Shown here: positions 1 to 64,000 of the stretch, one piece after another
How the letters are laid out: each line of letters starts with the position of its first letter
Position numbering within the stretch: the first letter of the stretch is position 1
Origin: an uncultured Bacteroidota bacterium
GTDB lineage: Bacteria; Bacteroidota; Bacteroidia; Bacteroidales; P3
NCBI GenBank assembly: GCA_902778925.1
Contig: CACYZN010000014.1
Span: forward strand, 29,421-93,420
DNA: 64,000 nucleotides
Reading direction: 5' to 3'
Notes under the pieces: generated by a model
Databases searched by the model: none
Told to the model about the DNA's origin: nothing
The model's input: the letters and a program-made list of their open reading frames with translations, nothing else
Made by a program: the position numbers and the translations under genes

Positions 1-452
1 CAGACGAACTCATCCAGAAGATTGCCGCCGCCCAGACCTATAGCCAGGGTTTCATGACCACCGAGCTCCTCGCCGCCTCCCTGCTCGACATGGACTACTA
101 TACCATCAAGGAGAAGCAACACATAGACCCGGTGGCCTTCGAGGAAGAGCACATGCAGGAAATCGGCCTCATCCCCGAGATTATCAGCCGCTACCGCAGC
201 CCCTACTTCCAGCACATCTTCACCACCGGCTATGACGCCGGCTACTACAGCTACACCTGGACCGCCATCCTCGACGCCGACGCCTTCGAGGCCTTCGCCG
301 AGAGCGGCGACCTATTCAACCCCGAACTGGCCAAGAAGTTCCGCCACCTGCTCGAGAGCGGCAACACCGTCGAGCCCATGGATCTCTACCGCGCCTTCCG
401 CGGCAAAGACCCCAGCCCTCGTGCCCTGCTCAAGAGAAAAGGCATGCTCTGA
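1..452 (+). CDS. M3 family peptidase (oligopeptidase A/Dcp-like), C-terminal end only
   Basis: The gene runs in from the left edge; the first complete codon is at 3 and the stop is TGA at 450-452, so about 149 residues are visible. The segment around codons 60-85 of the visible part reads GYDAGYYSYTWTAILDADAF, the conserved C-terminal stretch of M3 zinc metallopeptidases, whose Gly/Tyr-rich loop helps bind the peptide substrate. The family cleaves short peptides or removes dipeptides; Bacteroidales members are often annotated as peptidyl-dipeptidase. The zinc motif HExxH and any signal peptide lie outside the window, so location and exact specificity cannot be judged. A small hairpin follows the stop. 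Confidence 0.88.
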   Translation, partial: DELIQKIAAAQTYSQGFMTTELLAASLLDMDYYTIKEKQHIDPVAFEEEHMQEIGLIPEIISRYRSPYFQHIFTTGYDAGYYSYTWTAILDADAFEAFAESGDLFNPELAKKFRHLLESGNTVEPMDLYRAFRGKDPSPRALLKRKGML

Positions 453-458
453 ATCCAT

Positions 459-490
459 TAGGGAGCCTTAAGAAATCTTAGGGCTCCCTA
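459..490 (+). terminator. Hairpin after the M3 peptidase gene
   Basis: A 9-base stem (459-467 pairs with 482-490) encloses a smaller TAAG/CTTA stem. It begins 7 bases after the peptidase stop and ends 17 bases before the next start. There is no clear T-run behind it, so it may attenuate or stabilise the transcript end rather than stop transcription fully. Confidence 0.45.
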
Positions 491-506
491 TAAAACAACC
501 AAGACT

Positions 507-710
507 ATGGATAATTACAAACGACTCGCCCGCAGCACCACCGACCGCCGCATTGCCGGCGTCTGCGGCGGCATAGCCCGCTACCTCAACATCGACCCAA
601 CGGTAGTCCGGATTATCTTCCTCATCTCAATCCTCTTCGGCTTCATCGGCGTCTGGGCCTACCTTATAGTCTGGATAGCCGCCCCCGAAGACAACGCCCT
701 CGGCCGATAA
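507..710 (+). CDS. PspC domain small membrane protein
   Basis: This 67-residue protein is a stand-alone PspC domain. Residues 1-28 hold the family's N-terminal signature (KRLARSTTDRRIAGVCGGIA, then RYLNIDPTVVR), and residues 34-58 form one hydrophobic segment rich in Ile, Phe and Leu. PspC proteins are inner-membrane partners of the phage-shock envelope stress response in proteobacteria; in Bacteroidota short PspC proteins are common and their role is mostly inferred. The gene sits 54 bases after the peptidase gene and is followed by a tandem repeat and a strong terminator. The domain call is firm; function beyond membrane location is not known. Confidence 0.85.
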   Translation: MDNYKRLARSTTDRRIAGVCGGIARYLNIDPTVVRIIFLISILFGFIGVWAYLIVWIAAPEDNALGR

Positions 711-718
711 CCCCATCC

Positions 719-763
719 GGTCCGTATCTGGTCCGTATCTGGTCCGTATCAAGTCCGACTATA
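719..763. repeat. Iterated GGTCCGTATC element, copy 1
   Basis: Three tandem units of GGTCCGTATCT (11 bases; the last lacks its T) at 719-750 are followed by AAGTCCGACTATA. The last 23 bases (741-763) recur exactly at 17388-17410, and part recurs inverted near 58799-58886. The element lies 9 bases after the PspC gene and contains no reading frame. Confidence 0.8.
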
Positions 764-848
764 CACGGTCGAAACACCTCCGCCACACGGGCATCATCCG
801 CAGACGACACGTCGATAGCGGCGACAGCAAGACCCCGGACCGGTTGCA

Positions 849-907
849 ACAAGCCATAAAAAAGGCCGACGCAGAGAGACTCTGCGTCGGCCTTTTTTAT
901 GGCTTGT
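849..907. terminator. Long two-way terminator hairpin
   Basis: Perfect inverted repeat with 28-base arms (849-876 and 880-907) and a 3-base loop. The GC core (GGCCGACGCAGAG) is flanked by A6 on one side and T6 on the other, so it can act as an intrinsic terminator in both directions. It lies between the end of the PspC gene (+) and the end of the small gene at 918-1106 (-), as expected for converging transcripts. Confidence 0.9.
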
Positions 908-917
908 AGCCGTTGTC

Positions 918-1106
918 TTAGAAGAATTTGTCGCCCGAGTTGTCCCAGGTGCTGTGCTCGGTCCAAGACTCCTGCACCTGCTGTTCGTCGACACCGTCGA
1001 AAAGCTGGAAGAAATCGGCCAATGGAGTACCGTTACTCATGGCATAGCCGCGCTCGGACTTGAATGATACCACTGTCAATTGTGGCGCTATATATTCCTT
1101 TTTCAT
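918..1106 (-). CDS. Short Bacteroidales-type peptide of unknown function (MKKEYIAPQL...)
   Basis: A 62-residue protein starting MKKEYIAPQLTVVSFKSERG. Many Bacteroidales genomes hold short reading frames that open with MKK-x-Y-x-x-P and a hydrophobic strand like this; they carry no named function. I place the start at the ATG at 1106, 13 bases after the stop of the upstream lipoprotein gene, because the longer frame (from 1151) would overlap that gene by 32 bases and adds a basic stretch unlike the family. The C-terminal half is acidic (DGVDEQQVQESWTEHS). No signal peptide or membrane segment is visible. Its position suggests cotranscription with the lipoprotein. Secretion accessory, peptide precursor or structural partner are all open. 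Confidence 0.6.
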   Translation of the reverse strand: MKKEYIAPQLTVVSFKSERGYAMSNGTPLADFFQLFDGVDEQQVQESWTEHSTWDNSGDKFF

Positions 1107-1119
1107 ATCGACAGTGTTT

Positions 1120-3150
1120 TTATTTGGTTTCGTAATTTTCCTGCTCACCATAAACGTTGCCCAGGTGGTCGTTAATACTACCGTCGTTGGTAACGGTCAG
1201 CGTCACAGCAGCGCTGTTGCCGCGGTCGGTGTCGTCCCAGTGTATCAATGAACTTCCACTGCCGGCCACCATACCCATTCGGTTGGTCGAACTGCTGCTG
1301 CTCTTTGTTACAGTAATGTCGCCGCTAACGGTGCAGTTAGTAAATGTTTTAACATTTGAGCCTCCGTCTCTCCCTACTAAGCCTCCCAGCCAGTAGTATC
1401 CGTTACCATTATAAACTGATGTGACGTTGATTGTCACCGACTGTGCAATGCAGTTTGTGTAGTTACCTGGATCGCCGCTGCCCTGACCAATCAACGCGCC
1501 TGCCATAATTTGATCCTTTCCTATAAAGGTAAAGACAGTTCCTGTCTGGATGGTGACGTTTGTGTATGTGGACGCACTTCCGTCGTGTCCTGTAACACCA
1601 CCTGCATTTAACCTTGCAGTGGGTGCATCTACATAAAGATTGGCGTTGATCGAGCAGTCAGTAACTAAGAAAGGTAGTGCGTAAATGCCAGGAGCTCCTG
1701 CCAAACCACCGAAGTTTAGCGTGCCTGTGCAGGTTGAGGTCTGTGCAGTGGTCAAGGATATAGGATAGTCAATACTGCATCCGCTGAGTGTGAGGGAACC
1801 TCCGGTAAGATATCTGTGCGCATATCCAACCATACCCCCTACATCGGCAGAGGTGTTGAATGTGTTGTAGGTAATATGTCCTAGATGGCAATTGTGTAAG
1901 ACAAGATAGGGCCTACTCACGTAAGCGTTGCCGACAAAAGCACCCACATGTTGTCCACCGGCGGTGAAACTGACATAATCGAGCGTCAGATTGCGTATGG
2001 TATCGCGAGCGTCGGAATAGATAGTGGAAACCATTCCCAAGTCTTTGCTATCGTTGCTATTTCCAAAGCAGACGTGGCTGATGGTATGACCTTTACCGTC
2101 GATGACCCCGGCAAAAGAGCGCAGACCATCGACGGTCTCTCCTCCCATATTGATGTCGGCGGCGATGTCGTAGTACTTGGTGTTGTATTTCGACACAGCA
2201 AGGCCGTTGTTGACACTGTCGACCATGCGCAGGTAGTCCTCCTTGGTGTAGATCTGGTATGGCGAAGCGTAAGTGCCGTTGCCCTCAAAGGGATGGCTTT
2301 GCACATTGTCGCCCAGGCTGATGTTGGCGTAGCCCACCTCGGCGGCGCTTATGTGGCTGGTATGAGCCACACTCTGCTTCTGGTTGAAGAGGTAGCGGCT
2401 CACCAAGCCATTGTGCGCGTAAACAGTGATGGTGAAGGCGGCATCGCTGCCAAAGGCCGGCACCGGTACCAGAAACTGCTTGCTGCTACCGTTGGCCAAC
2501 GCATAGCCATTATTGAAGAGCAGCGACACACGCTTGCGCGCGACATCGGAGCCTGAACCAGCAAAGACACGGTCGCCATCGAGAAAGGCGGCGTCGATAC
2601 TACTGAGGGGCAGAGTGGTACCATTCATGTAGAAGGTCTCGTTCTTCACGGTCACACGGTCGAGCACCACATCGGAACCAGTATTGTTGATGATGGTGAA
2701 GTAAAGGCCTCCGGTGAGGTGCTTGAAGAAGACAGAGCCGTCACCAGTGTAATAGGACGCCAGAGGCATCTCGACGACTTGATGGCCGCCACCATCGGCG
2801 GCATACTGGTAACTCTCGGGCAGCGTGAGGGTCCACGCACCAGCACCCGCATCTTTGACGATGGAGGCGGGGTAGACGGCTGCAGTTCCGCTTGCAATGC
2901 CGCTTTGGCTGATGTAGTAATTGCCGTCGACGACACTGACGGTAGTCAGGATTCCGTTGCTGAAACGTATCTGGTCGCCGTCCTGCCAAGTGGAGGCGGT
3001 GCCGTTGACGACGGTCTTGCCACGTTGGGCTAGAGGCTCAGTAGAAACGCGTAGCATGCCCTCGGGCATCAAGGACTCAGGCTGGCACGATACCACCAAC
3101 AAACTAATCGCTATTAGCCTGAACAATGTCGCGTAAAGCCTGTTCTTCAT
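1120..3150 (-). CDS. Lipoprotein with fimbrillin-like N-terminus and GLUG-like repeats
   Basis: A 676-residue predicted lipoprotein. Residues 1-22 form a signal peptide ending in the lipobox VVSC, with Cys22 as lipidation site. Residues ~25-290 resemble the fimbrillin/Mfa-like N-terminal fold of Bacteroidales surface pilins (strand-rich, with ATW(Q)DGDQIRFSNG near residue 53 and a GLYFTIIN motif). Residues ~295-610 carry repeated glycine motifs (VGGMVGYAH, FGGLAGAPG, NAGGVTGHDG, LGGLVGRDGG) typical of GLUG-type beta-solenoid repeats seen in surface adhesins. It probably sits on the cell surface and contributes to adhesion or pilus-like structures; that is inference from the fold. It lies 29 bases after the GlmM-type gene and just before the 62-residue peptide gene. 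Confidence 0.7.
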   Translation of the reverse strand: MKNRLYATLFRLIAISLLVVSCQPESLMPEGMLRVSTEPLAQRGKTVVNGTASTWQDGDQIRFSNGILTTVSVVDGNYYISQSGIASGTAAVYPASIVKDAGAGAWTLTLPESYQYAADGGGHQVVEMPLASYYTGDGSVFFKHLTGGLYFTIINNTGSDVVLDRVTVKNETFYMNGTTLPLSSIDAAFLDGDRVFAGSGSDVARKRVSLLFNNGYALANGSSKQFLVPVPAFGSDAAFTITVYAHNGLVSRYLFNQKQSVAHTSHISAAEVGYANISLGDNVQSHPFEGNGTYASPYQIYTKEDYLRMVDSVNNGLAVSKYNTKYYDIAADINMGGETVDGLRSFAGVIDGKGHTISHVCFGNSNDSKDLGMVSTIYSDARDTIRNLTLDYVSFTAGGQHVGAFVGNAYVSRPYLVLHNCHLGHITYNTFNTSADVGGMVGYAHRYLTGGSLTLSGCSIDYPISLTTAQTSTCTGTLNFGGLAGAPGIYALPFLVTDCSINANLYVDAPTARLNAGGVTGHDGSASTYTNVTIQTGTVFTFIGKDQIMAGALIGQGSGDPGNYTNCIAQSVTINVTSVYNGNGYYWLGGLVGRDGGSNVKTFTNCTVSGDITVTKSSSSSTNRMGMVAGSGSSLIHWDDTDRGNSAAVTLTVTNDGSINDHLGNVYGEQENYETK

Positions 3151-3179
3151 TATACTGTTGACTAACGTTAAACCATGGA

Positions 3180-4574
3180 CTAAATCTGGGCCATCACCTG
3201 CTGGGCCAGCTCGTTGGCACGGGCTTCGGTGGCGGCTTCGCTGTATATGCGGATTATGGGTTCAGTGTTGCTCTTGCGCAGGTGCACCCAACCGTCGGCA
3301 AAGTCAATCTTCACACCATCGATGGTCGTCACCTTTTCTACAGCGGCATCGCTCTTGTAGAAGGTAGCCACCTTGGCCAGCAGGGCATCGACATCCATGT
3401 CGGGCGTCAAGTCCTTGCGGTTCTTGCTGATGATGTACTCGGGATAGATCTTGCGCAGCTCGCTCACCTTCTTGCCACTCTTGGCCAATAGGGTGAGGAA
3501 GAGGGCCACGCCCACGAGGGCGTCGCGGCCGTAATGCAATTCAGGGTAGATTACACCGCCATTGCCCTCACCACCTATCACGGCGTTGGTCTGGCGCATC
3601 AGCGTGGTCACATTCACCTCGCCCACAGCGGCGGCATTGTACTGACAGCCGGCATAATTACGTGTGACGTCGCGAAGAGCACGGCTGCTGCTGAGATTAC
3701 TGACAGTGTTGCCCGGCGTGTGCTGCAACACGTAGTCGGCCACAGACACAAGTGTGTATTCCTCGCCAAACATCTCGCCGGTCTCGCACACCAGAGCCAG
3801 ACGGTCCACATCGGGATCGACCACGATGCCGAGGTCGCAGCCATTCTGGCGCACACAGTCGCTTATCTGGGTCAGGTTTTGCGGGATGGGCTCGGGATTG
3901 TGGGCGAAATGACCGGTAGGCTCGCAGTTCAGCTCAACCACGTTCTCCACGCCCAGTACGCGCAGCAGACGGGGAATAGCAAGTCCGCCAGTCGAGTTGA
4001 CGGCGTCGACAGCAACCTTGAAGCCAGCCTTGCGGATAGCCTCGACATCGACCAAGGGCAACTCTACCACACGGCGTATATGGCGGTCAATCCAGTCGTC
4101 CTCGACGGTGACCTGGCCAAGCGAGTCGACATCGGCGAAGTCTATCTCCTGGCTTTCGGCCAGCCGCAGCACCTCTTTACCCTCGGCATCGCTGATAAAC
4201 TCACCGCGTGCGTTGAGCAGTTTCAAGGCGTTCCAGTGCTTGGGATTGTGGCTGGCGGTGATGATGATACCGCCGTCACAGTGGCCGTCGATCACGGTCA
4301 TCTCGGTGGTAGGGGTGGTGCTCAAGCCGGTCTCGAGCACATCGATGCCCATGCCCTGGAGCGTACCCACCACAAGACGGTCGACCATGGCGCCACTGAG
4401 GCGTGCATCGCGACCCACGGCCAGGCGCAAGCGCCCATTTGTCGTAGCCTTGCTTTTCTTGAGGAATGTGGCAAATGCCGAAGTGAATTTCACAACATCG
4501 AGGGGAGTGAGGCCCTCGCCAGCAGCACCGCCTATGGTGCCGCGAATACCAGAAATGCTTTTAATAAGGCTCAT
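3180..4574 (-). CDS. glmM: Phosphoglucosamine mutase / phosphomannomutase family protein
   Basis: A 464-residue alpha-D-phosphohexomutase. The expected parts appear in order: substrate entry loop SGIRGTIGG (residues 8-16), catalytic phosphoserine loop TASHNP with Ser108, metal-binding loop DPDVDR, sugar-binding loop GGEGNGG, and the C-terminal phosphate loop RKSNTEPIIRIY. GlmM converts glucosamine-6-phosphate to glucosamine-1-phosphate for UDP-GlcNAc, and so for peptidoglycan and LPS. In Bacteroidales this length and start are usually annotated glmM, but phosphomannomutase activity cannot be excluded from sequence. It lies 35 bases behind porX and 29 before the lipoprotein gene, all on one strand, so the genes are probably cotranscribed. 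Confidence 0.85.
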   Translation of the reverse strand: MSLIKSISGIRGTIGGAAGEGLTPLDVVKFTSAFATFLKKSKATTNGRLRLAVGRDARLSGAMVDRLVVGTLQGMGIDVLETGLSTTPTTEMTVIDGHCDGGIIITASHNPKHWNALKLLNARGEFISDAEGKEVLRLAESQEIDFADVDSLGQVTVEDDWIDRHIRRVVELPLVDVEAIRKAGFKVAVDAVNSTGGLAIPRLLRVLGVENVVELNCEPTGHFAHNPEPIPQNLTQISDCVRQNGCDLGIVVDPDVDRLALVCETGEMFGEEYTLVSVADYVLQHTPGNTVSNLSSSRALRDVTRNYAGCQYNAAAVGEVNVTTLMRQTNAVIGGEGNGGVIYPELHYGRDALVGVALFLTLLAKSGKKVSELRKIYPEYIISKNRKDLTPDMDVDALLAKVATFYKSDAAVEKVTTIDGVKIDFADGWVHLRKSNTEPIIRIYSEAATEARANELAQQVMAQI

Positions 4575-4609
4575 ATCTTGTGTGTTTTGTTATTGCTTAT
4601 ACAGATGAT

Positions 4610-6169
4610 CTAGCGCGACCGCATGATTACATACGGCGCCAAACACTCCTCCATCGAGATACCGCCGTGCTGGAATGTATCCATATAGTAGCGCACATAC
4701 TCGTTGTAGTTGTTCGGATAGGCGAAGAAGTCGTTCTCGTGGCAGAAGATGTAAGGAGAGGTCACATGGCGCCGAGGCAGGAAAATGCGGGCTGGGTCTT
4801 TCACCTCGAACACATCCTTGGCGTTGTAGTCGAGCAGGCGGCCTTGCTTGTAGCGCAGGTTCACGCTTATGTCGCGGTCGCCCTTCACACGCACGGGCCT
4901 GTCGATACGCACCGAACCGTGGTCGGTGGTGAGCACCACACAGACGTCCTTCTCGCTCAGCGCCTGCAGCATCTCCATCAGCGGCGAATGCTCGAGCCAC
5001 GAGAGCGTCAGGCTGCGGTAGGCCTTCTCGTCGCCAGCCAACTCGCGTACTATGTCGCTGTCGGTACGCGCATGGCTCAGCATGTCGATAAAGTTGTATA
5101 TAATGACGTTTAGCGGCGTGTGCAACAACTCGGGCAAACGGTCGACCAGCTTGTAGCCATACTGGGCGTTGAGCACCTTGTTGTAGGTATGCTTTATGCC
5201 GAAGCCGTGCCGGCGCAGGTTCTCGTCGAGCAGTTCGTTCTCATACTGGTTCTTCCAGCCTTGCTCATCCTCGTTCACCCAGTATTGTGGGTACTTGCGT
5301 TCAATCTCGCTGGGCATGAGTCCTGCGAACATGGCGTTGCGCGCGAACTGGGTGGTGGTTGGCAGGATGGTGTAGTAGAGGTCGTCGCGTTCCACACTGA
5401 ACAGCTTCTCTACTGTGGGCTGTACAAACTTCCACTGGTCGTAGCGGAAATTGTCTATCACAATCATAAACACCGGCCGGTCCTCTTTCAGCAGTGGGAA
5501 CATGCGCTCCTTGAGCAGGGTCTGGCTCATCACCGGTCTCTCGTCGGCGCCGCCCAGCCAGTCGACATAGTGGTCCTCGTAGAAGCGACAGAACAAGCGG
5601 TTGGCCTCCTTTTTCTGCGAAAGCAGTATCTCGTTGATCGAGGCATCGGTGCTGCCGGCCAGCTCAAGTTCCCAATAGACAAGGCGCTTGTACATTTCCA
5701 CCCACTCGTCGTGGTCCATCCGGCTGTCGAGCTGCATACCTATCTCGCGAAACTGCTGCTGGTAGTTCATGGTCGAGTGTTCGGTCTGCAGACGGCGCAG
5801 CTCGGTGTGCTTCTTCACCGTAAGCAATATCTGGTTGGGGTTTACCGGCTTGATGAGGTAGTCCGAAATCTTGCCGCCCAGAGCTTCTTCCATGATGTGT
5901 TCCTCTTCGCTCTTGGTAATCATCACCACCGGCAGCTGAGGCCAGCGCTCCTTGACGATACGCAGGGTGTCGATGCCGCTGAGGCCCGGCATCTGCTCGT
6001 CGAGGAACACCAGCGAGGGCATGTGCTCCTCTATCTCGTCTATCGCGTCGCGCCCGCTGTGCACGGGTATCACGTCATAGCCTTTCTCTTTTAGGAACAG
6101 TATGTGGGGCTTCAGCAGATCTATCTCGTCGTCGGCCCAAAGTATGGTTGTGCTAGTCATATTTTCCAT
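4610..6169 (-). CDS. porX: PorX: response regulator with PglZ phosphatase-like effector domain
   Basis: A 519-residue two-domain protein. Residues 1-~125 form a receiver domain: acidic pair in WADDE (12-16), phospho-acceptor Asp57 in FLDEQMPG, the switch segment MITKSEEE, and Lys in IKPVNP. The rest is a PglZ domain of the alkaline phosphatase superfamily, with TILPTTTQFARN holding the nucleophile threonines and TTDHGSV a metal site. In Porphyromonas gingivalis PorX pairs with the PorY sensor and controls T9SS gene expression; it is zinc-dependent and cleaves nucleotide phosphodiesters. I choose the ATG at 6169 because an upstream ATG at 6187 lies inside a hairpin and this start puts the acceptor Asp at 57, close to Asp58 of P. 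gingivalis. A T9SS cargo gene lies directly upstream. Confidence 0.9.
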   Translation of the reverse strand: MENMTSTTILWADDEIDLLKPHILFLKEKGYDVIPVHSGRDAIDEIEEHMPSLVFLDEQMPGLSGIDTLRIVKERWPQLPVVMITKSEEEHIMEEALGGKISDYLIKPVNPNQILLTVKKHTELRRLQTEHSTMNYQQQFREIGMQLDSRMDHDEWVEMYKRLVYWELELAGSTDASINEILLSQKKEANRLFCRFYEDHYVDWLGGADERPVMSQTLLKERMFPLLKEDRPVFMIVIDNFRYDQWKFVQPTVEKLFSVERDDLYYTILPTTTQFARNAMFAGLMPSEIERKYPQYWVNEDEQGWKNQYENELLDENLRRHGFGIKHTYNKVLNAQYGYKLVDRLPELLHTPLNVIIYNFIDMLSHARTDSDIVRELAGDEKAYRSLTLSWLEHSPLMEMLQALSEKDVCVVLTTDHGSVRIDRPVRVKGDRDISVNLRYKQGRLLDYNAKDVFEVKDPARIFLPRRHVTSPYIFCHENDFFAYPNNYNEYVRYYMDTFQHGGISMEECLAPYVIMRSR

Positions 6170-6173
6170 AACG

Positions 6174-6214
6174 AAGCGGCGCCCCAATTATTGTTTGGGG
6201 CGCCGCTTTTTTTT
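6174..6214. terminator. GC-rich hairpin between the T9SS adhesin gene and porX
   Basis: Perfect 14-base arms (6174-6187 and 6195-6208) with a 7-base loop, followed on the + strand by T8 (6207-6214). Read on the minus strand, the strand of both neighbours, the A-run comes before the hairpin and no T-run follows; the hairpin ends 4 bases before the porX start codon. It may end leftover transcription as a weak terminator, or form a structured leader that affects porX translation. Confidence 0.6.
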
Positions 6215-6243
6215 GCAAGCCTGATGCCTGCACTTATCAGTTG

Positions 6244-9200
6244 TTAGCGGATGACGAGCTTACGCACGGCCGTACCCTCTTGCGAGGTGAGGCGCACGAA
6301 GTAGGTACCCTTGGCAAGGCCTTCGATGTCGATGGTCTTCTCGTCGGTACGTATCAGTTCGCGGCCGTTGAGGTCGAGGATGCTGATCAGCGCCACACCG
6401 TCGAAGTCGACATTCACCTTGTCGACAGCGGGGTTAGGATAGAGACCAAAGCCGATGGTCTCGGCCGAGACGATGCCGGTGGTGTCGGTCGCAGTGGTGA
6501 ACACCAGGGTGTCGGTCCACTCGCTGAACATATTGGCGCCGCAGACAGCACGCACACGCACACGGTACTGTGTGCCGGCGGCGAGGCCGTTCAGCACATA
6601 GGGGTGAGCCACGGCGACGTTGTTCTGCACATTGCCGTTGAGTTCAATCTGCCACTGAGCCTCGCTGGCGCCGGGAGTCCAGTCGATGGTGGCGTTGGTC
6701 TTGGTAGTGCTCAAAACACGCAGGTTGGTGGGGGCGATGCAGGTGTCTGGCTGGGGCTGCGGACCGGGGCCGGGAACGGTGTCGCCGATGACATAGCTCA
6801 CGCCGCAGTTGCCGTCGAAGACCACGAGGGTGTCGCCGCTATAGAGATCGTCGCCATCCATGGCGAGGATATTCTCGCCGGCAGCATTGCTGATGCTGAA
6901 CGAGGTCTCGTAGGCATAGCTACCGCTATTCCACAGCAGGACAATGGGGTCGCCAAGGCACGGTGCAACAGTCACGGTGTTGCTGTTGCCCGAAGTGATG
7001 GTGAGGCTCTCATAGAGCTGACCGTTCTGCATCACATTGATGGCATTGCCGTTCCAACCGTCGCCATAGCTGTCGGCCATATCGACGGTGAACTCGCAGT
7101 TGCCGCCAGTGCAGGCGGTGCGGAAAGTGGCGGCAAGGGCCATGGTAGTGGTACCGTCGCCGCAGATGCCCTTCACTACCACGGTGTAGTTGGTGTTGGC
7201 CTCGAGGCCAGCAATCGAATACACATCGCTTGTTGCAATGGCATCGACCACAGTGTCGGTGCCGTTGAGCACGACCACCGAGTAGTTGCCCAGGTTGGCG
7301 GTGTCGGTGATGGTGAGCGTTGCACCGTCGGTTGCGATGTCACTGACTTCTATGCCGGTGGGCTTGGCGCAGCTGGGGGCGACCATAACCGTCACATCGT
7401 CAAGATAGAAGCTATAACCATACGAACTGTTGACGCCGACGCGGAAGGCAATGTACTCGTTGCCGGTTGTGTCGCCATTGAAGTACACTTCGTGCTCGGC
7501 CATGGTAAGGCTGAAGCCGGACATGACAGAATAGAGGGGCACAAAAGTAGTGGTGTCGATGGGCGAAGCCATGGTACCGACCTGCAGCGTGATATAGGAC
7601 GAGCCGCAGGCGTTGAACACAAGCATCTTGTCGCCAAGGTCGCTGACACGGGGCATGACGGCGAAGACAGGCTGGTAGTTGTAGCCTGGGTACATGCGCA
7701 GCACTTTGGTGCCACTGGTGGCGTAGTTGCTGGTGGTCACACCAGTATAGGTGGAATTGTAGTAGTCGAGTATGTTCCAGCACTGCTCACCACCATTCTC
7801 GAAGTCTTCGGTGTAGGGGAGCTCCACATCGGAGCATGCGGTGCGGACTGCCACAGAGACAGCAAAGCTGCTGTCGCCTTCACCACAGATGGCGCGCACG
7901 CTGACGTTGTAGTTGGTGTTGGCCTGCAGGCCTTCGGCCACATAGAAGCTGTCGGTCACCACGACCGCAGTCTGGCCGACGGTGACTTCCCACGAAGTCT
8001 CTTCGCCACGCGGAGTCCAGTGGAATTCAAGGCTGTCGGAGGTAATGTTGTCGAACACGATATCGCCCGGCGTCGAGCACGAGAGCGGGGCGACGGTCAC
8101 ATTGTCGATGGCTGCGGGGGGCTGGGTTCCCATACTGTAGTCGTTGCGCCAGTAGAAGGTGAGCAGGTAGACCCCCGGGGTGGCAATCGACACCACAGCG
8201 TTCTGGGTATTCCAGTTGCTGTCGAGGTTGAGCTTGGAACCACCGTCGAGAGCAATATAGCCTGCAGGCAGGCTGGTGGTTTCAATGCCGGTATTGTCGC
8301 CCGCCACATAGGCTGTCGAACTGGGAGTCAGGAAGGCGCGGATGTAGTCATAGTTGCCCTCGCCTTGGGTCCTCCAATCGAAGCTGAAGGCATAGTCGCC
8401 GGCGGTTGCGAAGTTGATGGCGCGGTAGGCAAAGGAGGCGGAAGAAGCTGTGATAGCGTAGTTATTGGTGGCGCCATTGTCGGAGCTGATGTATAGGGAC
8501 TGGCTGCCGGTGTTGGCAGTGGCCGAGTCGATATACCAGCCGTTGCTGCTGTTGGCGAAGTACCAGCTTGCGTTGTCGGCGCTATCGGCCTCTTCAAAGC
8601 CGGTGGTGTAGGGGAACTCAGCTACCGGGTTGAGGTCGCGCACGGTGACATACATCACAACGGTGTCGGTGCCATAGGCGTTGGTGGCCACCACGGTGAG
8701 GGTGTCGCGGCCGGTGGCGGTGTAGGTGATGATGGCTGTGTCCTCGGTTGCCACGAGGGTGGCATTGCCGGCAACCTCCATGGTCGAGGTCCAGGTGTAA
8801 TACAGTTCTTCGTGTGAACCTTCTTGCAGAATGGCGACAGCGGTGACGGGCACATTGACGTCGGCCATGACAGGAGCGCTTGCCTCGATTACAGGGGCCA
8901 GCGAATTGCGCACACACACATTGTCGATGTCCATGCCGTCGTCATCGCCGGTGTTGACGTGGCGGAAGGCGAAGCGGACGGTCTGTCCTGCATACTGTGC
9001 CACTGAAACGGTACGGTTGACCCACACGCCTTCAGGATGGCTCTCGTCGACGAGGGTGTCGGTGAAAGCGGCTGCGATAGTGCCGGCAGTGGGCGAAACG
9101 AGCACCTGGTAGTGGTTCTCCACAGTATATTCGTCGCCTTGCACGCTCCAAGACAGAATCAAGCTCTCGGCATCCTCGTCGGGGATGACGATGGCCGGGG

Positions 9201-10887
9201 TAATGACCCAGTTGTCGGGGCCTGCGGAGGAATAGGGGCTGTGGATGTAGCCTTCGGGGTCGTAGTTCCAAGAGGTGCCGTTTCCATCCTCATCGAGGAC
9301 CGTCCAGCACTCGAGCTCGTTCACGTTACTAAAGTCTTCGGTCCAGGGTAGGCTGTCGATAGGCTGGCAGTTGCGTACGTGGACATACATGACAGCCGAG
9401 TCTGTGCCGTAGCTGTTGGAAACCACCACGGTGAGGGTGTCCTCGCCGCCAGCAGTGTAGGTGATTTCAAGCACACTGTCGGCGGGCGTCATGGTAGCGT
9501 TGCCGGCGGCCTCCATGGTCGAGGTCCAGGTGTAGAGGATGCCATTGAGGTCACCCTCGGCAATTACCGCGGGGAAAGTATTGGGAGTATTAACGTCTGT
9601 CATGGTCGAGGCAGCAGGCAGGAACACTACAGGAGCCAAAGTGTTGCGCATCTTTATATCGTCAATATACATGGTGCCGCCGGCCGTGTGCTCGATAGCG
9701 ATGGTAATGTTCTGTCCGGCATAGGGGAGCAAGCTCAGGCGGACACTCTGGTAGGTGCTGCCAGTGAGGGTAGTGTCCATCACCTCCGTAAAGGTGCTGT
9801 CAAAGGTCAGCGAAGCCTCGGTTGAGACATAGAGCTTGAAGGTAATATCGCTGGCATAGGGCAAGGCATAGAATTCAAAGATGGCGTTTTGGTCTACTTC
9901 GGGAGCCTCAATGACGGGCGTAACCACGTAGTGGTCGGGGCAAGACGAGCTATAGAAAGAGTAGCTGCCTGTGTGGGGATTGCTGGCCTCAGTGCGCCAG
10001 TACATATGCTCATAAGCGTAGCAGTTGGCATGGTCTTCCTCGAAGCCGAAGTGATAGGGCAAAGTGATGTTCACACACTCGGTCATGAACTGCTCGGTTA
10101 TGGCAAACGAGGTGTCGCCGTCGCAGAGCGAGTAGAGGTGGATTGTATAGACCGTGCCCGGGGTGAGGTCGGTGAAGCTGTAGCTGCCACTGGTGAGAGG
10201 CTCTTGCTCAACACCGTTGACGAGGAAGCGGACACCGTTGGTGGCGCAACTGGGCATATCGAAGGTCATGTCGGCGCTGGTCGAGGTGATATTGCTGAAC
10301 GCAAGGCCCGAAGGAGGCTGGCAGCCGGCGGCAACCTCTATGGCAATGTCGTCGATGTGGAAGTAGAACATGTCATAGCAGTTGTAGTGGCGGAAGGCGA
10401 CATAGATGGTCTCGCCTTCATAGCCAGCCAGCGACACTGTGTTCAAAACCCACTCAGCATCGGCAGCCGTCAGGGTGCGTTCAAAGACCGGATCGTCGGT
10501 GAAATCGTCCACTGTGTTACCCGTGGTCGAGATATAGACGGCATAGTGTTCGGCAGGATAGCTGGGGTCCTGCGTTCTGTGCCACCAACTCAGCTGGCGT
10601 GCACTGTCGTCGAGCACTATGGCCGGACTTACCAACCAGTTGTCGGGGGCTACTGCACTATAGTTATAGTAGGAGTACGACGCAATGGTGTGACTGCCGG
10701 TGTGTGCCAGAATAGTCGAACTGGCGGTGAATACCGTCCAATCATTTCCGTCGTCATCATTGTCGATAACTGTCCAGCCGTCGAGGCCGTTTTCAAAGCC
10801 CTGCGTATACGGGAATGTCGTAATCTGGGCCTGTGCCACGGCGCCGCCTAGCAGCGCTGCAAGCACAAATAGTAAGGTCTTTTTCAT
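6244..10887 (-). CDS. T9SS-secreted adhesin with cleaved-adhesin and fibronectin type III domains
   Basis: A 1547-residue secreted protein. Residues 1-21 are a signal peptide (MKKTLLFVLAALLGGAVAQA). Then come alternating 'choice-of-anchor J'/cleaved-adhesin modules (for example ~22-195, starting FPYTQGFENGLDGW; further copies near residues 280-410, 510-650 and 755-930) and fibronectin type III-like modules ending in YxVxVRAxCGxGD. Near residues 1270-1345 there is a module with SYGDGWNGNA that also occurs in the giant protein at 36941-55984. The last ~75 residues are a T9SS type A sorting domain: LYPNPAVDKVNV, then ISILDLNGRELIR and a final KLVIR. The protein should cross the outer membrane by T9SS and stay on the surface, probably linked to LPS. 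A minus-strand promoter lies at 11014. Confidence 0.88.
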   Translation of the reverse strand: MKKTLLFVLAALLGGAVAQAQITTFPYTQGFENGLDGWTVIDNDDDGNDWTVFTASSTILAHTGSHTIASYSYYNYSAVAPDNWLVSPAIVLDDSARQLSWWHRTQDPSYPAEHYAVYISTTGNTVDDFTDDPVFERTLTAADAEWVLNTVSLAGYEGETIYVAFRHYNCYDMFYFHIDDIAIEVAAGCQPPSGLAFSNITSTSADMTFDMPSCATNGVRFLVNGVEQEPLTSGSYSFTDLTPGTVYTIHLYSLCDGDTSFAITEQFMTECVNITLPYHFGFEEDHANCYAYEHMYWRTEASNPHTGSYSFYSSSCPDHYVVTPVIEAPEVDQNAIFEFYALPYASDITFKLYVSTEASLTFDSTFTEVMDTTLTGSTYQSVRLSLLPYAGQNITIAIEHTAGGTMYIDDIKMRNTLAPVVFLPAASTMTDVNTPNTFPAVIAEGDLNGILYTWTSTMEAAGNATMTPADSVLEITYTAGGEDTLTVVVSNSYGTDSAVMYVHVRNCQPIDSLPWTEDFSNVNELECWTVLDEDGNGTSWNYDPEGYIHSPYSSAGPDNWVITPAIVIPDEDAESLILSWSVQGDEYTVENHYQVLVSPTAGTIAAAFTDTLVDESHPEGVWVNRTVSVAQYAGQTVRFAFRHVNTGDDDGMDIDNVCVRNSLAPVIEASAPVMADVNVPVTAVAILQEGSHEELYYTWTSTMEVAGNATLVATEDTAIITYTATGRDTLTVVATNAYGTDTVVMYVTVRDLNPVAEFPYTTGFEEADSADNASWYFANSSNGWYIDSATANTGSQSLYISSDNGATNNYAITASSASFAYRAINFATAGDYAFSFDWRTQGEGNYDYIRAFLTPSSTAYVAGDNTGIETTSLPAGYIALDGGSKLNLDSNWNTQNAVVSIATPGVYLLTFYWRNDYSMGTQPPAAIDNVTVAPLSCSTPGDIVFDNITSDSLEFHWTPRGEETSWEVTVGQTAVVVTDSFYVAEGLQANTNYNVSVRAICGEGDSSFAVSVAVRTACSDVELPYTEDFENGGEQCWNILDYYNSTYTGVTTSNYATSGTKVLRMYPGYNYQPVFAVMPRVSDLGDKMLVFNACGSSYITLQVGTMASPIDTTTFVPLYSVMSGFSLTMAEHEVYFNGDTTGNEYIAFRVGVNSSYGYSFYLDDVTVMVAPSCAKPTGIEVSDIATDGATLTITDTANLGNYSVVVLNGTDTVVDAIATSDVYSIAGLEANTNYTVVVKGICGDGTTTMALAATFRTACTGGNCEFTVDMADSYGDGWNGNAINVMQNGQLYESLTITSGNSNTVTVAPCLGDPIVLLWNSGSYAYETSFSISNAAGENILAMDGDDLYSGDTLVVFDGNCGVSYVIGDTVPGPGPQPQPDTCIAPTNLRVLSTTKTNATIDWTPGASEAQWQIELNGNVQNNVAVAHPYVLNGLAAGTQYRVRVRAVCGANMFSEWTDTLVFTTATDTTGIVSAETIGFGLYPNPAVDKVNVDFDGVALISILDLNGRELIRTDEKTIDIEGLAKGTYFVRLTSQEGTAVRKLVIR

Positions 10888-11013
10888 ACTGTTTGTTTTA
10901 TTGTTTGTTTGTTAGTTTTTCTTTTCCATGGCTACCGACCTGTGCAGCCGCCATTGCCCCAAACCACTGATGCACAACTCGCACAGCAATTGCAGGGCCG
11001 TCTTTCACAAGTG

Positions 11014-11021
11014 CAAATATA
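11014..11021 (-). promoter_or_regulatory. Bacteroidota-type -7 box for the 1547-residue adhesin gene
   Basis: TATATTTG on the minus strand, 127 bases before the start codon, with TTG (complement of 11042-11044) 20 bases upstream. This fits the TTTG-N19-TAnnTTTG pattern of the main sigma factor in this phylum. Confidence 0.6.
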
Positions 11022-11120
11022 CACAATATTATTGACCCGTGCAATTATTATGTTTTTTTCACTTTTCAACCATATTTCAACACCGCTCGCCTACCCCCTG
11101 AAAACCAGCTCCTCCAGGGC

Positions 11121-11243
11121 TCCCCTCCGCTTCCCCTCCGGTATTTCTTATGTACTTCTTATGTATTTCTTATGTATTTCTTATGTTTTAAACATAAATA
11201 CAACATAAGATATACATAAACCGGAAGCGGAGGGGATGGGGGG
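11121..11243. repeat. Palindromic iteron element, copy A
   Basis: A C-rich left end (TCCCCTCCGCTTCC) and its complement at the right end (GGAAGCGGAGGGGA, near 11222-11236) frame a long imperfect palindrome made of TTCTTATGTA-like units, centred on ATGTTTTAAACAT at 11183-11195. Three related copies lie at 22936, 27283 and 35829. It occupies the space between two divergent genes and holds no gene. Confidence 0.85.
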
Positions 11244-11260
11244 AATTACAATTTTTTGTG

Positions 11261-11268
11261 TATCTTTG
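11261..11268 (+). promoter_or_regulatory. -7 box for mfd
   Basis: TATCTTTG followed by C, the common Bacteroidota -7 form, 18 bases downstream of palindrome copy A. No good TTTG is seen 19 bases upstream, where the G-rich arm of the repeat lies. Its position makes the ATG at 11236 an unlikely start for mfd. Confidence 0.55.
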
Positions 11269-11304
11269 CAACGCAATTTTAACCAACCAAAGCGCAACTG
11301 CATC

Positions 11305-14300
11305 TTGATAATCAACGATATATATACCGACAGCCAGTTTGTGGCCCTGGTCGGGGAGCGACTGGGCAAGCGCGAGGTGCGCCTGCACATCGACGGCATG
11401 ACGGGGTCGATGCCCGCCGCGGTGATAGCCGCCACGGCCACCCGCATGGCCACGGCCTCGCACATGGTGATAGCGCCGTCGAAAGAGGCTGCCTTCTACA
11501 TGGCCAACGACCTGGAAGCGCTGCTGGGAGGTGATAGGTTAAAGGTTAAAGGTGAAACAGCTGAAGACCCTCAAGTTTCACCTCTCACCTCTCACCTCGC
11601 ACCAGCGGTGATGCTCTTCCCCACCTCGTACCGCCGGCCGTACCACTACGACGACCAGCCCACCGAGAACGCCAATGTGGTGATGCGCACCGAGGTGATG
11701 AAGGAGCTTGCCGCCGGCCGCCCCGCCATCGTGGTGACCTATGCCGAAGCGCTGAGCGAGAAGGTGGTGGGCAGCCGCACCCTGGGCGCCAACACCGTGC
11801 GACTGGTGCGCGGCGCCAAGGCCGACATCTGGGAGCTGGTGGAGCGACTGGCCGAGCTGGGCTTCGAGCGCGAGGACTTCGTGGTCGAACCGGGACAGAT
11901 GGCCGTCCGCGGCGGCATACTCGACATCTACTCGTTCGGCGCCGACCTGCCCTTCCGCATCGAGTTCTTCGACGACGAGGTGGTCTCGCTCCGCACCTAC
12001 GACGCCGCCACACAGCTCAGCGTCAAGCAGCTGGACCGCATCGACGTGATACCCCGGGTGTCCGACCTCTCGGACGGCTCGGGCCTGCCAGACCGCAGGG
12101 TCTCGCTGCTGGAATACTTCGGCTCGGACGATGTGGTGTGGACCCAGAGCCTGATGATGACCTGCGAGCAGATGGACCGCACACTCGACGACACAAGGCG
12201 CGCCTACGACGAGCGCATGGCCGACCGCGAGCACCCCATTGCCGGCGCCCTGCCCAAGCCCGACGACCTCAGCTGCGCGGCCAACGAGCTGCTGCGCAAG
12301 ATGCTCGACATGAAGATTGTGGAGTACGGCAACAGCCACTACTTCTCGACCGAGGAGCGCCTGGAAGCCCACAGCGAGCCGCAGCCGCCGGTCAACAAGC
12401 AGTACGACCTGCTGGAGCAGAACCTGGCCGACTATGCCGAGCGCCAATACCGACTGTTCATAGCCGTCTCGGGCGAAAGCCAGCAGCGCCGCCTGGAGAA
12501 GATATTGGCAGGTGGCAACGCCCAACTGCCATCCGCCGACCAACAACCGCCAACCAACAACTACCAACTGCTGACGTTCAACCTGAGCCACGGATTCATC
12601 GACCACGACCAGCGTCTGCTCTGCTATACCGACCACGAGATATTCGACCGCTACCACAAGTACACGGTCAAGGACATGCGCTCGCAGCGCGAGGCCATGA
12701 CCATCAAGGAACTCTTCGAGCTGAAGCCGGGCGACTTCGTAACCCACATCGACTACGGCGTGGGCCGCTTCTCGGGCCTCGAGAAAATCACCCAGAACGG
12801 CAAGACGCAAGAGGTGATACGCCTGATATACAAGAACAACGACGTGCTGTATATCAGCATCCACGGCCTGCACAAGATAAGCCGCTACGTGGGTCGCGAG
12901 GGCGAGGCACCCCAGCTGAACCGACTGGGGTCGAACACCTGGCAGGTGCTGAAGCAGAAGACCAAGCGCCAGGTGAAAGACATCGCGCGCGACCTCATAG
13001 CCCTCTACGCCAAGCGCAAGGCCTCGCGCGGCTTCGCCTTCAGCCCCGACTGCTCGATGCAGACCGAGCTCGAGGCCTCGTTCCAGTACGAAGACACCCC
13101 CGACCAGCTGAAAGCCACCGTGGCCGTGAAGCACGACATGGAAGAGCCCGTGCCCATGGACCGCCTGGTGTGCGGCGACGTGGGCTTCGGCAAGACCGAG
13201 GTGGCCATACGCGCCGCCTTCAAGGCCTGCTGCGACTCGAAGCAGGTGGCCGTCCTCGTGCCCAGCACCGTGCTCGCCTTCCAGCACTACAACACCTTCA
13301 GACAACGCCTCGCCGGCATGCCCGTGCGCGTCGACTACCTGAACCGCTTCCGCACCGCCAAGGAGAAGACCCAAATATACAAAGACCTCGAAGCCGGCAA
13401 GATAGACATACTCATAGGCACCCACGCCATCACCAACAAGGACCTCAAGTTCAAGGACCTTGGACTGCTCATCGTCGACGAGGAGCAGAAGTTCGGCGTC
13501 AGCGTCAAGGAGAAGCTGAAGCAGATGAAGGTGGGCGTCGACTGCCTCACCCTCACCGCCACCCCCATACCGCGCACCCTGCAGTTCTCGCTCATGGGGG
13601 CCCGCGACCTGAGCATCATACAGACCCCGCCGCCCAACCGCCAGCCCATAGAGACCGAGCTGAGCGACTTCAGCGAAGAGCTGATACGCGACGCCATCAT
13701 GTTCGAGATAAGCCGTGGAGGCCAGACCTTCTTCATAAGCAACCGCGTGGAGAACCTGCCCGAGATGGCGGGGCTGGTGCAACGTCTGGTGCCCGACGCC
13801 CGCGTCGCCATGGCACATGGCCGCATGGAAGGCAAGGAGGCCGAAGAAACACTGATGCGCTTCCTCGAGGGCGACATCGATGTGCTGGTGGCCACCAGTA
13901 TTGTCGAGAACGGCCTCGATATACCGAACGCCAACACGATGATCATCAACAACGCCCACCAGTTCGGCCTGAGCGACCTGCACCAGATGCGTGGCCGCGT
14001 GGGCCGCTCCAACCGCAAGGCCTTCTGCTACATGCTCATCCCCTCCTACCTCACCCTCACCACCGACGCACAACGCCGCCTGAAAGCCATCGAGGAGTTC
14101 TCGACCGTGGGCAGCGGCTTCAACATAGCCATGCGCGACCTCGACATACGTGGCGCCGGCAACATACTGGGCGCCGAGCAAAGCGGCTTCATCAGCGAGG
14201 TGGGCTACGACATGTACCACAAGATATTGAACGAGGCCATCGACGAGCTGAAGGAGAGCGACTTTGCCGACCTCTTTGCCAGCGAGGCCGAGGAAAAGAA

Positions 14301-14760
14301 AGAGTACGCCCGCGAGTGCACCATCGAGACCGACCTCGAGGTGCTGCTGCCCGACGAGTATGTCACCTCGGTGAGCGAGCGCCTGCTGCTATACCGCGAG
14401 CTGAACGACCTGCAGACTGACGAGGAGTTGGCCGCCTACCGCGCACGACTCGAGGACCGCTTCGGTCCCGTGCCGCAGGCCACCGACGAACTGATACGCA
14501 CCATCACCCTGCGTCGCATTGCCAAGGAGTTCGGCATAGAGAAGCTGATACTGAAGCAGAGCCGCATGGTGTGCCACCTGGTGAGCAACCCACAGAACCC
14601 GTTCTACCAGAGCGCCAACTTCAACAAGCTGATACAATACGTACAGGCCAACCCGCGCCGCGTGGCTCTCAAGGAGACGCCCGAGCGCCTGAGCCTATCG
14701 ATAGCCAACGTGCCGAATATCACAGCGGCGCTGGAGCAGTTGCAAAGGCTGACTGCATAG
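11305..14760 (+). CDS. mfd: Transcription-repair coupling factor Mfd
   Basis: About 1151 residues. Mfd is the DNA translocase that pushes stalled RNA polymerase off lesions and recruits UvrA. An N-terminal UvrB-like region is followed by a CarD-type RNA polymerase interaction domain (FELKPGDFVTHIDYGVGRF), a helicase core with Walker A GDVGFGKTE, motif II DEEQ and the TATPIPRTL motif, a second RecA-like lobe (GRMEGKEAEETL, VATSIVENGLDIPN, HQMRGRVGRS), and the TRCF C-terminal domain. The only upstream ATG in frame (11236) precedes the -7 box, so I favour the TTG at 11305; the true start is uncertain. Two low-complexity insertions, at 11536-11597 and 12521-12570, are in frame and sit between conserved blocks. 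A 21-base stem terminator follows. Confidence 0.93.
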   Translation: MIINDIYTDSQFVALVGERLGKREVRLHIDGMTGSMPAAVIAATATRMATASHMVIAPSKEAAFYMANDLEALLGGDRLKVKGETAEDPQVSPLTSHLAPAVMLFPTSYRRPYHYDDQPTENANVVMRTEVMKELAAGRPAIVVTYAEALSEKVVGSRTLGANTVRLVRGAKADIWELVERLAELGFEREDFVVEPGQMAVRGGILDIYSFGADLPFRIEFFDDEVVSLRTYDAATQLSVKQLDRIDVIPRVSDLSDGSGLPDRRVSLLEYFGSDDVVWTQSLMMTCEQMDRTLDDTRRAYDERMADREHPIAGALPKPDDLSCAANELLRKMLDMKIVEYGNSHYFSTEERLEAHSEPQPPVNKQYDLLEQNLADYAERQYRLFIAVSGESQQRRLEKILAGGNAQLPSADQQPPTNNYQLLTFNLSHGFIDHDQRLLCYTDHEIFDRYHKYTVKDMRSQREAMTIKELFELKPGDFVTHIDYGVGRFSGLEKITQNGKTQEVIRLIYKNNDVLYISIHGLHKISRYVGREGEAPQLNRLGSNTWQVLKQKTKRQVKDIARDLIALYAKRKASRGFAFSPDCSMQTELEASFQYEDTPDQLKATVAVKHDMEEPVPMDRLVCGDVGFGKTEVAIRAAFKACCDSKQVAVLVPSTVLAFQHYNTFRQRLAGMPVRVDYLNRFRTAKEKTQIYKDLEAGKIDILIGTHAITNKDLKFKDLGLLIVDEEQKFGVSVKEKLKQMKVGVDCLTLTATPIPRTLQFSLMGARDLSIIQTPPPNRQPIETELSDFSEELIRDAIMFEISRGGQTFFISNRVENLPEMAGLVQRLVPDARVAMAHGRMEGKEAEETLMRFLEGDIDVLVATSIVENGLDIPNANTMIINNAHQFGLSDLHQMRGRVGRSNRKAFCYMLIPSYLTLTTDAQRRLKAIEEFSTVGSGFNIAMRDLDIRGAGNILGAEQSGFISEVGYDMYHKILNEAIDELKESDFADLFASEAEEKKEYARECTIETDLEVLLPDEYVTSVSERLLLYRELNDLQTDEELAAYRARLEDRFGPVPQATDELIRTITLRRIAKEFGIEKLILKQSRMVCHLVSNPQNPFYQSANFNKLIQYVQANPRRVALKETPERLSLSIANVPNITAALEQLQRLTA
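11536..11597. repeat. Inverted heptad repeat inserted in frame in mfd
   Basis: The left arm (11536-11558) is built of GGTTAAA, GGTTAAA and GGTGAAA units; the right arm (11575-11597) is its complement with four mismatches, as GGTGAGA-type units. It encodes GDRLKVKGETAEDPQVSPLT-like sequence with no counterpart in Mfd. Similar heptads occur at 36762-36855. Confidence 0.8.
12521..12570. repeat. Second low-complexity heptad-like insertion in mfd
   Basis: About 50 bases of CCAACTG, CCATCCG, CCGACCAA, CAACTAC-type units, coding for AQLPSADQQPPTNNYQLL. It falls between KILAGG and the conserved GFIDHDQRLLCYTDHEIFDR block, where other Mfd proteins have a variable loop. Confidence 0.55.
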
Positions 14761-14763
14761 AAA

Positions 14764-14809
14764 ACAGAAGCAGAGCGGCGACCCTGATGGGTCGCCGCTC
14801 TGCTTCTGT
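14764..14809. terminator. Two-way terminator between mfd and the PepSY-like gene
   Basis: Perfect 21-base arms (14764-14784 and 14789-14809) with a 4-base loop (TGAT). It lies 3 bases after the mfd stop and 12 bases from the end of the converging gene. AAAAC flanks the left side, giving GTTTT for the minus-strand transcript. Confidence 0.8.
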
Positions 14810-14821
14810 ATCCGGGGCGTG

Positions 14822-15871
14822 CTACTGCACGTCGCGCTCGTCGAGGGGCTGGGCCAGGAGCTCGGTGAAGACACCGCGGTTGTCGAACTCCATGCGGGTG
14901 AAGCGCGGCTCGCGCACTCCTTTTATCTTCTGGCTCACCACCACGTAGGTGTAGGGCTTGGGCTTCTTGCCGTCGGCACCGCGGAACTTCGAGTTGTACT
15001 CGTAGACCACCATCTTCTCTATCTTGTACTTCTCGCCGTTGAACTTCTCGTCGAGGTACTGGAGTATGGCCTTGTTGTATTTATCCTTCTTGAGCAGCTT
15101 GCCGGTCATGCGCTGCTGGTTGGTGCGCATGTCGTAGACAGCCTCAAGCTTCTCCTTTTTGGCATTGCTGAAGTAGGCCACGGCATAGTAATCTCCACGT
15201 TTCACCCACTCGGGGCCGGCGGTGACGCGCTTGCCGAGGGTCTTCTGGAAGTTGTCCTTTATCTCTTCGGCGGGGTCGAAGTGTTCCACCTGAGGCTCGT
15301 CGACCACAGGGGCGGGCCGGTCGCGGCGACGGCTATTCTCGGTGCCGGTCTTCTGGCTCACCTTGTCGTCGGTAGCGTCGGGGTTGTTGTGGGTATAGTA
15401 GTCGCGCTTGACGGCATCCGGGTCGGGGGCATTGCTCTTCATCAGCTTGCCACGGGTGTCGAATATCATCTCGCAGTCGTTCTCGGCTATGCCTTTCTTT
15501 ATTATAATCATACGGTAGTAGTTGTCACCGTTCATCTCTTCGACATAGTCGATGCTCTTCACGCGGTAGCCCGGGTAGTTGTTGACAAAGTAGGTGTTCA
15601 TCATGGTGGGGCACTCCTCCATCTTGACGGGGAAAGCCGAGTACTGCCAATCGCCACCGGCAGTGAAGTAGGCACGGCCATTCTGTCCGTCTATGACCAC
15701 CTCGGCGATGTACTGGCCGGGGGCCTGGTACCAAGTGCGCACCTTGTACGACTCGTAGGTCTTCTCGAGCGACAGAAGCACGCTCTTAGGCACGGCGGTC
15801 TCTTTGATTTTGGTCTGTGCACCTGCCATCAGGGGCAGCACCATGAGCGCTATAAGAACGATCTTTTTCAT
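14822..15871 (-). CDS. Secreted PepSY-like (BLIP-like fold) protein
   Basis: A 349-residue exported protein with a signal peptide at residues 1-19 (ending AGAQ). Two similar halves are seen: residues ~25-150, with VPKSVLLSLEKTYESYKVRTW and TWYQAPGQYIAEV-like strands, and ~210-345, with a matching VKRGDYYAVAYF segment. They resemble the DUF2874/PepSY-like domains common in Bacteroidales periplasmic proteins. A charged, proline-rich linker (~155-200) joins them. Such domains are thought to bind peptides or proteins; no enzyme motif is present. It lies on the same strand as purA but 39 bases behind it with its own leader, so a shared transcript is possible but not required. Confidence 0.65.
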   Translation of the reverse strand: MKKIVLIALMVLPLMAGAQTKIKETAVPKSVLLSLEKTYESYKVRTWYQAPGQYIAEVVIDGQNGRAYFTAGGDWQYSAFPVKMEECPTMMNTYFVNNYPGYRVKSIDYVEEMNGDNYYRMIIIKKGIAENDCEMIFDTRGKLMKSNAPDPDAVKRDYYTHNNPDATDDKVSQKTGTENSRRRDRPAPVVDEPQVEHFDPAEEIKDNFQKTLGKRVTAGPEWVKRGDYYAVAYFSNAKKEKLEAVYDMRTNQQRMTGKLLKKDKYNKAILQYLDEKFNGEKYKIEKMVVYEYNSKFRGADGKKPKPYTYVVVSQKIKGVREPRFTRMEFDNRGVFTELLAQPLDERDVQ

Positions 15872-15910
15872 ATCGGTTTGTTTTTCTATTATGTACTTGT
15901 TGCTTCGGTT

Positions 15911-17209
15911 TTATTGCGCCTTGAAAAGCACGTCCTTTCGGTCGGGGCTGATGCTTACGGCGGCGATACGGACACCGGTCTGCTGCTCGATGGCGGCGAG
16001 GTAGCTGAGCAGGTTGGCCGGCAGGTCGTTGTAGTTCTCGATACCGGCAAGGCTTTGCTTCCAGCCCGCAAAGGGGGTAAGTACGGGGTGTATGGGGACT
16101 GTGTTGTATTCGAAGGGTATCTCGTCGGTCTGGCGGCCCTCGATGTCATAGGCGGTGCACATGCATACCTGATCGAAATCGTTCATCACATCGGGCTTGG
16201 TGACATAAAGCTCGGTCACCCCGTTTATCATGCAGGCGTAGCGCAGGGCTGGCATGTCTATCCAGCCACAGCGACGCGGACGGCCGGTGGTGGCTCCGTA
16301 CTCGTGGCCGAGTTCGCAGAGCTTGGCACCCGTCTCGTCAAACAGCTCGGTCGGGAAGGGACCCGCTCCCACACGGGTGCAGTAGGCCTTGGTGATGCCC
16401 ATCACCTTGCCGATGGTGCTTGGGGCCACACCAAGCCCAGTGCATACGCCAGCGGTGATGGTGTTGCTGCTGGTCACGAAAGGATAGGTACCGAAGTCGA
16501 TGTCGAGCATCATGGCCTGGGCACCTTCGGCGAGGACTCGCTTGCCGTCACGCAGGCACTGGTTGATGAAGTACTCGCTGTTTACGAAGCGGAAGCGCTT
16601 CAGGGTATCGAGGCTTTCCATCCACAGCTGCTCGTACTGGTCGAGGCCGAGGCCATCGATGCGGAAGCTGTCTATGTCGAAGCCCAGAGTCTGGGCCATG
16701 CGTATGTGCTGTTCTTTGAGCATGATGTAGCGCTCGCGGAAGTCGCTAGCCAAAATGTCGCCCACGCGCAGTCCAGTGCGGGCTATCTTGTCGGTATAGG
16801 CTGGGCCTATGCCTTTAAGCGTGGAGCCTATCTTCGAGTTGCCCTTTGCCTGCTCGTTGGCGGCATCCATCATGCGGTGGCTGGGCAGTATGAGGTGGGC
16901 TTTCTTCGACACCAGCAGGTTGCGCGTAGCGTCAACGCCCTTGGCGTCGAGCTCCTCAATCTCCTGACGGAAGATGCGGGGTTCAATCAGCACTCCGTTA
17001 CCTATGAGGTTCACTTTGTCGGTATGGAAGATACCGCTCGGTATGATGTGCAGCACATGCTTTATGCCGCCAAACTCCAAAGTGTGGCCTGCATTGGGAC
17101 CGCCCTGGAAACGGGCTATTACATCGTAGTCGGGTGTGAGCACGTCGACAATCTTACCCTTGCCTTCGTCGCCCCATTGGAGGCCTAACAGTACGTCTAT
17201 TTTGGTCAT
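15911..17209 (-). CDS. purA: Adenylosuccinate synthetase
   Basis: A 432-residue cytoplasmic enzyme that joins IMP and aspartate with GTP to make adenylosuccinate, the first committed step to AMP. The N-terminal GTP loop WGDEGKGKIVD is at residues 12-22, followed by FQGGPNAGHT, the GIGPAYTDK loop, and the C-terminal PTTIGRPRRCGW-type IMP/GTP motif, here ATTGRPRRCGW. Length matches the family. A well-spaced promoter lies at 17275-17304 on the minus strand. purH, another purine gene, is in the same window but far away (33941-35470). Confidence 0.97.
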   Translation of the reverse strand: MTKIDVLLGLQWGDEGKGKIVDVLTPDYDVIARFQGGPNAGHTLEFGGIKHVLHIIPSGIFHTDKVNLIGNGVLIEPRIFRQEIEELDAKGVDATRNLLVSKKAHLILPSHRMMDAANEQAKGNSKIGSTLKGIGPAYTDKIARTGLRVGDILASDFRERYIMLKEQHIRMAQTLGFDIDSFRIDGLGLDQYEQLWMESLDTLKRFRFVNSEYFINQCLRDGKRVLAEGAQAMMLDIDFGTYPFVTSSNTITAGVCTGLGVAPSTIGKVMGITKAYCTRVGAGPFPTELFDETGAKLCELGHEYGATTGRPRRCGWIDMPALRYACMINGVTELYVTKPDVMNDFDQVCMCTAYDIEGRQTDEIPFEYNTVPIHPVLTPFAGWKQSLAGIENYNDLPANLLSYLAAIEQQTGVRIAAVSISPDRKDVLFKAQ

Positions 17210-17274
17210 TATATATTAGTTATCAATCACAACAAGTCACTGGTCGATGACCACTGACCACATATTTCACGGTG

Positions 17275-17304
17275 CAAAGATACAACTATTTTTTTACATA
17301 CAAA
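17275..17304 (-). promoter_or_regulatory. purA promoter
   Basis: Minus strand: TTTG (17301-17304), 18-base spacer, TATCTTTG (17275-17282), followed 65 bases later by the purA start. This is a near-ideal Bacteroidota housekeeping promoter. Confidence 0.75.
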
Positions 17305-17365
17305 AACTTTTTTGGGGCCGGGACCAAGCACCCAGCCCTTCCGGCAAGGGTTCCCCTCCGTGTTT

Positions 17366-17410
17366 GGTCCGTATCCGCTCCGTATCCGGTCCGTATCAAG
17401 TCCGACTATA
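17366..17410. repeat. Iterated GGTCCGTATC element, copy 2
   Basis: Three units (GGTCCGTATCC, GCTCCGTATCC, GGTCCGTATC) and then AAGTCCGACTATA. Bases 17388-17410 equal 741-763 exactly. A C-rich TTCCCCTCCG head lies just upstream (17351-17360), like the head of the palindromic elements. The 263-base gap between purA and the sialidase gene otherwise holds only the purA promoter. Confidence 0.8.
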
Positions 17411-17472
17411 GCCGGTAAAAATACGTAGGAAAACCGGATGGAAATCGGACGGAAATCGGCGGTAATGCCATC

Positions 17473-18588
17473 CTATCGGGAGCGGCTCTCGAGCCAGTCA
17501 CGGTTGAAGCGGTAGTACCACAGCTCGCAGGCACCCTCTGGGTTTTTCTCGACATAAAGGCCTATGGAGCCGTCGGGCAGCATGGTGAGCGACGAGTAGA
17601 CCGAGGGGCCGGCGCACATCAGTACCGGCGAGTGCCACGAAAGGCCTTCGTCGTTCGAGGTAAAGATGCTCACATCACGGCGCTGCATCGAGTTGGGTAT
17701 GGAATGCAGCAGCGTGGTGTCGTCGAGGCGCAGCATGTCGCCGTTGCAGGCATTGGTGGTCATCTCGGGCCAGGTGCCCTGGGTGTCCCAAGTCGCGCCG
17801 CCGTCGGCCGAGGTGTTGTAGCCACGGGCACCGGAGCGGCGCACGCTGATGAGGACGCGGCCATCGGCAAGCTCCATCAGCTTGGCTTCGTCACCACCAC
17901 TGTAAGCCATGGCCGAACGCTGCCACGAATGTCCCTCGTCGTCGCTGTAGAGCACGTAGTTGTCGCTCACCTGCTCGCTGACACGCAGCATGGCGGCGGC
18001 CACGAGGATGCGGCCGGCATGGGCTCCACGACGCAGGCGCAGCCCGTTGCCCGAAGCCACAAAGGCTGCACGGTAGCTGCTCTCCGCGGTCCAGGCCACG
18101 GAGGTGAGGTTCACCGTGTCGCCCCAGGTAAGTCCGCGGTCGGTCGAGCGGCACATATAGATGCAGATGGGCTTCGCGGGCGTCGACTGGAAGTAGCCGT
18201 TGTGGCCAGCGAAGAAGCACAGCACGTCGCCGCCGGCGCACTGCACCAATGCGGGGTCGCCGTAGCCCTGACCGCGACCTTGGCCGGCGATGAGGGTTTG
18301 CGGCTCACTCCATGTCTTGCCCATGTCCGTCGAGCGGCGGTAGACGATGTCGATGTCTTCCGGCAGGTCGGCCTCGTTGTACTTACGCTTGTCGTTGACA
18401 GCTAGCAGGGTGCCGTCGTCGAGACAGAGCAGTGCCGGGATGCGCCAGTTGGCCGACCCATAGTCGCCGGGGCGGTAAAGGCAGACGCTGTCGCAAAAAG
18501 GCTCGTCGGCCAACGGAGCCTTGTGGCCGTCGTCGCCGCAGGCCACCGCCACAAGGGCGGCCAGCAGCATGATAGCGATATTCTTCAT
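17473..18588 (-). CDS. nanH: Exo-alpha-sialidase (GH33-like), probable surface lipoprotein
   Basis: A 371-residue six-bladed propeller sialidase, which removes terminal sialic acid from glycans. The arginine-triad motif RIP is at residues 49-51 (NWRIPALL). Five Asp-boxes are visible: STDMGKTW, STDRGLTW, SDDEGHSW, SADGGATW and SNDEGLSW. The nucleophile Tyr is expected in GPSVYSSLTMLPDG. The signal peptide ends in VAVAC, and the Cys is followed by GDDG, which resembles the acidic lipoprotein-export tag of Bacteroidota, so surface exposure is likely. It is the last gene of a five-gene same-strand run (18588-22871), 16 bases after the unknown gene. No transport or catabolic genes for sialic acid lie nearby. 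Confidence 0.85.
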   Translation of the reverse strand: MKNIAIMLLAALVAVACGDDGHKAPLADEPFCDSVCLYRPGDYGSANWRIPALLCLDDGTLLAVNDKRKYNEADLPEDIDIVYRRSTDMGKTWSEPQTLIAGQGRGQGYGDPALVQCAGGDVLCFFAGHNGYFQSTPAKPICIYMCRSTDRGLTWGDTVNLTSVAWTAESSYRAAFVASGNGLRLRRGAHAGRILVAAAMLRVSEQVSDNYVLYSDDEGHSWQRSAMAYSGGDEAKLMELADGRVLISVRRSGARGYNTSADGGATWDTQGTWPEMTTNACNGDMLRLDDTTLLHSIPNSMQRRDVSIFTSNDEGLSWHSPVLMCAGPSVYSSLTMLPDGSIGLYVEKNPEGACELWYYRFNRDWLESRSR

Positions 18589-18604
18589 TGCGGTCGGTTA
18601 TTGA

Positions 18605-19213
18605 CTATTCGTCGCGCTTGCGCTTGAACCATTCGACGAACTTGGGCAGGTCGTCGAGCGGCTGGAAGCCGGCCTTGAAGGGCTCGTCGGGCAGCGGCAC
18701 GGTCTCCATGTAGCCCACAATGGTGGCGCAGTCGAACTCGCCGATGAGGGCTTCGAGGGTCACATAGACTCCCACCTGGAAGTCCTCGTCCTGGCGCTCG
18801 CCGTGCTCCACGGCCACCCGCAGACCCAGCATCTCGGGTTCTTCCTCGCACTCCAGCTGCTGGAAGTACATCTTGCGGGTGTCGAACAGCATCTTGTCGA
18901 ACCTCACCTTCAGCTCGGTGCCCATGGGCTGCTTGAAGGCCACGAAGTCCCACCAGTCGAGGTCGGGGGCAGCGTCGACCAACTCGACCACATAGCGGAA
19001 GAGGTCGGTGTCGCCCTCGGCGGTGAAGGTCAGTGTACGGCCGTTGGCGCCGGCATCGCCCATCTCGTAGGCAAGGCCGTCGTGATACTTCGTCAGCTGG
19101 TACTGCAGGGCATTCTCCAGCTCGGCGCGCTCTTTCTCCTCGAGGTCGCCCAGCGCAATCAACTGCTCGTTGTGGTCGGTGAACCACTGCCAGAATTGTT
19201 CCGTTTTCTCCAT
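18605..19213 (-). CDS. Conserved hypothetical protein
   Basis: A 202-residue soluble protein beginning MEKTEQFWQWFTDHNEQLIA. It is acidic and rich in Trp and Phe. Segments such as LTFTAEGDTDLFRYVVELV, APDLDWWDFVAFKQP and the C-terminal LDDLPKFVEWFKRKRDE look like a family of unnamed bacterial proteins I have met without a function. There is no signal peptide, membrane segment or catalytic motif. A much longer open frame continues upstream through murB in the wrong frame; the ATG at 19213, 20 bases after the murB stop, is the sensible start. It sits between murB and the sialidase gene in one run of genes. Confidence 0.7.
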   Translation of the reverse strand: MEKTEQFWQWFTDHNEQLIALGDLEEKERAELENALQYQLTKYHDGLAYEMGDAGANGRTLTFTAEGDTDLFRYVVELVDAAPDLDWWDFVAFKQPMGTELKVRFDKMLFDTRKMYFQQLECEEEPEMLGLRVAVEHGERQDEDFQVGVYVTLEALIGEFDCATIVGYMETVPLPDEPFKAGFQPLDDLPKFVEWFKRKRDE

Positions 19214-19233
19214 ATCTCGGTATTTATTACTTA

Positions 19234-20202
19234 TCAAACGATTATCGCCTCGGGGACGAGGGCGACGCCGAACTTGCTGAGCACGTCCTGCTGTATGGTC
19301 TGCGCCAGAGCCACCACCTCGTCGCCTGTGCATCCGCCGGCGTTGTAGAGCACCAGGGCGTTGTGGGGCCAGACTCCTGCCCCACCCTGCACGCGGCCTT
19401 TCCAGCCGGCGCGGTCTATCAGCCAGCCGGCCGACAGCTTGTAGTGGTTCTGCGGCTCGGGATGGGCGTCGGGCATGTCGGGATAGGCGTCGCGGATGCG
19501 CCTGTAGGTAGCCTCGTCGACCACGGGGTTCTTGAAGAAGCTGCCCGCCGAGCCATGTTCCTCGGGGCGCGGCAGTTTCTGCCACCGCAGGGCTGCTATG
19601 GCCTCGCGCAGCTGCTGGGCGGTGCCATGGGGCAACGACTCGAGGGCGCGGTAGGTTAGCACGGGGGTGAAGGTACTGCTCAATCGGTAGGTCACGCCGA
19701 GCACCAGATAGCGGCCCGGCTGCTGCTTGAACAGCGAGGTGCGGTAGGCGAAGCAGCACTGTCCGGCGCTGAAGTCGACATAGGCCCGGTCGCGCAGGTC
19801 GTAGGCGTGCACCGCCACCACCAGGTCTTTGGCCTCGACGCCATAGGCACCCACGTTCTGCACCACCGAGGCACCCACAGTGCCCGGTATGGCCGAGAGG
19901 TTTTCCATGCCGTAAAGGTCGTGGTCGAGGGTCCACTGCACCAGGTCGTCCATCGTCATGCCGCCCCATGCCGTCACGGTGTCGTCCTGGCCACGCTCCA
20001 CACGGCACTGGTGGGCGAGCACCACCACGGTGCCCTCGTAGTCGCGGGTGAAGACCACGTCGCTGCCGGCGCCGAGCACCAGGTAGGGGGCGGCAAGCGG
20101 CGGCACCTCGTCGCCGGGCTCCAGCAGCAGCAGCCGGCGGGCCTGCACGTCGATGCCGAAGGTGTTGTAGGCCTTGAGCGATATGTTCTCGTATTGCTTC
20201 AT
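19234..20202 (-). CDS. murB: UDP-N-acetylenolpyruvoylglucosamine reductase
   Basis: A 322-residue FAD enzyme that reduces UDP-GlcNAc-enolpyruvate to UDP-MurNAc in the cytoplasm. Type I (E. coli-like) motifs are present: SLKAYNTFGID at residues 8-18, VLGAGSDVVF for FAD, IPGTVGASVVQNVGAYG, the YRTSLFK segment found in type I enzymes, GSAGSFFKNP with the catalytic Ser, and SAGWLIDRAGWKG. The start codon overlaps the stop of the MATE gene by 4 bases (ATGA), so the two are translationally coupled. The same frame stays open far upstream, but that extension is an antisense artefact of GC-rich DNA over the MATE and M20 genes. Confidence 0.95.
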   Translation of the reverse strand: MKQYENISLKAYNTFGIDVQARRLLLLEPGDEVPPLAAPYLVLGAGSDVVFTRDYEGTVVVLAHQCRVERGQDDTVTAWGGMTMDDLVQWTLDHDLYGMENLSAIPGTVGASVVQNVGAYGVEAKDLVVAVHAYDLRDRAYVDFSAGQCCFAYRTSLFKQQPGRYLVLGVTYRLSSTFTPVLTYRALESLPHGTAQQLREAIAALRWQKLPRPEEHGSAGSFFKNPVVDEATYRRIRDAYPDMPDAHPEPQNHYKLSAGWLIDRAGWKGRVQGGAGVWPHNALVLYNAGGCTGDEVVALAQTIQQDVLSKFGVALVPEAIIV

Positions 20203-21602
20203 TCCTTGGGGCCGGCCTCCTTGCGCGGACGGCGTTGCGGCGCCACATAGCCGGGCCGGAACACCTTGGTCTGGGTGGACAGCAGCACGGCCGCCAGCAC
20301 GGCGCCCAGCACGTCGCACACGGTGCAGGTGACCCACACGCCCGTCAGCCCGTCGCCACCGGCATTGACCATCAGGGCCGGTATGACGAACATGAGCGGA
20401 ATGAGGAACAGCACCTGGCGCGAGAGGCTGGTGGTGATGGCTATCCACGGCTTGTCGATGCTCTGGAAAAACTGCGAGTTGGTGATGGTGAAGGCTATGA
20501 GGGGCATCATCACGTTGAGGTAGCGCATGGCCGGCACCCCGAGGTCGAGCAGGGCGGTGCTGTCGGTGAAGGCCCTCAGTATGATGCGCGGCAACACCAT
20601 GGCCAGCAGCGAGCCCACGGTACCCACCAGCAGGCTCACCTTCATGGTGAGTGTGAAGACCTCGCGCAGGCGGTGGTTGTGGCCGGCGCCGTAGTTGTAG
20701 CCCGCTATGGGCTGCATGCCCTGGCAGAGGCCGAGTATGAACATCACCAGGAACGAGGCATAGGTGTTCACTATGCCGTAGGCCCCGACGGCCAGGTCGC
20801 CGCCGTAGCGTATGAGCTGGCGGTTGAGCAATGCCACCACGAACGAGGCGGCGAAGTTCATCAGGAAGGGGCTCATGCCGATAAGCAGCACGTTGCGGAA
20901 GATGTAGAGCTTGGGCGCCCAGGCGTGGCGCTTGAAGCGGATGAAGCTCCTGGGGCTCAGGAAGTGGGCCACGGCCACCACCGCCGTTGTCATCATCGAG
21001 ATGGTGGTAGCCCATGCCGCGCCGGCTATGCCGAGGTCGAGCACCATGATGAGCAGTGCGTCGAGGAATATGTTGAGTATGGCGCCGCCGGCCATGATCC
21101 ACATGCTCTTGGTCGGGTAGCCGCTGGCACGTATGAGGCCGGTGAGGTTGAAGGTCACGGTGGTGAAGAACATGCCGGGCAGCACTATCTGCATGTACTC
21201 GCGGGCATAGCCAATGGTGTCTTGCGAGGCGCCGAAAAGCTCGAGTATGCGGTCCATGAAGATGTAGCCGCCGGTGACGAACAGGAAGCCGAAGAAGAAG
21301 GTGAGCAGCATGCTGTTGCCTAGTATCTTCTCGGCCCAGCGCACATCCTTGCGGCCGAGCACGATGCTCATGCGGCTCGAGGCGCCCACGCCCACCAGCG
21401 AGCCCAGGGCGTGTATGATGTTCATCACCGGCAGGGTGATGGCCAGGCCGGCTATGGCCAAGGCCCCGACGTACTGGCCGAGGAAAACGCGGTCCACGAT
21501 GTTGTAGACCGATGCCACCACCTGGGTGATGACCGCCGGCAGGGCGTACTGCCAGAGCAGCTTGCCTATCGACTTGGTCTCGAGTTCTGTTATCTTGTCC
21601 AT
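20199..21602 (-). CDS. MATE family efflux transporter
   Basis: A 467-residue inner-membrane protein with about 12 hydrophobic helices in two similar halves. The N-terminus (LLWQYALPAVITQVVASVYN, then VDRVFLGQYVG) and the helix containing SMWIMAGGAILNIFLDALLI are typical of MepA/NorM-like MATE exporters, which move drugs or metabolites out using Na+ or H+ gradients. The C-terminal tail is basic. It overlaps murB by 4 bases and begins 9 bases after the M20 hydrolase gene, so it belongs to one transcript. Substrate is not predictable. Confidence 0.92.
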   Translation of the reverse strand: MDKITELETKSIGKLLWQYALPAVITQVVASVYNIVDRVFLGQYVGALAIAGLAITLPVMNIIHALGSLVGVGASSRMSIVLGRKDVRWAEKILGNSMLLTFFFGFLFVTGGYIFMDRILELFGASQDTIGYAREYMQIVLPGMFFTTVTFNLTGLIRASGYPTKSMWIMAGGAILNIFLDALLIMVLDLGIAGAAWATTISMMTTAVVAVAHFLSPRSFIRFKRHAWAPKLYIFRNVLLIGMSPFLMNFAASFVVALLNRQLIRYGGDLAVGAYGIVNTYASFLVMFILGLCQGMQPIAGYNYGAGHNHRLREVFTLTMKVSLLVGTVGSLLAMVLPRIILRAFTDSTALLDLGVPAMRYLNVMMPLIAFTITNSQFFQSIDKPWIAITTSLSRQVLFLIPLMFVIPALMVNAGGDGLTGVWVTCTVCDVLGAVLAAVLLSTQTKVFRPGYVAPQRRPRKEAGPKE

Positions 21603-21611
21603 ACTGGGCGC

Positions 21612-22871
21612 TTACTGTTTTATTCTGTTCTGCAGGGCCTTGATGGCGTTGTAGGCTATGAGGCCGTTGGCCAGCTCGAGGCTGCGCTCGTCGACTATCA
21701 GGTTGGGGCGGTGCAGGTTGCTGAAGGGGGTGCCGGGCTCGTGGATGCCGATGCGGAAGTAGCACCCGGGTATCTTCTGCTGGTAGAAGGCGAAGTCCTC
21801 GGCCGTCATGCGCAGGTCGAGCCACTCCACATTCCCGGCGCCGAGGAAGGCGCAGGCGTTGTCGTGCACCTGCTGGGTGCAGGCGTCGTCGTTGATCACC
21901 GGTGGGTAGCCTTCGTCGACAAAGAGGTCGCACTCGCCGCCCATGGCCTCGGCCACGCCGCTGCTGATGCGGCGTATCAGCTCGTGGGTGCGCAGGCGCC
22001 ATTCGGGGTCGAACGAGCGTATGATGCCTTCCATCTTCACCGTGTCGGGGGTGATGTTGGTGCGGCCGCCCACATCCTCTATCTTGCCGATGGTGAGCAC
22101 GGTTGGCGACATGGGGGCTGCGTTGCGCGAGACCACCTGCTGCAAGGCTATGACTATGTGCGAGGCAATCAGTATGGGGTCGACGTTGAGGTGCGGCGTG
22201 GCGCCGTGGCCACCCTTGCCGCGCACGGTCCAGTACAGCTCGTCGGTCGAGGCCATGTATTTGCCCTTGCGCATGCCCACGCGCCCGAAGTCCATCTCGG
22301 GCAGGCAGTGGAAGGAATATATCTCGTTGGGCATCACCTCGTCGAACAGGCCGTCCTGCATCATCATGCGGGCGCCGCCTGGGTACTTCTCCTCGCTGGG
22401 CTCGAAGATGAACATCAGGCTGCCGCAGAACTGGTCGCGCAGCTGCGTCAGTATCTTCACGGCACCCAGCAGCGAGCAGGTGTGCATGTCGTGCCCGCAG
22501 GCGTGCATCACGCCGGGGTTCTCGCTGGCAAAGTCGAGGCCCGTGCACTCGGCTATGGGCAGCGCGTCGTAGTCGGCCCGCAGGGCGACGCAGTAGTCGG
22601 CTGGCAGCGGGGTGCCGGCAGTGGACTGCGGGGCTATGCCTGCTGCCTGCTCCGCGCCACCGGTCCCGCGCAACATCGCCATCACGCCGGTCTTGCCTAT
22701 GCCGGTCCTGGGCTCCAGCCCCATGGCACGCAGCCGCTCGGCCACGAACGCCATCGTGCCGTATTCCTCCTGGCTCAGTTCCGGATGGCGGTGCATCCAC
22801 CGTCTCCATTCTATCACCTCCTCGCGCTGCGCGTGGGCCAACTGCTTGATTTTATTTATAATGTCTTCCAT
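21612..22871 (-). CDS. M20 family amidohydrolase (N-acyl-amino acid type)
   Basis: A 419-residue cytoplasmic metallohydrolase of the M20D group (hippurate/IAA-amino acid hydrolase-like). Visible motifs are MHRHPELSQEEYGTMAFV near residue 26, the metal-site segment ACGHDMHTCSLLGA near residue 125, the PSEEKYPGGARMM segment that holds the acid-base Glu, and RKGKYMASTDELYWTVRGKGGHGATPH, which starts the lid domain. It likely removes an acyl group from an amino acid or dipeptide. It is the first gene of a five-gene run; a -7 box lies 22 bases upstream of the start. Confidence 0.9.
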   Translation of the reverse strand: MEDIINKIKQLAHAQREEVIEWRRWMHRHPELSQEEYGTMAFVAERLRAMGLEPRTGIGKTGVMAMLRGTGGAEQAAGIAPQSTAGTPLPADYCVALRADYDALPIAECTGLDFASENPGVMHACGHDMHTCSLLGAVKILTQLRDQFCGSLMFIFEPSEEKYPGGARMMMQDGLFDEVMPNEIYSFHCLPEMDFGRVGMRKGKYMASTDELYWTVRGKGGHGATPHLNVDPILIASHIVIALQQVVSRNAAPMSPTVLTIGKIEDVGGRTNITPDTVKMEGIIRSFDPEWRLRTHELIRRISSGVAEAMGGECDLFVDEGYPPVINDDACTQQVHDNACAFLGAGNVEWLDLRMTAEDFAFYQQKIPGCYFRIGIHEPGTPFSNLHRPNLIVDERSLELANGLIAYNAIKALQNRIKQ

Positions 22872-22892
22872 TCTTCACATAATAACACCCTG

Positions 22893-22900
22893 CAAAGATA
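22893..22900 (-). promoter_or_regulatory. -7 box for the M20-MATE-murB-unknown-sialidase run
   Basis: Minus-strand TATCTTTG 22 bases before the start of the M20 gene. The nearest TTTG (complement of 22925-22928) is 24 bases upstream, longer than usual. Palindromic element B begins a further 36 bases upstream. Confidence 0.55.
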
Positions 22901-22935
22901 CGCAATATTTCCGAATCACGCACCCAAATATTTGC

Positions 22936-23060
22936 CTTCCTCACCCCGTCCCCTCCCCTTCCGGTCCGGTCGTTCTTATGTACTTCTTATGTATTTCTTA
23001 TGTTGTATTTATGTTTAAAACATAAGAAATACATAAGAAATACATAACCGGAGAGGAAGG
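22936..23060. repeat. Palindromic iteron element, copy B
   Basis: The left end CCTTCCTC and right end GAGAGGAAGG are inverted; the C-rich head CCCCTCCCCTTCCGGTCCGG leads into TTCTTATGTA-type units centred on ATGTTTAAAACAT at 23011-23023. This centre is the reverse complement of that in copies A and D. Together with an ileS terminator it fills the gap 22901-23191. Confidence 0.85.
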
Positions 23061-23135
23061 CTTGAGGGACTGATTTTCAAGGCCTCCGGACAAGGGCGAA
23101 AACGGGGCCGGTTTCGGGGGTCGGGGTGCAGAAAA

Positions 23136-23171
23136 GGCGCCGCCGCCCAGCCTTGGCTGGGCGGCGGCGCC
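23136..23171 (-). terminator. ileS terminator
   Basis: A 17-base GC-only stem (23136-23152 with 23155-23171), then TTTTC on the minus strand, 21 bases after the ileS stop. Confidence 0.8.
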
Positions 23172-23191
23172 ATTGTAATCGCTTGTCGCCG

Positions 23192-26100
23192 TTAAGCTTT
23201 GCGGATGGCTATGGCGGCCGTCTTGCCGTCGACTATCTCCACCTGCTGGCCGCCGGCCACCTCGGGCACGAGGGTGAGCGAGGTGCAGAGGGTCTCGGTG
23301 CAGATGTAGTCGCGGTGGCGCTCCACGGCGCTGTCCCACTCGCCGCTTTGCAGCTCGACGACGATGCGGTCGGTCACCTCGAAGCCCTCCTTGCGGATAT
23401 TCTGTATGCGGTTCACCAGCTCGCGGGCCACTCCTTCGTCCACCAGCTCGGGGGTGAGCTGTATGTCGAGGGCCACGGTGAGGCTGCCGTCGTTGGCCAC
23501 CACCCAGCCGGGGATGTCCTGCGTGGCAATCTCCACGTCGCTCAGCAGCACCTCGCAGGGCTGGCCTTCCACCTCGACGGTGCAGGCGCCCGAGGCCTCG
23601 AGGGCGTTGATCTGCTGCTGGCTGAAGGCCACTATGGCGTTGCCCAGGGCCTTCATCACCTTGCCGTAGCGCGGGCCGAGGGTCTTGAAGTTGGGCTTGA
23701 TTTTCTTCACCAGCAGGTCGTTGTCGGCAGCCAGGAATTCCACCTCCTTCACGTTAAGCTCGGAGCAGATGAGGTGTTGCACCTTCTCGATCTGGGCCTT
23801 CATGCTCTCGTCGCGCACGGGTATCACTATCTTCTGCAGCGGCTGACGCACGCGCAGGTTGCTCTTCTTGCGCAGGCCGAGGACCATGGAGCAGACCTTC
23901 TGGGCCAGCTGCATGCGCTCCTCGAGGGCCTTGTCGACCATCTCGGCATGGTATTCGGGGAAACCGAGGTGGTGCACCGACTCCACAGCGTAGCGCTTGG
24001 TGACGGCGTTGAGGTCGAGGAACATCCTTTCGCTGAAGAAAGGTGCTATCGGAGCCATCAGGCGGGCGAGGGTCTCGAGGCAGGTGTAGAGGGTCTGGTA
24101 GGCGCTCACCTTGTCGGCCGTCATCTCGCCCTTCCAGAAGCGGCGACGGCAGAGGCGCACGTACCAGTTGCTGAGGTAGGCGTCGACGAAGGTGCCGATA
24201 GCGCGGCCGGCGCGCGTGGGCTCGTAGTCCTCCATGGCGTCGCCCACGGTCTTCACCAGCGTGTTCAGCTCACTCAGTATCCAGCGGTCTATCTCGGGGC
24301 GCTCGGCGATGGGCAGGTCCTTCTGCGAGTAGTCGAAGCCGTCGAGGTTGGCATACAGCGCGAAGAAGCTGTAGGTGTTGTAAAGGGTGCCGAACAGTTT
24401 GCGGCGCACCTCGTCGACGCCCTCGACGTCGAACTTCAGGTTGTCCCACGGCTGGCTGTTGGTAATCATGTACCAGCGGGTAGCGTCGGGACCGTACTTG
24501 CCAAGGGTCTCGAAGGGGTCTACGGCATTGCCCAGGCGTTTGCTCATCTTGTTGCCGTTCTTGTCGAGCACCAGACCGTTGCTTATCACATTCTTGAAGG
24601 CCACACTGTCGAAGCACATGGTGGCTATGGCGTGCAGGGTGTAGAACCAGCCACGGGTCTGGTCGACGCCCTCGGCAATGAAGTCGGCCGGGAACTCGGT
24701 AGCCTTAAGCGGCTCGCCCATATAGTGTATCTGGGCGTAAGGCATGGCGCCACTGTCGAACCACACGTCGATCAGGTCGGGCTCGCGGCGCATGGGCTTG
24801 CCGCTGTCGCTCACAAGTACGACGTTGTCGATATAGGGACGGTGCAGGTCAAAGTCCTTGTAGCTGCCGGCATAGGGGTTGTCCTTCATCAAGCCGGCCT
24901 TTATAGCCTTCTCGATCTCGGCGCTGAGCTCTTTGACACTGCCTATGCACTTCTCCTCCTTGCCGTCCTCGGTGCGCCAGATGGGCAGCGGTGTGCCCCA
25001 ATAGCGGCTACGGCTCAGGTTCCAGTCCACGATATTCTCCAGCCAGTTGCCGAAGCGGCCGCTGCCGGTAGCCTCGGGCTTCCAGTTGATGGTCTTGTTC
25101 AGCTCGATCATGCGGTCCTTGAGGGCCGTGGTGCGGATGAACCAGCTGTCGAGGGGGTAGTAGAGCACAGGCTTGTCGGTACGCCAGCAGTGGGGGTAGC
25201 TATGGGTGTGCTTCTCGCTCTTGAAGAGCTTGCCCTGCTCCTTGAGCATGATGACCAGCTCAACATCGAGGCTCATGTCCTTGTCGCCCTTGGTGGGGTC
25301 GTAGGCATTCTTTACGAACTTGCCGGCATACTGACCGTAGGCCTCCACGTCGACATTGGCAGCGACCCAGTCGGGATCGAGGTCCGCAATCGGTGCGAAA
25401 CGGCCCTGCTTGTCGACCATAGGCAGCTGCTTGCCGTCGCGGTCGAAGAGCAGCAGGTCGCCGATACCGGCCTTCTTGGCCACGCGGGCGTCGTCGGCAC
25501 CGAAGGTGGGGGCGATATGGACGATGCCGGTACCGTCCTCGGTGGTGACGTAGTCGCCCAGGATGATGCGGAAGCTACCCTTGTCGGAGACTTCGGTGGG
25601 CTTCACCCAGGGTATGAGTTGCTCGTAGCGCAGGCCTTCCAGCGCGGTGCCTTTGCACTCGCCTACTATCTTGTACTCCGGGCTTTTGCCTTCGGGGAAC
25701 ATCGAGCCCACAAGGGCCTTTGCCATGATGATGCGGCAGGGCGTTTCCCTGTAGGGGTGGGTTGTCTCGATGGTGACGTAGTCAATGTTGGGGCCCACGC
25801 AGAGGGCGGTGTTCGAGGGCAGTGTCCACGGCGTGGTGGTCCAGGCTATGGCATAGGTGTCGGCCTGGTCGCACAGCTTGAACATGGCCACGCAGGTGGT
25901 GTCCTTGACGTCGCGGTAGCAGCCGGGCATGTTGAGCTCGTGGCTCGAGAGGCCGGTGCCGGCGGCGGGGCTGTAGGGCTGTATGGTGTAGCCCTTGTAG
26001 AGGAGGCCTTTGTCGTAGAGCTTCTTCAGCAGGAACCAGAGGGTTTCGATGTACTCGTTGTTGAAGGTGATGTAGGGGTCTTTGAGGTCGACCCAGTAGC

Positions 26101-26515
26101 CCATGACGCGCGTCAGCTCGTCCCACAGCTCCTTGTACTTCATCACTTCCTCGCGGCAGGCGCGGTTGTAGTCGTCGACGCTTATCTTCTTGCCGATGTC
26201 TTCCTTGGTGATGCCGAGGTTTTTCTCGACGCCGAGCTCGACGGGGAGGCCGTGGGTGTCCCAGCCGGCCTTGCGGTCGACGAAGTAGCCCTTCTGGGCC
26301 TTGTAGCGGCAGAAGACGTCCTTGATGGTGCGGGCCATGACGTGGTGTATGCCGGGCTTGCCGTTGGCCGACGGGGGGCCGTCGTAGAAGACGTAGGCGG
26401 GATGCCCTTCGGCCAGTTTCTGGCCCTTCTCGAAAGTCTCGTTCTCCTCCCAATAGCGGCGCACATCCTGGCCGATTTGGGTCAAATTAAGCTGCTTATA
26501 CTCCTTGTAAGCCAT
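23192..26515 (-). CDS. ileS: Isoleucyl-tRNA synthetase
   Basis: A 1107-residue class I synthetase that charges tRNA-Ile. The HIGH-like motif is in GPPSANGKPGIHHVMART near residue 45, the KMSKR motif in KNGNKMSKRLGN, and the editing domain region includes the AIAWTTTPWTLPSNTALCVG segment that all IleRS share. The length and the C-terminal anticodon-binding region fit the long, eukaryote-like IleRS class usual in Bacteroidota, which is generally less sensitive to mupirocin; that trait is inferred. It has its own promoter (26583) and terminator. Confidence 0.97.
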   Translation of the reverse strand: MAYKEYKQLNLTQIGQDVRRYWEENETFEKGQKLAEGHPAYVFYDGPPSANGKPGIHHVMARTIKDVFCRYKAQKGYFVDRKAGWDTHGLPVELGVEKNLGITKEDIGKKISVDDYNRACREEVMKYKELWDELTRVMGYWVDLKDPYITFNNEYIETLWFLLKKLYDKGLLYKGYTIQPYSPAAGTGLSSHELNMPGCYRDVKDTTCVAMFKLCDQADTYAIAWTTTPWTLPSNTALCVGPNIDYVTIETTHPYRETPCRIIMAKALVGSMFPEGKSPEYKIVGECKGTALEGLRYEQLIPWVKPTEVSDKGSFRIILGDYVTTEDGTGIVHIAPTFGADDARVAKKAGIGDLLLFDRDGKQLPMVDKQGRFAPIADLDPDWVAANVDVEAYGQYAGKFVKNAYDPTKGDKDMSLDVELVIMLKEQGKLFKSEKHTHSYPHCWRTDKPVLYYPLDSWFIRTTALKDRMIELNKTINWKPEATGSGRFGNWLENIVDWNLSRSRYWGTPLPIWRTEDGKEEKCIGSVKELSAEIEKAIKAGLMKDNPYAGSYKDFDLHRPYIDNVVLVSDSGKPMRREPDLIDVWFDSGAMPYAQIHYMGEPLKATEFPADFIAEGVDQTRGWFYTLHAIATMCFDSVAFKNVISNGLVLDKNGNKMSKRLGNAVDPFETLGKYGPDATRWYMITNSQPWDNLKFDVEGVDEVRRKLFGTLYNTYSFFALYANLDGFDYSQKDLPIAERPEIDRWILSELNTLVKTVGDAMEDYEPTRAGRAIGTFVDAYLSNWYVRLCRRRFWKGEMTADKVSAYQTLYTCLETLARLMAPIAPFFSERMFLDLNAVTKRYAVESVHHLGFPEYHAEMVDKALEERMQLAQKVCSMVLGLRKKSNLRVRQPLQKIVIPVRDESMKAQIEKVQHLICSELNVKEVEFLAADNDLLVKKIKPNFKTLGPRYGKVMKALGNAIVAFSQQQINALEASGACTVEVEGQPCEVLLSDVEIATQDIPGWVVANDGSLTVALDIQLTPELVDEGVARELVNRIQNIRKEGFEVTDRIVVELQSGEWDSAVERHRDYICTETLCTSLTLVPEVAGGQQVEIVDGKTAAIAIRKA

Positions 26516-26582
26516 TATTATTATAATATTATCAGTTCACTATCAAGCGCTTGCCCGCATGCGAGGGCAATAAACCAAGCAA

Positions 26583-26615
26583 CAAAGATACGAAAAATAT
26601 CGCAATGGTTGCAAA
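26583..26615 (-). promoter_or_regulatory. ileS promoter
   Basis: Minus strand TTTG (26612-26615), 21-base spacer, TATCTTTG (26583-26590), 67 bases before the ileS start. Confidence 0.6.
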
Positions 26616-26620
26616 AAAAG

Positions 26621-26644
26621 TGTCGGACACTGTGGTGTCCGGCA
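26621..26644. other. Hairpin upstream of the ileS promoter
   Basis: TGTCGGACAC at 26621-26630 pairs with 26635-26644 (one G-T). A second short stem TGGCCA/TGGCCA lies near 26655-26670. Together with the terminator at 26684 they fill the gap before the DUF4295 gene. No T-box features were recognised. Confidence 0.4.
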
Positions 26645-26683
26645 CCGAAGGGTCTGGCCACAAGTGGCCAGGGCATAAAAAAA

Positions 26684-26710
26684 CTTTCGCTGCAACAAGT
26701 GCAGCGAAAG
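26684..26710 (-). terminator. Terminator of the rpmG-DUF4295 transcript
   Basis: Stem CTTTCGCTGC (26684-26693) with 26701-26710 and a 7-base loop; on the minus strand it is followed by T7. It ends 23 bases after the DUF4295 stop. Confidence 0.85.
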
Positions 26711-26733
26711 CCCCTAAAATGTTATGAAAAAAA

Positions 26734-26889
26734 CTATTTCTTCTTCAGGTATTCCTGCACATTGTCCGAGGGGACGACTTCCTCTTTGAACATGTAGGCG
26801 CCGGTCTTTTCGGAGCGGACCATGCGGATCACTTTAGCGAAGCTCTTACCGGTCGAGGTCTTGAGGGTAGCAACAACTTTCTTTGCCAT
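26734..26889 (-). CDS. DUF4295 family protein
   Basis: A 51-residue basic protein, MAKKVVATLKTSTGKSFAKV at its start and ending in KKK. It matches the Bacteroidota-specific DUF4295 family, which is nearly always found directly behind rpmG. Small size, basic charge and that fixed neighbourhood suggest a ribosome-linked role, not proven. It starts 19 bases after the rpmG stop and is followed by a strong terminator. Confidence 0.88.
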   Translation of the reverse strand: MAKKVVATLKTSTGKSFAKVIRMVRSEKTGAYMFKEEVVPSDNVQEYLKKK

Positions 26890-26908
26890 AGTTTAGTTCT
26901 CCTTTCTC

Positions 26909-27097
26909 TTACTTGATTTCTTTGTGGACAGTAACCTTCTTGAGGAAGGGGTTGTACTTCTTAAGCTCCAGACGTTCCGGAGTGTTCTTTTTGTTCTTGG
27001 TGGTGATGTAGCGGCTCATGCCGGCGACACCGCTGTTCTTCTGCTCGGTGCACTCGAGGATGACCTGCACGCGTGCGTCTTTATTTTTCTTTGCCAT
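26909..27097 (-). CDS. rpmG: 50S ribosomal protein L33
   Basis: A 62-residue basic protein with the L33 pattern: [33 protein letters not shown], and a basic C-terminus. It lacks the CxxC pairs of zinc-binding L33 forms and is therefore the zinc-free type. In many relatives rpmB (L28) precedes it; here no rpmB is present and rpmG is the first gene after the promoter at 27187. Confidence 0.95.
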
Positions 27098-27186
27098 AGC
27101 TGTTATTGTTTTTCTATTCTCTAACTACCTGAAGCCTAAAGCGAAAAGAGCATCAACAATTCGTTTTCAGGCGTTCAAACCGGCTG

Positions 27187-27217
27187 CAAAGATACACACT
27201 TTTCTGAAACCGGCAAA
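27187..27217 (-). promoter_or_regulatory. rpmG promoter
   Basis: Minus strand TTTG (27214-27217), exact 19-base spacer, TATCTTTG (27187-27194), 89 bases upstream of rpmG. Confidence 0.75.
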
Positions 27218-27282
27218 ATTTTTCTTCATCATTAACAAATTTTCTATCCCCACCGCCACCTCCATCCCACCCCTCCCCATGG

Positions 27283-27385
27283 CCTTCCCCTCCCCTTCCG
27301 GTCCGGTCGTTCTTATATCGTTCTTATGTATTTCTTATGTTGTATTTATGTTTAAAACATAAGAAATACATAAGAAATACATAAT
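27283..27385. repeat. Palindromic iteron element, copy C
   Basis: C-rich head (CCTTCCCCTCCCCTTCCGGT), then TTCTTATATCG and TTCTTATGTA-type units, centred on ATGTTTAAAACAT at 27348-27360, ending TACATAATGG. The centre has the same orientation as copy B. It occupies the middle of the 440-base gap between rpmG and the acyltransferase gene, which otherwise holds only their two promoters. Confidence 0.85.
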
Positions 27386-27504
27386 GGCTTTCAGAGGGTA
27401 GCGAGCAGGGGGCTTTTTGCCCGGGTTGCCGGGGGCGGGGATTTCAAGTGCCGACGGTGGATAAATATTTTTCGGGCGGGGGAGTGTATTTTTAGAATTA
27501 TGTG

Positions 27505-27512
27505 TATATTTG
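27505..27512 (+). promoter_or_regulatory. -7 box for the glsA-glsB-engB-dacB run
   Basis: TATATTTG followed by C, 24 bases before the ATG at 27536. It lies over an ATG at 27500 that would give a longer frame, which argues against that start. Confidence 0.6.
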
Positions 27513-27535
27513 CATCATCTTTTACAGAGTACATC

Positions 27536-28408
27536 ATGAGTGGAATTCCAACAGAAAGACCTGATATAAACACCATTACAGAGAACTACATCGACGTCGG
27601 ACGGATGATAGGCTCGAAGGGGGTGCGTGTGCCGAAGCCGCTGGTGAAGCTCGCCGAGCGGGTGTTGCATGTGCCGGAATTGAACCGCAGCATCTATGGC
27701 AACCGCGAGTATTTCGGATTGGATTTTGTGTACAAGTTCCTCGAGGGGCACGACCCTCAGGACCTCGGCATCACGATACGCACCGTCGGGCAGGAGAACA
27801 TACCGGCCGAAGGCTACCCGATGGTGGCCGGCAACCACCCGCTGGGCGGCCCCGACGGGCTGGCGCTGATGGGTGCCGTGGGACGTGTGAGGAAGGACAT
27901 CAAGTTCCCGGTAAACGACTTCCTGCTATACCTGCCGGGCCTGCGCGAGCTGTTTGTGCCCATCGACAAGGTGAACCGCACGCGGGCGCTGGCGAGCCTG
28001 GAAGAGGCCTTCGCCGGCGAGTACGCGCTGCTCTACTTCCCTGCTGGAGCCTGCTCGCGCCGCCAGCACGGGGTGATCAAGGACCTCGAATGGAAGCCCA
28101 CCTTCATAAAGAAATGCGTGCGCTACCACCGCGACCTGGTGCCGGTGTACACCGACGCGCGCAACCGCGACCGCTTCTACCGCCTTGCCAACCTGCGCAA
28201 GCGGCTGGGCATCAAGTTCTCGTTCGAGATGGCGCTGCTTCCGGCCGAGATGCTCGCCCAGCGCGGCAAGACATTCACCATCACCTTCGGGCGCCCCATA
28301 CCGTGGCAGACCTTCGACAAGCGGCACACCGCAGCCGAGTGGGCCGAGCTGGTGAAGGAGCACGTGTACCGGCTGAAAGAAAACCCCGACGCGGTGTTTG
28401 AACCCTGA
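27536..28408 (+). CDS. glsA: PlsC-like acyltransferase, GlsA-type (glycine lipid O-acyltransferase)
   Basis: A 290-residue lysophospholipid-acyltransferase-family protein. The acceptor block is VAGNHPLGGPDG (an NHxxxxD motif) near residue 100, with a second block at YFPAGACSRR near residue 170, in the place of the usual FPEG motif. In Bacteroides thetaiotaomicron GlsA adds the O-linked second acyl chain to N-acyl glycine, giving glycine lipids. The gene is directly followed by a GlsB-like GNAT gene, which strongly supports the assignment. It acts at the inner face of the inner membrane. The start at 27536 is chosen because the longer frame begins upstream of the -7 box. Confidence 0.82.
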   Translation: MSGIPTERPDINTITENYIDVGRMIGSKGVRVPKPLVKLAERVLHVPELNRSIYGNREYFGLDFVYKFLEGHDPQDLGITIRTVGQENIPAEGYPMVAGNHPLGGPDGLALMGAVGRVRKDIKFPVNDFLLYLPGLRELFVPIDKVNRTRALASLEEAFAGEYALLYFPAGACSRRQHGVIKDLEWKPTFIKKCVRYHRDLVPVYTDARNRDRFYRLANLRKRLGIKFSFEMALLPAEMLAQRGKTFTITFGRPIPWQTFDKRHTAAEWAELVKEHVYRLKENPDAVFEP

Positions 28409-28431
28409 CTATTAAAACAAAAGACACACAC

Positions 28432-29601
28432 ATGGACCTCAGTTACATAGCCCCTCCAGTAGACCGTAGCCTGATAAAGAAAGAGCTGAAGCAGAAACAC
28501 TTCCTGCGCATGACCAACCGTGGCAACAAAGAGATATACATCACCACGGCCCACCTCTCGCCCAACATCATGCGCGAGATAGGGCGCCTGCGCGAGCTGA
28601 GCTTCGCCACCGAGGGCGGCGGCACCGGCAAGGAGGTGGACATCGACGAGTACGACACCCTGCCCGACCCCTACTGCTGCAAGCAGCTCTTCGTGTGGAA
28701 CACCGAGGACGAGCAGATAATCGGTGCCTACCGCTTCATACACGGCACCAACATGATGCGCCGCAGCGACGGCAGCATCGTCACCCCGACCGCCGAGCAG
28801 TACCAGTTCAGCGAGCGCTTCATCAACGACTACCTGCCCTACACCATCGAGCTGGGCCGCGCCTTCGTGCAGCCCGCCTACCAGCCCAGCGTGAACCTGC
28901 GCGGCGGCATGTACTCGCTCGACAACCTGTGGGACGGTCTGGGCGCACTGGCCCTCGAGGTGCCCGAGACACGCTACTTCTACGGCAAGATTACCATGTA
29001 CGGCGACATCAACCCCGAGGCTCGCGACATGATACTCTACTTCTACCAGAAGCATTTCCCCGACCGCGACGGACTGGTGTGGCCCTACGAGGAGGTGCAC
29101 ATACAGACCGACTACAACAAGCTGGTGAAGCTCTTCAACGGCCGCAACTACAAAGAGGACTACCAGATACTGCTGCACTCGGTGCGCGAATGCGGCTGCA
29201 CCGTGCCGCCGCTCATCAACGCCTACATGAACCTCTCGCCCTCGATGCGGTCGTTCGGCACCTGCCCCAACCACCACCTGCAAGGCACCACCGACACAGG
29301 TATACTGATCGACCTGGGCGACCTCTATGCCGACAAGCGCAGCCGCTACCTGGAAAGCTACACCGAGAAGAACACCAAGCTGGACCGCAAGCGCCTGTTC
29401 CGCATCAACATGCGGCTTCTGCCATGGTGGCGCAACAGCAGCGACGAGGAGAGCGAAAGCCTGCGCGAGCTGAGCGAACTGAAGAACGACCAGATGCAGC
29501 GCACCGCGCTGCGCGAGAAAGCCCGCGAGCTGCAACTGGAACTGCGCAACATCAAGAAAGCACGGCGCCGCCTGAGAAAGGACAACAACAATGACAATTA
29601 A
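28432..29601 (+). CDS. glsB: GNAT-type N-acyltransferase, GlsB-like (glycine N-acyltransferase)
   Basis: A 389-residue protein whose first ~240 residues match the OlsB/hemolysin-type GNAT fold: MREIGRLRELSFATEGGGTGKEVDIDEYD, then QLFVWNTEDEQIIGAYRFI and ELGRAFVQPAYQ. GlsB uses acyl-ACP to N-acylate glycine, the first step to glycine and related amino-acid lipids in Bacteroidota. The C-terminal ~50 residues are a charged coiled-coil-like tail (ALREKARELQLELRNIKKAR). It starts 23 bases after glsA and its last 11 bases overlap engB. Confidence 0.82.
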   Translation: MDLSYIAPPVDRSLIKKELKQKHFLRMTNRGNKEIYITTAHLSPNIMREIGRLRELSFATEGGGTGKEVDIDEYDTLPDPYCCKQLFVWNTEDEQIIGAYRFIHGTNMMRRSDGSIVTPTAEQYQFSERFINDYLPYTIELGRAFVQPAYQPSVNLRGGMYSLDNLWDGLGALALEVPETRYFYGKITMYGDINPEARDMILYFYQKHFPDRDGLVWPYEEVHIQTDYNKLVKLFNGRNYKEDYQILLHSVRECGCTVPPLINAYMNLSPSMRSFGTCPNHHLQGTTDTGILIDLGDLYADKRSRYLESYTEKNTKLDRKRLFRINMRLLPWWRNSSDEESESLRELSELKNDQMQRTALREKARELQLELRNIKKARRRLRKDNNNDN

Positions 29602-30217
29602 AAGCGCCGTCTTCTCCATCAGCAGCCCCTCGCACGCCAAGTGCCCCACCGACGGACGCCCCGAGTTCGCCTTCATCGGGCGCAGCAACGTGGGCAAATC
29701 GTCGCTCATCAACATGCTCACCGGAGTGAAAGGACTTGCCAAGACCAGCGGACGCCCCGGCAAGACGCAACTCATCAACCACTTCCTCATCAACAACCAG
29801 TGGTATCTGGTCGACCTGCCCGGCTACGGCTACGCCCGCACCTCGAAGACCTCGCGCGACGCATGGAGCAACATGATACGCCAGTACTTCCTGCAACGCC
29901 GACAGCTCACCAACACCTACGTGCTCATCGACAGCCGCATCCCGCCGCAGCGCATCGACCTCGAGTTCATACACTTCCTCGGCACCAACGGCATACCGCT
30001 CTCCATCGTCTACACCAAGACCGACAAGGAGAAGCAGCGCGAGGTGATGGGCAACATACGCCTCATGAAGCAGGAACTGCTCAAGGAGTGGGAAGAGCTG
30101 CCGCCCATGCTGCTCACCTCGTCGCTGACCGGCTACGGCCGCGAGGCACTGCTCGACCATATAGACACCATCATCCAAAGCCTGACAACCGATGAACAAG
30201 AAGAAACACTGCAATAG
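29591..30217 (+). CDS. engB: Ribosome biogenesis GTPase EngB (YihA/YsxC)
   Basis: A 208-residue GTPase needed for large-subunit ribosome assembly. All GTP motifs are present: G1 GRSNVGKSS, G2 threonine in KTSGRPGKTQ, G3 DLPGYGYA, G4 YTKTD and G5-like TSSLTGYG. Length is usual. It overlaps glsB by 11 bases and the next gene by 26, so all four genes here are translated from one compact message. Confidence 0.96.
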   Translation: MTIKSAVFSISSPSHAKCPTDGRPEFAFIGRSNVGKSSLINMLTGVKGLAKTSGRPGKTQLINHFLINNQWYLVDLPGYGYARTSKTSRDAWSNMIRQYFLQRRQLTNTYVLIDSRIPPQRIDLEFIHFLGTNGIPLSIVYTKTDKEKQREVMGNIRLMKQELLKEWEELPPMLLTSSLTGYGREALLDHIDTIIQSLTTDEQEETLQ

Positions 30218-31673
30218 ACTGTCGGCGCTCGGCCTGGCGCTGCTCGTCGGCTTCATTTTCCCCACCCTACCCGCACAGGCACAAGGCACCATCGACCTGG
30301 ACCGCCTGGTGAACCAAACCCGCACCGAGACCGGCATGAAGCACGGCACGCTGAGCGTGTGCGTCTACAACATAAGCGCCGGCAAGACCGTCTACACCTC
30401 GCAGGCCGACCTCTCGGTCACACCGGCGTCGCTGCAGAAGTTGTTCACCACCGGCGTGGGCTTCGACCGCCTGGGCAGCGGCTTCCGCTTCCAGACACGT
30501 CTGTTTGTGCGCGGCGACACCGACCGCGACGGAGTGCTGCACGGCAACATATACATAGTGGGCGGCGGCGACCCGCTGCTGGGCTCCTACCGCTACCGCC
30601 AGACCTCGATAGACTCGCTCTTCGACGGCTGGACCCAAGCCCTGCGCAAAAAGGGCATACGCCGCGTCGACGGGCGTATATGCTTCAACACATCGGTATT
30701 CGACGACAGCCCGCTGCACGACAGCTGGCAGTGGGGCGACGTGGGCAACTACTACGGCGCCGGCGTCAGTGGCCTCAACTTCCACGAGAATATGTATTTC
30801 GTCTACTTCAACGCGGGCCGCAAGCTGGGATTCCCCGCCTCGACCGTAGGCACCAAGCCCAAGAACCTCGACCTGCGCGGCACCTGCGAGGTAACCACCG
30901 GCGCCGAGAACAGTGGCGACCAGGTGGTCATATACGGCTCTCCCACCTCGAAGGAGCGCCTCTACCGTGGCACGGTGCCCATGGGCAAGCAGAACTTCGC
31001 CGTGCGCGGCGCCCTGCCGGAACCCGCTCGCACCTGCGCCGACATGTTTGCCTCGCACCTGCGCACCAACGGCATCGGTATCAGCTCGAGCTCGGTGCAG
31101 GTCTACTCCACCCCCGACAGCCTACGGTCGGTACTCGACTACTACAGCCCCGACTACTACACCATAGCACAGTACACCAACCTCACGTCGAACAACATCT
31201 ACGCCGAGAGTATCTTCAAATACCTGGGCTATAAGCAGCACGGCAGCGGCAGCTACGAGAACGGCTCGCGCGCGGTGATGGACTACTTCAAGGAGAAAGG
31301 CCTCGACGTCGGAGGCGTGCGCGTGGTCGACGGCAGCGGCCTCTCGCGCCTCAACCGCACCACTGCCTCGTTCCTGTGCCGCTACCTCGCAATGATGAGC
31401 AAGGAAGACTACTACGACGACTTCATACACTCGCTGGCCAAGGTAGGCGAGAGCGGTACCGCTCGCAACATGCTGCCCACCCTGCCTCTTGGCATCACCG
31501 TGCGGGTGAAAACCGGCACCATGGACGGAGTGAAGGCCTACGCCGGCTACATCCAAGCCCGCAACGGCGACCTGCTGTGCTATGCCATTGTGAGCAACAA
31601 CCACGACTGCAGCAGCAAGGCCGTCGGCGACAAGCTGAACAAGATACTGCTAAAGATAGCCACCCTCTATTAG
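30192..31673 (+). CDS. dacB: D-alanyl-D-alanine carboxypeptidase/endopeptidase (PBP4, S13 family)
   Basis: A 493-residue periplasmic penicillin-binding protein that trims peptidoglycan side chains and cross-links. The signal peptide ends near residue 30 (LPAQAQ). The three active-site motifs are present: SxxK as SLQK in TPASLQKLFTTG, SxN as SNN in TSNNIYAES, and KTG in VRVKTGTMDG. The start codon lies 26 bases inside engB. The stop overlaps the stop of the converging carboxypeptidase gene by 4 bases, leaving no room for a terminator. Confidence 0.93.
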   Translation: MNKKKHCNRLSALGLALLVGFIFPTLPAQAQGTIDLDRLVNQTRTETGMKHGTLSVCVYNISAGKTVYTSQADLSVTPASLQKLFTTGVGFDRLGSGFRFQTRLFVRGDTDRDGVLHGNIYIVGGGDPLLGSYRYRQTSIDSLFDGWTQALRKKGIRRVDGRICFNTSVFDDSPLHDSWQWGDVGNYYGAGVSGLNFHENMYFVYFNAGRKLGFPASTVGTKPKNLDLRGTCEVTTGAENSGDQVVIYGSPTSKERLYRGTVPMGKQNFAVRGALPEPARTCADMFASHLRTNGIGISSSSVQVYSTPDSLRSVLDYYSPDYYTIAQYTNLTSNNIYAESIFKYLGYKQHGSGSYENGSRAVMDYFKEKGLDVGGVRVVDGSGLSRLNRTTASFLCRYLAMMSKEDYYDDFIHSLAKVGESGTARNMLPTLPLGITVRVKTGTMDGVKAYAGYIQARNGDLLCYAIVSNNHDCSSKAVGDKLNKILLKIATLY

Positions 31674-32890
31674 AGCACAATCACCTTGCGGGTGCCACGC
31701 TCGCCTAGGTGGACAAGGTAGACGCCAGGGTTCAGCACTCCGGCGCGCACCTGTCGGCCCACAAGGTCGAAGACCTGCACCTTCGAGGCACAGTCGGCCG
31801 GCACCACCAGTTGCCTGTCGCGGACATACACCACGGGGGCATCTTTCGTCGTGGGGTCTATGCTGGTCTGGTCTTCCGGCAACGAGAGTATTTCGGAGAT
31901 ATAGTTCACCAGCGAGTGCTGCAGCAAGCTCCAGTACTCGGGCAGGCGCTCGCAGGCAAGGGTCTTGTCTGCGGAGATCTCCATCGTTAGTTCCAAGCAG
32001 TTCTGGTAGTAGTTCATATAGTCTTGCCGTCCGCCATGTATCACATACCAGTCGCCACCGGCTATGTAGCCCTGAGCGTTGACGTCGCTGAAATGCGTGG
32101 CATCGACAGTGCGGCTGGTGTCGACGAAGCGCTGGCACACCGCGCGCCACCAGTCTGCCTGGGGGTGTGGGTTCTGCAGCGAAGTGAAGCAGTCCCACGG
32201 GAAGTTCATCACCTCGCTGCCTCCGTGCAGATTGGCGCTGAGGCGGAAGTCGTGTCGCTCTACATAGTCGATCATGGCCTCATTCTCGGGCTGAAGCACC
32301 GCTTTGGCACCAGTGCCGAAAGGGTCGGGGTAGTTGCGGTTCAGGTCGACATAGTTGGCGTTGTAGCGGATGGCGCCCTGCACGGTGTTGTTGCCGCGGT
32401 TGTAGGTACCATCGGGGTTGGCCAGCGGGTTGATGTAAATGGACACGCGGTCCATCAAGTCGGTATACCGGGCGTTGCTGCCATAGCCGCTGAGCAACGT
32501 GTCAATCAGGCGGAGCATCATCACGTAGCCCGTCACCTCGTCGCCATGGATGGTGGAGGAGTAGAAGAACTGGGGCTTCGCCGCACCCGAGCCGGTGCCG
32601 CCCTCTATGTGCATGCAAAGTATGAGGCGTCCCCGTACGGAATAGCCAATGGTGTCGACCTGACAAAGCAGTGGGTAGTCCTCGACCCAGCGCTGCATCA
32701 TGGCCAGATAGGTCTCATAGGTCGGGTAGCGGTCCCACCCGGCCATCTGGCTGATGTCGGATGCCATCGTGACCGACTTGGAGGCCACGGGGGCATCCTG
32801 CGGGGGGAAGGCGTCGGGACGCGGCTTCAGCTGTGCCACTGCCGCCACACTCGACAGCACAAGCACTGCGACGAGAAGCGCACGCCTCAT
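31670..32890 (-). CDS. M14 zinc carboxypeptidase with T9SS-like C-terminal domain
   Basis: A 406-residue secreted protein. Signal peptide at residues 1-20 (ending AVAQ). The M14 domain covers ~40-325: zinc ligands in STIHGDEVTGY (HxxE) and SANLHGGSEV, substrate Arg in YVDLNRNYPDPFG, and a catalytic Glu expected in LELTMEIS. The final ~75 residues resemble a T9SS type A sorting domain (VQVFDLVGRQVRAGVLNPGVYLV, ending RKVIVL) but lack the usual YPNP start, so the export route is likely rather than certain. Its ATG overlaps the mreB stop by 4 bases, and it converges on dacB. Trimming of secreted or peptidoglycan peptides is possible. Confidence 0.85.
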   Translation of the reverse strand: MRRALLVAVLVLSSVAAVAQLKPRPDAFPPQDAPVASKSVTMASDISQMAGWDRYPTYETYLAMMQRWVEDYPLLCQVDTIGYSVRGRLILCMHIEGGTGSGAAKPQFFYSSTIHGDEVTGYVMMLRLIDTLLSGYGSNARYTDLMDRVSIYINPLANPDGTYNRGNNTVQGAIRYNANYVDLNRNYPDPFGTGAKAVLQPENEAMIDYVERHDFRLSANLHGGSEVMNFPWDCFTSLQNPHPQADWWRAVCQRFVDTSRTVDATHFSDVNAQGYIAGGDWYVIHGGRQDYMNYYQNCLELTMEISADKTLACERLPEYWSLLQHSLVNYISEILSLPEDQTSIDPTTKDAPVVYVRDRQLVVPADCASKVQVFDLVGRQVRAGVLNPGVYLVHLGERGTRKVIVL

Positions 32891-33912
32891 CGGATGAGGA
32901 ATGAGAACTTGTTGAAGTTCTTGAGGGCGATACCGGTACCGCGGGCCACTGCGCGCAGCGGGTCGTCGGCTATGTGCACCTGCAGCTTGGTCTTGCTGCT
33001 GATGCGCTGGTCGAGGCCACGCAGCAGTGCGCCGCCGCCGGCCAGGTAGATGCCGGTCTTGTAGATGTCGGCTGCCAGCTCGGGCGGTGTAGCGGCCAGG
33101 GTATCGAGCACAGCCTGCTCTATCTGCGCTATCGAGCGGTCGAGGGCGTGGGCAATCTCCTTGTAGTTGACGCTAATCTCCTTGGGCAGACCGGTGAGCA
33201 GGTCGCGACCCAGAGTGCGGAAATCCTCGGGCGGGTTGTCGAGCTCACTCACAGCGGCGCCGACGGCAATCTTCACCTTCTCGGCCATACGCACACCAAT
33301 GATCATGTTGTGCTGGCGCTTCATGTAGTCGACCACGTTGTCGTTGAACACGTCGCCGGCCACCCTGATGGAGTTGTTGCACACGATGCCTCCAAGCGAG
33401 ATGACGGCAATCTCGGCGGTGCCACCTCCGATGTCGACCACCATGTGGCCCTCAGGCTGCAACACATCGATGCCGATACCGATAGCGGCGGCCATGGGCT
33501 CGTGTATCATGCGTATCTCCTTGGCACCGGCCTGCTCGGCGCTCTCGCGCACGGCGCGTTCCTCGACGTTGGTGATGCCGCTCGGGATGCATATCACCAT
33601 GCGCAGCGACGGGGGCAGGAACGAACGGTTGACGTTGGTCATGCCGATGAGTTCGCGTATCAGATGCTGCGCCATCTCGAAGTCGGCTATCACGCCGCCC
33701 CGCAGCGGGCGCACAGTCTCGATGTTCTTGTTGTCGGTACGGCCGTCCATGCGCTGAGCCTCCTTGCCGACAGCCACAATCTTGCTATTGTTGCGGTCGT
33801 AGGCCACTATCGACGGCTCGTCGACGACCACCTGGTCGTTGTATATCACAATGGAGTTGGCGGTGCCAAGGTCCATTGCCACCTCGCGGTTGAAGAATGA
33901 AAAAAGTCCCAT
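32887..33912 (-). CDS. mreB: Rod shape-determining protein MreB
   Basis: A 341-residue bacterial actin that forms membrane-bound filaments and guides lateral wall synthesis. It shows the N-terminal hydrophobic patch (MGLFSFF), phosphate-1 loop AMDLGTANS, EPMAAAIGIGI, the phosphate-2 segment VVDIGGGTAEIAVIS and adenosine site GIYLAGGGALLRGLD. In most Bacteroidales mreB is followed by mreC, mreD and pbp2/rodA. Here an M14 carboxypeptidase gene follows directly with a 4-base overlap. purH lies 28 bases upstream, the usual neighbour in this order. Confidence 0.97.
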   Translation of the reverse strand: MGLFSFFNREVAMDLGTANSIVIYNDQVVVDEPSIVAYDRNNSKIVAVGKEAQRMDGRTDNKNIETVRPLRGGVIADFEMAQHLIRELIGMTNVNRSFLPPSLRMVICIPSGITNVEERAVRESAEQAGAKEIRMIHEPMAAAIGIGIDVLQPEGHMVVDIGGGTAEIAVISLGGIVCNNSIRVAGDVFNDNVVDYMKRQHNMIIGVRMAEKVKIAVGAAVSELDNPPEDFRTLGRDLLTGLPKEISVNYKEIAHALDRSIAQIEQAVLDTLAATPPELAADIYKTGIYLAGGGALLRGLDQRISSKTKLQVHIADDPLRAVARGTGIALKNFNKFSFLIR

Positions 33913-33940
33913 ACTACCTATTTTGAGTTATGGATTATCC

Positions 33941-35470
33941 TTAGTGTTTGAAATGACGTTTACCTGTTATGGCCATACCCATCTTGTGCTGCTCGCAGTA
34001 GTCGATGCTGTCCTGATCGTGGATGCTGCCGCCGGGATGGGCCACGGCCACGATGCCGGCCTCGTGGGCTATCTCGACGCAGTCGGGGAAGGGGAAGAAG
34101 GCATCGCTGGCCATCACGGCGCCGTTGAGGTCGAAGCCGAACGACCGGGCCTTGGCGATAGCCTGGCGCAGCGCGTCGACGCGGCTGGTCTGGCCCGTGC
34201 CGCTGGCGTAGAGCTGACGCCCCTTGGCAAGCACTATGGCGTTGCTCTTGGTATGCTTGACGAGGATGGTGGCGAAAGCCAGGTCCTCGGCCTGCTGCTT
34301 GGTGATCTTGGTGCTGGTCACGCTCTTGCCCATCTCCTTGGCGGTGGGCACCACGGTGTCGCGGTCCTGCACCAACACACCGTCAAGCACCGAGCGGAAC
34401 ATGGGGTTGGCCATCTTGAAGCCCTTGCGGCGCAGTATGATGCGGTTCTTCTTGCCGCGGAGCACGGCGAGGGCGTCCTCGTCGTAGTCGGGAGCTATGC
34501 ACACCTCGAAGAATATCTTGTGCATCTCGTCGGCCACCTCCTTGGTCACCTTCTTGTTGCATACCAGCACACCGCCGAAGGCGCTCACCGGGTCGCCGGC
34601 TAGGGCGTCCTTCCAGGCCTCGAGCAGCGTGGGGCGCACGGCCATGCCGCAGGCATTGTTGTGTTTCAGTATGGCGAAAGCGGTCTGACCTTCGAAGTCG
34701 TCGATCAAGGCACAGGCGGCGTCGATGTCGCCCAGGTTGTTGTAGCTGATTTCCTTGCCGTTGAGCTTGTCGAAGCAATCCTCCAGGTTGCCGTAGAAGA
34801 CACCCTTCTGGTGGGGGTTCTCGCCGTAGCGCAGCACCTCGGCATGGCGGCAGCTCTGCTTGAACACGGGCAGCTGCTCCTCCTTGTTGAAGTGGTTGAA
34901 GATGGCGGTGTCGTAATGCGAGCTTACGTTGAAGGCATAGGCGGCAAAGCGGTGGCGCTGCTCCAGCGTGGTGCAGCCGTCCTGCTCCTTGTAGATGTCG
35001 AGGAACTCCTTGTAGTAGTCGACTGCAGGCACGATGACCACGTCGTTGAAATTCTTGGCAGCGGCACGGATAAGGCTGATGCCGCCGATGTCTATCTTCT
35101 CGATGATGTCCTGCTCCGAGGCGCCGCTGGCCACCGTCTGCTCAAAAGGATAGAGGTCGACGATGACGAGGTCTATCTCGGGTATCTCGTACTCGGCCAA
35201 CTGCTCGCCGTCGCTGTACATGTCGCGGCGCGACAGTATGCCGCCAAACACCTTGGGGTGCAGGGTCTTCACTCGGCCGCCCAGTATCGATGGGTAGCCC
35301 GTGAGGCTCTCGACCGTCACAGGCTCGATGCCGAGGTCGTGGATAAACTTGCAGGTGCCGCCCGTAGAATAAATCGTCACCCCCTGGGCGTCGAGGGCAC
35401 GCACTATGTCCTCCAGACCGTCTTTGTAGAAGACCGACACGAGGGCAGACTTTATACGTTTAGGTTCCAT
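33941..35470 (-). CDS. purH: Bifunctional AICAR transformylase/IMP cyclohydrolase
   Basis: A 509-residue enzyme for the last two steps to IMP. The N-terminal cyclohydrolase domain has STGGTCKFI and [16 protein letters not shown]; the C-terminal transformylase domain has [33 protein letters not shown] and [10 protein letters not shown] with the conserved [12 protein letters not shown] near the end. Length fits the family. It heads the purH-mreB-carboxypeptidase run, with a promoter at 35556-35586. Confidence 0.97.
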
Positions 35471-35555
35471 ATTACTGTTTTTGCTATATTACACTACACT
35501 CAAACCACTGTACCCGTACCACTTACGCAATACACGGCACAATAGTCACAGTTTG

Positions 35556-35586
35556 CAAATATACGCCATTTTTTTATTTTGGCAAA
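35556..35586 (-). promoter_or_regulatory. purH promoter
   Basis: Minus strand TTTG (35583-35586), exact 19-base spacer, TATATTTG (35556-35563), 85 bases before purH. Confidence 0.75.
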
Positions 35587-35642
35587 AAACATTTTTCAAC
35601 ACCGCGGAAAACCACCCGCCGCACAGCCGTGTCAGCCGCATC

Positions 35643-35668
35643 GGCCAGCCGGCCGTGGCCGGCTGGCC
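35643..35668. other. Perfect GC palindrome upstream of purH
   Basis: GGCCAGCCGGCC (35643-35654) and its complement (35657-35668) separated by GT. It lies in the 515-base gap between purH and the barrel gene, about 60 bases upstream of the purH promoter. There is no T-run. The rest of the gap up to repeat D (35669-35828) is C- and A-rich without a gene. Confidence 0.5.
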
Positions 35669-35828
35669 GCAGCCACCATACCTCCTCCCCACCCCACTAA
35701 CATTATTTAACATAAACACCCCCCACAACAGCCCCAAAACGACATCGAGCAGACACCTTAACCACACATACACAGCCCCTTGCAAAGCCACACCACCCCT
35801 AAACACCTCAAAACCAGCTCCCCTAGCC

Positions 35829-35937
35829 TTCCCCTCCCCTTCCCCTCCGGTAGTTCTTATATCGTTCTTATGTATTTCTTATGTATTTCTTATGTTTTAA
35901 ACATAAATACAACATAAGAAATACATAAGAAGTACAT
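35829..35937. repeat. Palindromic iteron element, copy D
   Basis: C-rich head TTCCCCTCCCCTTCCCCTCC, then TTCTTATATCG and TTCTTATGTA-type units centred on ATGTTTTAAACAT at 35892-35904, ending AAGTACATG. The centre has the orientation of copy A. The G-rich right end is missing. Confidence 0.85.
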
Positions 35938-35985
35938 GTGCATGGCAGGGCGCCGTCGGTCAAGAGCAGGATGTGCGCCGCAGTG

Positions 35986-36618
35986 TTACAGCAGCATTCC
36001 CACACCAAAGTAGAGACCGTTGACGGTGGTCTTGGTATTGTCGTTGTTGTCGATGTCGAGCAGACCATAGTTGTAGCCGCCGAACAGACGGTACTGATGG
36101 TAGTTGATCGACACGCCAGCGGTGCCGCTGACGTTCAGCTGCTTGTAGTTGCGGTCCAAACCAGTGGTACCGAACCAGTCGATATCGCCCTCGGGGTTGA
36201 GAATACCTGCGATAGAGCTCTTCCAGTGAGTGTTGCCCGAAAGGGTATAGGTCACCTTGGGACCGACAAAGACACTCAGCGAGAGGTCCTTGCTCAAATG
36301 CAGCGTGTAGTTGAACAGCACCGGCACGTCGATGCCGACAAGCGTGGTGGCATACTCGCCGTTGACAACACCGCCAAAGATGTTGCCGTTGCCACTCTTG
36401 GTGCCGTAGCGAGCGCCCACGCCGATGGCGAGTTTCAGGTCGCCGCTGAGGGTGAAGTTATCCTCGACGCCCACGAAGAAGCTATTGAGTTCGGTGGGGT
36501 CGTCGGCAGTGCCCCAAGTCTCGGGCGAATAGCCTACATGGATACCCAGCTGGGCGTTGCTCTTGCCGGCAAGCAGAAGAGCCGCCGCGAAAATTGCAAA
36601 TGCAAAAAACTTTTTCAT
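35986..36618 (-). CDS. Outer-membrane beta-barrel protein
   Basis: A 210-residue exported protein. I start at the ATG at 36618, giving the signal peptide MKKFFAFAIFAAALLLAGKS and cleavage after NA; a longer frame adds only MFNQKQKV. The mature part alternates aromatic and polar residues in strands (GIHVGYSPETW, FSLF-like turns, LGIDVPVLFNYTLHL, SVFVGPKVTYTLSG, LFGGYNYGLLDID) and ends in YFGVGMLL, as expected of an 8-stranded OmpA/PorT-like barrel inserted by the BAM complex. Specific role is unknown. A -7 box lies 83 bases upstream. Confidence 0.8.
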   Translation of the reverse strand: MKKFFAFAIFAAALLLAGKSNAQLGIHVGYSPETWGTADDPTELNSFFVGVEDNFTLSGDLKLAIGVGARYGTKSGNGNIFGGVVNGEYATTLVGIDVPVLFNYTLHLSKDLSLSVFVGPKVTYTLSGNTHWKSSIAGILNPEGDIDWFGTTGLDRNYKQLNVSGTAGVSINYHQYRLFGGYNYGLLDIDNNDNTKTTVNGLYFGVGMLL

Positions 36619-36700
36619 CACTTTCTGTTTTTGGTTAAACATTGATATTTAGGGTTTCTTAACAATATCGACCCTCGGGACACGCCCTCGTTCGATGCTG

Positions 36701-36708
36701 CAAATATA
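36701..36708 (-). promoter_or_regulatory. -7 box for the barrel gene
   Basis: Minus-strand TATATTTG, 82 bases upstream of the start at 36618. The TTTG at the usual distance is not clear; an A-rich tract lies there instead. Confidence 0.5.
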
Positions 36709-36761
36709 CACTTTTTTCAAGACATGGAAAAAAAAACAGCACTCGAACCCCACCGCCATCC

Positions 36762-36855
36762 AGGTGAAAGGTGAGAGGTGAGAGGTGTAAGGCTAAATTC
36801 GAATTTCGAATTTTGAATTTCGAATTTCATCGTAAGGGAGAGATGTGAAAGGTGG
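36762..36855. repeat. Heptad repeats (GGTGAGA) and TTCGAA repeats
   Basis: 36762-36796 reads as GGTGAAA, GGTGAGA, GGTGAGA, GGTGTAA, GGCTAA. Next comes an AATTTCGA-type palindromic stretch (36796-36828), and then a further GAGATGTGAAAGGTGG piece. The same heptads form the arms of the insertion in mfd (11536-11597). Confidence 0.7.
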
Positions 36856-36871
36856 GGTATGGGTGAAAAGG

Positions 36872-36909
36872 GAGCGGCCCCATTTGGCTGGTGCCAAACA
36901 GGGCCGCTC
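36872..36909 (-). terminator. Terminator of the giant adhesin gene
   Basis: GAGCGGCCC (36872-36880) pairs with 36901-36909; inside it TTTGGC pairs with GCCAAA. On the minus strand TTTTCACCC follows. It begins 31 bases after the stop. Confidence 0.75.
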
Positions 36910-36940
36910 GGGTTTAGAGTGTGTATCCTACGACTGTAGA

Positions 36941-39900
36941 CTACCTCTTGATGACCTTGCGGATGGTGGTTCCCTGGTCGAGGGTGATGCGCAGCGTGTA
37001 GCTGCCCTCGGCCAAGTGGCCAATGTCGAAGGTGTTGGTGCCATGGAAGGTAGCCACCTTACGTCCGGTGATGTCCATCACCTCGACCTTGACGACGTTG
37101 TCGCTCGAGATGGTGACGCGGCCGGTGGTCGGGTTCGGGTAGAGACTGATGACCTCGAGGTCGACGTCGTCGATGCCTACGGGGTTGGCCACCACATGCA
37201 GGTAGACGGTGCTGTCGCAGCCGGCAGAGGTGGTGTAGTCGAAGGTGTAGTCGCCCGCAGCGGCTATCGAATGGCCGTCGTAGACGGTGGGCAGCTCGTT
37301 TTCGCCGACCACCAAGGTGTCGTAGGTAGAGACACTGTGGTTGATGGTGAGGGCGATGGTGACGACGCTGTCGCAGCCGGCGGCGGTAGTGCCGTTGTAG
37401 GTGACGGTGGCAGACTCGGTGTAGACCGTGCCGTTGAGCTCGTACTGGTCGCAGACGGCAAGCTGCTCGCTGGCGGCAACACTGTGGTTGATGGTGAGGT
37501 TGATAGTGGCCATGCTGTCGCAGCCGGCGGCGGTGGTCCCGGTGTAGTTCACTACGGCAGACTCGGTGTAGACCGTGCCGTTGAGCTCGTACTGGTCGCA
37601 GGCGGCTATCTGCTCGGTGGTGACGACGCTGTGGTTGACAGTGAGGTGGAGGGTATCGACCTGGTTGCAGCCGTTGGCGTCGGTGTGGGCGTAGGTGTAG
37701 TCGCCAGAGGTGGTGTAGTTGTTGGTGTGCCAGTTGTAGATGTCGCAGACGGTCTGCGAGGTGACAGTGGGCACGCTGTGGTTGACGGTGAGCACAAGGG
37801 TGGTCACGCTGTCGCAGCTGACGGCATTCTCGCCAGTATAGGTAGCAGTGGTCGAGGAGGTGTAGGTGGCACCATGCCAAGTGTAGCTGTCGCAGGCGGT
37901 GACATTGACGATGCTCATGCTGCTGCGGTTGATGGTGAGGCGCAGGGTGTCGGCACCGTCGGTGTAGACGCCGCTGGTGTTGTAGACGCCGCCGTGCCAG
38001 GTGTACTGGTCGCAGGCTGTGATCTCGGTGGTGGAGCACTGGTTGATGGTGAGGTGCAGGGTGACCACACTGTCGCAGCCGTTGATGTCGGTGTAGGTGT
38101 AGGTGGCATCGTCGGTGGCGGCCGAGTAGTCGTGGCCGTGCCAGACGTAGTTGTTGCAGGCCGTAACCGTTTCGACGGAGGTCGTACTGTGGTTGACGGT
38201 AAGCATCAGAGTGTCATGGCCGACCATGTAGGTGCCGCTGGTGGTCAGGTTGAAGCCCTTCCAAGTGTAGCTTTCGCAGACAGCGGTATCAGTGGTAGAG
38301 CAATGGTTTACGGTGAGATGCAGCGTGACAGTGCTATCGCAGCCGTAGATGCTACCTCCGGGGAATACGTGGCTGATGCTCTGGCTCTCGGTGAGGCCGG
38401 TATGCTCGTACCAGTCGAAGCCGTCGCAGACCACTGCAATAGTGTCGGCTGTGACGGCGCGGTTGACGGTGAGCATCAGAGTGTCAGTACCACGGACGTA
38501 GGTACCGCTACTGGTGAGTGTAAAGCCCTTCCACTGGAAGCTGCCACAGACGGCGGTGTCGATGGTGGAGCACTGGTTGATGGCGAGGTGGAGTGTAACG
38601 GTGCTGTCGCAGCCGTCGACGTTGGAGCCAGCAAAGGTGTGGGTAACACTCTGGATATCCCCGGTCAAGCCCTCGTACTCGTACCAGTCGAAGCTGCCGC
38701 AAGACACAGCCACGGTGTCGGACGACGAGGCACGCTTGACCGTCAGGTTCAATGTGTCGTGGTCGGAGACGTAGGTGCCGCTACTGGTCAGGTTGTAGCC
38801 ATGCCACTGGTAGATACCGCAGACAGTGGTGTCGACGGTGGAGCAAGCATTGACACTGAGGTGCAATGTCACGGTGCTGTCGCAGCCGTAGACGTTGGCG
38901 CCACTGAAGACATGCGTCTTATTGCACGACTCAGTGATGTCGAGATGCTCATACCAGTCGAAGCTGTTGCAGGCGTCGGCAATGGTGTCGCCAGTGTTGC
39001 TGCGGTGGATGGTGAGCAGCAGGGTGTCGGAGCCGAGCGGATAGAGGCCGCTGCTGGTCAGCGTAAAGCCGTGCCATGTATAGCTGTCACAAGCAATAAC
39101 GGTGTCACAGCTTGAGGACTTGGACTGTGGTATGTCGGCAGGAACAACCAACAGGTGCAGGGTAACAATACTATCGCAGCCATAAATGTTGGCGCTATCG
39201 AAGGTGTGGACAACCTCCTGCGTGGTGCTGAGGCCAGTGTACTCATACCAGTCGAAGCTGCCGACAACGCGTGCAAGGGTGTCACCGTACGAGTTGCGAC
39301 CGATAGTGAGGACGAGAGTATCGTCACCCATCACGAAGGTTCCGCTGCTGGTGAAGGTTTCACCATTCCACACGTAGCTATCGCAAGACATACGATGCTC
39401 GATGACGCGATGCTTGATGGTGAGGTGGAGGGTGACGGTGCTGTCGCAGCCGTACTGGTTGCCGCCATAGAAGGTGTGGCTGAGGGTCATCGAGCTGTCG
39501 ATGCCAGCGTACTCGTACCAATCGAAGCTGTCGAATGCCGAGGCTATGGTGTCGCCTGAGTTGGCATGCTTGATGGTGAGCACGAGGGTATCAGCGCCAT
39601 CGACGAAGGTGCCACTCGAGGTGAAGTTAAAGCCCTTCCACATGTAGCTCTCGCAAGCCGTGACATAGTCGGTGCCGCAGTGATTGATGGTCAGGTGCAG
39701 AGTAACAACACTGTCGCAACCGGATTGGTTGGTGAAGGTACGAGTGAGGCTCTGAGACTCGACAAGTCCAGTGAATTCGAACCAATCGTAGCTATTGCAG
39801 GCATCTACAAAGATGTCGCCGGAATTGGCGTGGGCAACGGTGAGAATTAGTGTGTCGGTACCGTCGCCATAGATTCCGCTGGTGGTGTAGGTGTTACCGT

Positions 39901-42900
39901 GCCAGGTGTAGCTGCCGCAAACGGTAGTATCGAGGGTCGAGCACTGGTTGATAATGAGGTGCAAGGTGACGGTGCTGTCGCAGCCGTACTGGTTGCCGCC
40001 CTCAAAGATGTGGCTGAGGCTTTGTGTCTCGGCGATGCCAGTGTACTCATACCAGTCGAAGCTGTTGCAGGCGGTGGCGAGGGTATCGCCGCTGGTGCTG
40101 CGGCCGATGCGCAGGTTGATGGTCGTCGTGCTGTCGCATCCGGCTGCGTTCGCCGAGTTGTAGGCGAAGGAACCGCTTGTGGTGAAAGTAATACCGTTCC
40201 AAACATAGGAGTCGCAGGCGTAGACATTCTCGACACCACTGTTGCTATAATTCACTGTGAGGTTGAGATAGGCAGTGCTGTCACATCCATTGGCGCCCAT
40301 GGTCGTGTAGCTATAGGTGCCGCTGATGGTGTACACCTCGCCATGCCAGGTGTAGCTGTCGCAGACAGTGTACTCTGATGTGCTGGTGCCACCATTGTTC
40401 ACGATGAGTTCGAGACTTACAATGCTGTCGCAGCCGTTGACATTGGTGGTGACGAATACCGGCTCATTGGTCGAGGCGGTGTAGGTCACGCCGTGCCATG
40501 TGTAGCTGTCGCAAGCGACGATGAACTCGGATGCGGTGTTGCTACGGTTGATTGTGAGCACGAGGGTGTCGTTGTCGTCGACATAGGTGCCGCTCTCGGT
40601 GTACTCGTTGCCATGCCAGGTATAGCTGTCGCAAGCGGCAATCTGAGTGGTGGAGCAGTTGTCGATGGTCAGGTGGAGGGTGACGGTGCTGTCGCAGCCG
40701 TTGGCATTCTCAGTGGTGTAGGTAGCATCGTCGGTAGAGGCAGTGTAGTCCATGCCATGCCAACGATAGCTGTTGCAGGCCTCAACGGTCTCTATGGCAG
40801 TGGTGCTACTGTTGACCACGAGGTTGAGAACCATAATGCTGTCGCAACCATTAATATTGGTTGTGTCGAAGCTATAGACGCCGCTGGCAGTGTAGGTGGT
40901 ACCCATCCAGGTGTAGCTGTCGCACTCGGTCTTGGCGATGGAGTCGACGGTGCTATGGTTGACAGTGAGGTAGAGCACCGACACATTGTCGCAGCCCTCG
41001 TTGTTGGCCGAGGTGTAGGTGTAGGCGCCGCTCCTGGTGTAGGTCACGCCGTTCCATTCGTAGTTGTCGCAAACCGTGACAACAGAGGTATCTCTAGTAC
41101 TACTATTGACAGTCAGCACAAGCACATCGGTGTGGCTACAACCAACGTTGTTGGTGCTGTTGCGAGTGTAGACACCGCTCTCGGTGTAAGGCTCGCCGTA
41201 CCACTCGTAAATGTCGCAAGCGGCAATCTCGTTGGTGTCGGCGGTGCTGTAGTTGACAGTAAGGTTGAGTACCTCAGTGTTGGTGCAACCCTCGTCGTTG
41301 TCGTAAGTGTAGGGATAGAGACCGCTCTGCGTGTACATCGCGTCGTGCCACTCCATGCTGTTGCACACCGTCTCGCTGATGGTGTCGACATGGTTGTAGC
41401 CGACGGTGAGCATGAGAACGGTGACGTTCTCGCAGCCCTGACCGTTGCTGATGGTGTAAGTGTACTCACCGCTCTCGGTGTAGACACTGTCGTGCCACTC
41501 GTAGCTGTCGCAGGCGTTGGCATAGACGGTGTCAAGGTTACCGTGGTTGACGGTGAGGTCGAGGACGACAAGGCTGTCGCAACCATCGGCGTTGGCATAC
41601 ATAAAGGCATACACATCGCTGTTGGTAAGCATGCTGCCGTTCCACTCAAGGCTATTGCATACGGTCATGACGACGGTGTCGACAGTGCTGTAGCCAACGG
41701 TGAGGTCAAGTACTGAGACATCGTAGCATCCAGCCTCGTTGGCAACAACGCTGCGATATATGCCGGTGGCGGTGTACACGCTGTCGTTCCACACGTAGCT
41801 GTCGCAAACATTGGCAACGATGGTGTCATTCATGCCATAGTTGACAGTGAGGAAGAGATCCATAATGCTGTCGCAACCGACGGCATTGGGGATAACGTAG
41901 GTGTAGACACCGCTCTCGGTGTAGACGCTGTCGTGCCACTCGTAGCTGTCGCAAGCGGTGGCCTCGGCCTCGTTGTACGTGCTGTAGTTCACAGTGAGGT
42001 CGAGCACGAACAAGCTGTCGCAACCGACGGTGTTGTTGATGACGAGGTCGTAGACACCGGTCTCGTAGAACCACATGTCAGCAAGCACGTACTCGTCGCA
42101 AACCGTGGCAACAACGGTGTCGCCAACGCTGCTGTGGTTGACGGTGAGGTAGAGGGTCTCGGTGTTCACGCACTTGTTGTCGCCCATGCCAGTGAAGGTA
42201 TAGACGCCGGAAGTAGTGTAAACCGTGTCATGCCACCAGTACTCGTCGCAAGCCATCTGGAAGTGCTCGGTGTTTGTGGGTTGGTTGATGGTGAGCACGA
42301 GGGTGTCCTCGCCGTTGACATAGGTGCCGCTGGCGGTATAGACGCTGTCATTCCACTCGTAGCTGCCGCAGGCAGTCATGTGCAGAGTGTGGACACCAGG
42401 CTGGGGTCCGAAGATGAACTGCACAGTGTGGTCGGCGTTGTAATAGATGCGGAAGTAATACTCAATCCAGCCATCATCAAACACAGTAGGTACAATCATG
42501 TAGTCATCGGTAGTGTCAGCAACCGTGAGGTCGACTGACACGCTGTCGATGATAATCTGGTTGAGGTGGCAGCGGTCTTCGCTGATGCCATTATTCTGAG
42601 CTTCCTCGGCAGGCATCGTGAGGATATAGGTGCCATACGACCAGCCATCGTAGTAGTTGGAGACGATAGTAGTGTCGCGACCACTGAGAGTCTGGTCATT
42701 GAGATAACCACCGTTGTTGGAGAAGGTGATGCTGTGCGGGTCACCGCTGGTGTAGAGGTCACGATAAGTGTACCACCAGCCATCGCTGTTCTCGCAGAAC
42801 ATCTTCAGCATGACGATGTAGTGCGAACTGGGCTGCAGGTCGTTCATCTGATAGACGAACTGCTCCTGGTCACCAGTGATTACCTGCTCGGTGTAATCAC

Positions 42901-45900
42901 CGTAGAAGTCAACGCTGTCGTAGTTGAAGTTGTCGGCAAGACCATAGTAGAGGTGGTAGGTATTGGTACCGTTACCAGCCACCCAGCTCACCACGGCACT
43001 GGTATTGTACTGCTCGGAGAGCTGCATGCGTGTCATCGTGGTGCAGAGAGTGCTGTCGTGGTATGGTCCGAAGACGGCATGCACGGTGTGGCTACCATTC
43101 AGATAGACATAATAAATGATGTATCCATTGTTCCATAAGTAATCATACGTATAAACGTTGTAACCATCACCATTGATATTACCATCGAGGCTGACATACT
43201 CACCGTCTATAATAAGTGCATTCAGGCGGCAGCCTTCCTCAAAGCCGTAGTTGCTGCCGACAACAGGATCAAGCGTGACAAACTGGAGTCTTGTCCACGA
43301 GTCATCGGAGACAGTGAACGTGGTATCGCCAGTCACCATCATGCCCTCATCCATGTTGTATACATAACCTTCGCCTTCAATGGTGAGTTCAACAGTATCG
43401 TAAATGTATTCGCGAGTCCACGGCTCGAACCAAACCTCGAGAGTGTGATCGGCATCGAAGTAGATGTCCTGGACTCCCCAACCGTAGTAAATCTCGTTGC
43501 CTTGGTCATTGATAAACACACGGCTGTCGCTGCCGTCGAAGAGGTATTCCTCGCCGTCGAAAACAAGGCGTACAAGCATGGTGCTGTCGTGATTTACTAA
43601 GTACGGAGCTCTATTGGGGTGCATGGAGATGAGGCGCAGGCTAATGTAGTTGCCCTCATATCCGGTGATGACGTTGGTATCCTGGGTGAAGAAGCCATAG
43701 CCGCCACTCATCTGGTCGTCGACATAGCCGCCGCCATGGTTGATGATAGTGATGGTGTGCTCAACAGCATCGTAAGGACCGAACTCGGCCACAATGCTAT
43801 GGTCGGCATTGAACCATGTATAAATACCATAGGCATCATATACAAGGGCATTTTCATTGTAATGCTCAACGTCGAAGATATAATTGCTCGCGCTATCGCT
43901 GTACGAGGCCATAATATCCACGCTGTCGAAGTAGAGGTGCTTGAGCTGCCACTTGGACTGGTCGAGGTCAAAATACGAGAGAATACCCTGACCGTCGGCG
44001 GCAAAGGAGAGGAAGCTAACAACAAAGTCCTGACCTTCGTAACCGGTGAAGGTAAGGTCAACAGGAGAGGTGTAATGCTCGCCGCTATTCGTTGCAATAA
44101 AGCCACCGTTGCTGCTGAGGGTGATGGTGTGCATCTCACCACCGTAGGTCTGCACATTGATGGCAGAGGTGCGGTTGGTGCCGTTGGGGCAGACAGTACC
44201 CACTACAGCGTAGTACTCCGTATTGGAGGCCAGGTCGGTGAACTCGTAGTAGCCGCTGAAGGTCGTGTCGTGATACACCACCTCGCCATCAAGAGTGTAG
44301 AGGTCAACAACGTAAATGTCCTCATAATGCTCCCAAGTGATAGCCACACTGCTGTTGGTAGCGTAATCCAGGTGGAGATCCCGCGGTGCAACACAGTACT
44401 CAGGCCACTCGGTCTCGTCGTAAGGTCCGAAGACATACTCCACGATGTGGTCAGCGTTGTAGTAGACATTCAGTTCGTAATAGATGTAGTCGCCATCCTG
44501 GTTGACCCACAAGTCATAGACATCGCTGGACGAGTTCTGCAGGACATCGATGGTATCGCCGTCGATGATGATGTTGTGCAGCTGGCAACGATCGGTACGA
44601 CCATACCACATGGAATCTGTCTCAGGCATGTGGCTGTAGAGGTAGGTGAAGAAACTCTCACCTTCGTGGCCAGTGAAGACAACCGTGGTGTCGAGGCGGT
44701 CGAGTTCTTCACGCCATGCCGAACCTCCGTTGTTGGTAACGGTAATGGTGTGCGGGAGACCCTGAGTAGTGAAGCCATATGCATATTGATACAACTCACC
44801 GTCGTCACAAGTCATCTCAACCAGCACTACATAATCAGTAAATGATTGCAGATTGGAGAGTTGATAGGTAATGGTGGTGTCAGTGCTAGTAAGGGTTTCA
44901 TTGACATAATCGCCCTCGAAATAATAATAGCTGTTGCTGTCAGAATATCTCACATTATCGCTGAGACCGTAACTGACAGTATAGGTATCGGCACCGCTAC
45001 CGCGAATCCAAGTGACAGTGGCGCCCTCAGTGGTCTCATCATAAACATTCATCCTACCGAACGAGAGACAGACGCTGTCGTTGTAGTATGGGCCATAGAC
45101 GGCTTCGATGCTGTGGTCGCCATACATGTTGAGATCGATGTTGTAGATGTTGTAGCCACTGCTTGCAAGATAATTGTAGATGTTTAAGGTATAAACATCA
45201 TTGGAAACAGACTCTGACAGGTCGACAGGCTGACCGTCGATGTACAACTCGTACAGACGGCTGTGCTCGCCATCGACGTCATAATAGCCACCAGTGACGG
45301 GGTCGAAGGTAACAAGCTGCAGGAACTGATAGCCTTGACCGACCATAAGCACCGTGTCGCTCCTGATGTTTTCACCGAGTGCGCCAACATACAGGTAGCC
45401 GCCATTGGTGTTGACAGTCAACTCATGGATTACCCGGACATCAAGGTTAAGGCCAATGGTACTGTCACACCCGTTGACAGCCGTAAATGTCTTCTCATAC
45501 CATCCGCTCTCGGTCAGTGTATCGCCACCGAAGACATAGTAGTCGGGGGTGATTACACTGGTATCAAACCAATAACTGTGGTTGATGGTCAGGTTGAGGA
45601 GGTAGCTACGGGTGTTGCCCTCGGCATCGGAGGAGTCGAAGGTGTAGAGACCACTCTCGTAGTACCACCAGCCATTGGAAGTTTCATACCAATCGCAGGC
45701 GGTGACATTGATGGTGTCGCCAGATATGATAAACAATCTAATATAAGCATTACTGTCGCAACCACCAGGCACCGGGAACGAATGCTCGTACCAGCCACTA
45801 TTCGTCAGGGTGTCGCCACCAAACACATAGTAGTCGACAGCATAAATGGTGTCGTCGTGCCAAGTGCTATGGTTGATTGTCAGGTCGAGGAGGTAGGTAC

Positions 45901-48900
45901 GGGTGATACCATCGGCATCGGTGGAGTCGAAAGTGTAGAGACCACTCTCGGTGTACCACCGACCATCGGAAGTTTCATACCAATCGCAGGCGATGACATT
46001 GATGGTGTCGCCAGAAATGATGACGAGGTTGAGGCCAACAGAACTGTCGCAACCACCTGGCACCTGGAAGGTATGCTCGTACCAACCGTTACTCTCCAAG
46101 GTGTCGCCACCAAACACATAGTAGTCGACAGCATAGACCGTGGTGTCGCGCCATGTGCTGTGGTTGATTGTCAGGTCGAGGGCGAAGGTACGATTGTAGC
46201 ATTCGCGTTCAGTATAGTACGAGGTGTCATAACGGGTGACGTACTGACCGTTGCCGGTACTGTCACTGTACACATAATCCTCATAGGTTTCAACATACAT
46301 CCTGTTCACCGTGTCGCAGATGGTGGAGTCGTAGTAGTGGATACCCGACTGGTAGAACCATCTGCCATTGGCGTTGAAGTAATCGCAGGCGGTGGCATAC
46401 CTCACATCACCCGACAGAATAGTAAGAGTCAGGTAGGCGGTGCTGTCGCAACCGTTGGCTGCGGCACCGGGGTAGTTGTGACTGTACATCCAGCTGCTGT
46501 TGCGGAGGGTGTCGCCATTCCACACGTAGTAGTCGGCATAAGTGGTGTCGTAGGTCTCCGACCATACATTGTTCTTGATAGTCAAGTCGAGGACGAAGTG
46601 GTATAGCTTGGCATCGAGGTTATAGACCTGCTCGAGATTGTACCATGTATAAACCATCATGCTGTCATACTCGTAGACAGTATCGTAGTAGTAAACGGTA
46701 TCATAGAGGTAGAGTTCTCCAAGCACCGAGTCATACTCATAGATACCACTCCCGTAAGCATAATATCCATAACCATAATTGTAATATTCGCAAGCCGTCA
46801 CATGCTGTGTGTCGGTCGTGGCATAGGGAGTAATAATAATATTGTAACCGACTGTGCTGTCGCAACCGTCGACGGTCTGATAGGAACGGTAATACCAGCT
46901 TCCCTGGGTGGCGAAGATATCGTTGGCTTCGTCGTAGTAACTACCTACAGCCACCACGGTGTCATTGCTAAAGTAGTTGGGGTTGATGGTGAGGTTGAGG
47001 GTGGTGTAGGAACTGTAGCCAAGCGCATTAGATGTCTGAACAGTGTAGACGCCACTCTCGGTGTATTCGTTATTGGTCTTGTTCCACCAGTAGCTTCCGC
47101 ATGCCACAATATCGATGGTGTCGTAGACATCCGTCGGAATAGAATTGCAGTTGTCGAGGGCAAGGAATATCTCGCCGCCGGTCAGCACGCTGCCGTCGCT
47201 GATATCGGCTACGGTAACACCCTCTGCGTTGACAACCTGGAAACTGGTCTCATAGGAATAACTGCCAGTTGTCCAGCTGAAGCTGATGGGTTGGCCTTCG
47301 GTGACGCAGTATCCTGTAGTCTGGTCAGAACCATCCGAGAGGGTGAATGTACCAACGGTCTCACCATTCTGGACAATGTTGATGGCATTGCCGTTCCAAC
47401 CGTCGCCATAAGAGTCGTGGCCCACGATAGTGACAACGCACGTGCCATTGCCGCAACCCATCGAGGTGGTGAACTGGGTAGTGGCCATCATAGAGGTGTC
47501 GCCATCGCTGCAGAGTGCACGCACTCCGGCGGTATAGGTCATCTCGCTGTTGAGGTTGGTGAAGGTATAGCTGTTGTTGTCGTAGACGTTGTTGATGTAT
47601 TCGCCGTTCAGGTATACCTCGTAGCCATAGGCTCCGTCATTGTTGTAACTCCATGCGATGGTGGCCTCGGAGGCGGTAACACCGGTGGCAGTCAGGTTGG
47701 CAACAGCCGGGCAGCTGAGAGGCATGACGCTCACATTGTCGATGGCGATGGCCGGCTGGTTACCCGTAGAGTTATCGTTGCGCCACATGAAGACGAGGTT
47801 GTAGTTACCGGCTTCGGCGACATTGATCTGCTGCATAGAGGTCTGCCACTCTTCCTGGAGGTTCATCTTGCCGCCCAAGTCAATCCAGCCGTCGGGGGTA
47901 TAGCCGCTCTGGTAGCTTTGACCGCTAACAGGATAGGCGTCGGCAGTGAACACAAAGCTGGCGGGAGCCAACCAGACACGCAAATAGTCATAGTTGCCTT
48001 CGCCCTGACCTTTCCAGTTGAAGCTGACGGAGTAGTCGCCAGCCTCTTCGAACTGTATCGTGCGCCAAGCGTAACTTGTGGCTTGCGTATTATCAGTATA
48101 GGTGTTGCTGACGCCGTTGTCATTGGAGATATAGAGGCTCTTCTCGCCGCTGTTGGCAGTGGCGGCACCGATAGTCCAAGCGTTGACGCCGTTGGCATAT
48201 TCCCAACCCTGGTCCTCGCCGTCCTCGAAGCTTGTGACATATGGGACGGTGGTGGGGATACCGGTGGTACGGAAGCTAACGGTGGAAATGGTACCCATCT
48301 CATCACCGCAGACGGCGGCCACACCGTAGGTATAGTCTGTCGTGGGTGCTAGACCCTCAATATAATAGACTGTGTCGAACACCATTTCGACAGTGCCGTT
48401 ATCAATATAGACCACGTAGTAGTCGGCGGCAGTGTTCCAACTGATGGCGGCGCTCTCGGCGGTGATGTCGGAGACAGTCACACCGGTGATGTCGGGACAG
48501 CTGGGGATATAATCGAGCGTCACATCGTCGATGTAGACATAACTATAGTTCGAAGTGGGTTCGCTTACACTTATGGCAATATAGTTACCCATGCCGGTGG
48601 GGAAGCCAGTAACGACGTAGGGTTCGTCGGAATAGTTGGCGCCGGAAATCTCCATCGTGCTGACAACAAACATAGCAGTGTCGGCGGGATTGTTTATCAC
48701 ACCCACACGAACCGTGGATCCTCCACCATAGGCGTTACCGCGGCCATAGAAGCGTAAGCGGAGAGCACTCATATCGATGCTGGCGTCGATGGCCGGCATC
48801 ACGGCAATCTGGTTGCTGGCAGCATAGCTGCTTGAAGTGGAGAGGTAGAAGTACAGTGCATTGTTGCCGCTACGCGGACTGGTGTTATAGGCGTAAGGAT

Positions 48901-51900
48901 AGTTGCCCACGCCACCATTGTTCTTCTTCCAGCAATAGGGCATCTGGGCGTCACCCTCGGGGACATTCTCAAAGCCCTCAGTCCACGGCAACACACTTAT
49001 GGCATTGCATTCAGTGCGGAAGCTGACACGGGCCATTGTGGAAGCATCATCGGCCGAGCAGTTGGCCTGGATAGCAAACACATACGGTGTGTTGGCATCT
49101 AGGTTCGTAACAACATATAATGTGTCGTACACACCGCTGGCCACAAGTGTATTGTCGTCACCTTCGATATGGTAGATACTGTAAGAGGCACCTTCGTTGG
49201 CATTGTCGCTCCAGTGGAGAGTGGCACTGCTAGCAGTAATATCTGAAACATGCTGATCGCGTACACGGTTGCAGGTAATTACTGCTCCGTCGTTGCAGCC
49301 AACGAGTTTGTACCAAGCTGGTGTGTTGGTGGCGGTACCACCAGAGATGCTGCCCAGGACAAACGAATCGTTATCATTATAAACGTAACGACCAAGCTGA
49401 GCCTCGGCAGTGTAAGCGGCGAACAAAGATCCATTTTGGTAAGCACCGTGGTTGCGGCGCACGGCAACGACCACATTGCTGGTGCCATCCCATACAAACG
49501 GGGTAGTTAAGTTCAAAGTCTGCCAATCGGTAGTGGTGTAGCTCATGTCGCCGCTCCAGACCAACTCAAAGTTGTTGGGATCCTGAATAAATCCACCAGA
49601 GAGGTCATCCATATCGGTGTTGGCCAGATAAACCTCGCAATTGGTAAAGTAGGTACCACCGCTCGTGGATTCCGGCTTGAACTGCAGGGCCTTTACGGTA
49701 CCAATGCCTTCCATCTGCTCGGCAGGTATAATCACCTCGCTGTAGCTGTTATTGTAGTAGCTGTAGCCGGGAATATAGGCGATAGTGGCATCGTCTGCAT
49801 CGGCATTGCTGACGGTAATCGGACTACTGCCCTCGCAAGAGGCGTCGAAAGCAGTATTCACCGTAAGGTATGTGAAGTCGCTGATTGACTCAACATCGCA
49901 GATACGGGCCACACCGAAGGTGAAGGCGGTTTGCGACGCAAGGTCGGTGAAGGTGTAGCTGTTGGCCTCAGTGGTAAAGGTATTCTCATTGTCGTACACG
50001 TACCAGTTGCCAGCATCTGTGCTGTCACCCCAGCTGATAGTGACGCTGTGGGCTGTAACATCGGTGACGGTGACATCGACTGGCATGCAGCTGGGCAGAG
50101 TCTTGAAGCTGACGGTGCGTTCGCTGGCGTAGGAGCCGTCCTCGCAGACGGTGGCCACGCTGACAGTGTAGTCGGTGTTATCTAAGAGACCTTCGAGGTA
50201 GAGGGATGAGCCGGTGACCTCATATTCCTCGCCGTTGACTATCACGCTGACGGTAACGGCCGAGTCATTGTCGGCGTTGACCCAGCTGACGATGGCGCTA
50301 TTGGTGGTGACGTCGTCAACCCAGACATTGCTGACAGGCATACAGCTGGGGCAGGCATCGTCGAGGGTGAAGAAGGTTTCACTCTGGGCGCCGGAGCCGC
50401 TATATACCTGCGAGCCGCCTCCGTCCTGTATTTCAAACGATGTCTCATCAGAATACATTCCGGTAGTCCAAGTAAATGCGATGAAATCACCCTTGCAGAC
50501 TTCATAGCTGGCAGTTCCTTCGCTACCACTGGCAAAGGTGAATGTACCAATGACATTGCCGTTTACCGTAATGTTGACGGCGTTGCCGTTCCAACCGTCG
50601 CCGTAACTATCGTGTCCGACGATGGTGATTTGGCACACACCGGCTTCGCAGAACATGCTGGTGGTGAACTCCATCATGGCTTGTTCGGAGACAAGAGAGT
50701 CGCCACAGACAGCCTCGACAGCGGCAACATAGGTCGTCAGGCCGGAGAGGCCTTCAAATGTGTAGACGGGCTCAGTGACGGTAGCCACCATCTGCTGGTT
50801 GAGGTAGACATTCCATAATGTTTCCTCACCCATGGGCGACCAGGCAACAGTGGCGTTGTTGCCGCCGATTTCAGTGGCGGTGAGCTCGGCCACAGCCTGG
50901 CAATTGGCGACTGTCTTGAAGCTGACGGTGCGCTCGCTGGCGTAGGAGCCGTCATCGCATACGGTGGCCACGCCGACGGTGTAGTAGGTGTTGTCGAAGA
51001 GACCTTCGAGGTAGAGGGATGAGCCGTTGACCTCATATTCCTCGCCATTGACTATCACGCGGACGGTGACGGCCGTGTCATTGTCGGCGTTGACCCAGCT
51101 GACAATGGCGCTATTGGTGGAGACGTCGTCAACCCAGACATAGCTGACAGGCATACAGGCGGGGCAAGGAGTCTCCACCATAGCCAGGACCTTACCATCG
51201 CTCATGCCGCTACCGCTATAAAGCGTGTCGCCGGCGATGTCGGTGACAGTAACGAAGGCATAGCTGTTGGCGTACGCGGACGAGGCACCCTTGTACTTCA
51301 ACTCGACCGGATAGGCGGCGAAGACCTCCACGGTGCCCGTTGCGGAAGTAGAGCCGACGAGGATACCGTTCTGATAGGCCTCGATGGCGGCGCCGCTACC
51401 CCAAGGATCATAATAGCTATATGTTGTCGAGCACTCCAGGTTAATCTGGCAGGTGTTGCCTTCGCCCTGGGTGTTGAAGGAGGCAGTGCGGATGAGCGAT
51501 GAGTCGCCGCCGCCACAGACAGACTGCACACCTATATTATATATATTTAGTGCGTCGAGATTGTTGAAAGAATAGAAGTTGTCGGTGACACTGGCATAGA
51601 CCTCACCATTAAGGTAGACAAGGTATTCAGCGCTGTCGCCATCCATAGTCCATGCGATGTCGGCAGAAGAGGCGGTGATGTTATCAATGGTGATGGCGCC
51701 GGGACGTGTACAAGCCACAGCCGTGCCAGGAATATAGTTTATGGTGGTCTTGGGCAGGAAATTCTGCTGAGAGGCAGTGTTGTTGCCACCCAGTGAGGCA
51801 CCTGTAGCCGACACACCATACCAGTTGCTCTGGCTGTAACCGCCGCTCGCAATCTCCTTGACACCAATCATCAGGTTACCACCTAAGTATTGGTACTCGT

Positions 51901-54900
51901 TATCAAGTTCAACCACCATTTGACCGCCACTAATCGAGAGGACACTTTCGTTTTTGACCAGCGTCATCGAACTCCAGTCAACCAAAGCCGTCGAGGAGAA
52001 TGTGGTGTAGTCGACCTCGGTCATGTAGACCTCAAAGGTGGCATTGTTCCAGCTGGAGGTAGCCTCGCTGCTATAGAATGTCAAGTCGGTAATAACGCCA
52101 TTCGTCAAATTATCCAATTGCTCGGCGGGGAAGATGAACTGGCTCACAGTGCTGCCATCAACATAGAAGCCATAGATGGGTACGTAACCGTTGGTGTTGG
52201 TGCCGTCGTTGACAGTGATGCTGTAGGCGTTGGTGGGGATGAAAGTGATAGCCTGGCTCCAGGCACTGAAGCCGTCGTAGTCGCCACAGTTGGCGCGCAC
52301 TTGGGCGGTGTAGGCCTGCTCGGCGGTGAGGCCGGTAAGGTCGTAGCTGTTGGATGCGACATCTATTATATTACTGGTGTCGCCGTTCAGACAGAGCTGC
52401 CAGGCCTCGGCCTCTCCGTTCTCGGTCCAGCTGAGGGTAGCCACGGTGCCATTGCCTGGGGTGAGGGTGGCGGACAGCGCCGTAGGAACCGGGCAGGCGA
52501 TAGTGGTGGTGAAGGTGACAGTAGGCATACTGGCTTCTGCATCGCCACAAATGGCTTTCACACCGATGGTGTGGTTGGTGCTGGGCTGCAGACCCGTGAG
52601 GGTGAAGGTGGACTCGTTGGTGGTGCCGAGGACGATGGAGTCGCCTATTTCATACACAGTATAGAACTCGGCATCGCCTTCCCATGTGAGGGTGGCCTCA
52701 TGAGCTGCAAGTTCGCTGACGGTCAGATTGGCCACCGGGGCGCAACTGGGCTGCGTTACAACAGAAACCATAACCTCGGTGGAGGCATCATCTTCCGAGC
52801 AGTTGGCCGTCACAGTGAAAGTATAATACGTCTCGGGCTCGAGGCCGGTGACGGTATAGAAAGTTTCCTCTGTATTTAATATGGTATCATTATATATGAT
52901 AGTATAGGTGGCACCGCTGTTGATTTCGTCTGTCCATTCGAGGAGGAGACTCTCGGCGGTGATGTCACTGGCTGTCAGTTCGGTGACAGGCAGGCAGGTG
53001 GGAGCTGCATCAACGGTAACGTTGTCGAGATAAATGTAGGCATCACCACTGCCATAGTTACTGGTACCACAGAAGTAGAATCTGACGGTCTGGCCATTAT
53101 ACTCAGGGTCAAGGTTCAGCTCAAAGAATGTCCATGCACTAACACCCGTCAAGCCGGTAACCAAGTCGGCGAAGGTCTCACCATTATCGGTCGAAACTTT
53201 CACTGTGAAGTCACCGCCGGTGGGGTTCTTGAACCAGAAACTGAGACGCGGGTTGACATTGAGCTGCAGCAGCGGAGTCGCCAGAACATTGGTCAGGTTG
53301 TTGCTATTGCTATAGCTATTGAAGCGCAGACCAGCACCCTCATGTCCGGTAGCAAAGTAATTCCAGCGATAAGCGGCATTTATGGTGGTGCCTTCTGCAT
53401 TGTCCCAGCAAGTGGGAATGCCCGAGGTCAGGCCGTCGAAAGTCTCATTGAATGGGCTCTCGGCATCGACCACGACTGCCACACACAAGGTTGTGAATTC
53501 AGCAGTGGTAACGGCTCCTTGCTCACCACCGCAACTGGCGGCTACACCGTAGGTGTAACTCGTCATCGGCTCGAGACCGTCGATGGTGTAGAAGGTATCG
53601 GTGATGGTGGCTATAACATTGTTATTGGTATCCACGATGATGTACTCATCTGCGTCGGTGTATGGCCATCTGAGGGTGGCACCATCGGTGAAAAGCTCGT
53701 CAACAGTCAGACCCACAATATCGGGGCAACTGGGGATATGACGCAGCACCACGTCGTCAAGATAAACGTAGTTGTAGGCATACGAACTTGAACCTGAGAG
53801 TTCCGGAATGGGGCAATAGAACACTACATACTTTCCGTTGCCATCGTAGTTCGCAAAACTCACTCTACCCTCCATAACGGTGCTTGATGGCTCCGGGGTG
53901 AGGTCCATGGTATCGATCCATACAACATTACTGTCAATGGCTTCGGCCGAAGTTAAGCCCTCCACCGACTCTGCTATACCAACGACAATCATCGAATGAT
54001 AAGAAGCAGACGATGAGGAGTAACGCTTGCCGTTAAAGGTAACCATCATAGAATTCATGTCTATTGCCTCGTCGACAGGAGGTAATGCTGCCCATGAATA
54101 ATATGACGATGATGATGTATGAGTGCCATAGAAATACAATCCACGCGAACCGTTAACGGCAGCAGTGGCATAAGGGTACGGATATGTATTAGAAGAATAA
54201 TTGGTACCCTTTGTCCAGCACGGGCTAATGGGCTGGGTACTACCGCTACCATAAGACTCGAAGTCTTCGATATAAGGCAGATTCTCCTCAGTCAACGGGA
54301 CACAGGTGGTATAGAAGCTGTATACAGCGCTCCAAGCACCGAAGTCCTCGCCGCCGCAGTAAGCACGCGCTTTGACATAATATTGGGTCGCGCTTTCCAA
54401 ACCGGTGATTTCAAGCGTAGCATCTCCGACAAGCGGCTCGTAGGCGTTGGCAAAGTCGCTCGTGGTGCTGTAGACGACATGCCACTGAGTGGCCTCACCG
54501 GCAGTCCAGGAGAGGGTGGCAGTGGTGGCAGTGATGTTGCTCGCAGTGAGGTCTGTCACGTCGTATGCACATGCAATACGGGTGATGCTCATATTGTCGA
54601 TGGCAGCAGGAGGGTTGGTGCCGCCGCCATTGTCGTTGCGCCATACCAGCACAAAATAGTAGTTGCCGGCAGCCACGTCGACGGCCAGACTCTTGTTTTG
54701 CCATGCGGTTACCCCATTCAGCTTGCTGCCGCCGTCGAGGGCAATCCAGCCGGAGGGGACAGCCGAGGCGGTGAGGCCGGAAGGAAGCGAGGTACCGGCG
54801 GCGAGGTTCACCGAGGCGGGAGCCAAGGCCACCCTCATGTAGTCATAGTTGCCTTCGCCGTTGCCGTTCCAGTCGTAAGAAATCTGGTATTTGCCGTCGG

Positions 54901-55984
54901 TAAAGTTGAGGAGTTTAGTAGCGTACACCACAGTACTGCCACTGACAGTATAGGCGTTTGTAGTGCCGCCGTCATTGGAGATATAAAGGGCGTGTGTGCC
55001 ACCGTTGCTGGTGGCAGTACCCCAGGCCCAGGCGTTGGTAAGGGTGCCGTTGATGAACTCCCATCCGCAGCTCTCGCCCTCGAAGTCGTCGCTCCAGGCG
55101 TCGCCGACAGCTTCAGCGACTGCCGTGGTAACAAAGGTTACGTTGTTGGTCCAGTCACTTTGATCACCATCACTACAGTACGCACGGACCTTCACGGTGT
55201 AGGTCGTGAGCGGAGTAAGGTTGGAAAACTCATAGGTGGTGGCGTCGGTGACGATAAGGCTGTCCTCGTCATCGTTGAGGCAAATCTGCCATGTCGTGGC
55301 GATGCCTCTCTCGGTCCAATTGAGGGTGGCAGCCTCATGGGTAACATCCGTCACACTGACACCGTTGGGCTTGATGCAACTGGGGGCTTCGCCGCCTGCC
55401 TCATAGGTAAAGGTCACCTTGGGCAGAAAGTTGGCTGCCGAGGCAGAGACTCCATCCAGACTGCTACTGTTGCTGCCGTAAACAGAAGCCCCGGTAACGC
55501 TTTGTCCCAAAAAGTTGATGCTCTTCCAGGAACCCTTTGCGGTGTTTTCTATGCCAATCAGCAGGTTTCCGCCATTGTAGGTGTACGGCGTTTCAAGCTC
55601 AATCGTAAGAGCACCGCCACCGTCCACACTCATAAATTCAAGTGTGCCGCTGTACAGTACATCGCTTTTGGCTTCAAACGCGCTTATCGAGGTGTAGTCA
55701 ACCTCCATAAGGTATACATCAACAGCGCATGTCGTCACATACGGGACATTATTGCTGTTGGTGTAGAATGTAAGGCTGCTGATAGTACCTCCATTCATAT
55801 CCGACAACTCCTCGGCGGGGTAAACAACCTGACTCCGCGTAAAAGCATCGAAATAATAAACATAGGCCGGAACCTTTGTGTTTGTCGTTGTACCGTCGGC
55901 GACGGTCAGTGTTTCTTGTGCTTTTGTCAACCACGGCACACACAATAGTGCAACCAAGGACAGAAGTTGTAGTGTTCTTTTCAT
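36941..55984 (-). CDS. Giant T9SS-secreted modular adhesin (6347 residues)
   Basis: One uninterrupted frame of 19,044 bases. Residues 1-23 are a signal peptide. Residues ~24-2950 mix three copies of an N-terminal beta-sandwich-like module (starting near 24, 1260 and 2040; each has YPAEEL/FPAEQL/IPAEQM), about five cleaved-adhesin/anchor-J modules, many fibronectin type III-like modules and three SYGDGWNGNA-type modules. A Tyr-rich region (~2950-3520) leads to six modules with HTI-x-NNGG and NADHxVxxVFGPY motifs (~3520-4540). Then come 37 units of the ACDSYTWHG...GCDSTVTLHLTVN type (~4540-6268). The last ~78 residues are a T9SS type A sorting domain (LYPNPTTGRVTI, VEVMDITGRKVA, ending RKVIKR). 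The protein should be exported by T9SS and anchored on the surface as a very long fibre for adhesion or cell contact; that role is inferred. Confidence 0.9.
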   Translation of the reverse strand: MKRTLQLLSLVALLCVPWLTKAQETLTVADGTTTNTKVPAYVYYFDAFTRSQVVYPAEELSDMNGGTISSLTFYTNSNNVPYVTTCAVDVYLMEVDYTSISAFEAKSDVLYSGTLEFMSVDGGGALTIELETPYTYNGGNLLIGIENTAKGSWKSINFLGQSVTGASVYGSNSSSLDGVSASAANFLPKVTFTYEAGGEAPSCIKPNGVSVTDVTHEAATLNWTERGIATTWQICLNDDEDSLIVTDATTYEFSNLTPLTTYTVKVRAYCSDGDQSDWTNNVTFVTTAVAEAVGDAWSDDFEGESCGWEFINGTLTNAWAWGTATSNGGTHALYISNDGGTTNAYTVSGSTVVYATKLLNFTDGKYQISYDWNGNGEGNYDYMRVALAPASVNLAAGTSLPSGLTASAVPSGWIALDGGSKLNGVTAWQNKSLAVDVAAGNYYFVLVWRNDNGGGTNPPAAIDNMSITRIACAYDVTDLTASNITATTATLSWTAGEATQWHVVYSTTSDFANAYEPLVGDATLEITGLESATQYYVKARAYCGGEDFGAWSAVYSFYTTCVPLTEENLPYIEDFESYGSGSTQPISPCWTKGTNYSSNTYPYPYATAAVNGSRGLYFYGTHTSSSSYYSWAALPPVDEAIDMNSMMVTFNGKRYSSSSASYHSMIVVGIAESVEGLTSAEAIDSNVVWIDTMDLTPEPSSTVMEGRVSFANYDGNGKYVVFYCPIPELSGSSSYAYNYVYLDDVVLRHIPSCPDIVGLTVDELFTDGATLRWPYTDADEYIIVDTNNNVIATITDTFYTIDGLEPMTSYTYGVAASCGGEQGAVTTAEFTTLCVAVVVDAESPFNETFDGLTSGIPTCWDNAEGTTINAAYRWNYFATGHEGAGLRFNSYSNSNNLTNVLATPLLQLNVNPRLSFWFKNPTGGDFTVKVSTDNGETFADLVTGLTGVSAWTFFELNLDPEYNGQTVRFYFCGTSNYGSGDAYIYLDNVTVDAAPTCLPVTELTASDITAESLLLEWTDEINSGATYTIIYNDTILNTEETFYTVTGLEPETYYTFTVTANCSEDDASTEVMVSVVTQPSCAPVANLTVSELAAHEATLTWEGDAEFYTVYEIGDSIVLGTTNESTFTLTGLQPSTNHTIGVKAICGDAEASMPTVTFTTTIACPVPTALSATLTPGNGTVATLSWTENGEAEAWQLCLNGDTSNIIDVASNSYDLTGLTAEQAYTAQVRANCGDYDGFSAWSQAITFIPTNAYSITVNDGTNTNGYVPIYGFYVDGSTVSQFIFPAEQLDNLTNGVITDLTFYSSEATSSWNNATFEVYMTEVDYTTFSSTALVDWSSMTLVKNESVLSISGGQMVVELDNEYQYLGGNLMIGVKEIASGGYSQSNWYGVSATGASLGGNNTASQQNFLPKTTINYIPGTAVACTRPGAITIDNITASSADIAWTMDGDSAEYLVYLNGEVYASVTDNFYSFNNLDALNIYNIGVQSVCGGGDSSLIRTASFNTQGEGNTCQINLECSTTYSYYDPWGSGAAIEAYQNGILVGSTSATGTVEVFAAYPVELKYKGASSAYANSYAFVTVTDIAGDTLYSGSGMSDGKVLAMVETPCPACMPVSYVWVDDVSTNSAIVSWVNADNDTAVTVRVIVNGEEYEVNGSSLYLEGLFDNTYYTVGVATVCDDGSYASERTVSFKTVANCQAVAELTATEIGGNNATVAWSPMGEETLWNVYLNQQMVATVTEPVYTFEGLSGLTTYVAAVEAVCGDSLVSEQAMMEFTTSMFCEAGVCQITIVGHDSYGDGWNGNAVNITVNGNVIGTFTFASGSEGTASYEVCKGDFIAFTWTTGMYSDETSFEIQDGGGSQVYSGSGAQSETFFTLDDACPSCMPVSNVWVDDVTTNSAIVSWVNADNDSAVTVSVIVNGEEYEVTGSSLYLEGLLDNTDYTVSVATVCEDGSYASERTVSFKTLPSCMPVDVTVTDVTAHSVTISWGDSTDAGNWYVYDNENTFTTEANSYTFTDLASQTAFTFGVARICDVESISDFTYLTVNTAFDASCEGSSPITVSNADADDATIAYIPGYSYYNNSYSEVIIPAEQMEGIGTVKALQFKPESTSGGTYFTNCEVYLANTDMDDLSGGFIQDPNNFELVWSGDMSYTTTDWQTLNLTTPFVWDGTSNVVVAVRRNHGAYQNGSLFAAYTAEAQLGRYVYNDNDSFVLGSISGGTATNTPAWYKLVGCNDGAVITCNRVRDQHVSDITASSATLHWSDNANEGASYSIYHIEGDDNTLVASGVYDTLYVVTNLDANTPYVFAIQANCSADDASTMARVSFRTECNAISVLPWTEGFENVPEGDAQMPYCWKKNNGGVGNYPYAYNTSPRSGNNALYFYLSTSSSYAASNQIAVMPAIDASIDMSALRLRFYGRGNAYGGGSTVRVGVINNPADTAMFVVSTMEISGANYSDEPYVVTGFPTGMGNYIAISVSEPTSNYSYVYIDDVTLDYIPSCPDITGVTVSDITAESAAISWNTAADYYVVYIDNGTVEMVFDTVYYIEGLAPTTDYTYGVAAVCGDEMGTISTVSFRTTGIPTTVPYVTSFEDGEDQGWEYANGVNAWTIGAATANSGEKSLYISNDNGVSNTYTDNTQATSYAWRTIQFEEAGDYSVSFNWKGQGEGNYDYLRVWLAPASFVFTADAYPVSGQSYQSGYTPDGWIDLGGKMNLQEEWQTSMQQINVAEAGNYNLVFMWRNDNSTGNQPAIAIDNVSVMPLSCPAVANLTATGVTASEATIAWSYNNDGAYGYEVYLNGEYINNVYDNNSYTFTNLNSEMTYTAGVRALCSDGDTSMMATTQFTTSMGCGNGTCVVTIVGHDSYGDGWNGNAINIVQNGETVGTFTLSDGSDQTTGYCVTEGQPISFSWTTGSYSYETSFQVVNAEGVTVADISDGSVLTGGEIFLALDNCNSIPTDVYDTIDIVACGSYWWNKTNNEYTESGVYTVQTSNALGYSSYTTLNLTINPNYFSNDTVVAVGSYYDEANDIFATQGSWYYRSYQTVDGCDSTVGYNIIITPYATTDTQHVTACEYYNYGYGYYAYGSGIYEYDSVLGELYLYDTVYYYDTVYEYDSMMVYTWYNLEQVYNLDAKLYHFVLDLTIKNNVWSETYDTTYADYYVWNGDTLRNSSWMYSHNYPGAAANGCDSTAYLTLTILSGDVRYATACDYFNANGRWFYQSGIHYYDSTICDTVNRMYVETYEDYVYSDSTGNGQYVTRYDTSYYTERECYNRTFALDLTINHSTWRDTTVYAVDYYVFGGDTLESNGWYEHTFQVPGGCDSSVGLNLVIISGDTINVIACDWYETSDGRWYTESGLYTFDSTDADGITRTYLLDLTINHSTWHDDTIYAVDYYVFGGDTLTNSGWYEHSFPVPGGCDSNAYIRLFIISGDTINVTACDWYETSNGWWYYESGLYTFDSSDAEGNTRSYLLNLTINHSYWFDTSVITPDYYVFGGDTLTESGWYEKTFTAVNGCDSTIGLNLDVRVIHELTVNTNGGYLYVGALGENIRSDTVLMVGQGYQFLQLVTFDPVTGGYYDVDGEHSRLYELYIDGQPVDLSESVSNDVYTLNIYNYLASSGYNIYNIDLNMYGDHSIEAVYGPYYNDSVCLSFGRMNVYDETTEGATVTWIRGSGADTYTVSYGLSDNVRYSDSNSYYYFEGDYVNETLTSTDTTITYQLSNLQSFTDYVVLVEMTCDDGELYQYAYGFTTQGLPHTITVTNNGGSAWREELDRLDTTVVFTGHEGESFFTYLYSHMPETDSMWYGRTDRCQLHNIIIDGDTIDVLQNSSSDVYDLWVNQDGDYIYYELNVYYNADHIVEYVFGPYDETEWPEYCVAPRDLHLDYATNSSVAITWEHYEDIYVVDLYTLDGEVVYHDTTFSGYYEFTDLASNTEYYAVVGTVCPNGTNRTSAINVQTYGGEMHTITLSSNGGFIATNSGEHYTSPVDLTFTGYEGQDFVVSFLSFAADGQGILSYFDLDQSKWQLKHLYFDSVDIMASYSDSASNYIFDVEHYNENALVYDAYGIYTWFNADHSIVAEFGPYDAVEHTITIINHGGGYVDDQMSGGYGFFTQDTNVITGYEGNYISLRLISMHPNRAPYLVNHDSTMLVRLVFDGEEYLFDGSDSRVFINDQGNEIYYGWGVQDIYFDADHTLEVWFEPWTREYIYDTVELTIEGEGYVYNMDEGMMVTGDTTFTVSDDSWTRLQFVTLDPVVGSNYGFEEGCRLNALIIDGEYVSLDGNINGDGYNVYTYDYLWNNGYIIYYVYLNGSHTVHAVFGPYHDSTLCTTMTRMQLSEQYNTSAVVSWVAGNGTNTYHLYYGLADNFNYDSVDFYGDYTEQVITGDQEQFVYQMNDLQPSSHYIVMLKMFCENSDGWWYTYRDLYTSGDPHSITFSNNGGYLNDQTLSGRDTTIVSNYYDGWSYGTYILTMPAEEAQNNGISEDRCHLNQIIIDSVSVDLTVADTTDDYMIVPTVFDDGWIEYYFRIYYNADHTVQFIFGPQPGVHTLHMTACGSYEWNDSVYTASGTYVNGEDTLVLTINQPTNTEHFQMACDEYWWHDTVYTTSGVYTFTGMGDNKCVNTETLYLTVNHSSVGDTVVATVCDEYVLADMWFYETGVYDLVINNTVGCDSLFVLDLTVNYSTYNEAEATACDSYEWHDSVYTESGVYTYVIPNAVGCDSIMDLFLTVNYGMNDTIVANVCDSYVWNDSVYTATGIYRSVVANEAGCYDVSVLDLTVGYSTVDTVVMTVCNSLEWNGSMLTNSDVYAFMYANADGCDSLVVLDLTVNHGNLDTVYANACDSYEWHDSVYTESGEYTYTISNGQGCENVTVLMLTVGYNHVDTISETVCNSMEWHDAMYTQSGLYPYTYDNDEGCTNTEVLNLTVNYSTADTNEIAACDIYEWYGEPYTESGVYTRNSTNNVGCSHTDVLVLTVNSSTRDTSVVTVCDNYEWNGVTYTRSGAYTYTSANNEGCDNVSVLYLTVNHSTVDSIAKTECDSYTWMGTTYTASGVYSFDTTNINGCDSIMVLNLVVNSSTTAIETVEACNSYRWHGMDYTASTDDATYTTENANGCDSTVTLHLTIDNCSTTQIAACDSYTWHGNEYTESGTYVDDNDTLVLTINRSNTASEFIVACDSYTWHGVTYTASTNEPVFVTTNVNGCDSIVSLELIVNNGGTSTSEYTVCDSYTWHGEVYTISGTYSYTTMGANGCDSTAYLNLTVNYSNSGVENVYACDSYVWNGITFTTSGSFAYNSANAAGCDSTTTINLRIGRSTSGDTLATACNSFDWYEYTGIAETQSLSHIFEGGNQYGCDSTVTLHLIINQCSTLDTTVCGSYTWHGNTYTTSGIYGDGTDTLILTVAHANSGDIFVDACNSYDWFEFTGLVESQSLTRTFTNQSGCDSVVTLHLTINHCGTDYVTACESYMWKGFNFTSSGTFVDGADTLVLTIKHANSGDTIASAFDSFDWYEYAGIDSSMTLSHTFYGGNQYGCDSTVTLHLTIKHRVIEHRMSCDSYVWNGETFTSSGTFVMGDDTLVLTIGRNSYGDTLARVVGSFDWYEYTGLSTTQEVVHTFDSANIYGCDSIVTLHLLVVPADIPQSKSSSCDTVIACDSYTWHGFTLTSSGLYPLGSDTLLLTIHRSNTGDTIADACNSFDWYEHLDITESCNKTHVFSGANVYGCDSTVTLHLSVNACSTVDTTVCGIYQWHGYNLTSSGTYVSDHDTLNLTVKRASSSDTVAVSCGSFDWYEYEGLTGDIQSVTHTFAGSNVDGCDSTVTLHLAINQCSTIDTAVCGSFQWKGFTLTSSGTYVRGTDTLMLTVNRAVTADTIAVVCDGFDWYEHTGLTESQSISHVFPGGSIYGCDSTVTLHLTVNHCSTTDTAVCESYTWKGFNLTTSGTYMVGHDTLMLTVNHSTTSVETVTACNNYVWHGHDYSAATDDATYTYTDINGCDSVVTLHLTINQCSTTEITACDQYTWHGGVYNTSGVYTDGADTLRLTINRSSMSIVNVTACDSYTWHGATYTSSTTATYTGENAVSCDSVTTLVLTVNHSVPTVTSQTVCDIYNWHTNNYTTSGDYTYAHTDANGCNQVDTLHLTVNHSVVTTEQIAACDQYELNGTVYTESAVVNYTGTTAAGCDSMATINLTINHSVAASEQLAVCDQYELNGTVYTESATVTYNGTTAAGCDSVVTIALTINHSVSTYDTLVVGENELPTVYDGHSIAAAGDYTFDYTTSAGCDSTVYLHVVANPVGIDDVDLEVISLYPNPTTGRVTISSDNVVKVEVMDITGRKVATFHGTNTFDIGHLAEGSYTLRITLDQGTTIRKVIKR
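37170..42385 (-). repeat. 37-unit tandem array coding for ACDSYxWxG...GCDS repeats
   Basis: Units of 39-51 residues open with (A/V)C(D/N)SYxWxGxxYTxSGxY and close with GCDSxxxLxLTVNxS. Each standard unit has two cysteines. Units 17-30 (about 38185-40105) alternate strictly between a long form (FDWYEYTGL...GCDSTVTLHL) and a short form (CSTxDTxVC...DTLxLTV), forming seven tandem dimers of about 90 residues. The last unit is degenerate and has lost the first cysteine. Confidence 0.85.
42385..45430 (-). repeat. Six NGG/NADH-type beta modules within the giant gene
   Basis: Module starts are near 45430, 44745, 44140, 43765, 43400 and 42745. Each holds HTIT-x-NNGG, an F(T)GYEG turn, a L-x-IIIDG strand, and NADHxVxFVFGP at the end. 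They resemble bacterial-repeat (InlB B-repeat-like) domains. Short fibronectin III-like pieces (VVSWVAGNGTNTYHLYYG) lie between some of them. Confidence 0.65.
50101..51168 (-). repeat. Near-identical duplicated blocks in the giant gene
   Basis: About 254 bases at 50101-50354 are repeated with few differences at 50914-51168, a spacing of 813 bases. Each codes for a fibronectin III-like module (MPVSxVWVDDVxTNSAIVSW and following). Other copies of this module in the gene are far more diverged. Confidence 0.8.
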
Positions 55985-56106
55985 ACGCTTATTGTTTATT
56001 TAATTATTTTTTCTAACTGCTACGTGTTAATGGAGCACGCCCGGTTACAAACAACCAGCTGACTGTCAACCAATATCGCAACACACCAGTCAACTAATCA
56101 ACAGTG

Positions 56107-56114
56107 CAAAGTTA
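56107..56114 (-). promoter_or_regulatory. -7 box for the giant adhesin gene
   Basis: Minus-strand TAACTTTG 122 bases before the start codon, with a TTG (complement of 56133-56135) 18 bases upstream. The remaining part of the gap (56115-56236) is AT-rich without a gene. Confidence 0.55.
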
Positions 56115-56236
56115 ATAAAAATTCCGATACACCAACAAGAATAATGTTAAAAATTACAGTCAAATCGTCAAACAAGGCATTACTGCATGCCGCCATCGCA
56201 GCACCATACTGCTATAGCGGAAAATAGTAATTGTTG

Positions 56237-56275
56237 AAAAAAAAATGCGGAACCTTCCCTACGAAAGATTCCACA
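56237..56275 (-). terminator. Terminator of the alcohol dehydrogenase gene
   Basis: An 11-base stem with two G-T pairs (56246-56256 with 56265-56275); on the minus strand it is followed by T9 (56237-56245). It begins 36 bases after the stop. Confidence 0.85.
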
Positions 56276-56311
56276 CTTGACAAACCTACCGCTGCAGGGC
56301 GGGCGAGAACG

Positions 56312-57478
56312 TCACATACTCTGACGCAGTATATCGACAACCTCGTCGCGGGTCATGGTGCGGTAGCCGACAGGCAGTATCTTCACAGCATCGGTCACCG
56401 CCTCCAGATTCTCTTCGCTGACACCGAGCTCGCGGCTGTGCATCACCACACCTATCTCCTTCATCCATTGCTCGAGGCAGGCAAGCCCCTCGGTAGCCAC
56501 CTGCTCGTCGGCCTTGCCCTCAGGACGCACACCCCACACGTTGATTGCAAAGCGACGGAACTGATGCAGACCGTCGCGCATCATATGGCGGTAGTAGGGC
56601 AGCGACACCGAGGCAAGCGTCATGCCGTGGGCGGCATCGGTCACAAGGCCTATGGCGTGCCCTATCTGGTGAACCTCCCAGTCGCCACCTTTGCCACACT
56701 TGAGCAGCGTGTTGAGCGCCCAGGTTGCAGTCCACATGATGTTGGCTCGAGCCTCGTAGTCTTGCGGGTTCTTGGCCGCAATGCGGCTGCTGTGCACCAG
56801 CGACCGCATGAGGCCCTCGATGATATAATCGGTGGTACAGTCGGCAGTGCCGGCGAAATACTGTTCCATCAGATGGCTCATAATGTCGAAAAAACCAGCC
56901 ACCATCTGGTACTGCGGCACGGTCATGGTGAATCGAGGGTTGAGGATGGTAAACTTCGGATACAGCTCCGGGCCAAAGACCTTGCCCAACTTGAAACCCG
57001 CCTTGCGGTTGGTGATCACGCTGCCGCCATTCATCTCGCTGCCGGTACCCACCATGGTGAGCACAGCGCCCACGGCGACGGTCCTGCATGTGGGCCAACC
57101 CTGACCGACCCAGTATTTCTCCCAGGCGTCCTCCTCGCAGTAGGCGCTGGCACTCACTGCTTTGGCATAGTCGATAGTAGAACCGCCACCCACAGCCAGG
57201 ATGAGGTCCACCTTGTTGTCTCGCACACGCGCGCAACCCTCCATCACCTTTTCGTAAGTGGGGTTGGGCATGACGCCTGCATCCTCGACCACCGTCTTGC
57301 CAGCCTCGCGGAGGGCGGCGACCACGGCATCGTAGACGCCGTTGCGCTTGATGCTGCCGCCACCGTAGCTGAGCATCACCACTGGACCATAGTTCTTCAA
57401 TTCGCCCACCAGATGGGTCATTGCATCCTCACCAAAGTAGAGTTTGGTGGGATTGTAGTATTTGAAATTGCCTTGCAT
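56312..57478 (-). CDS. Iron-containing alcohol dehydrogenase (BDH/YqhD-like)
   Basis: A 388-residue group III alcohol dehydrogenase, usually NAD(P)H-dependent, that reduces aldehydes such as butanal. Residues 38-47 (LSYGGGSIKR) and GGGSTIDYAKA near residue 96 are dinucleotide-binding loops; GTGSEMNGGSVIT is the family signature. The metal ligands are expected as Asp and His in FDIMSHLMEQYF and two His in HQIGHAIGLVTDAAHG. Length and the start (MQGNFKYYNPTKLYFG) match BDH-type enzymes common in gut Bacteroidales. Its stop is followed by a good terminator; pfkA lies 48 bases upstream on the same strand. Confidence 0.92.
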   Translation of the reverse strand: MQGNFKYYNPTKLYFGEDAMTHLVGELKNYGPVVMLSYGGGSIKRNGVYDAVVAALREAGKTVVEDAGVMPNPTYEKVMEGCARVRDNKVDLILAVGGGSTIDYAKAVSASAYCEEDAWEKYWVGQGWPTCRTVAVGAVLTMVGTGSEMNGGSVITNRKAGFKLGKVFGPELYPKFTILNPRFTMTVPQYQMVAGFFDIMSHLMEQYFAGTADCTTDYIIEGLMRSLVHSSRIAAKNPQDYEARANIMWTATWALNTLLKCGKGGDWEVHQIGHAIGLVTDAAHGMTLASVSLPYYRHMMRDGLHQFRRFAINVWGVRPEGKADEQVATEGLACLEQWMKEIGVVMHSRELGVSEENLEAVTDAVKILPVGYRTMTRDEVVDILRQSM

Positions 57479-57502
57479 ATTGTTTATTTTTAACTTTTAT
57501 CC

Positions 57503-57526
57503 GGTAGTCGGTAGCGGGTGGCGGGC
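57503..57526. repeat. Short heptad-like repeat between pfkA and the alcohol dehydrogenase gene
   Basis: GGTAGTC, GGTAGCG, GGTGGCG, GGC directly abuts the pfkA stop codon. The 7-base period matches the heptads at 11536 and 36762, with different bases. Confidence 0.5.
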
Positions 57527-58627
57527 TCAGTCGCCGAACTCTATGCCCACACCTTTGGCGGTGTGCACCAAGCGACTGTCGGGAGCCACCAGGTTCTGCT
57601 CGCGGACCGCCTCCTCGAGCGGAATACCTACCACGTCGGGGTGGTGGTAGGCCACCATCTGGCCAAAGCGGCCTTCCATGACGAACTCCATGGCGCGCAC
57701 GCCGAACTCGGTGGCCAACACGCGGTCGAAGGCTATGGGGGTTCCGCCACGCTGCAGGTGACCGAGGATAGTGTAGCGTATGTCGTGCTCGACGCCGGCT
57801 GCCTTGAGGTCGGCGGCCAGCTGCTCGCCCACGCCGCCCAACTTAATATGCTGATAGCCAACCTCGGTAGAAGTGCTACCCGTCACGGTGCCACCCTTGG
57901 GCATGGCGCCTTCGGCCACCACGATGATGCAGTATCCACGACGCTTGTTGTAGCGCTGCTCTATCTTGGTTTTAACCTTCTGTATGTCATAGGGTATCTC
58001 GGGTATCAGGCACACGTCGGCGCCGCCGGCGATAGCGCTGTGCAACGCTATCCAACCCGCATCACGCCCCATCACCTCGAGTATGAACACGCGGTTGTGG
58101 CTCGCCGCCGTGGTCACCAGCTTGTCGATGGCGTCGGTACAAATCTGTACAGCTGTCTGGAAGCCAAAGGTGTAGTCGGTCATCGACAAATCGTTATCGA
58201 TAGTCTTTGGTACACCCACTATATTTAGGCCTTTCTTCGCGAGGCCCAACGAGATGCGCTGGCTGCCGTCGCCGCCGATGTTGATCACGGCATCGACACC
58301 CATATACTGCAACTTGCGCAGCATCTCGTCGCTGCGGTCTACGGTGGTCCAGCTGCCATCAGCCTGCTTCACAGGCCAGGCAAAGGGGCCTCCCTTATTG
58401 GTGGTACCCAAGATAGTACCGCCTTGTATCTGAAGACCTTCGACCGTCTTCTCGTCGAGCATCACAATCTCGGTCGGTTCGCGCAACACGCCGTTGAACG
58501 ACTCGACACAACCCACGACCTCCCAGTCGTTGGCCTGGGCGGCGCGCTTCACCACGCCGCGAATCACAGCGTTCAATCCCGGGCAGTCGCCGCCGCCGGT
58601 TAGAACCATAACTCTTTTCAGTGCCAT
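57527..58627 (-). CDS. pfkA: 6-phosphofructokinase
   Basis: A 366-residue glycolytic enzyme making fructose-1,6-bisphosphate. Visible are the nucleotide loop LTGGGDCPGLNAVIRG, GGDGSQRI, the catalytic loop PKTIDNDL and EVMGRDAGWIALHSAIAGGAD. At the two positions that track phosphoryl donor use, the enzyme has Gly (E. coli 104, GGDGS) as in ATP enzymes and Lys (E. coli 124, PKTIDND) as in pyrophosphate enzymes. This mixed state is known from the so-called group III PFKs, so the donor should not be assumed. It is longer than E. coli PfkA (320). A -7 box lies 65 bases upstream. Confidence 0.95.
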   Translation of the reverse strand: MALKRVMVLTGGGDCPGLNAVIRGVVKRAAQANDWEVVGCVESFNGVLREPTEIVMLDEKTVEGLQIQGGTILGTTNKGGPFAWPVKQADGSWTTVDRSDEMLRKLQYMGVDAVINIGGDGSQRISLGLAKKGLNIVGVPKTIDNDLSMTDYTFGFQTAVQICTDAIDKLVTTAASHNRVFILEVMGRDAGWIALHSAIAGGADVCLIPEIPYDIQKVKTKIEQRYNKRRGYCIIVVAEGAMPKGGTVTGSTSTEVGYQHIKLGGVGEQLAADLKAAGVEHDIRYTILGHLQRGGTPIAFDRVLATEFGVRAMEFVMEGRFGQMVAYHHPDVVGIPLEEAVREQNLVAPDSRLVHTAKGVGIEFGD

Positions 58628-58692
58628 ATCTTCTATCTTTTCTTATTCTAAACCACACATTTAAACCAAATAGCCACGCTATTCCGATACTA

Positions 58693-58700
58693 CAAAGATA
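58693..58700 (-). promoter_or_regulatory. -7 box for pfkA
   Basis: Minus-strand TATCTTTG, 65 bases before the start. No clear TTTG at 19 bases upstream. Confidence 0.5.
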
Positions 58701-58798
58701 CTAATTTTTCGCTTATCTGCAGCATTTCCTACAACATTTTTTCCACATCTATAACAAACACCAAGAGCACCAACAACTTACCACAAGCGCAGTTACAC

Positions 58799-58886
58799 CG
58801 TATCGACACCGTATCAACTCCGGGCCGAGTCGGAGTTGAGTCGGACTTGATTCGGACTTGAGTCGGACTTGGGTCGGACTTGATAC
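58799..58886. repeat. Iterated (A)GTCCGACTC element, copy 3, inverted
   Basis: On the minus strand: CGTATCAAGTCCGAC, then CAAGTCCGA-type units repeated about five times with a 10-11 base period, ending in GTATCGACACC-like pieces. It shares CGTATCAAGTCCGAC with the copies at 719 and 17366 but has expanded the AAGTCCGAC unit instead of GGTCCGTATC. It lies between divergent pfkA and nuclease genes. Confidence 0.75.
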
Positions 58887-58923
58887 GAGTGAATGGCTGA
58901 CACACAGGGGGTTGTATTTTCTT

Positions 58924-58954
58924 TTTGGGGGATGGTTTTTTTTTCGTAACTTTG
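58924..58954 (+). promoter_or_regulatory. Promoter of the nuclease-lipoprotein-transketolase region
   Basis: TTTG (58924-58927), exact 19-base spacer, TAACTTTG (58947-58954), 22 bases before the ATG at 58976. Confidence 0.75.
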
Positions 58955-58975
58955 CCGACATATTATAATAATAAA

Positions 58976-59758
58976 ATGCGACTACAAACAACCCGTACTG
59001 CACTGATGCTGACGGCAGTAGTGGTGCTTGTCGGCTGCGGCCACGGACAGGCAGGTCGTGTATTTGCCAAACAGGCCACCGACACAAACATTGAGCTGCC
59101 AGCCTACACCTCCGACGAAGACATTATCGTCCATCTTGGCTACACGGCCTCGTACAACCACACTACGCTGTGTCCCGACTGGGTGGCATGGGAACTGACG
59201 GACGAAGAAGCTCTGGGTCAGAACGATGGCCAGTACAGTTTCAGCCGCGACCCTGACGTACACTTCCCCAAAGCCAGTCGCGAAGACTACAGCAACAGCG
59301 GCTGGGACAAAGGTCACATGGCGCCGAGGGCCGACATGCGGTGGAGCTGCCAAGCTATGGAGGAGAGCTACTACTTCACCAACATCTGCCCACAGGATCA
59401 CGAGATGAACAGCCAGGCGTGGCGCAAGATAGAGGAACTGACACGCCGCCTCGCCCGCAGCCACGGCCGTGTGTGGGTCGTCTGCGGTCCCATCTATGAC
59501 CACGGCAAGCCCCTGACCACCATTGGCCAGGCAGGCGTATGGGTACCAAATGCTTTCTACAAGGCACTGGCCATAAGCACCTCCGACAGCACCTACGCCA
59601 CAGTGGGCTTTCTGGTAGACAACAACCCTCAGAGCTTCTCGCCCCGGCACTATGCCGTCGCGGTCGATAGCGTAGAAGCCATTGTCGGACGCGACCTCTT
59701 CCCCACCCTGCCCGAAGAAGCCGAAAACAGTTTCGAATGGCGCTTATGGAATAGATAA
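58976..59758 (+). CDS. Secreted DNA/RNA non-specific endonuclease (NUC family), probable lipoprotein
   Basis: A 260-residue beta-beta-alpha-metal endonuclease. I start at 58976 (MRLQTTRTALM); the longer frame starts upstream of the -7 box. The signal peptide ends in the lipobox VLVGC at about residue 20. The active-site motif is DKGHMAPRADM (usually DRGH), with the general-base His, and the Mg-binding Asn lies in the N-x-x-P-Q block NICPQDHEMNSQAW. It probably degrades DNA and RNA outside the cytoplasm for nucleotide scavenging or defence. It heads a same-strand run with a small lipoprotein and transketolase. Confidence 0.9.
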   Translation: MRLQTTRTALMLTAVVVLVGCGHGQAGRVFAKQATDTNIELPAYTSDEDIIVHLGYTASYNHTTLCPDWVAWELTDEEALGQNDGQYSFSRDPDVHFPKASREDYSNSGWDKGHMAPRADMRWSCQAMEESYYFTNICPQDHEMNSQAWRKIEELTRRLARSHGRVWVVCGPIYDHGKPLTTIGQAGVWVPNAFYKALAISTSDSTYATVGFLVDNNPQSFSPRHYAVAVDSVEAIVGRDLFPTLPEEAENSFEWRLWNR

Positions 59759-59785
59759 CAATAACAAAAACAAACAAAACATTAT

Positions 59786-60211
59786 ATGAAGACACAGACC
59801 CTATTCATCGTTGCACTGGCCCTCGGCACCCTCGTAGGCTGCCGCCAGCACCAAGAACCTGCAACCGACGCTGCCTCGGGCGCCACCGTCATCGACACCA
59901 CCCTTCCTCAGGCCGAAGTGATCCTCGAGGAAGCCGACCCCGTCGAAGTGACACCGACTCCCATACAACGCAAAGAGAGCAAGAAAGCCGTCCAACAAAC
60001 CTCGGGCAAAGCCGAGACCATCTATGTCGAGACCGAAGGGGCACAGGGGCGCGTGTGGGGCCATGTGACCATGCGGGGCGACCGCGGCACCGGCACCATC
60101 CACGACTGGGACGAAAACACGCTCACCGTCAGCGTCACCCGCCACGGCAACGAGCTCTTCGCCGTCGACCAGAACTCCCGTCAATACGTATTCAAACTGA
60201 AACAAAAATAA
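59786..60211 (+). CDS. Small lipoprotein of unknown function
   Basis: A 141-residue predicted lipoprotein: signal peptide with lipobox GTLVGC, Cys19. A disordered, acidic, Thr/Pro/Glu-rich stretch (~22-85) leads to a compact C-terminal part (~86-141: RVWGHVTMRGDRGTGTIHDW, then NTLTVSVTRHGNELFAVDQN), probably a small beta-domain. I recognise no family. It starts 27 bases after the nuclease gene and ends 12 bases before transketolase, so it is probably cotranscribed. Confidence 0.7.
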   Translation: MKTQTLFIVALALGTLVGCRQHQEPATDAASGATVIDTTLPQAEVILEEADPVEVTPTPIQRKESKKAVQQTSGKAETIYVETEGAQGRVWGHVTMRGDRGTGTIHDWDENTLTVSVTRHGNELFAVDQNSRQYVFKLKQK

Positions 60212-60223
60212 AACACAATAACA

Positions 60224-61072
60224 ATGAAAACAACACAAGAACTCCAGCAGATTGCGACGCAGGTGCGCCGCGACATTCTCCGTATGACCACCAATGCCAA
60301 GAGCGGACACCCGGGCGGCTCGCTTGGCACCGCCGACTGGTTCGTGGCCATGAACTTCAACCTTATGGACTTCGACCCGAAGAACTTCACCATGAGCGGC
60401 GAGGGCGAGGACATGCTCTTCGTGAGCCAAGGCCACATCACGCCGGTCATCTACAGCACCATGGCGCGCCGCGGCTACTTCCCCGTCAGCGAGCTCAACA
60501 CCTTCCGCAAGTTCGGCACCCGCCTGCAGGGCCACCCCAGCACCGAGCACGGCCTGCCGGGCATCCGCATGGCCAGCGGCTCGCTGGGCCAGGGCATGAG
60601 CGTCGGCGTCGGCGCAGCCCTCGGCAAGAAGATGACGGGCGACAAGCACCTCGTTTATACCATGCACGGCGACGGCGAACTCGAGGAAGGCCAGATCTGG
60701 GAGGCCGCCATGTTTGCTGGCGCCAAGCACGTAGACAACCTGATAGCCACCATCGACTATAACAACCAGCAGATTGACGCTACGGTCGATGAAGTCATGA
60801 CCCTCGGCGACCTCAAGGCCAAGTTCGAGAGCTTCCTCTGGAAGGTGGTTGTCATCGAGAACGGCAACGACATGCAGCAGGTGCTCGACGGCATGGCCAA
60901 GGCCAAGCAGATGAGCGGCCAGGGCAGCCCCGTGTGCGTGCTGCTGAAGACCAAGATGGGCTACGGCGTGGACTTCATGCAGGACACCAACAAGTACCAC
61001 GGCTCGGTGCTCTCGGCCGACGACCTGCCCAAGGCCCTCGCCCAGCTGCCCGAGACCCTCGGCGACTTCTAA
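60224..61072 (+). CDS. Transketolase, N-terminal (thiamine-pyrophosphate-binding) subunit
   Basis: A 282-residue protein equal to the first domain of transketolase. It has the early His in KSGHPGGSLGTADW, the GHPSTEHGLPGI and ASGSLGQGMSVGVGAALG motifs, and the TPP/Mg motif GDGELEEGQIWE...IDYNNQQIDAT. Two-subunit transketolases carry the pyrimidine-binding domain in a second protein; its gene begins at 63841, 2.77 kb downstream. Together they move two-carbon ketol units in the pentose phosphate pathway. The leader ends CAATAACAATG, the same as at 63841. Confidence 0.93.
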   Translation: MKTTQELQQIATQVRRDILRMTTNAKSGHPGGSLGTADWFVAMNFNLMDFDPKNFTMSGEGEDMLFVSQGHITPVIYSTMARRGYFPVSELNTFRKFGTRLQGHPSTEHGLPGIRMASGSLGQGMSVGVGAALGKKMTGDKHLVYTMHGDGELEEGQIWEAAMFAGAKHVDNLIATIDYNNQQIDATVDEVMTLGDLKAKFESFLWKVVVIENGNDMQQVLDGMAKAKQMSGQGSPVCVLLKTKMGYGVDFMQDTNKYHGSVLSADDLPKALAQLPETLGDF

Positions 61073-61094
61073 TCCTCCTGCTCGCTTCGCTCGC

Positions 61095-61171
61095 GAAATC
61101 TTGTAAATCTAGTAAATATGTTGCGCCATGTTGCTGCGTCAGCAAATAATTTACAAGATTTACAAGATTTC
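61095..61171. repeat. Inverted repeat (AATCTTGTAAAT) after the transketolase N gene
   Basis: Arms of 23 bases (61095-61117 and 61149-61171) differ at one position; each holds two AATCTTGTAA-like units. The outer flanks are also self-complementary (CGCTTCGCTCGCG on the left, TGCCCGCAGGGCA on the right). It may act as a terminator-like hairpin or be a mobile palindrome; no T-run follows. Confidence 0.7.
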
Positions 61172-61208
61172 TGCCCGCAGGGCAAGGAGCCTAAAGATAT
61201 ACAGAGAT

Positions 61209-62558
61209 ATGCGTAGAGTAATAACATTCGCCGCGCTGTTGCTGCTCGGCATCGCCGTGCAGGCCCAGCAGCCCGAGAAGACCCGCCTGCTGCTCATCAT
61301 GGACTGTTCCAACTCCATGTGGGACCACTGGCAGTCGGGCTCCAAGATCAAGGTGACGCAGCAGGTGCTGCTGTCGTTCCTCGACAGCATCTCGCGCCAG
61401 CACGATGTCGACGTGGCCTTGCGCGTCTTCGGCCACCTCAACAAAGAGCAGTTCGGCACACGCCTCGAGGTGCCCTTCGGCAGCGACAACATCTACCAGC
61501 TGCAGAGCAAGATAAAGACCCTAGTGCCGCAGGGCGGCTGCACGGCGGCGGCGGCGCTGACCGACGCCCTCAGCGACTTCCCCGCCACGGGGTCCTCCAG
61601 AAACTTGATACTTATCATCACCGACGGCATGGATGACTGCGACGCCGAGATATGCGACGTGGCGCGCCAGGTGCAGCTCAGCGGCGTGGTGGTGCAGACT
61701 TTTGTGCTCTGCATCGGTGGCCAGCTCTCGGCCCACGCCTCGTGCGCCGGCAGCGTCTTCCCCGTGGTCAACGAGGAGGAATACTCCAAGACGCTCTACG
61801 ACATCTTCCGCCTCAGCGGCCACAAGGCCAAGGTAGTGCTGAACATGGTGGACGCCACCGGCGACCTCTACGAGACCGAGCACCCCGTGGCCTTCTACGA
61901 CCACCGCACCGGTGTCATCCGCCAGAGCACCATCTACAGCGTGGACAACAAACTGAAGCCCGACACGCTGCTGATGGACCCCCTCGTCACCTACGATATG
62001 GCCGTCTTCACCCACCCGCCCCTGCGGCGCGAGGCCATGCAGTTCAGCATCGACCGCCCGAACAACATCGACATCACCGTCAGCGAGGGCACCCTCAAAG
62101 TGCAGTACACCGGCCAGCGGCCACAGTGGCAGCAGACCGCCGTTGACGTCGTGGTGCGGCGTGCCGGCAGTGGCGAGCGCGTGGCGGCGCAGGAGGTCGG
62201 CGAGACGGGCCAATACCTCGCCGGACGCTATGACGTCGAGGTGCAGACCCTGCCCGTGACAACCCTGCGCGGCGTCGAGGTGCGTGGCAATGCCGCCACC
62301 GAGCTCTCCGTGCCCATGCCCGGCATGCTGGTCCTCAGCAAGCCCAAGGGCATCACCACCGGCGCCATATTTAGATTACGCGATGGCCAGGTGGAATTTG
62401 CCACCGACCTCAACCCCAGCACCGCCGGCGAGAGGTTATTATTGCAGCCCGGCCAATACGAGCTCGTCCTCCACCCCCAGAACGCCACCAAATACGACAA
62501 AGTGCAGACAAAACGCTTCGTCATAGAAAGTTCACAGACAACCAAGATACAGTTTTAA
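61209..62558 (+). CDS. Exported von Willebrand factor A domain protein
   Basis: A 449-residue protein. I start at the ATG at 61209, giving the signal peptide MRRVITFAALLLLGIAVQA; the longer frame runs back through the inverted repeat. The VWA domain occupies ~25-215 with the MIDAS motif DCSNSMW, a Thr in GCTAAAALTDAL, and ITDGMDDCD. The C-terminal half (~220-449) is strand-rich with carboxypeptidase-regulatory-like repeats. It probably binds a protein partner in the periplasm or at the surface via a metal ion. It sits inside the split transketolase locus, 3 bases before the next gene. Confidence 0.82.
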   Translation: MRRVITFAALLLLGIAVQAQQPEKTRLLLIMDCSNSMWDHWQSGSKIKVTQQVLLSFLDSISRQHDVDVALRVFGHLNKEQFGTRLEVPFGSDNIYQLQSKIKTLVPQGGCTAAAALTDALSDFPATGSSRNLILIITDGMDDCDAEICDVARQVQLSGVVVQTFVLCIGGQLSAHASCAGSVFPVVNEEEYSKTLYDIFRLSGHKAKVVLNMVDATGDLYETEHPVAFYDHRTGVIRQSTIYSVDNKLKPDTLLMDPLVTYDMAVFTHPPLRREAMQFSIDRPNNIDITVSEGTLKVQYTGQRPQWQQTAVDVVVRRAGSGERVAAQEVGETGQYLAGRYDVEVQTLPVTTLRGVEVRGNAATELSVPMPGMLVLSKPKGITTGAIFRLRDGQVEFATDLNPSTAGERLLLQPGQYELVLHPQNATKYDKVQTKRFVIESSQTTKIQF

Positions 62559-62561
62559 CTT

Positions 62562-63167
62562 ATGAAAGCAAAAACCATACGCAGAATTATAGGCATCACA
62601 GCATTAGTGCTGTGGGCGGTAGCGATTTCTTCATTATTCTTGGGTGAGGATGTTAGAATGGCATATCACCTTGATGGGTGGGTCTTCGGGATTGCGTTTG
62701 TGCTCACCCCAATCTATGCTGTCATGCTGACTATCCACATTGGCATAGGCAAGCATTGGTTGATAAAGGTTGCGGCATGGATTGGCTGTGCCATCGTTCT
62801 TTATGTCTGTGGGGTGCTGCTTTTCGTCTCGACAATGTTCTCCGACCATAGGGCTTGGAGCAATAAAGACTATGTGGTATACTCAGAGTCCAAAGGGTGG
62901 ATTGACCCTAATGACCTTGTGCTCTATCGGCGTGAGGGGTTTATAGACAGGAAGATGTACCGTTTGCGATGCGAGGGCTGGAGAGATTGCCGCGAGGAAA
63001 TGAAATACACAATGTTTGACACGCTGGACTTGATTAAAGAAGAAATCACTTATACCTTATTTTCCGAGAACGACAGTATTTGCTACGATACCATCTTCTA
63101 TCGCCTGAGTGATGGACATCGGTATAGCCAAGACAAAAATGATTCGCTCATGTCGTTAATCAAGTAA
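62562..63167 (+). CDS. Membrane protein of unknown function
   Basis: A 201-residue protein with three hydrophobic segments (about residues 8-27, 40-58 and 67-91) and a hydrophilic C-terminal part of ~110 residues. I recognise no family. The gene is clearly poorer in G and C than its neighbours and uses codons such as ATT, TTA and GAT far more, which points to a foreign origin. It begins 3 bases after the VWA gene and ends 6 bases before the four-helix-bundle gene, so the three are probably one transcript. Confidence 0.65.
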   Translation: MKAKTIRRIIGITALVLWAVAISSLFLGEDVRMAYHLDGWVFGIAFVLTPIYAVMLTIHIGIGKHWLIKVAAWIGCAIVLYVCGVLLFVSTMFSDHRAWSNKDYVVYSESKGWIDPNDLVLYRREGFIDRKMYRLRCEGWRDCREEMKYTMFDTLDLIKEEITYTLFSENDSICYDTIFYRLSDGHRYSQDKNDSLMSLIK

Positions 63168-63173
63168 CTGACT

Positions 63174-63764
63174 ATGGACAACAAGGACTTTATACGGCAG
63201 GATAACAACTACAGGACGTTGAAGGCGTTCCGCAAGGCGGAGTGCGTCTATGACGTTACCTATTATTTTGCCAATAAGTTCCTGCAGAAGGGCGACCGCA
63301 CCATTGACCAAATGGTGCAGGCGGCGAGAAGTGGCAAACAGAACCTTGCCGAGGGCAACATCGACGGAGTAACCTCCAAAGAAATGGAGCTGAAACTGAC
63401 CAACGTTAATCGAGCATCCCTACACGAATTGCTGCTGGACTATGAGGACTACCTGCGGGTGCGTGGCTTGGAGCAGTGGCCCTACAATGACCCGCGCTGT
63501 GTGCAGACGCGCGAGTTCTGCAAGCGGCACCTCGACTCGTCGGTCTACCGCGAGAAGATAAAAGACCGCTCCGACGAGACCATCGCCAATATTGCCATCA
63601 CGCTGATACACCAGTGCGACGTGCTGATAAAAGGCCTCATCGAGTGGCAGAAGAAGAACTTCCTAGAGAACGGAGGGATAAAAGAGGAGATGTACAGGGC
63701 GAGGAAGGCCTACAGAGATAATAATGGGTTTAATGGGCAATTTGGGCAATTTGGGCAAAGATAA
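63174..63764 (+). CDS. Four-helix-bundle suffix-domain protein (23S rRNA intervening-sequence protein-like)
   Basis: A 196-residue protein. Residues ~12-115 look like the S23/IVP four-helix bundle (LKAFRKAECVYDVTYYFANK, QMVQAARSGKQNLAEGNIDG, with the conserved AARSxxxNLAEG turn), and the rest matches the suffix region of longer members (CDVLIKGLIEWQKKNFLENGG). Relatives are encoded inside 23S rRNA intervening sequences or stand alone; the biochemical role is unknown, perhaps nucleic-acid binding. The final residues (NGFNGQFGQFGQR) are coded by a short iterated repeat that forms one arm of an inverted repeat (63724-63786). Confidence 0.8.
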   Translation: MDNKDFIRQDNNYRTLKAFRKAECVYDVTYYFANKFLQKGDRTIDQMVQAARSGKQNLAEGNIDGVTSKEMELKLTNVNRASLHELLLDYEDYLRVRGLEQWPYNDPRCVQTREFCKRHLDSSVYREKIKDRSDETIANIAITLIHQCDVLIKGLIEWQKKNFLENGGIKEEMYRARKAYRDNNGFNGQFGQFGQR

Positions 63765-63786
63765 TCATACCGCCCATTAAACCCAT
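63724..63786. repeat. Inverted TAATGGGTTT repeat at the end of the four-helix-bundle gene
   Basis: ATGGGTTTAATGGGC (63724-63738) is exactly complemented at 63772-63786. Between them are CAATTTGGG units with a 9-base period. The left arm is coding, the right arm is past the stop. Confidence 0.75.
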
Positions 63787-63840
63787 AAAACCCATTAACC
63801 CCACCAAAAGAAAACAAACAATAAAAACAACAATAACAAT

Positions 63841-64000
63841 GACCCACTACGAAAACAAATCAAGCAAAGAGTTGCGCGCCGGCATGGGCGAAGGCCTTGT
63901 CGAGGCTGGCCGCAAGAACGAGAATGTCGTCGCCTTGAGCGCCGACGTGAAAGGCAGCGTCAAGATGGACGGCTTCGCCAAGGAATTCCCCGAGCGCTTC
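63841..64000 (+). CDS. Transketolase, C-terminal subunit (start only)
   Basis: The frame opens at 63841 with MTHYENKSSKELRAGMGEGL and continues off the right edge, with 53 codons visible. The segment ELRAGMGEGLVEAGRKNENVVALSADVKGSVKMDGF is the start of the pyrimidine-binding domain of transketolase, which supplies the Glu that activates TPP. It completes the subunit coded at 60224-61072. Its leader (AACAATAACAATG) copies that of the N-terminal gene almost exactly, as if both once stood side by side. Confidence 0.9.

Follow-up and report, generated by a model that had tools for sequence, protein, structure and literature searches.

Four copies of a palindromic repeat lie dispersed in the 64,000-nucleotide stretch of DNA from an uncultured Bacteroidota bacterium that was analysed here (the window), and they raise the question of what kind of element this is and how it is maintained and altered. 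A sequence-only reading had placed four copies in the window, and all four were found. Copy A (11095..11245, minus strand; core 11181-11208) lies upstream of mfd, and its outer arms, read on the plus strand, are C-rich on the left and G-rich on the right. Copy B (22936..23080, plus strand; core 22998-23025) is located between an M20-peptidase gene and ileS, and copy C (27270..27390, plus strand; core 27335-27362), which has a short right arm, between ileS and a divergent acyltransferase gene. Copy D (35806..35937, minus strand; core 35890-35917) lies upstream of a purH-like gene. In Pfam scans, the genes adjoining the four copies resemble unrelated housekeeping genes, and no partition genes were detected among those scanned. 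The window also contains two very large ORFs, at 36941-55984 (minus strand, 6347 aa, scanned in pieces only) and 6244-10887 (minus strand, 1547 aa), each containing fibronectin type III domains and, at the C terminus, a domain for secretion sorting (Por_Secre_tail); the shorter one has cleaved-adhesin domains as well.

Each copy consists of 11-bp units, in which TTCTTATGTA is joined by one variable base (TRF gives a period of 11; units of 10 bases had been proposed). These units are arranged head to tail on either side of an axis and inverted about it. As regards the palindrome that had been described, the inverted arrays were verified, but the centre proved to be asymmetric: the unit adjoining the axis on one side is TTGTATTTATG, and copies A and D are oriented opposite to copies B and C. 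When the four copies were folded as single-stranded DNA, z scores of -7.9 to -10.0 were obtained, and none of 200 shuffles folded as well.

With up to three mismatches allowed, the 28-bp core was found at 111 sites of the bacterium's own assembly (2.2 Mb, 54 contigs, 93% complete), 53 in forward and 58 in reverse orientation, and a backwards control gave no site, which excludes chance as the source of the window copies; copies whose centre deviates from the core by more than three mismatches escape this collection. Among the core sites listed, 91 of 100 were exact. The iteron dimer gave 414 sites at ≤1 mismatch (control, 0), and these sites, which are dispersed, bear out the earlier expectation of many more copies in the genome.

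The anatomy of the family was derived from 98 of the 111 core-bearing copies. The core columns are 95-100% uniform, which is partly by construction, as the copies had been collected by matching the core at ≤3 mismatches. Agreement between copies reaches ~70 bp to the left and ~90 bp to the right of the core, beyond the length of ~110-125 bp estimated previously, and fades without a sharp end. Measured outside the stretch used for collecting the copies, the information per 11-bp unit, from the core outward, is 21.3, 20.1, 15.3, 11.3, 7.3, 4.9, 4.7, 2.4, 1.7 and 0.9 bits on the right and 19.2, 11.8, 8.5, 6.7, 5.2, 2.6 and 1.7 bits on the left. The 11-bp register is held through all layers, into the C-rich and G-rich arms. 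Outward from the axis, AT-rich units (GAAATACATAA, GAAGTACATAA) are followed by GAACTACCGGA and, on the right side, by G-rich units (GGGGAAGCGGA, GGGGAAGGCTG, GGGGAGCTGGT) and an outermost TTTTCAG; the left side is the C-rich mirror of the right, with differences in detail. The same two positions vary in the inner units (GAA nn A), whose edges retain GAA/TTC.

The comparison with relatives covered 59 genomes of the genus, namely the own genome and 58 congeners (genomes are labelled G and loci L below). Relatives with 91-94% identical IleS are Bacteroidales MAGs of the RUG series, which we take to be rumen genomes, and a red-deer MAG; the ring at 78-80% IleS identity includes Candidatus Colimorpha. 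Absence from relatives had been named as a finding that would refute the earlier reading, and the outcome was mixed. The exact iteron dimer was found in none of the 58 congeners, but several of them carry arrays of the same architecture built of other units. Seven palindromic 11-bp arrays were detected in 80 IleS loci (in L121, L122, L123, L127 and L131; none in block-shuffled sequence), and seven in 15 sampled congeners (3-80 kb each), where they occurred in four of the fifteen (G002, G016, G029, G048); with a looser detector, an array was found upstream of mfd in 4 of 29 congener loci. The unit pair of G029 has 690 sites in that genome, 11 in G001 and 9 in G012 (≤2 mismatches). The unit TATCGTTGAWG occurs in 14 of the 59 genomes at ≤3 mismatches, with 237 sites in G025, 34 in G023, 22 in G008 and fewer elsewhere (the control gave one hit, in one genome).

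Consensus arms, which had been selected and aligned visually prior to shuffling, agreed at 31 of 43 positions between the own family and G008/G023, at 24 of 43 between G008/G023 and G029 (0 of 2000 shuffles as good in either case) and at 22 of 42 between the own family and G029 (9 of 2000 shuffles as good), the shuffles preserving base composition only. The unit families of these genomes thus probably share an origin, and divergence is greatest in their centres. A G029 copy folded as single-stranded DNA with z = -15.9. Although long perfect palindromes are generally regarded as unstable in bacteria, G029 keeps long palindromes with near-perfect pairing (a 103-bp array) among its 690 matching unit sites. 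The window itself holds other 11-bp arrays, at 708-757, 17352-17413 and 58795-58883, whose units are GGTCCGTATC(N) and AAGTCCGAC(N). Similar sequences form outer layers in G029 arrays (AAGTCCGTATC, AACACCGTC), and the window arrays may be what is left of older unit families.

It should be noted that period 11 is unremarkable by count. Hits at scaled thresholds numbered 7 and 9 for period 11, compared to 12 and 11 for period 7 (period 8, 3 and 11; period 9, 5 and 6; period 10, 2 and 2; period 14, 6 and 0), and TRF identified 56 period-7 arrays and 33 period-11 arrays over the 80 loci; the arrays that were read and followed are those of period 11. Heptamer tandem repeats (CTCTCCA, CACCTTT, AGGTGAA and TTCGAAT types) often adjoin the arrays or share their intergenic regions, as in the own copies L061, L066, L084, L098 and L101 and at 36762-36828 of the window. 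Many contigs of G025 start or stop inside an array (e.g. C7, C13, C17, C36, C42, C51). Metagenome assemblies are probably broken up by the arrays, and counts taken from MAGs may underestimate the number of copies.

The way in which arrays change can be seen in the sister species G008 and G023, which share 95-97% DNA identity around mfd. In 29 G023 arrays, as well as in G008 arrays, units X (TTCTTCAGTAG) and Y (TTCAACGATAC) are mixed in register in many orders, with X inside Y in some mosaics and outside Y in others. An array is kept at the same place in G008 for 10 of 14 comparable G023 arrays (the tenth being L391:2869). At the mfd locus G008 retains one unit, at L384:3041 it retains the outer layers only, and at L384:7484 it has a different, decayed centre (in a poor alignment); L378:5935 gave no alignment with G008 and is uninformative, and L391:17528, located at a G008 contig break, was left out of the count. 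Orthologous arrays differ by whole 11-bp units (L369/L366, L388/L359, L391/L411). Of 9 pairs, 8 also differ in the central 5-6 nt: changes were seen at 14 of 53 sites at the axis versus 43 of 668 arm sites (p = 1.7e-5). Thirteen loops were counted in 21 copies of G029 (with 2 adjacent stem 9-mers), and for unit X there were 14 loops in 18 copies of G008 (3 adjacent stem 9-mers) and 6 in 11 copies of G023 (2 adjacent stem 9-mers; one loop in 5 of the 11); counts for unit Y were contaminated by chance matches and left out. The own family has one loop only, in 10 of 10 distinct contexts counted (identical contexts merged). In 10 sister pairs, whose discovery through a unit search biases them toward conserved arrays, ungapped identity was 0.91 in the arrays versus 0.74 in the 60-bp flanks (0.87 versus 0.63 with gaps counted); the array was clearly above the flank in 6 pairs and about level with it in 4 (L387/L361 second, L388, L390, L391). 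The elements are a family of dispersed DNA repeats with a strict register, and between species this family turns over fast.

Several motifs in the window read away from the copies and are called promoter-like here, presumably corresponding to the Bacteroidetes promoter motif. These are TATCTTTGC (11261..11269, plus strand), which reads from copy A toward mfd, two minus-strand motifs that appear as GCAAAGATA on the plus strand, one reading away from copy B (22892..22900) and the other from copy C toward ileS (27186..27194), and TATATTTGC (27505..27513, plus strand), which also reads away from copy C. For 95 own copies the flanking sequence was long enough to look for TAnnTTTG within 350 bp of the array edge: the motif reads outward at 86 of them, compared to 30 of 332 random positions at the same loci, and inward at 13 (random positions, 34 of 332). 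With the stricter TAnnTTTGC, the 98 copies gave 66 rightward motifs at +100 to +400 and 40 leftward motifs at -100 to -300, and, pointing inward, 1 rightward motif in the 400 bp on the left and 4 leftward motifs in the 400 bp on the right. According to a crude gene caller, the 87 element-bearing intergenic regions comprise 41 co-directional, 38 divergent and 8 convergent ones. The outward motif accompanies arrays of congeners in 26 of 28 cases in G023, 18 of 27 in G008 and 4 of 8 in G029 (counted without a random control). The M20-peptidase gene follows ileS directly (within ~40 bp) in 5 of the 12 relatives listed, versus a spacer of >300 bp in the own genome, which holds copy B and a promoter motif; this difference may be read as one sign of gain.

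Conservation of position across the unit families of distant species was considered and dropped. In the first count, made with 98 copies, 20 of 67 flank matches were near an array, with 2.9 expected under uniform placement, but in a later count 16 of 19 close matches came from stretches chosen for holding arrays. Outside such stretches, the close cases were 3 of 27 element junctions, versus 1 of 9 control promoter junctions (a small control). Co-location across distant species is not claimed, since it was not above a fair control.

A classical non-autonomous mobile element had been suggested by the sequence-only reading. Such a transposon (MITE) might have multiplied in bursts through an unrecognised transposase, with slippage later altering the number of units and with a passive position upstream of promoters. 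The elements are short, non-coding, multicopy and intergenic, as MITEs are, and the high copy number with near-identical cores, the strong expansions in single genomes (G029, G025) and the place occupied by copy B, where some relatives have almost no spacer, fit bursts of this kind. However, 97 copies showed no excess of flanking direct repeats over permuted pairs that would indicate target-site duplication (a comparison whose power is limited by the fuzzy ends), no clean empty site was found in the relatives compared, and agreement between copies fades gradually at the ends. As for terminal inverted repeats, the whole element is palindromic. The 10 of 14 loci common to the sister species and the tips that vary on constant stems in other genomes also argue against a MITE. 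The classical form of the proposal is not supported by these results, and a MITE origin seems to us possible but doubtful. The accompanying statement that the window holds no transposase is consistent with the Pfam results for 19 of its proteins or protein pieces; genome-wide, the sole transposase family searched was Y1_Tnp, with no match in the own assembly, and a transposase of another family, or one encoded in the 7% that the assembly lacks, is conceivable. Mobilisation by a RAYT (Y1) transposase, as for REPINs, would suit high-copy intergenic inverted repeats, and Y1_Tnp is present in 39 of the 59 genus genomes, including G023 and the heavily loaded G025. Yet three array-bearing genomes, the own assembly, G029 and G008, gave no Y1_Tnp match, and the detector found no 11-bp array at ten congener RAYT loci (L400 has one single Y-like unit), which largely refutes this origin and leaves it highly improbable. 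REP-like repeats of other kinds (GACCCCTACGGGGTCG, CCAGCCAATGAATTGGCTGG and AGGGCCTTTCTTTCAATAG types) lie beside the RAYT-like genes of L398-L401 and L403 (5 of 6 loci read); they are a separate repeat system of the same genus.

Functional readings can be set against the same data. If one protein bound each 11-bp unit, for regulation or chromosome organisation, with the site co-evolving with the protein, one could account for a register of about one helical turn, for the GAA/TTC kept in each inner unit beside two varying positions, for the outward promoter-like motif at 86 of 95 copies and for arrays clearly more alike than their flanks in 6 of 10 sister pairs. In the other four pairs, however, array and flank are conserved to about the same degree, and the way in which pairs were found favours conserved arrays; moreover, the neighbouring genes in the window are unrelated and housekeeping-like, co-location in distant species did not exceed the fair control, and we know of no protein that binds the arrays. 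We consider this reading doubtful but, like the MITE origin, a live rival; if it were true, the arrays would represent a type of upstream cis-element for uncultured Bacteroidales of the gut. The strong hairpin potential, which was computed as DNA, could also suggest hairpins acting in RNA, as terminators, attenuators or small RNAs. We give this very little credence, as outward motifs greatly outnumber inward ones (at 86 versus 13 of 95 copies), only the 8 convergent regions mentioned above were counted among 87, and an Rfam scan of the window yielded 0 matches above the gathering score.

The explanation that we favour, with a probability of roughly 0.45, is that the elements are dispersed, apparently non-coding palindromes of in-register 11-bp units, located mostly upstream of promoter-like sites in a rumen-type member of the Bacteroidales, and that they are re-written at a processed axis by copying or recombination. 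The family was observed directly; its mechanism might be the following. The arrays would spread and be re-written as DNA, the palindrome being processed at its axis (the tip of a hairpin or cruciform) and then repaired or copied with other copies as templates. Because of the repeated register, arms and half-units could recombine, so that new centres would spread through the genome, with older units surviving at the periphery. That the arrays persist upstream of promoters would reflect either tolerance, if wide intergenic regions are scarce elsewhere, or a role in binding protein. We infer re-writing at the axis from tips that vary while stems stay constant in several genomes, from mosaics with X units inside Y units, and from the joining of mosaics in register. 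The 111 cores, the outward loss of information, the whole-unit differences at orthologous loci, the failure to find a target-site duplication signal and the lack of a Y1 match in the own assembly also speak for the favoured explanation. Against re-writing at the axis stand the lack of tip variation in the own family, the mosaics with X outside Y, and the arms of single copies, between which no matching of variants was seen (25 commonest rows, by reading, without a statistic). Spreading was not directly seen, and the arrays mostly stay in place between the sister species.

A bolder version of axis re-writing, which we regard as speculative and improbable, is a class of self-propagating palindromes without a transposase of their own: the host would open the tip, repair from other copies would re-write the centre, and 11-bp 'growth rings' would build up. 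The youngest unit family would then be central, with older remnants outside, and from the arrays one could read off which repeat families had succeeded one another in a genus. The usual explanation for palindromes dispersed in bacterial genomes invokes RAYT transposases or the ends of transposons. A class with a strict register, mosaic arms, fast-changing tips in several genomes and no linked RAYT would point to another route for the spread and turnover of short repeats.

The structure had been said to belong to no named family. In line with this, no published description of such a family was found in the open-access papers searched (most subscription journals lie outside them), and no match to the element was obtained in Rfam (window), in phages and plasmids (E 1e-3) or in viral contigs (exact pattern only). 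Among known Bacteroidales repeats, PINSR of Prevotella intermedia is a 188-bp repeat with 177 and 184 copies, reported without terminal inverted repeats (PMC4755523). Both are strongly amplified intergenic repeats, and PINSR occupies mostly conserved places in two strains, but the accessible text presents it as a 188-bp repeat and contains no 11-bp array. The BrickBuilt MITE of Porphyromonas gingivalis has a 23-nt unit, a leader and tail, terminal inverted repeats resembling those of the IS5 family, and 19 copies (PMC4596501). It has in common with the present family the intergenic location in Bacteroidales, the tandem units within a dispersed element and the assembly gaps at copies; the family described here differs in its period of 11 and its palindromic order about an axis, and a 23-nt unit with leader and tail was not found in it. 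REPs are 20-40 bp long, carry GTAG or CGTC tags, lie mostly downstream of genes and are tied to RAYTs (PMC3116915, PMC3733652). REPs and REPINs resemble the present elements in being dispersed, high-copy intergenic inverted repeats that are capable of forming hairpins and have species-specific family sequences, whereas the arrays described here consist of 11-bp units, lie upstream of promoter-like motifs, and no link to RAYTs was found for them. A period of 11 bp is also characteristic of parC centromeres, whose contiguous 11-bp direct repeats, each about one helical turn, are bound by ParR. There, the repeats form a plasmid site beside the parMR genes, whereas here they make up about a hundred palindromes dispersed over a chromosome.
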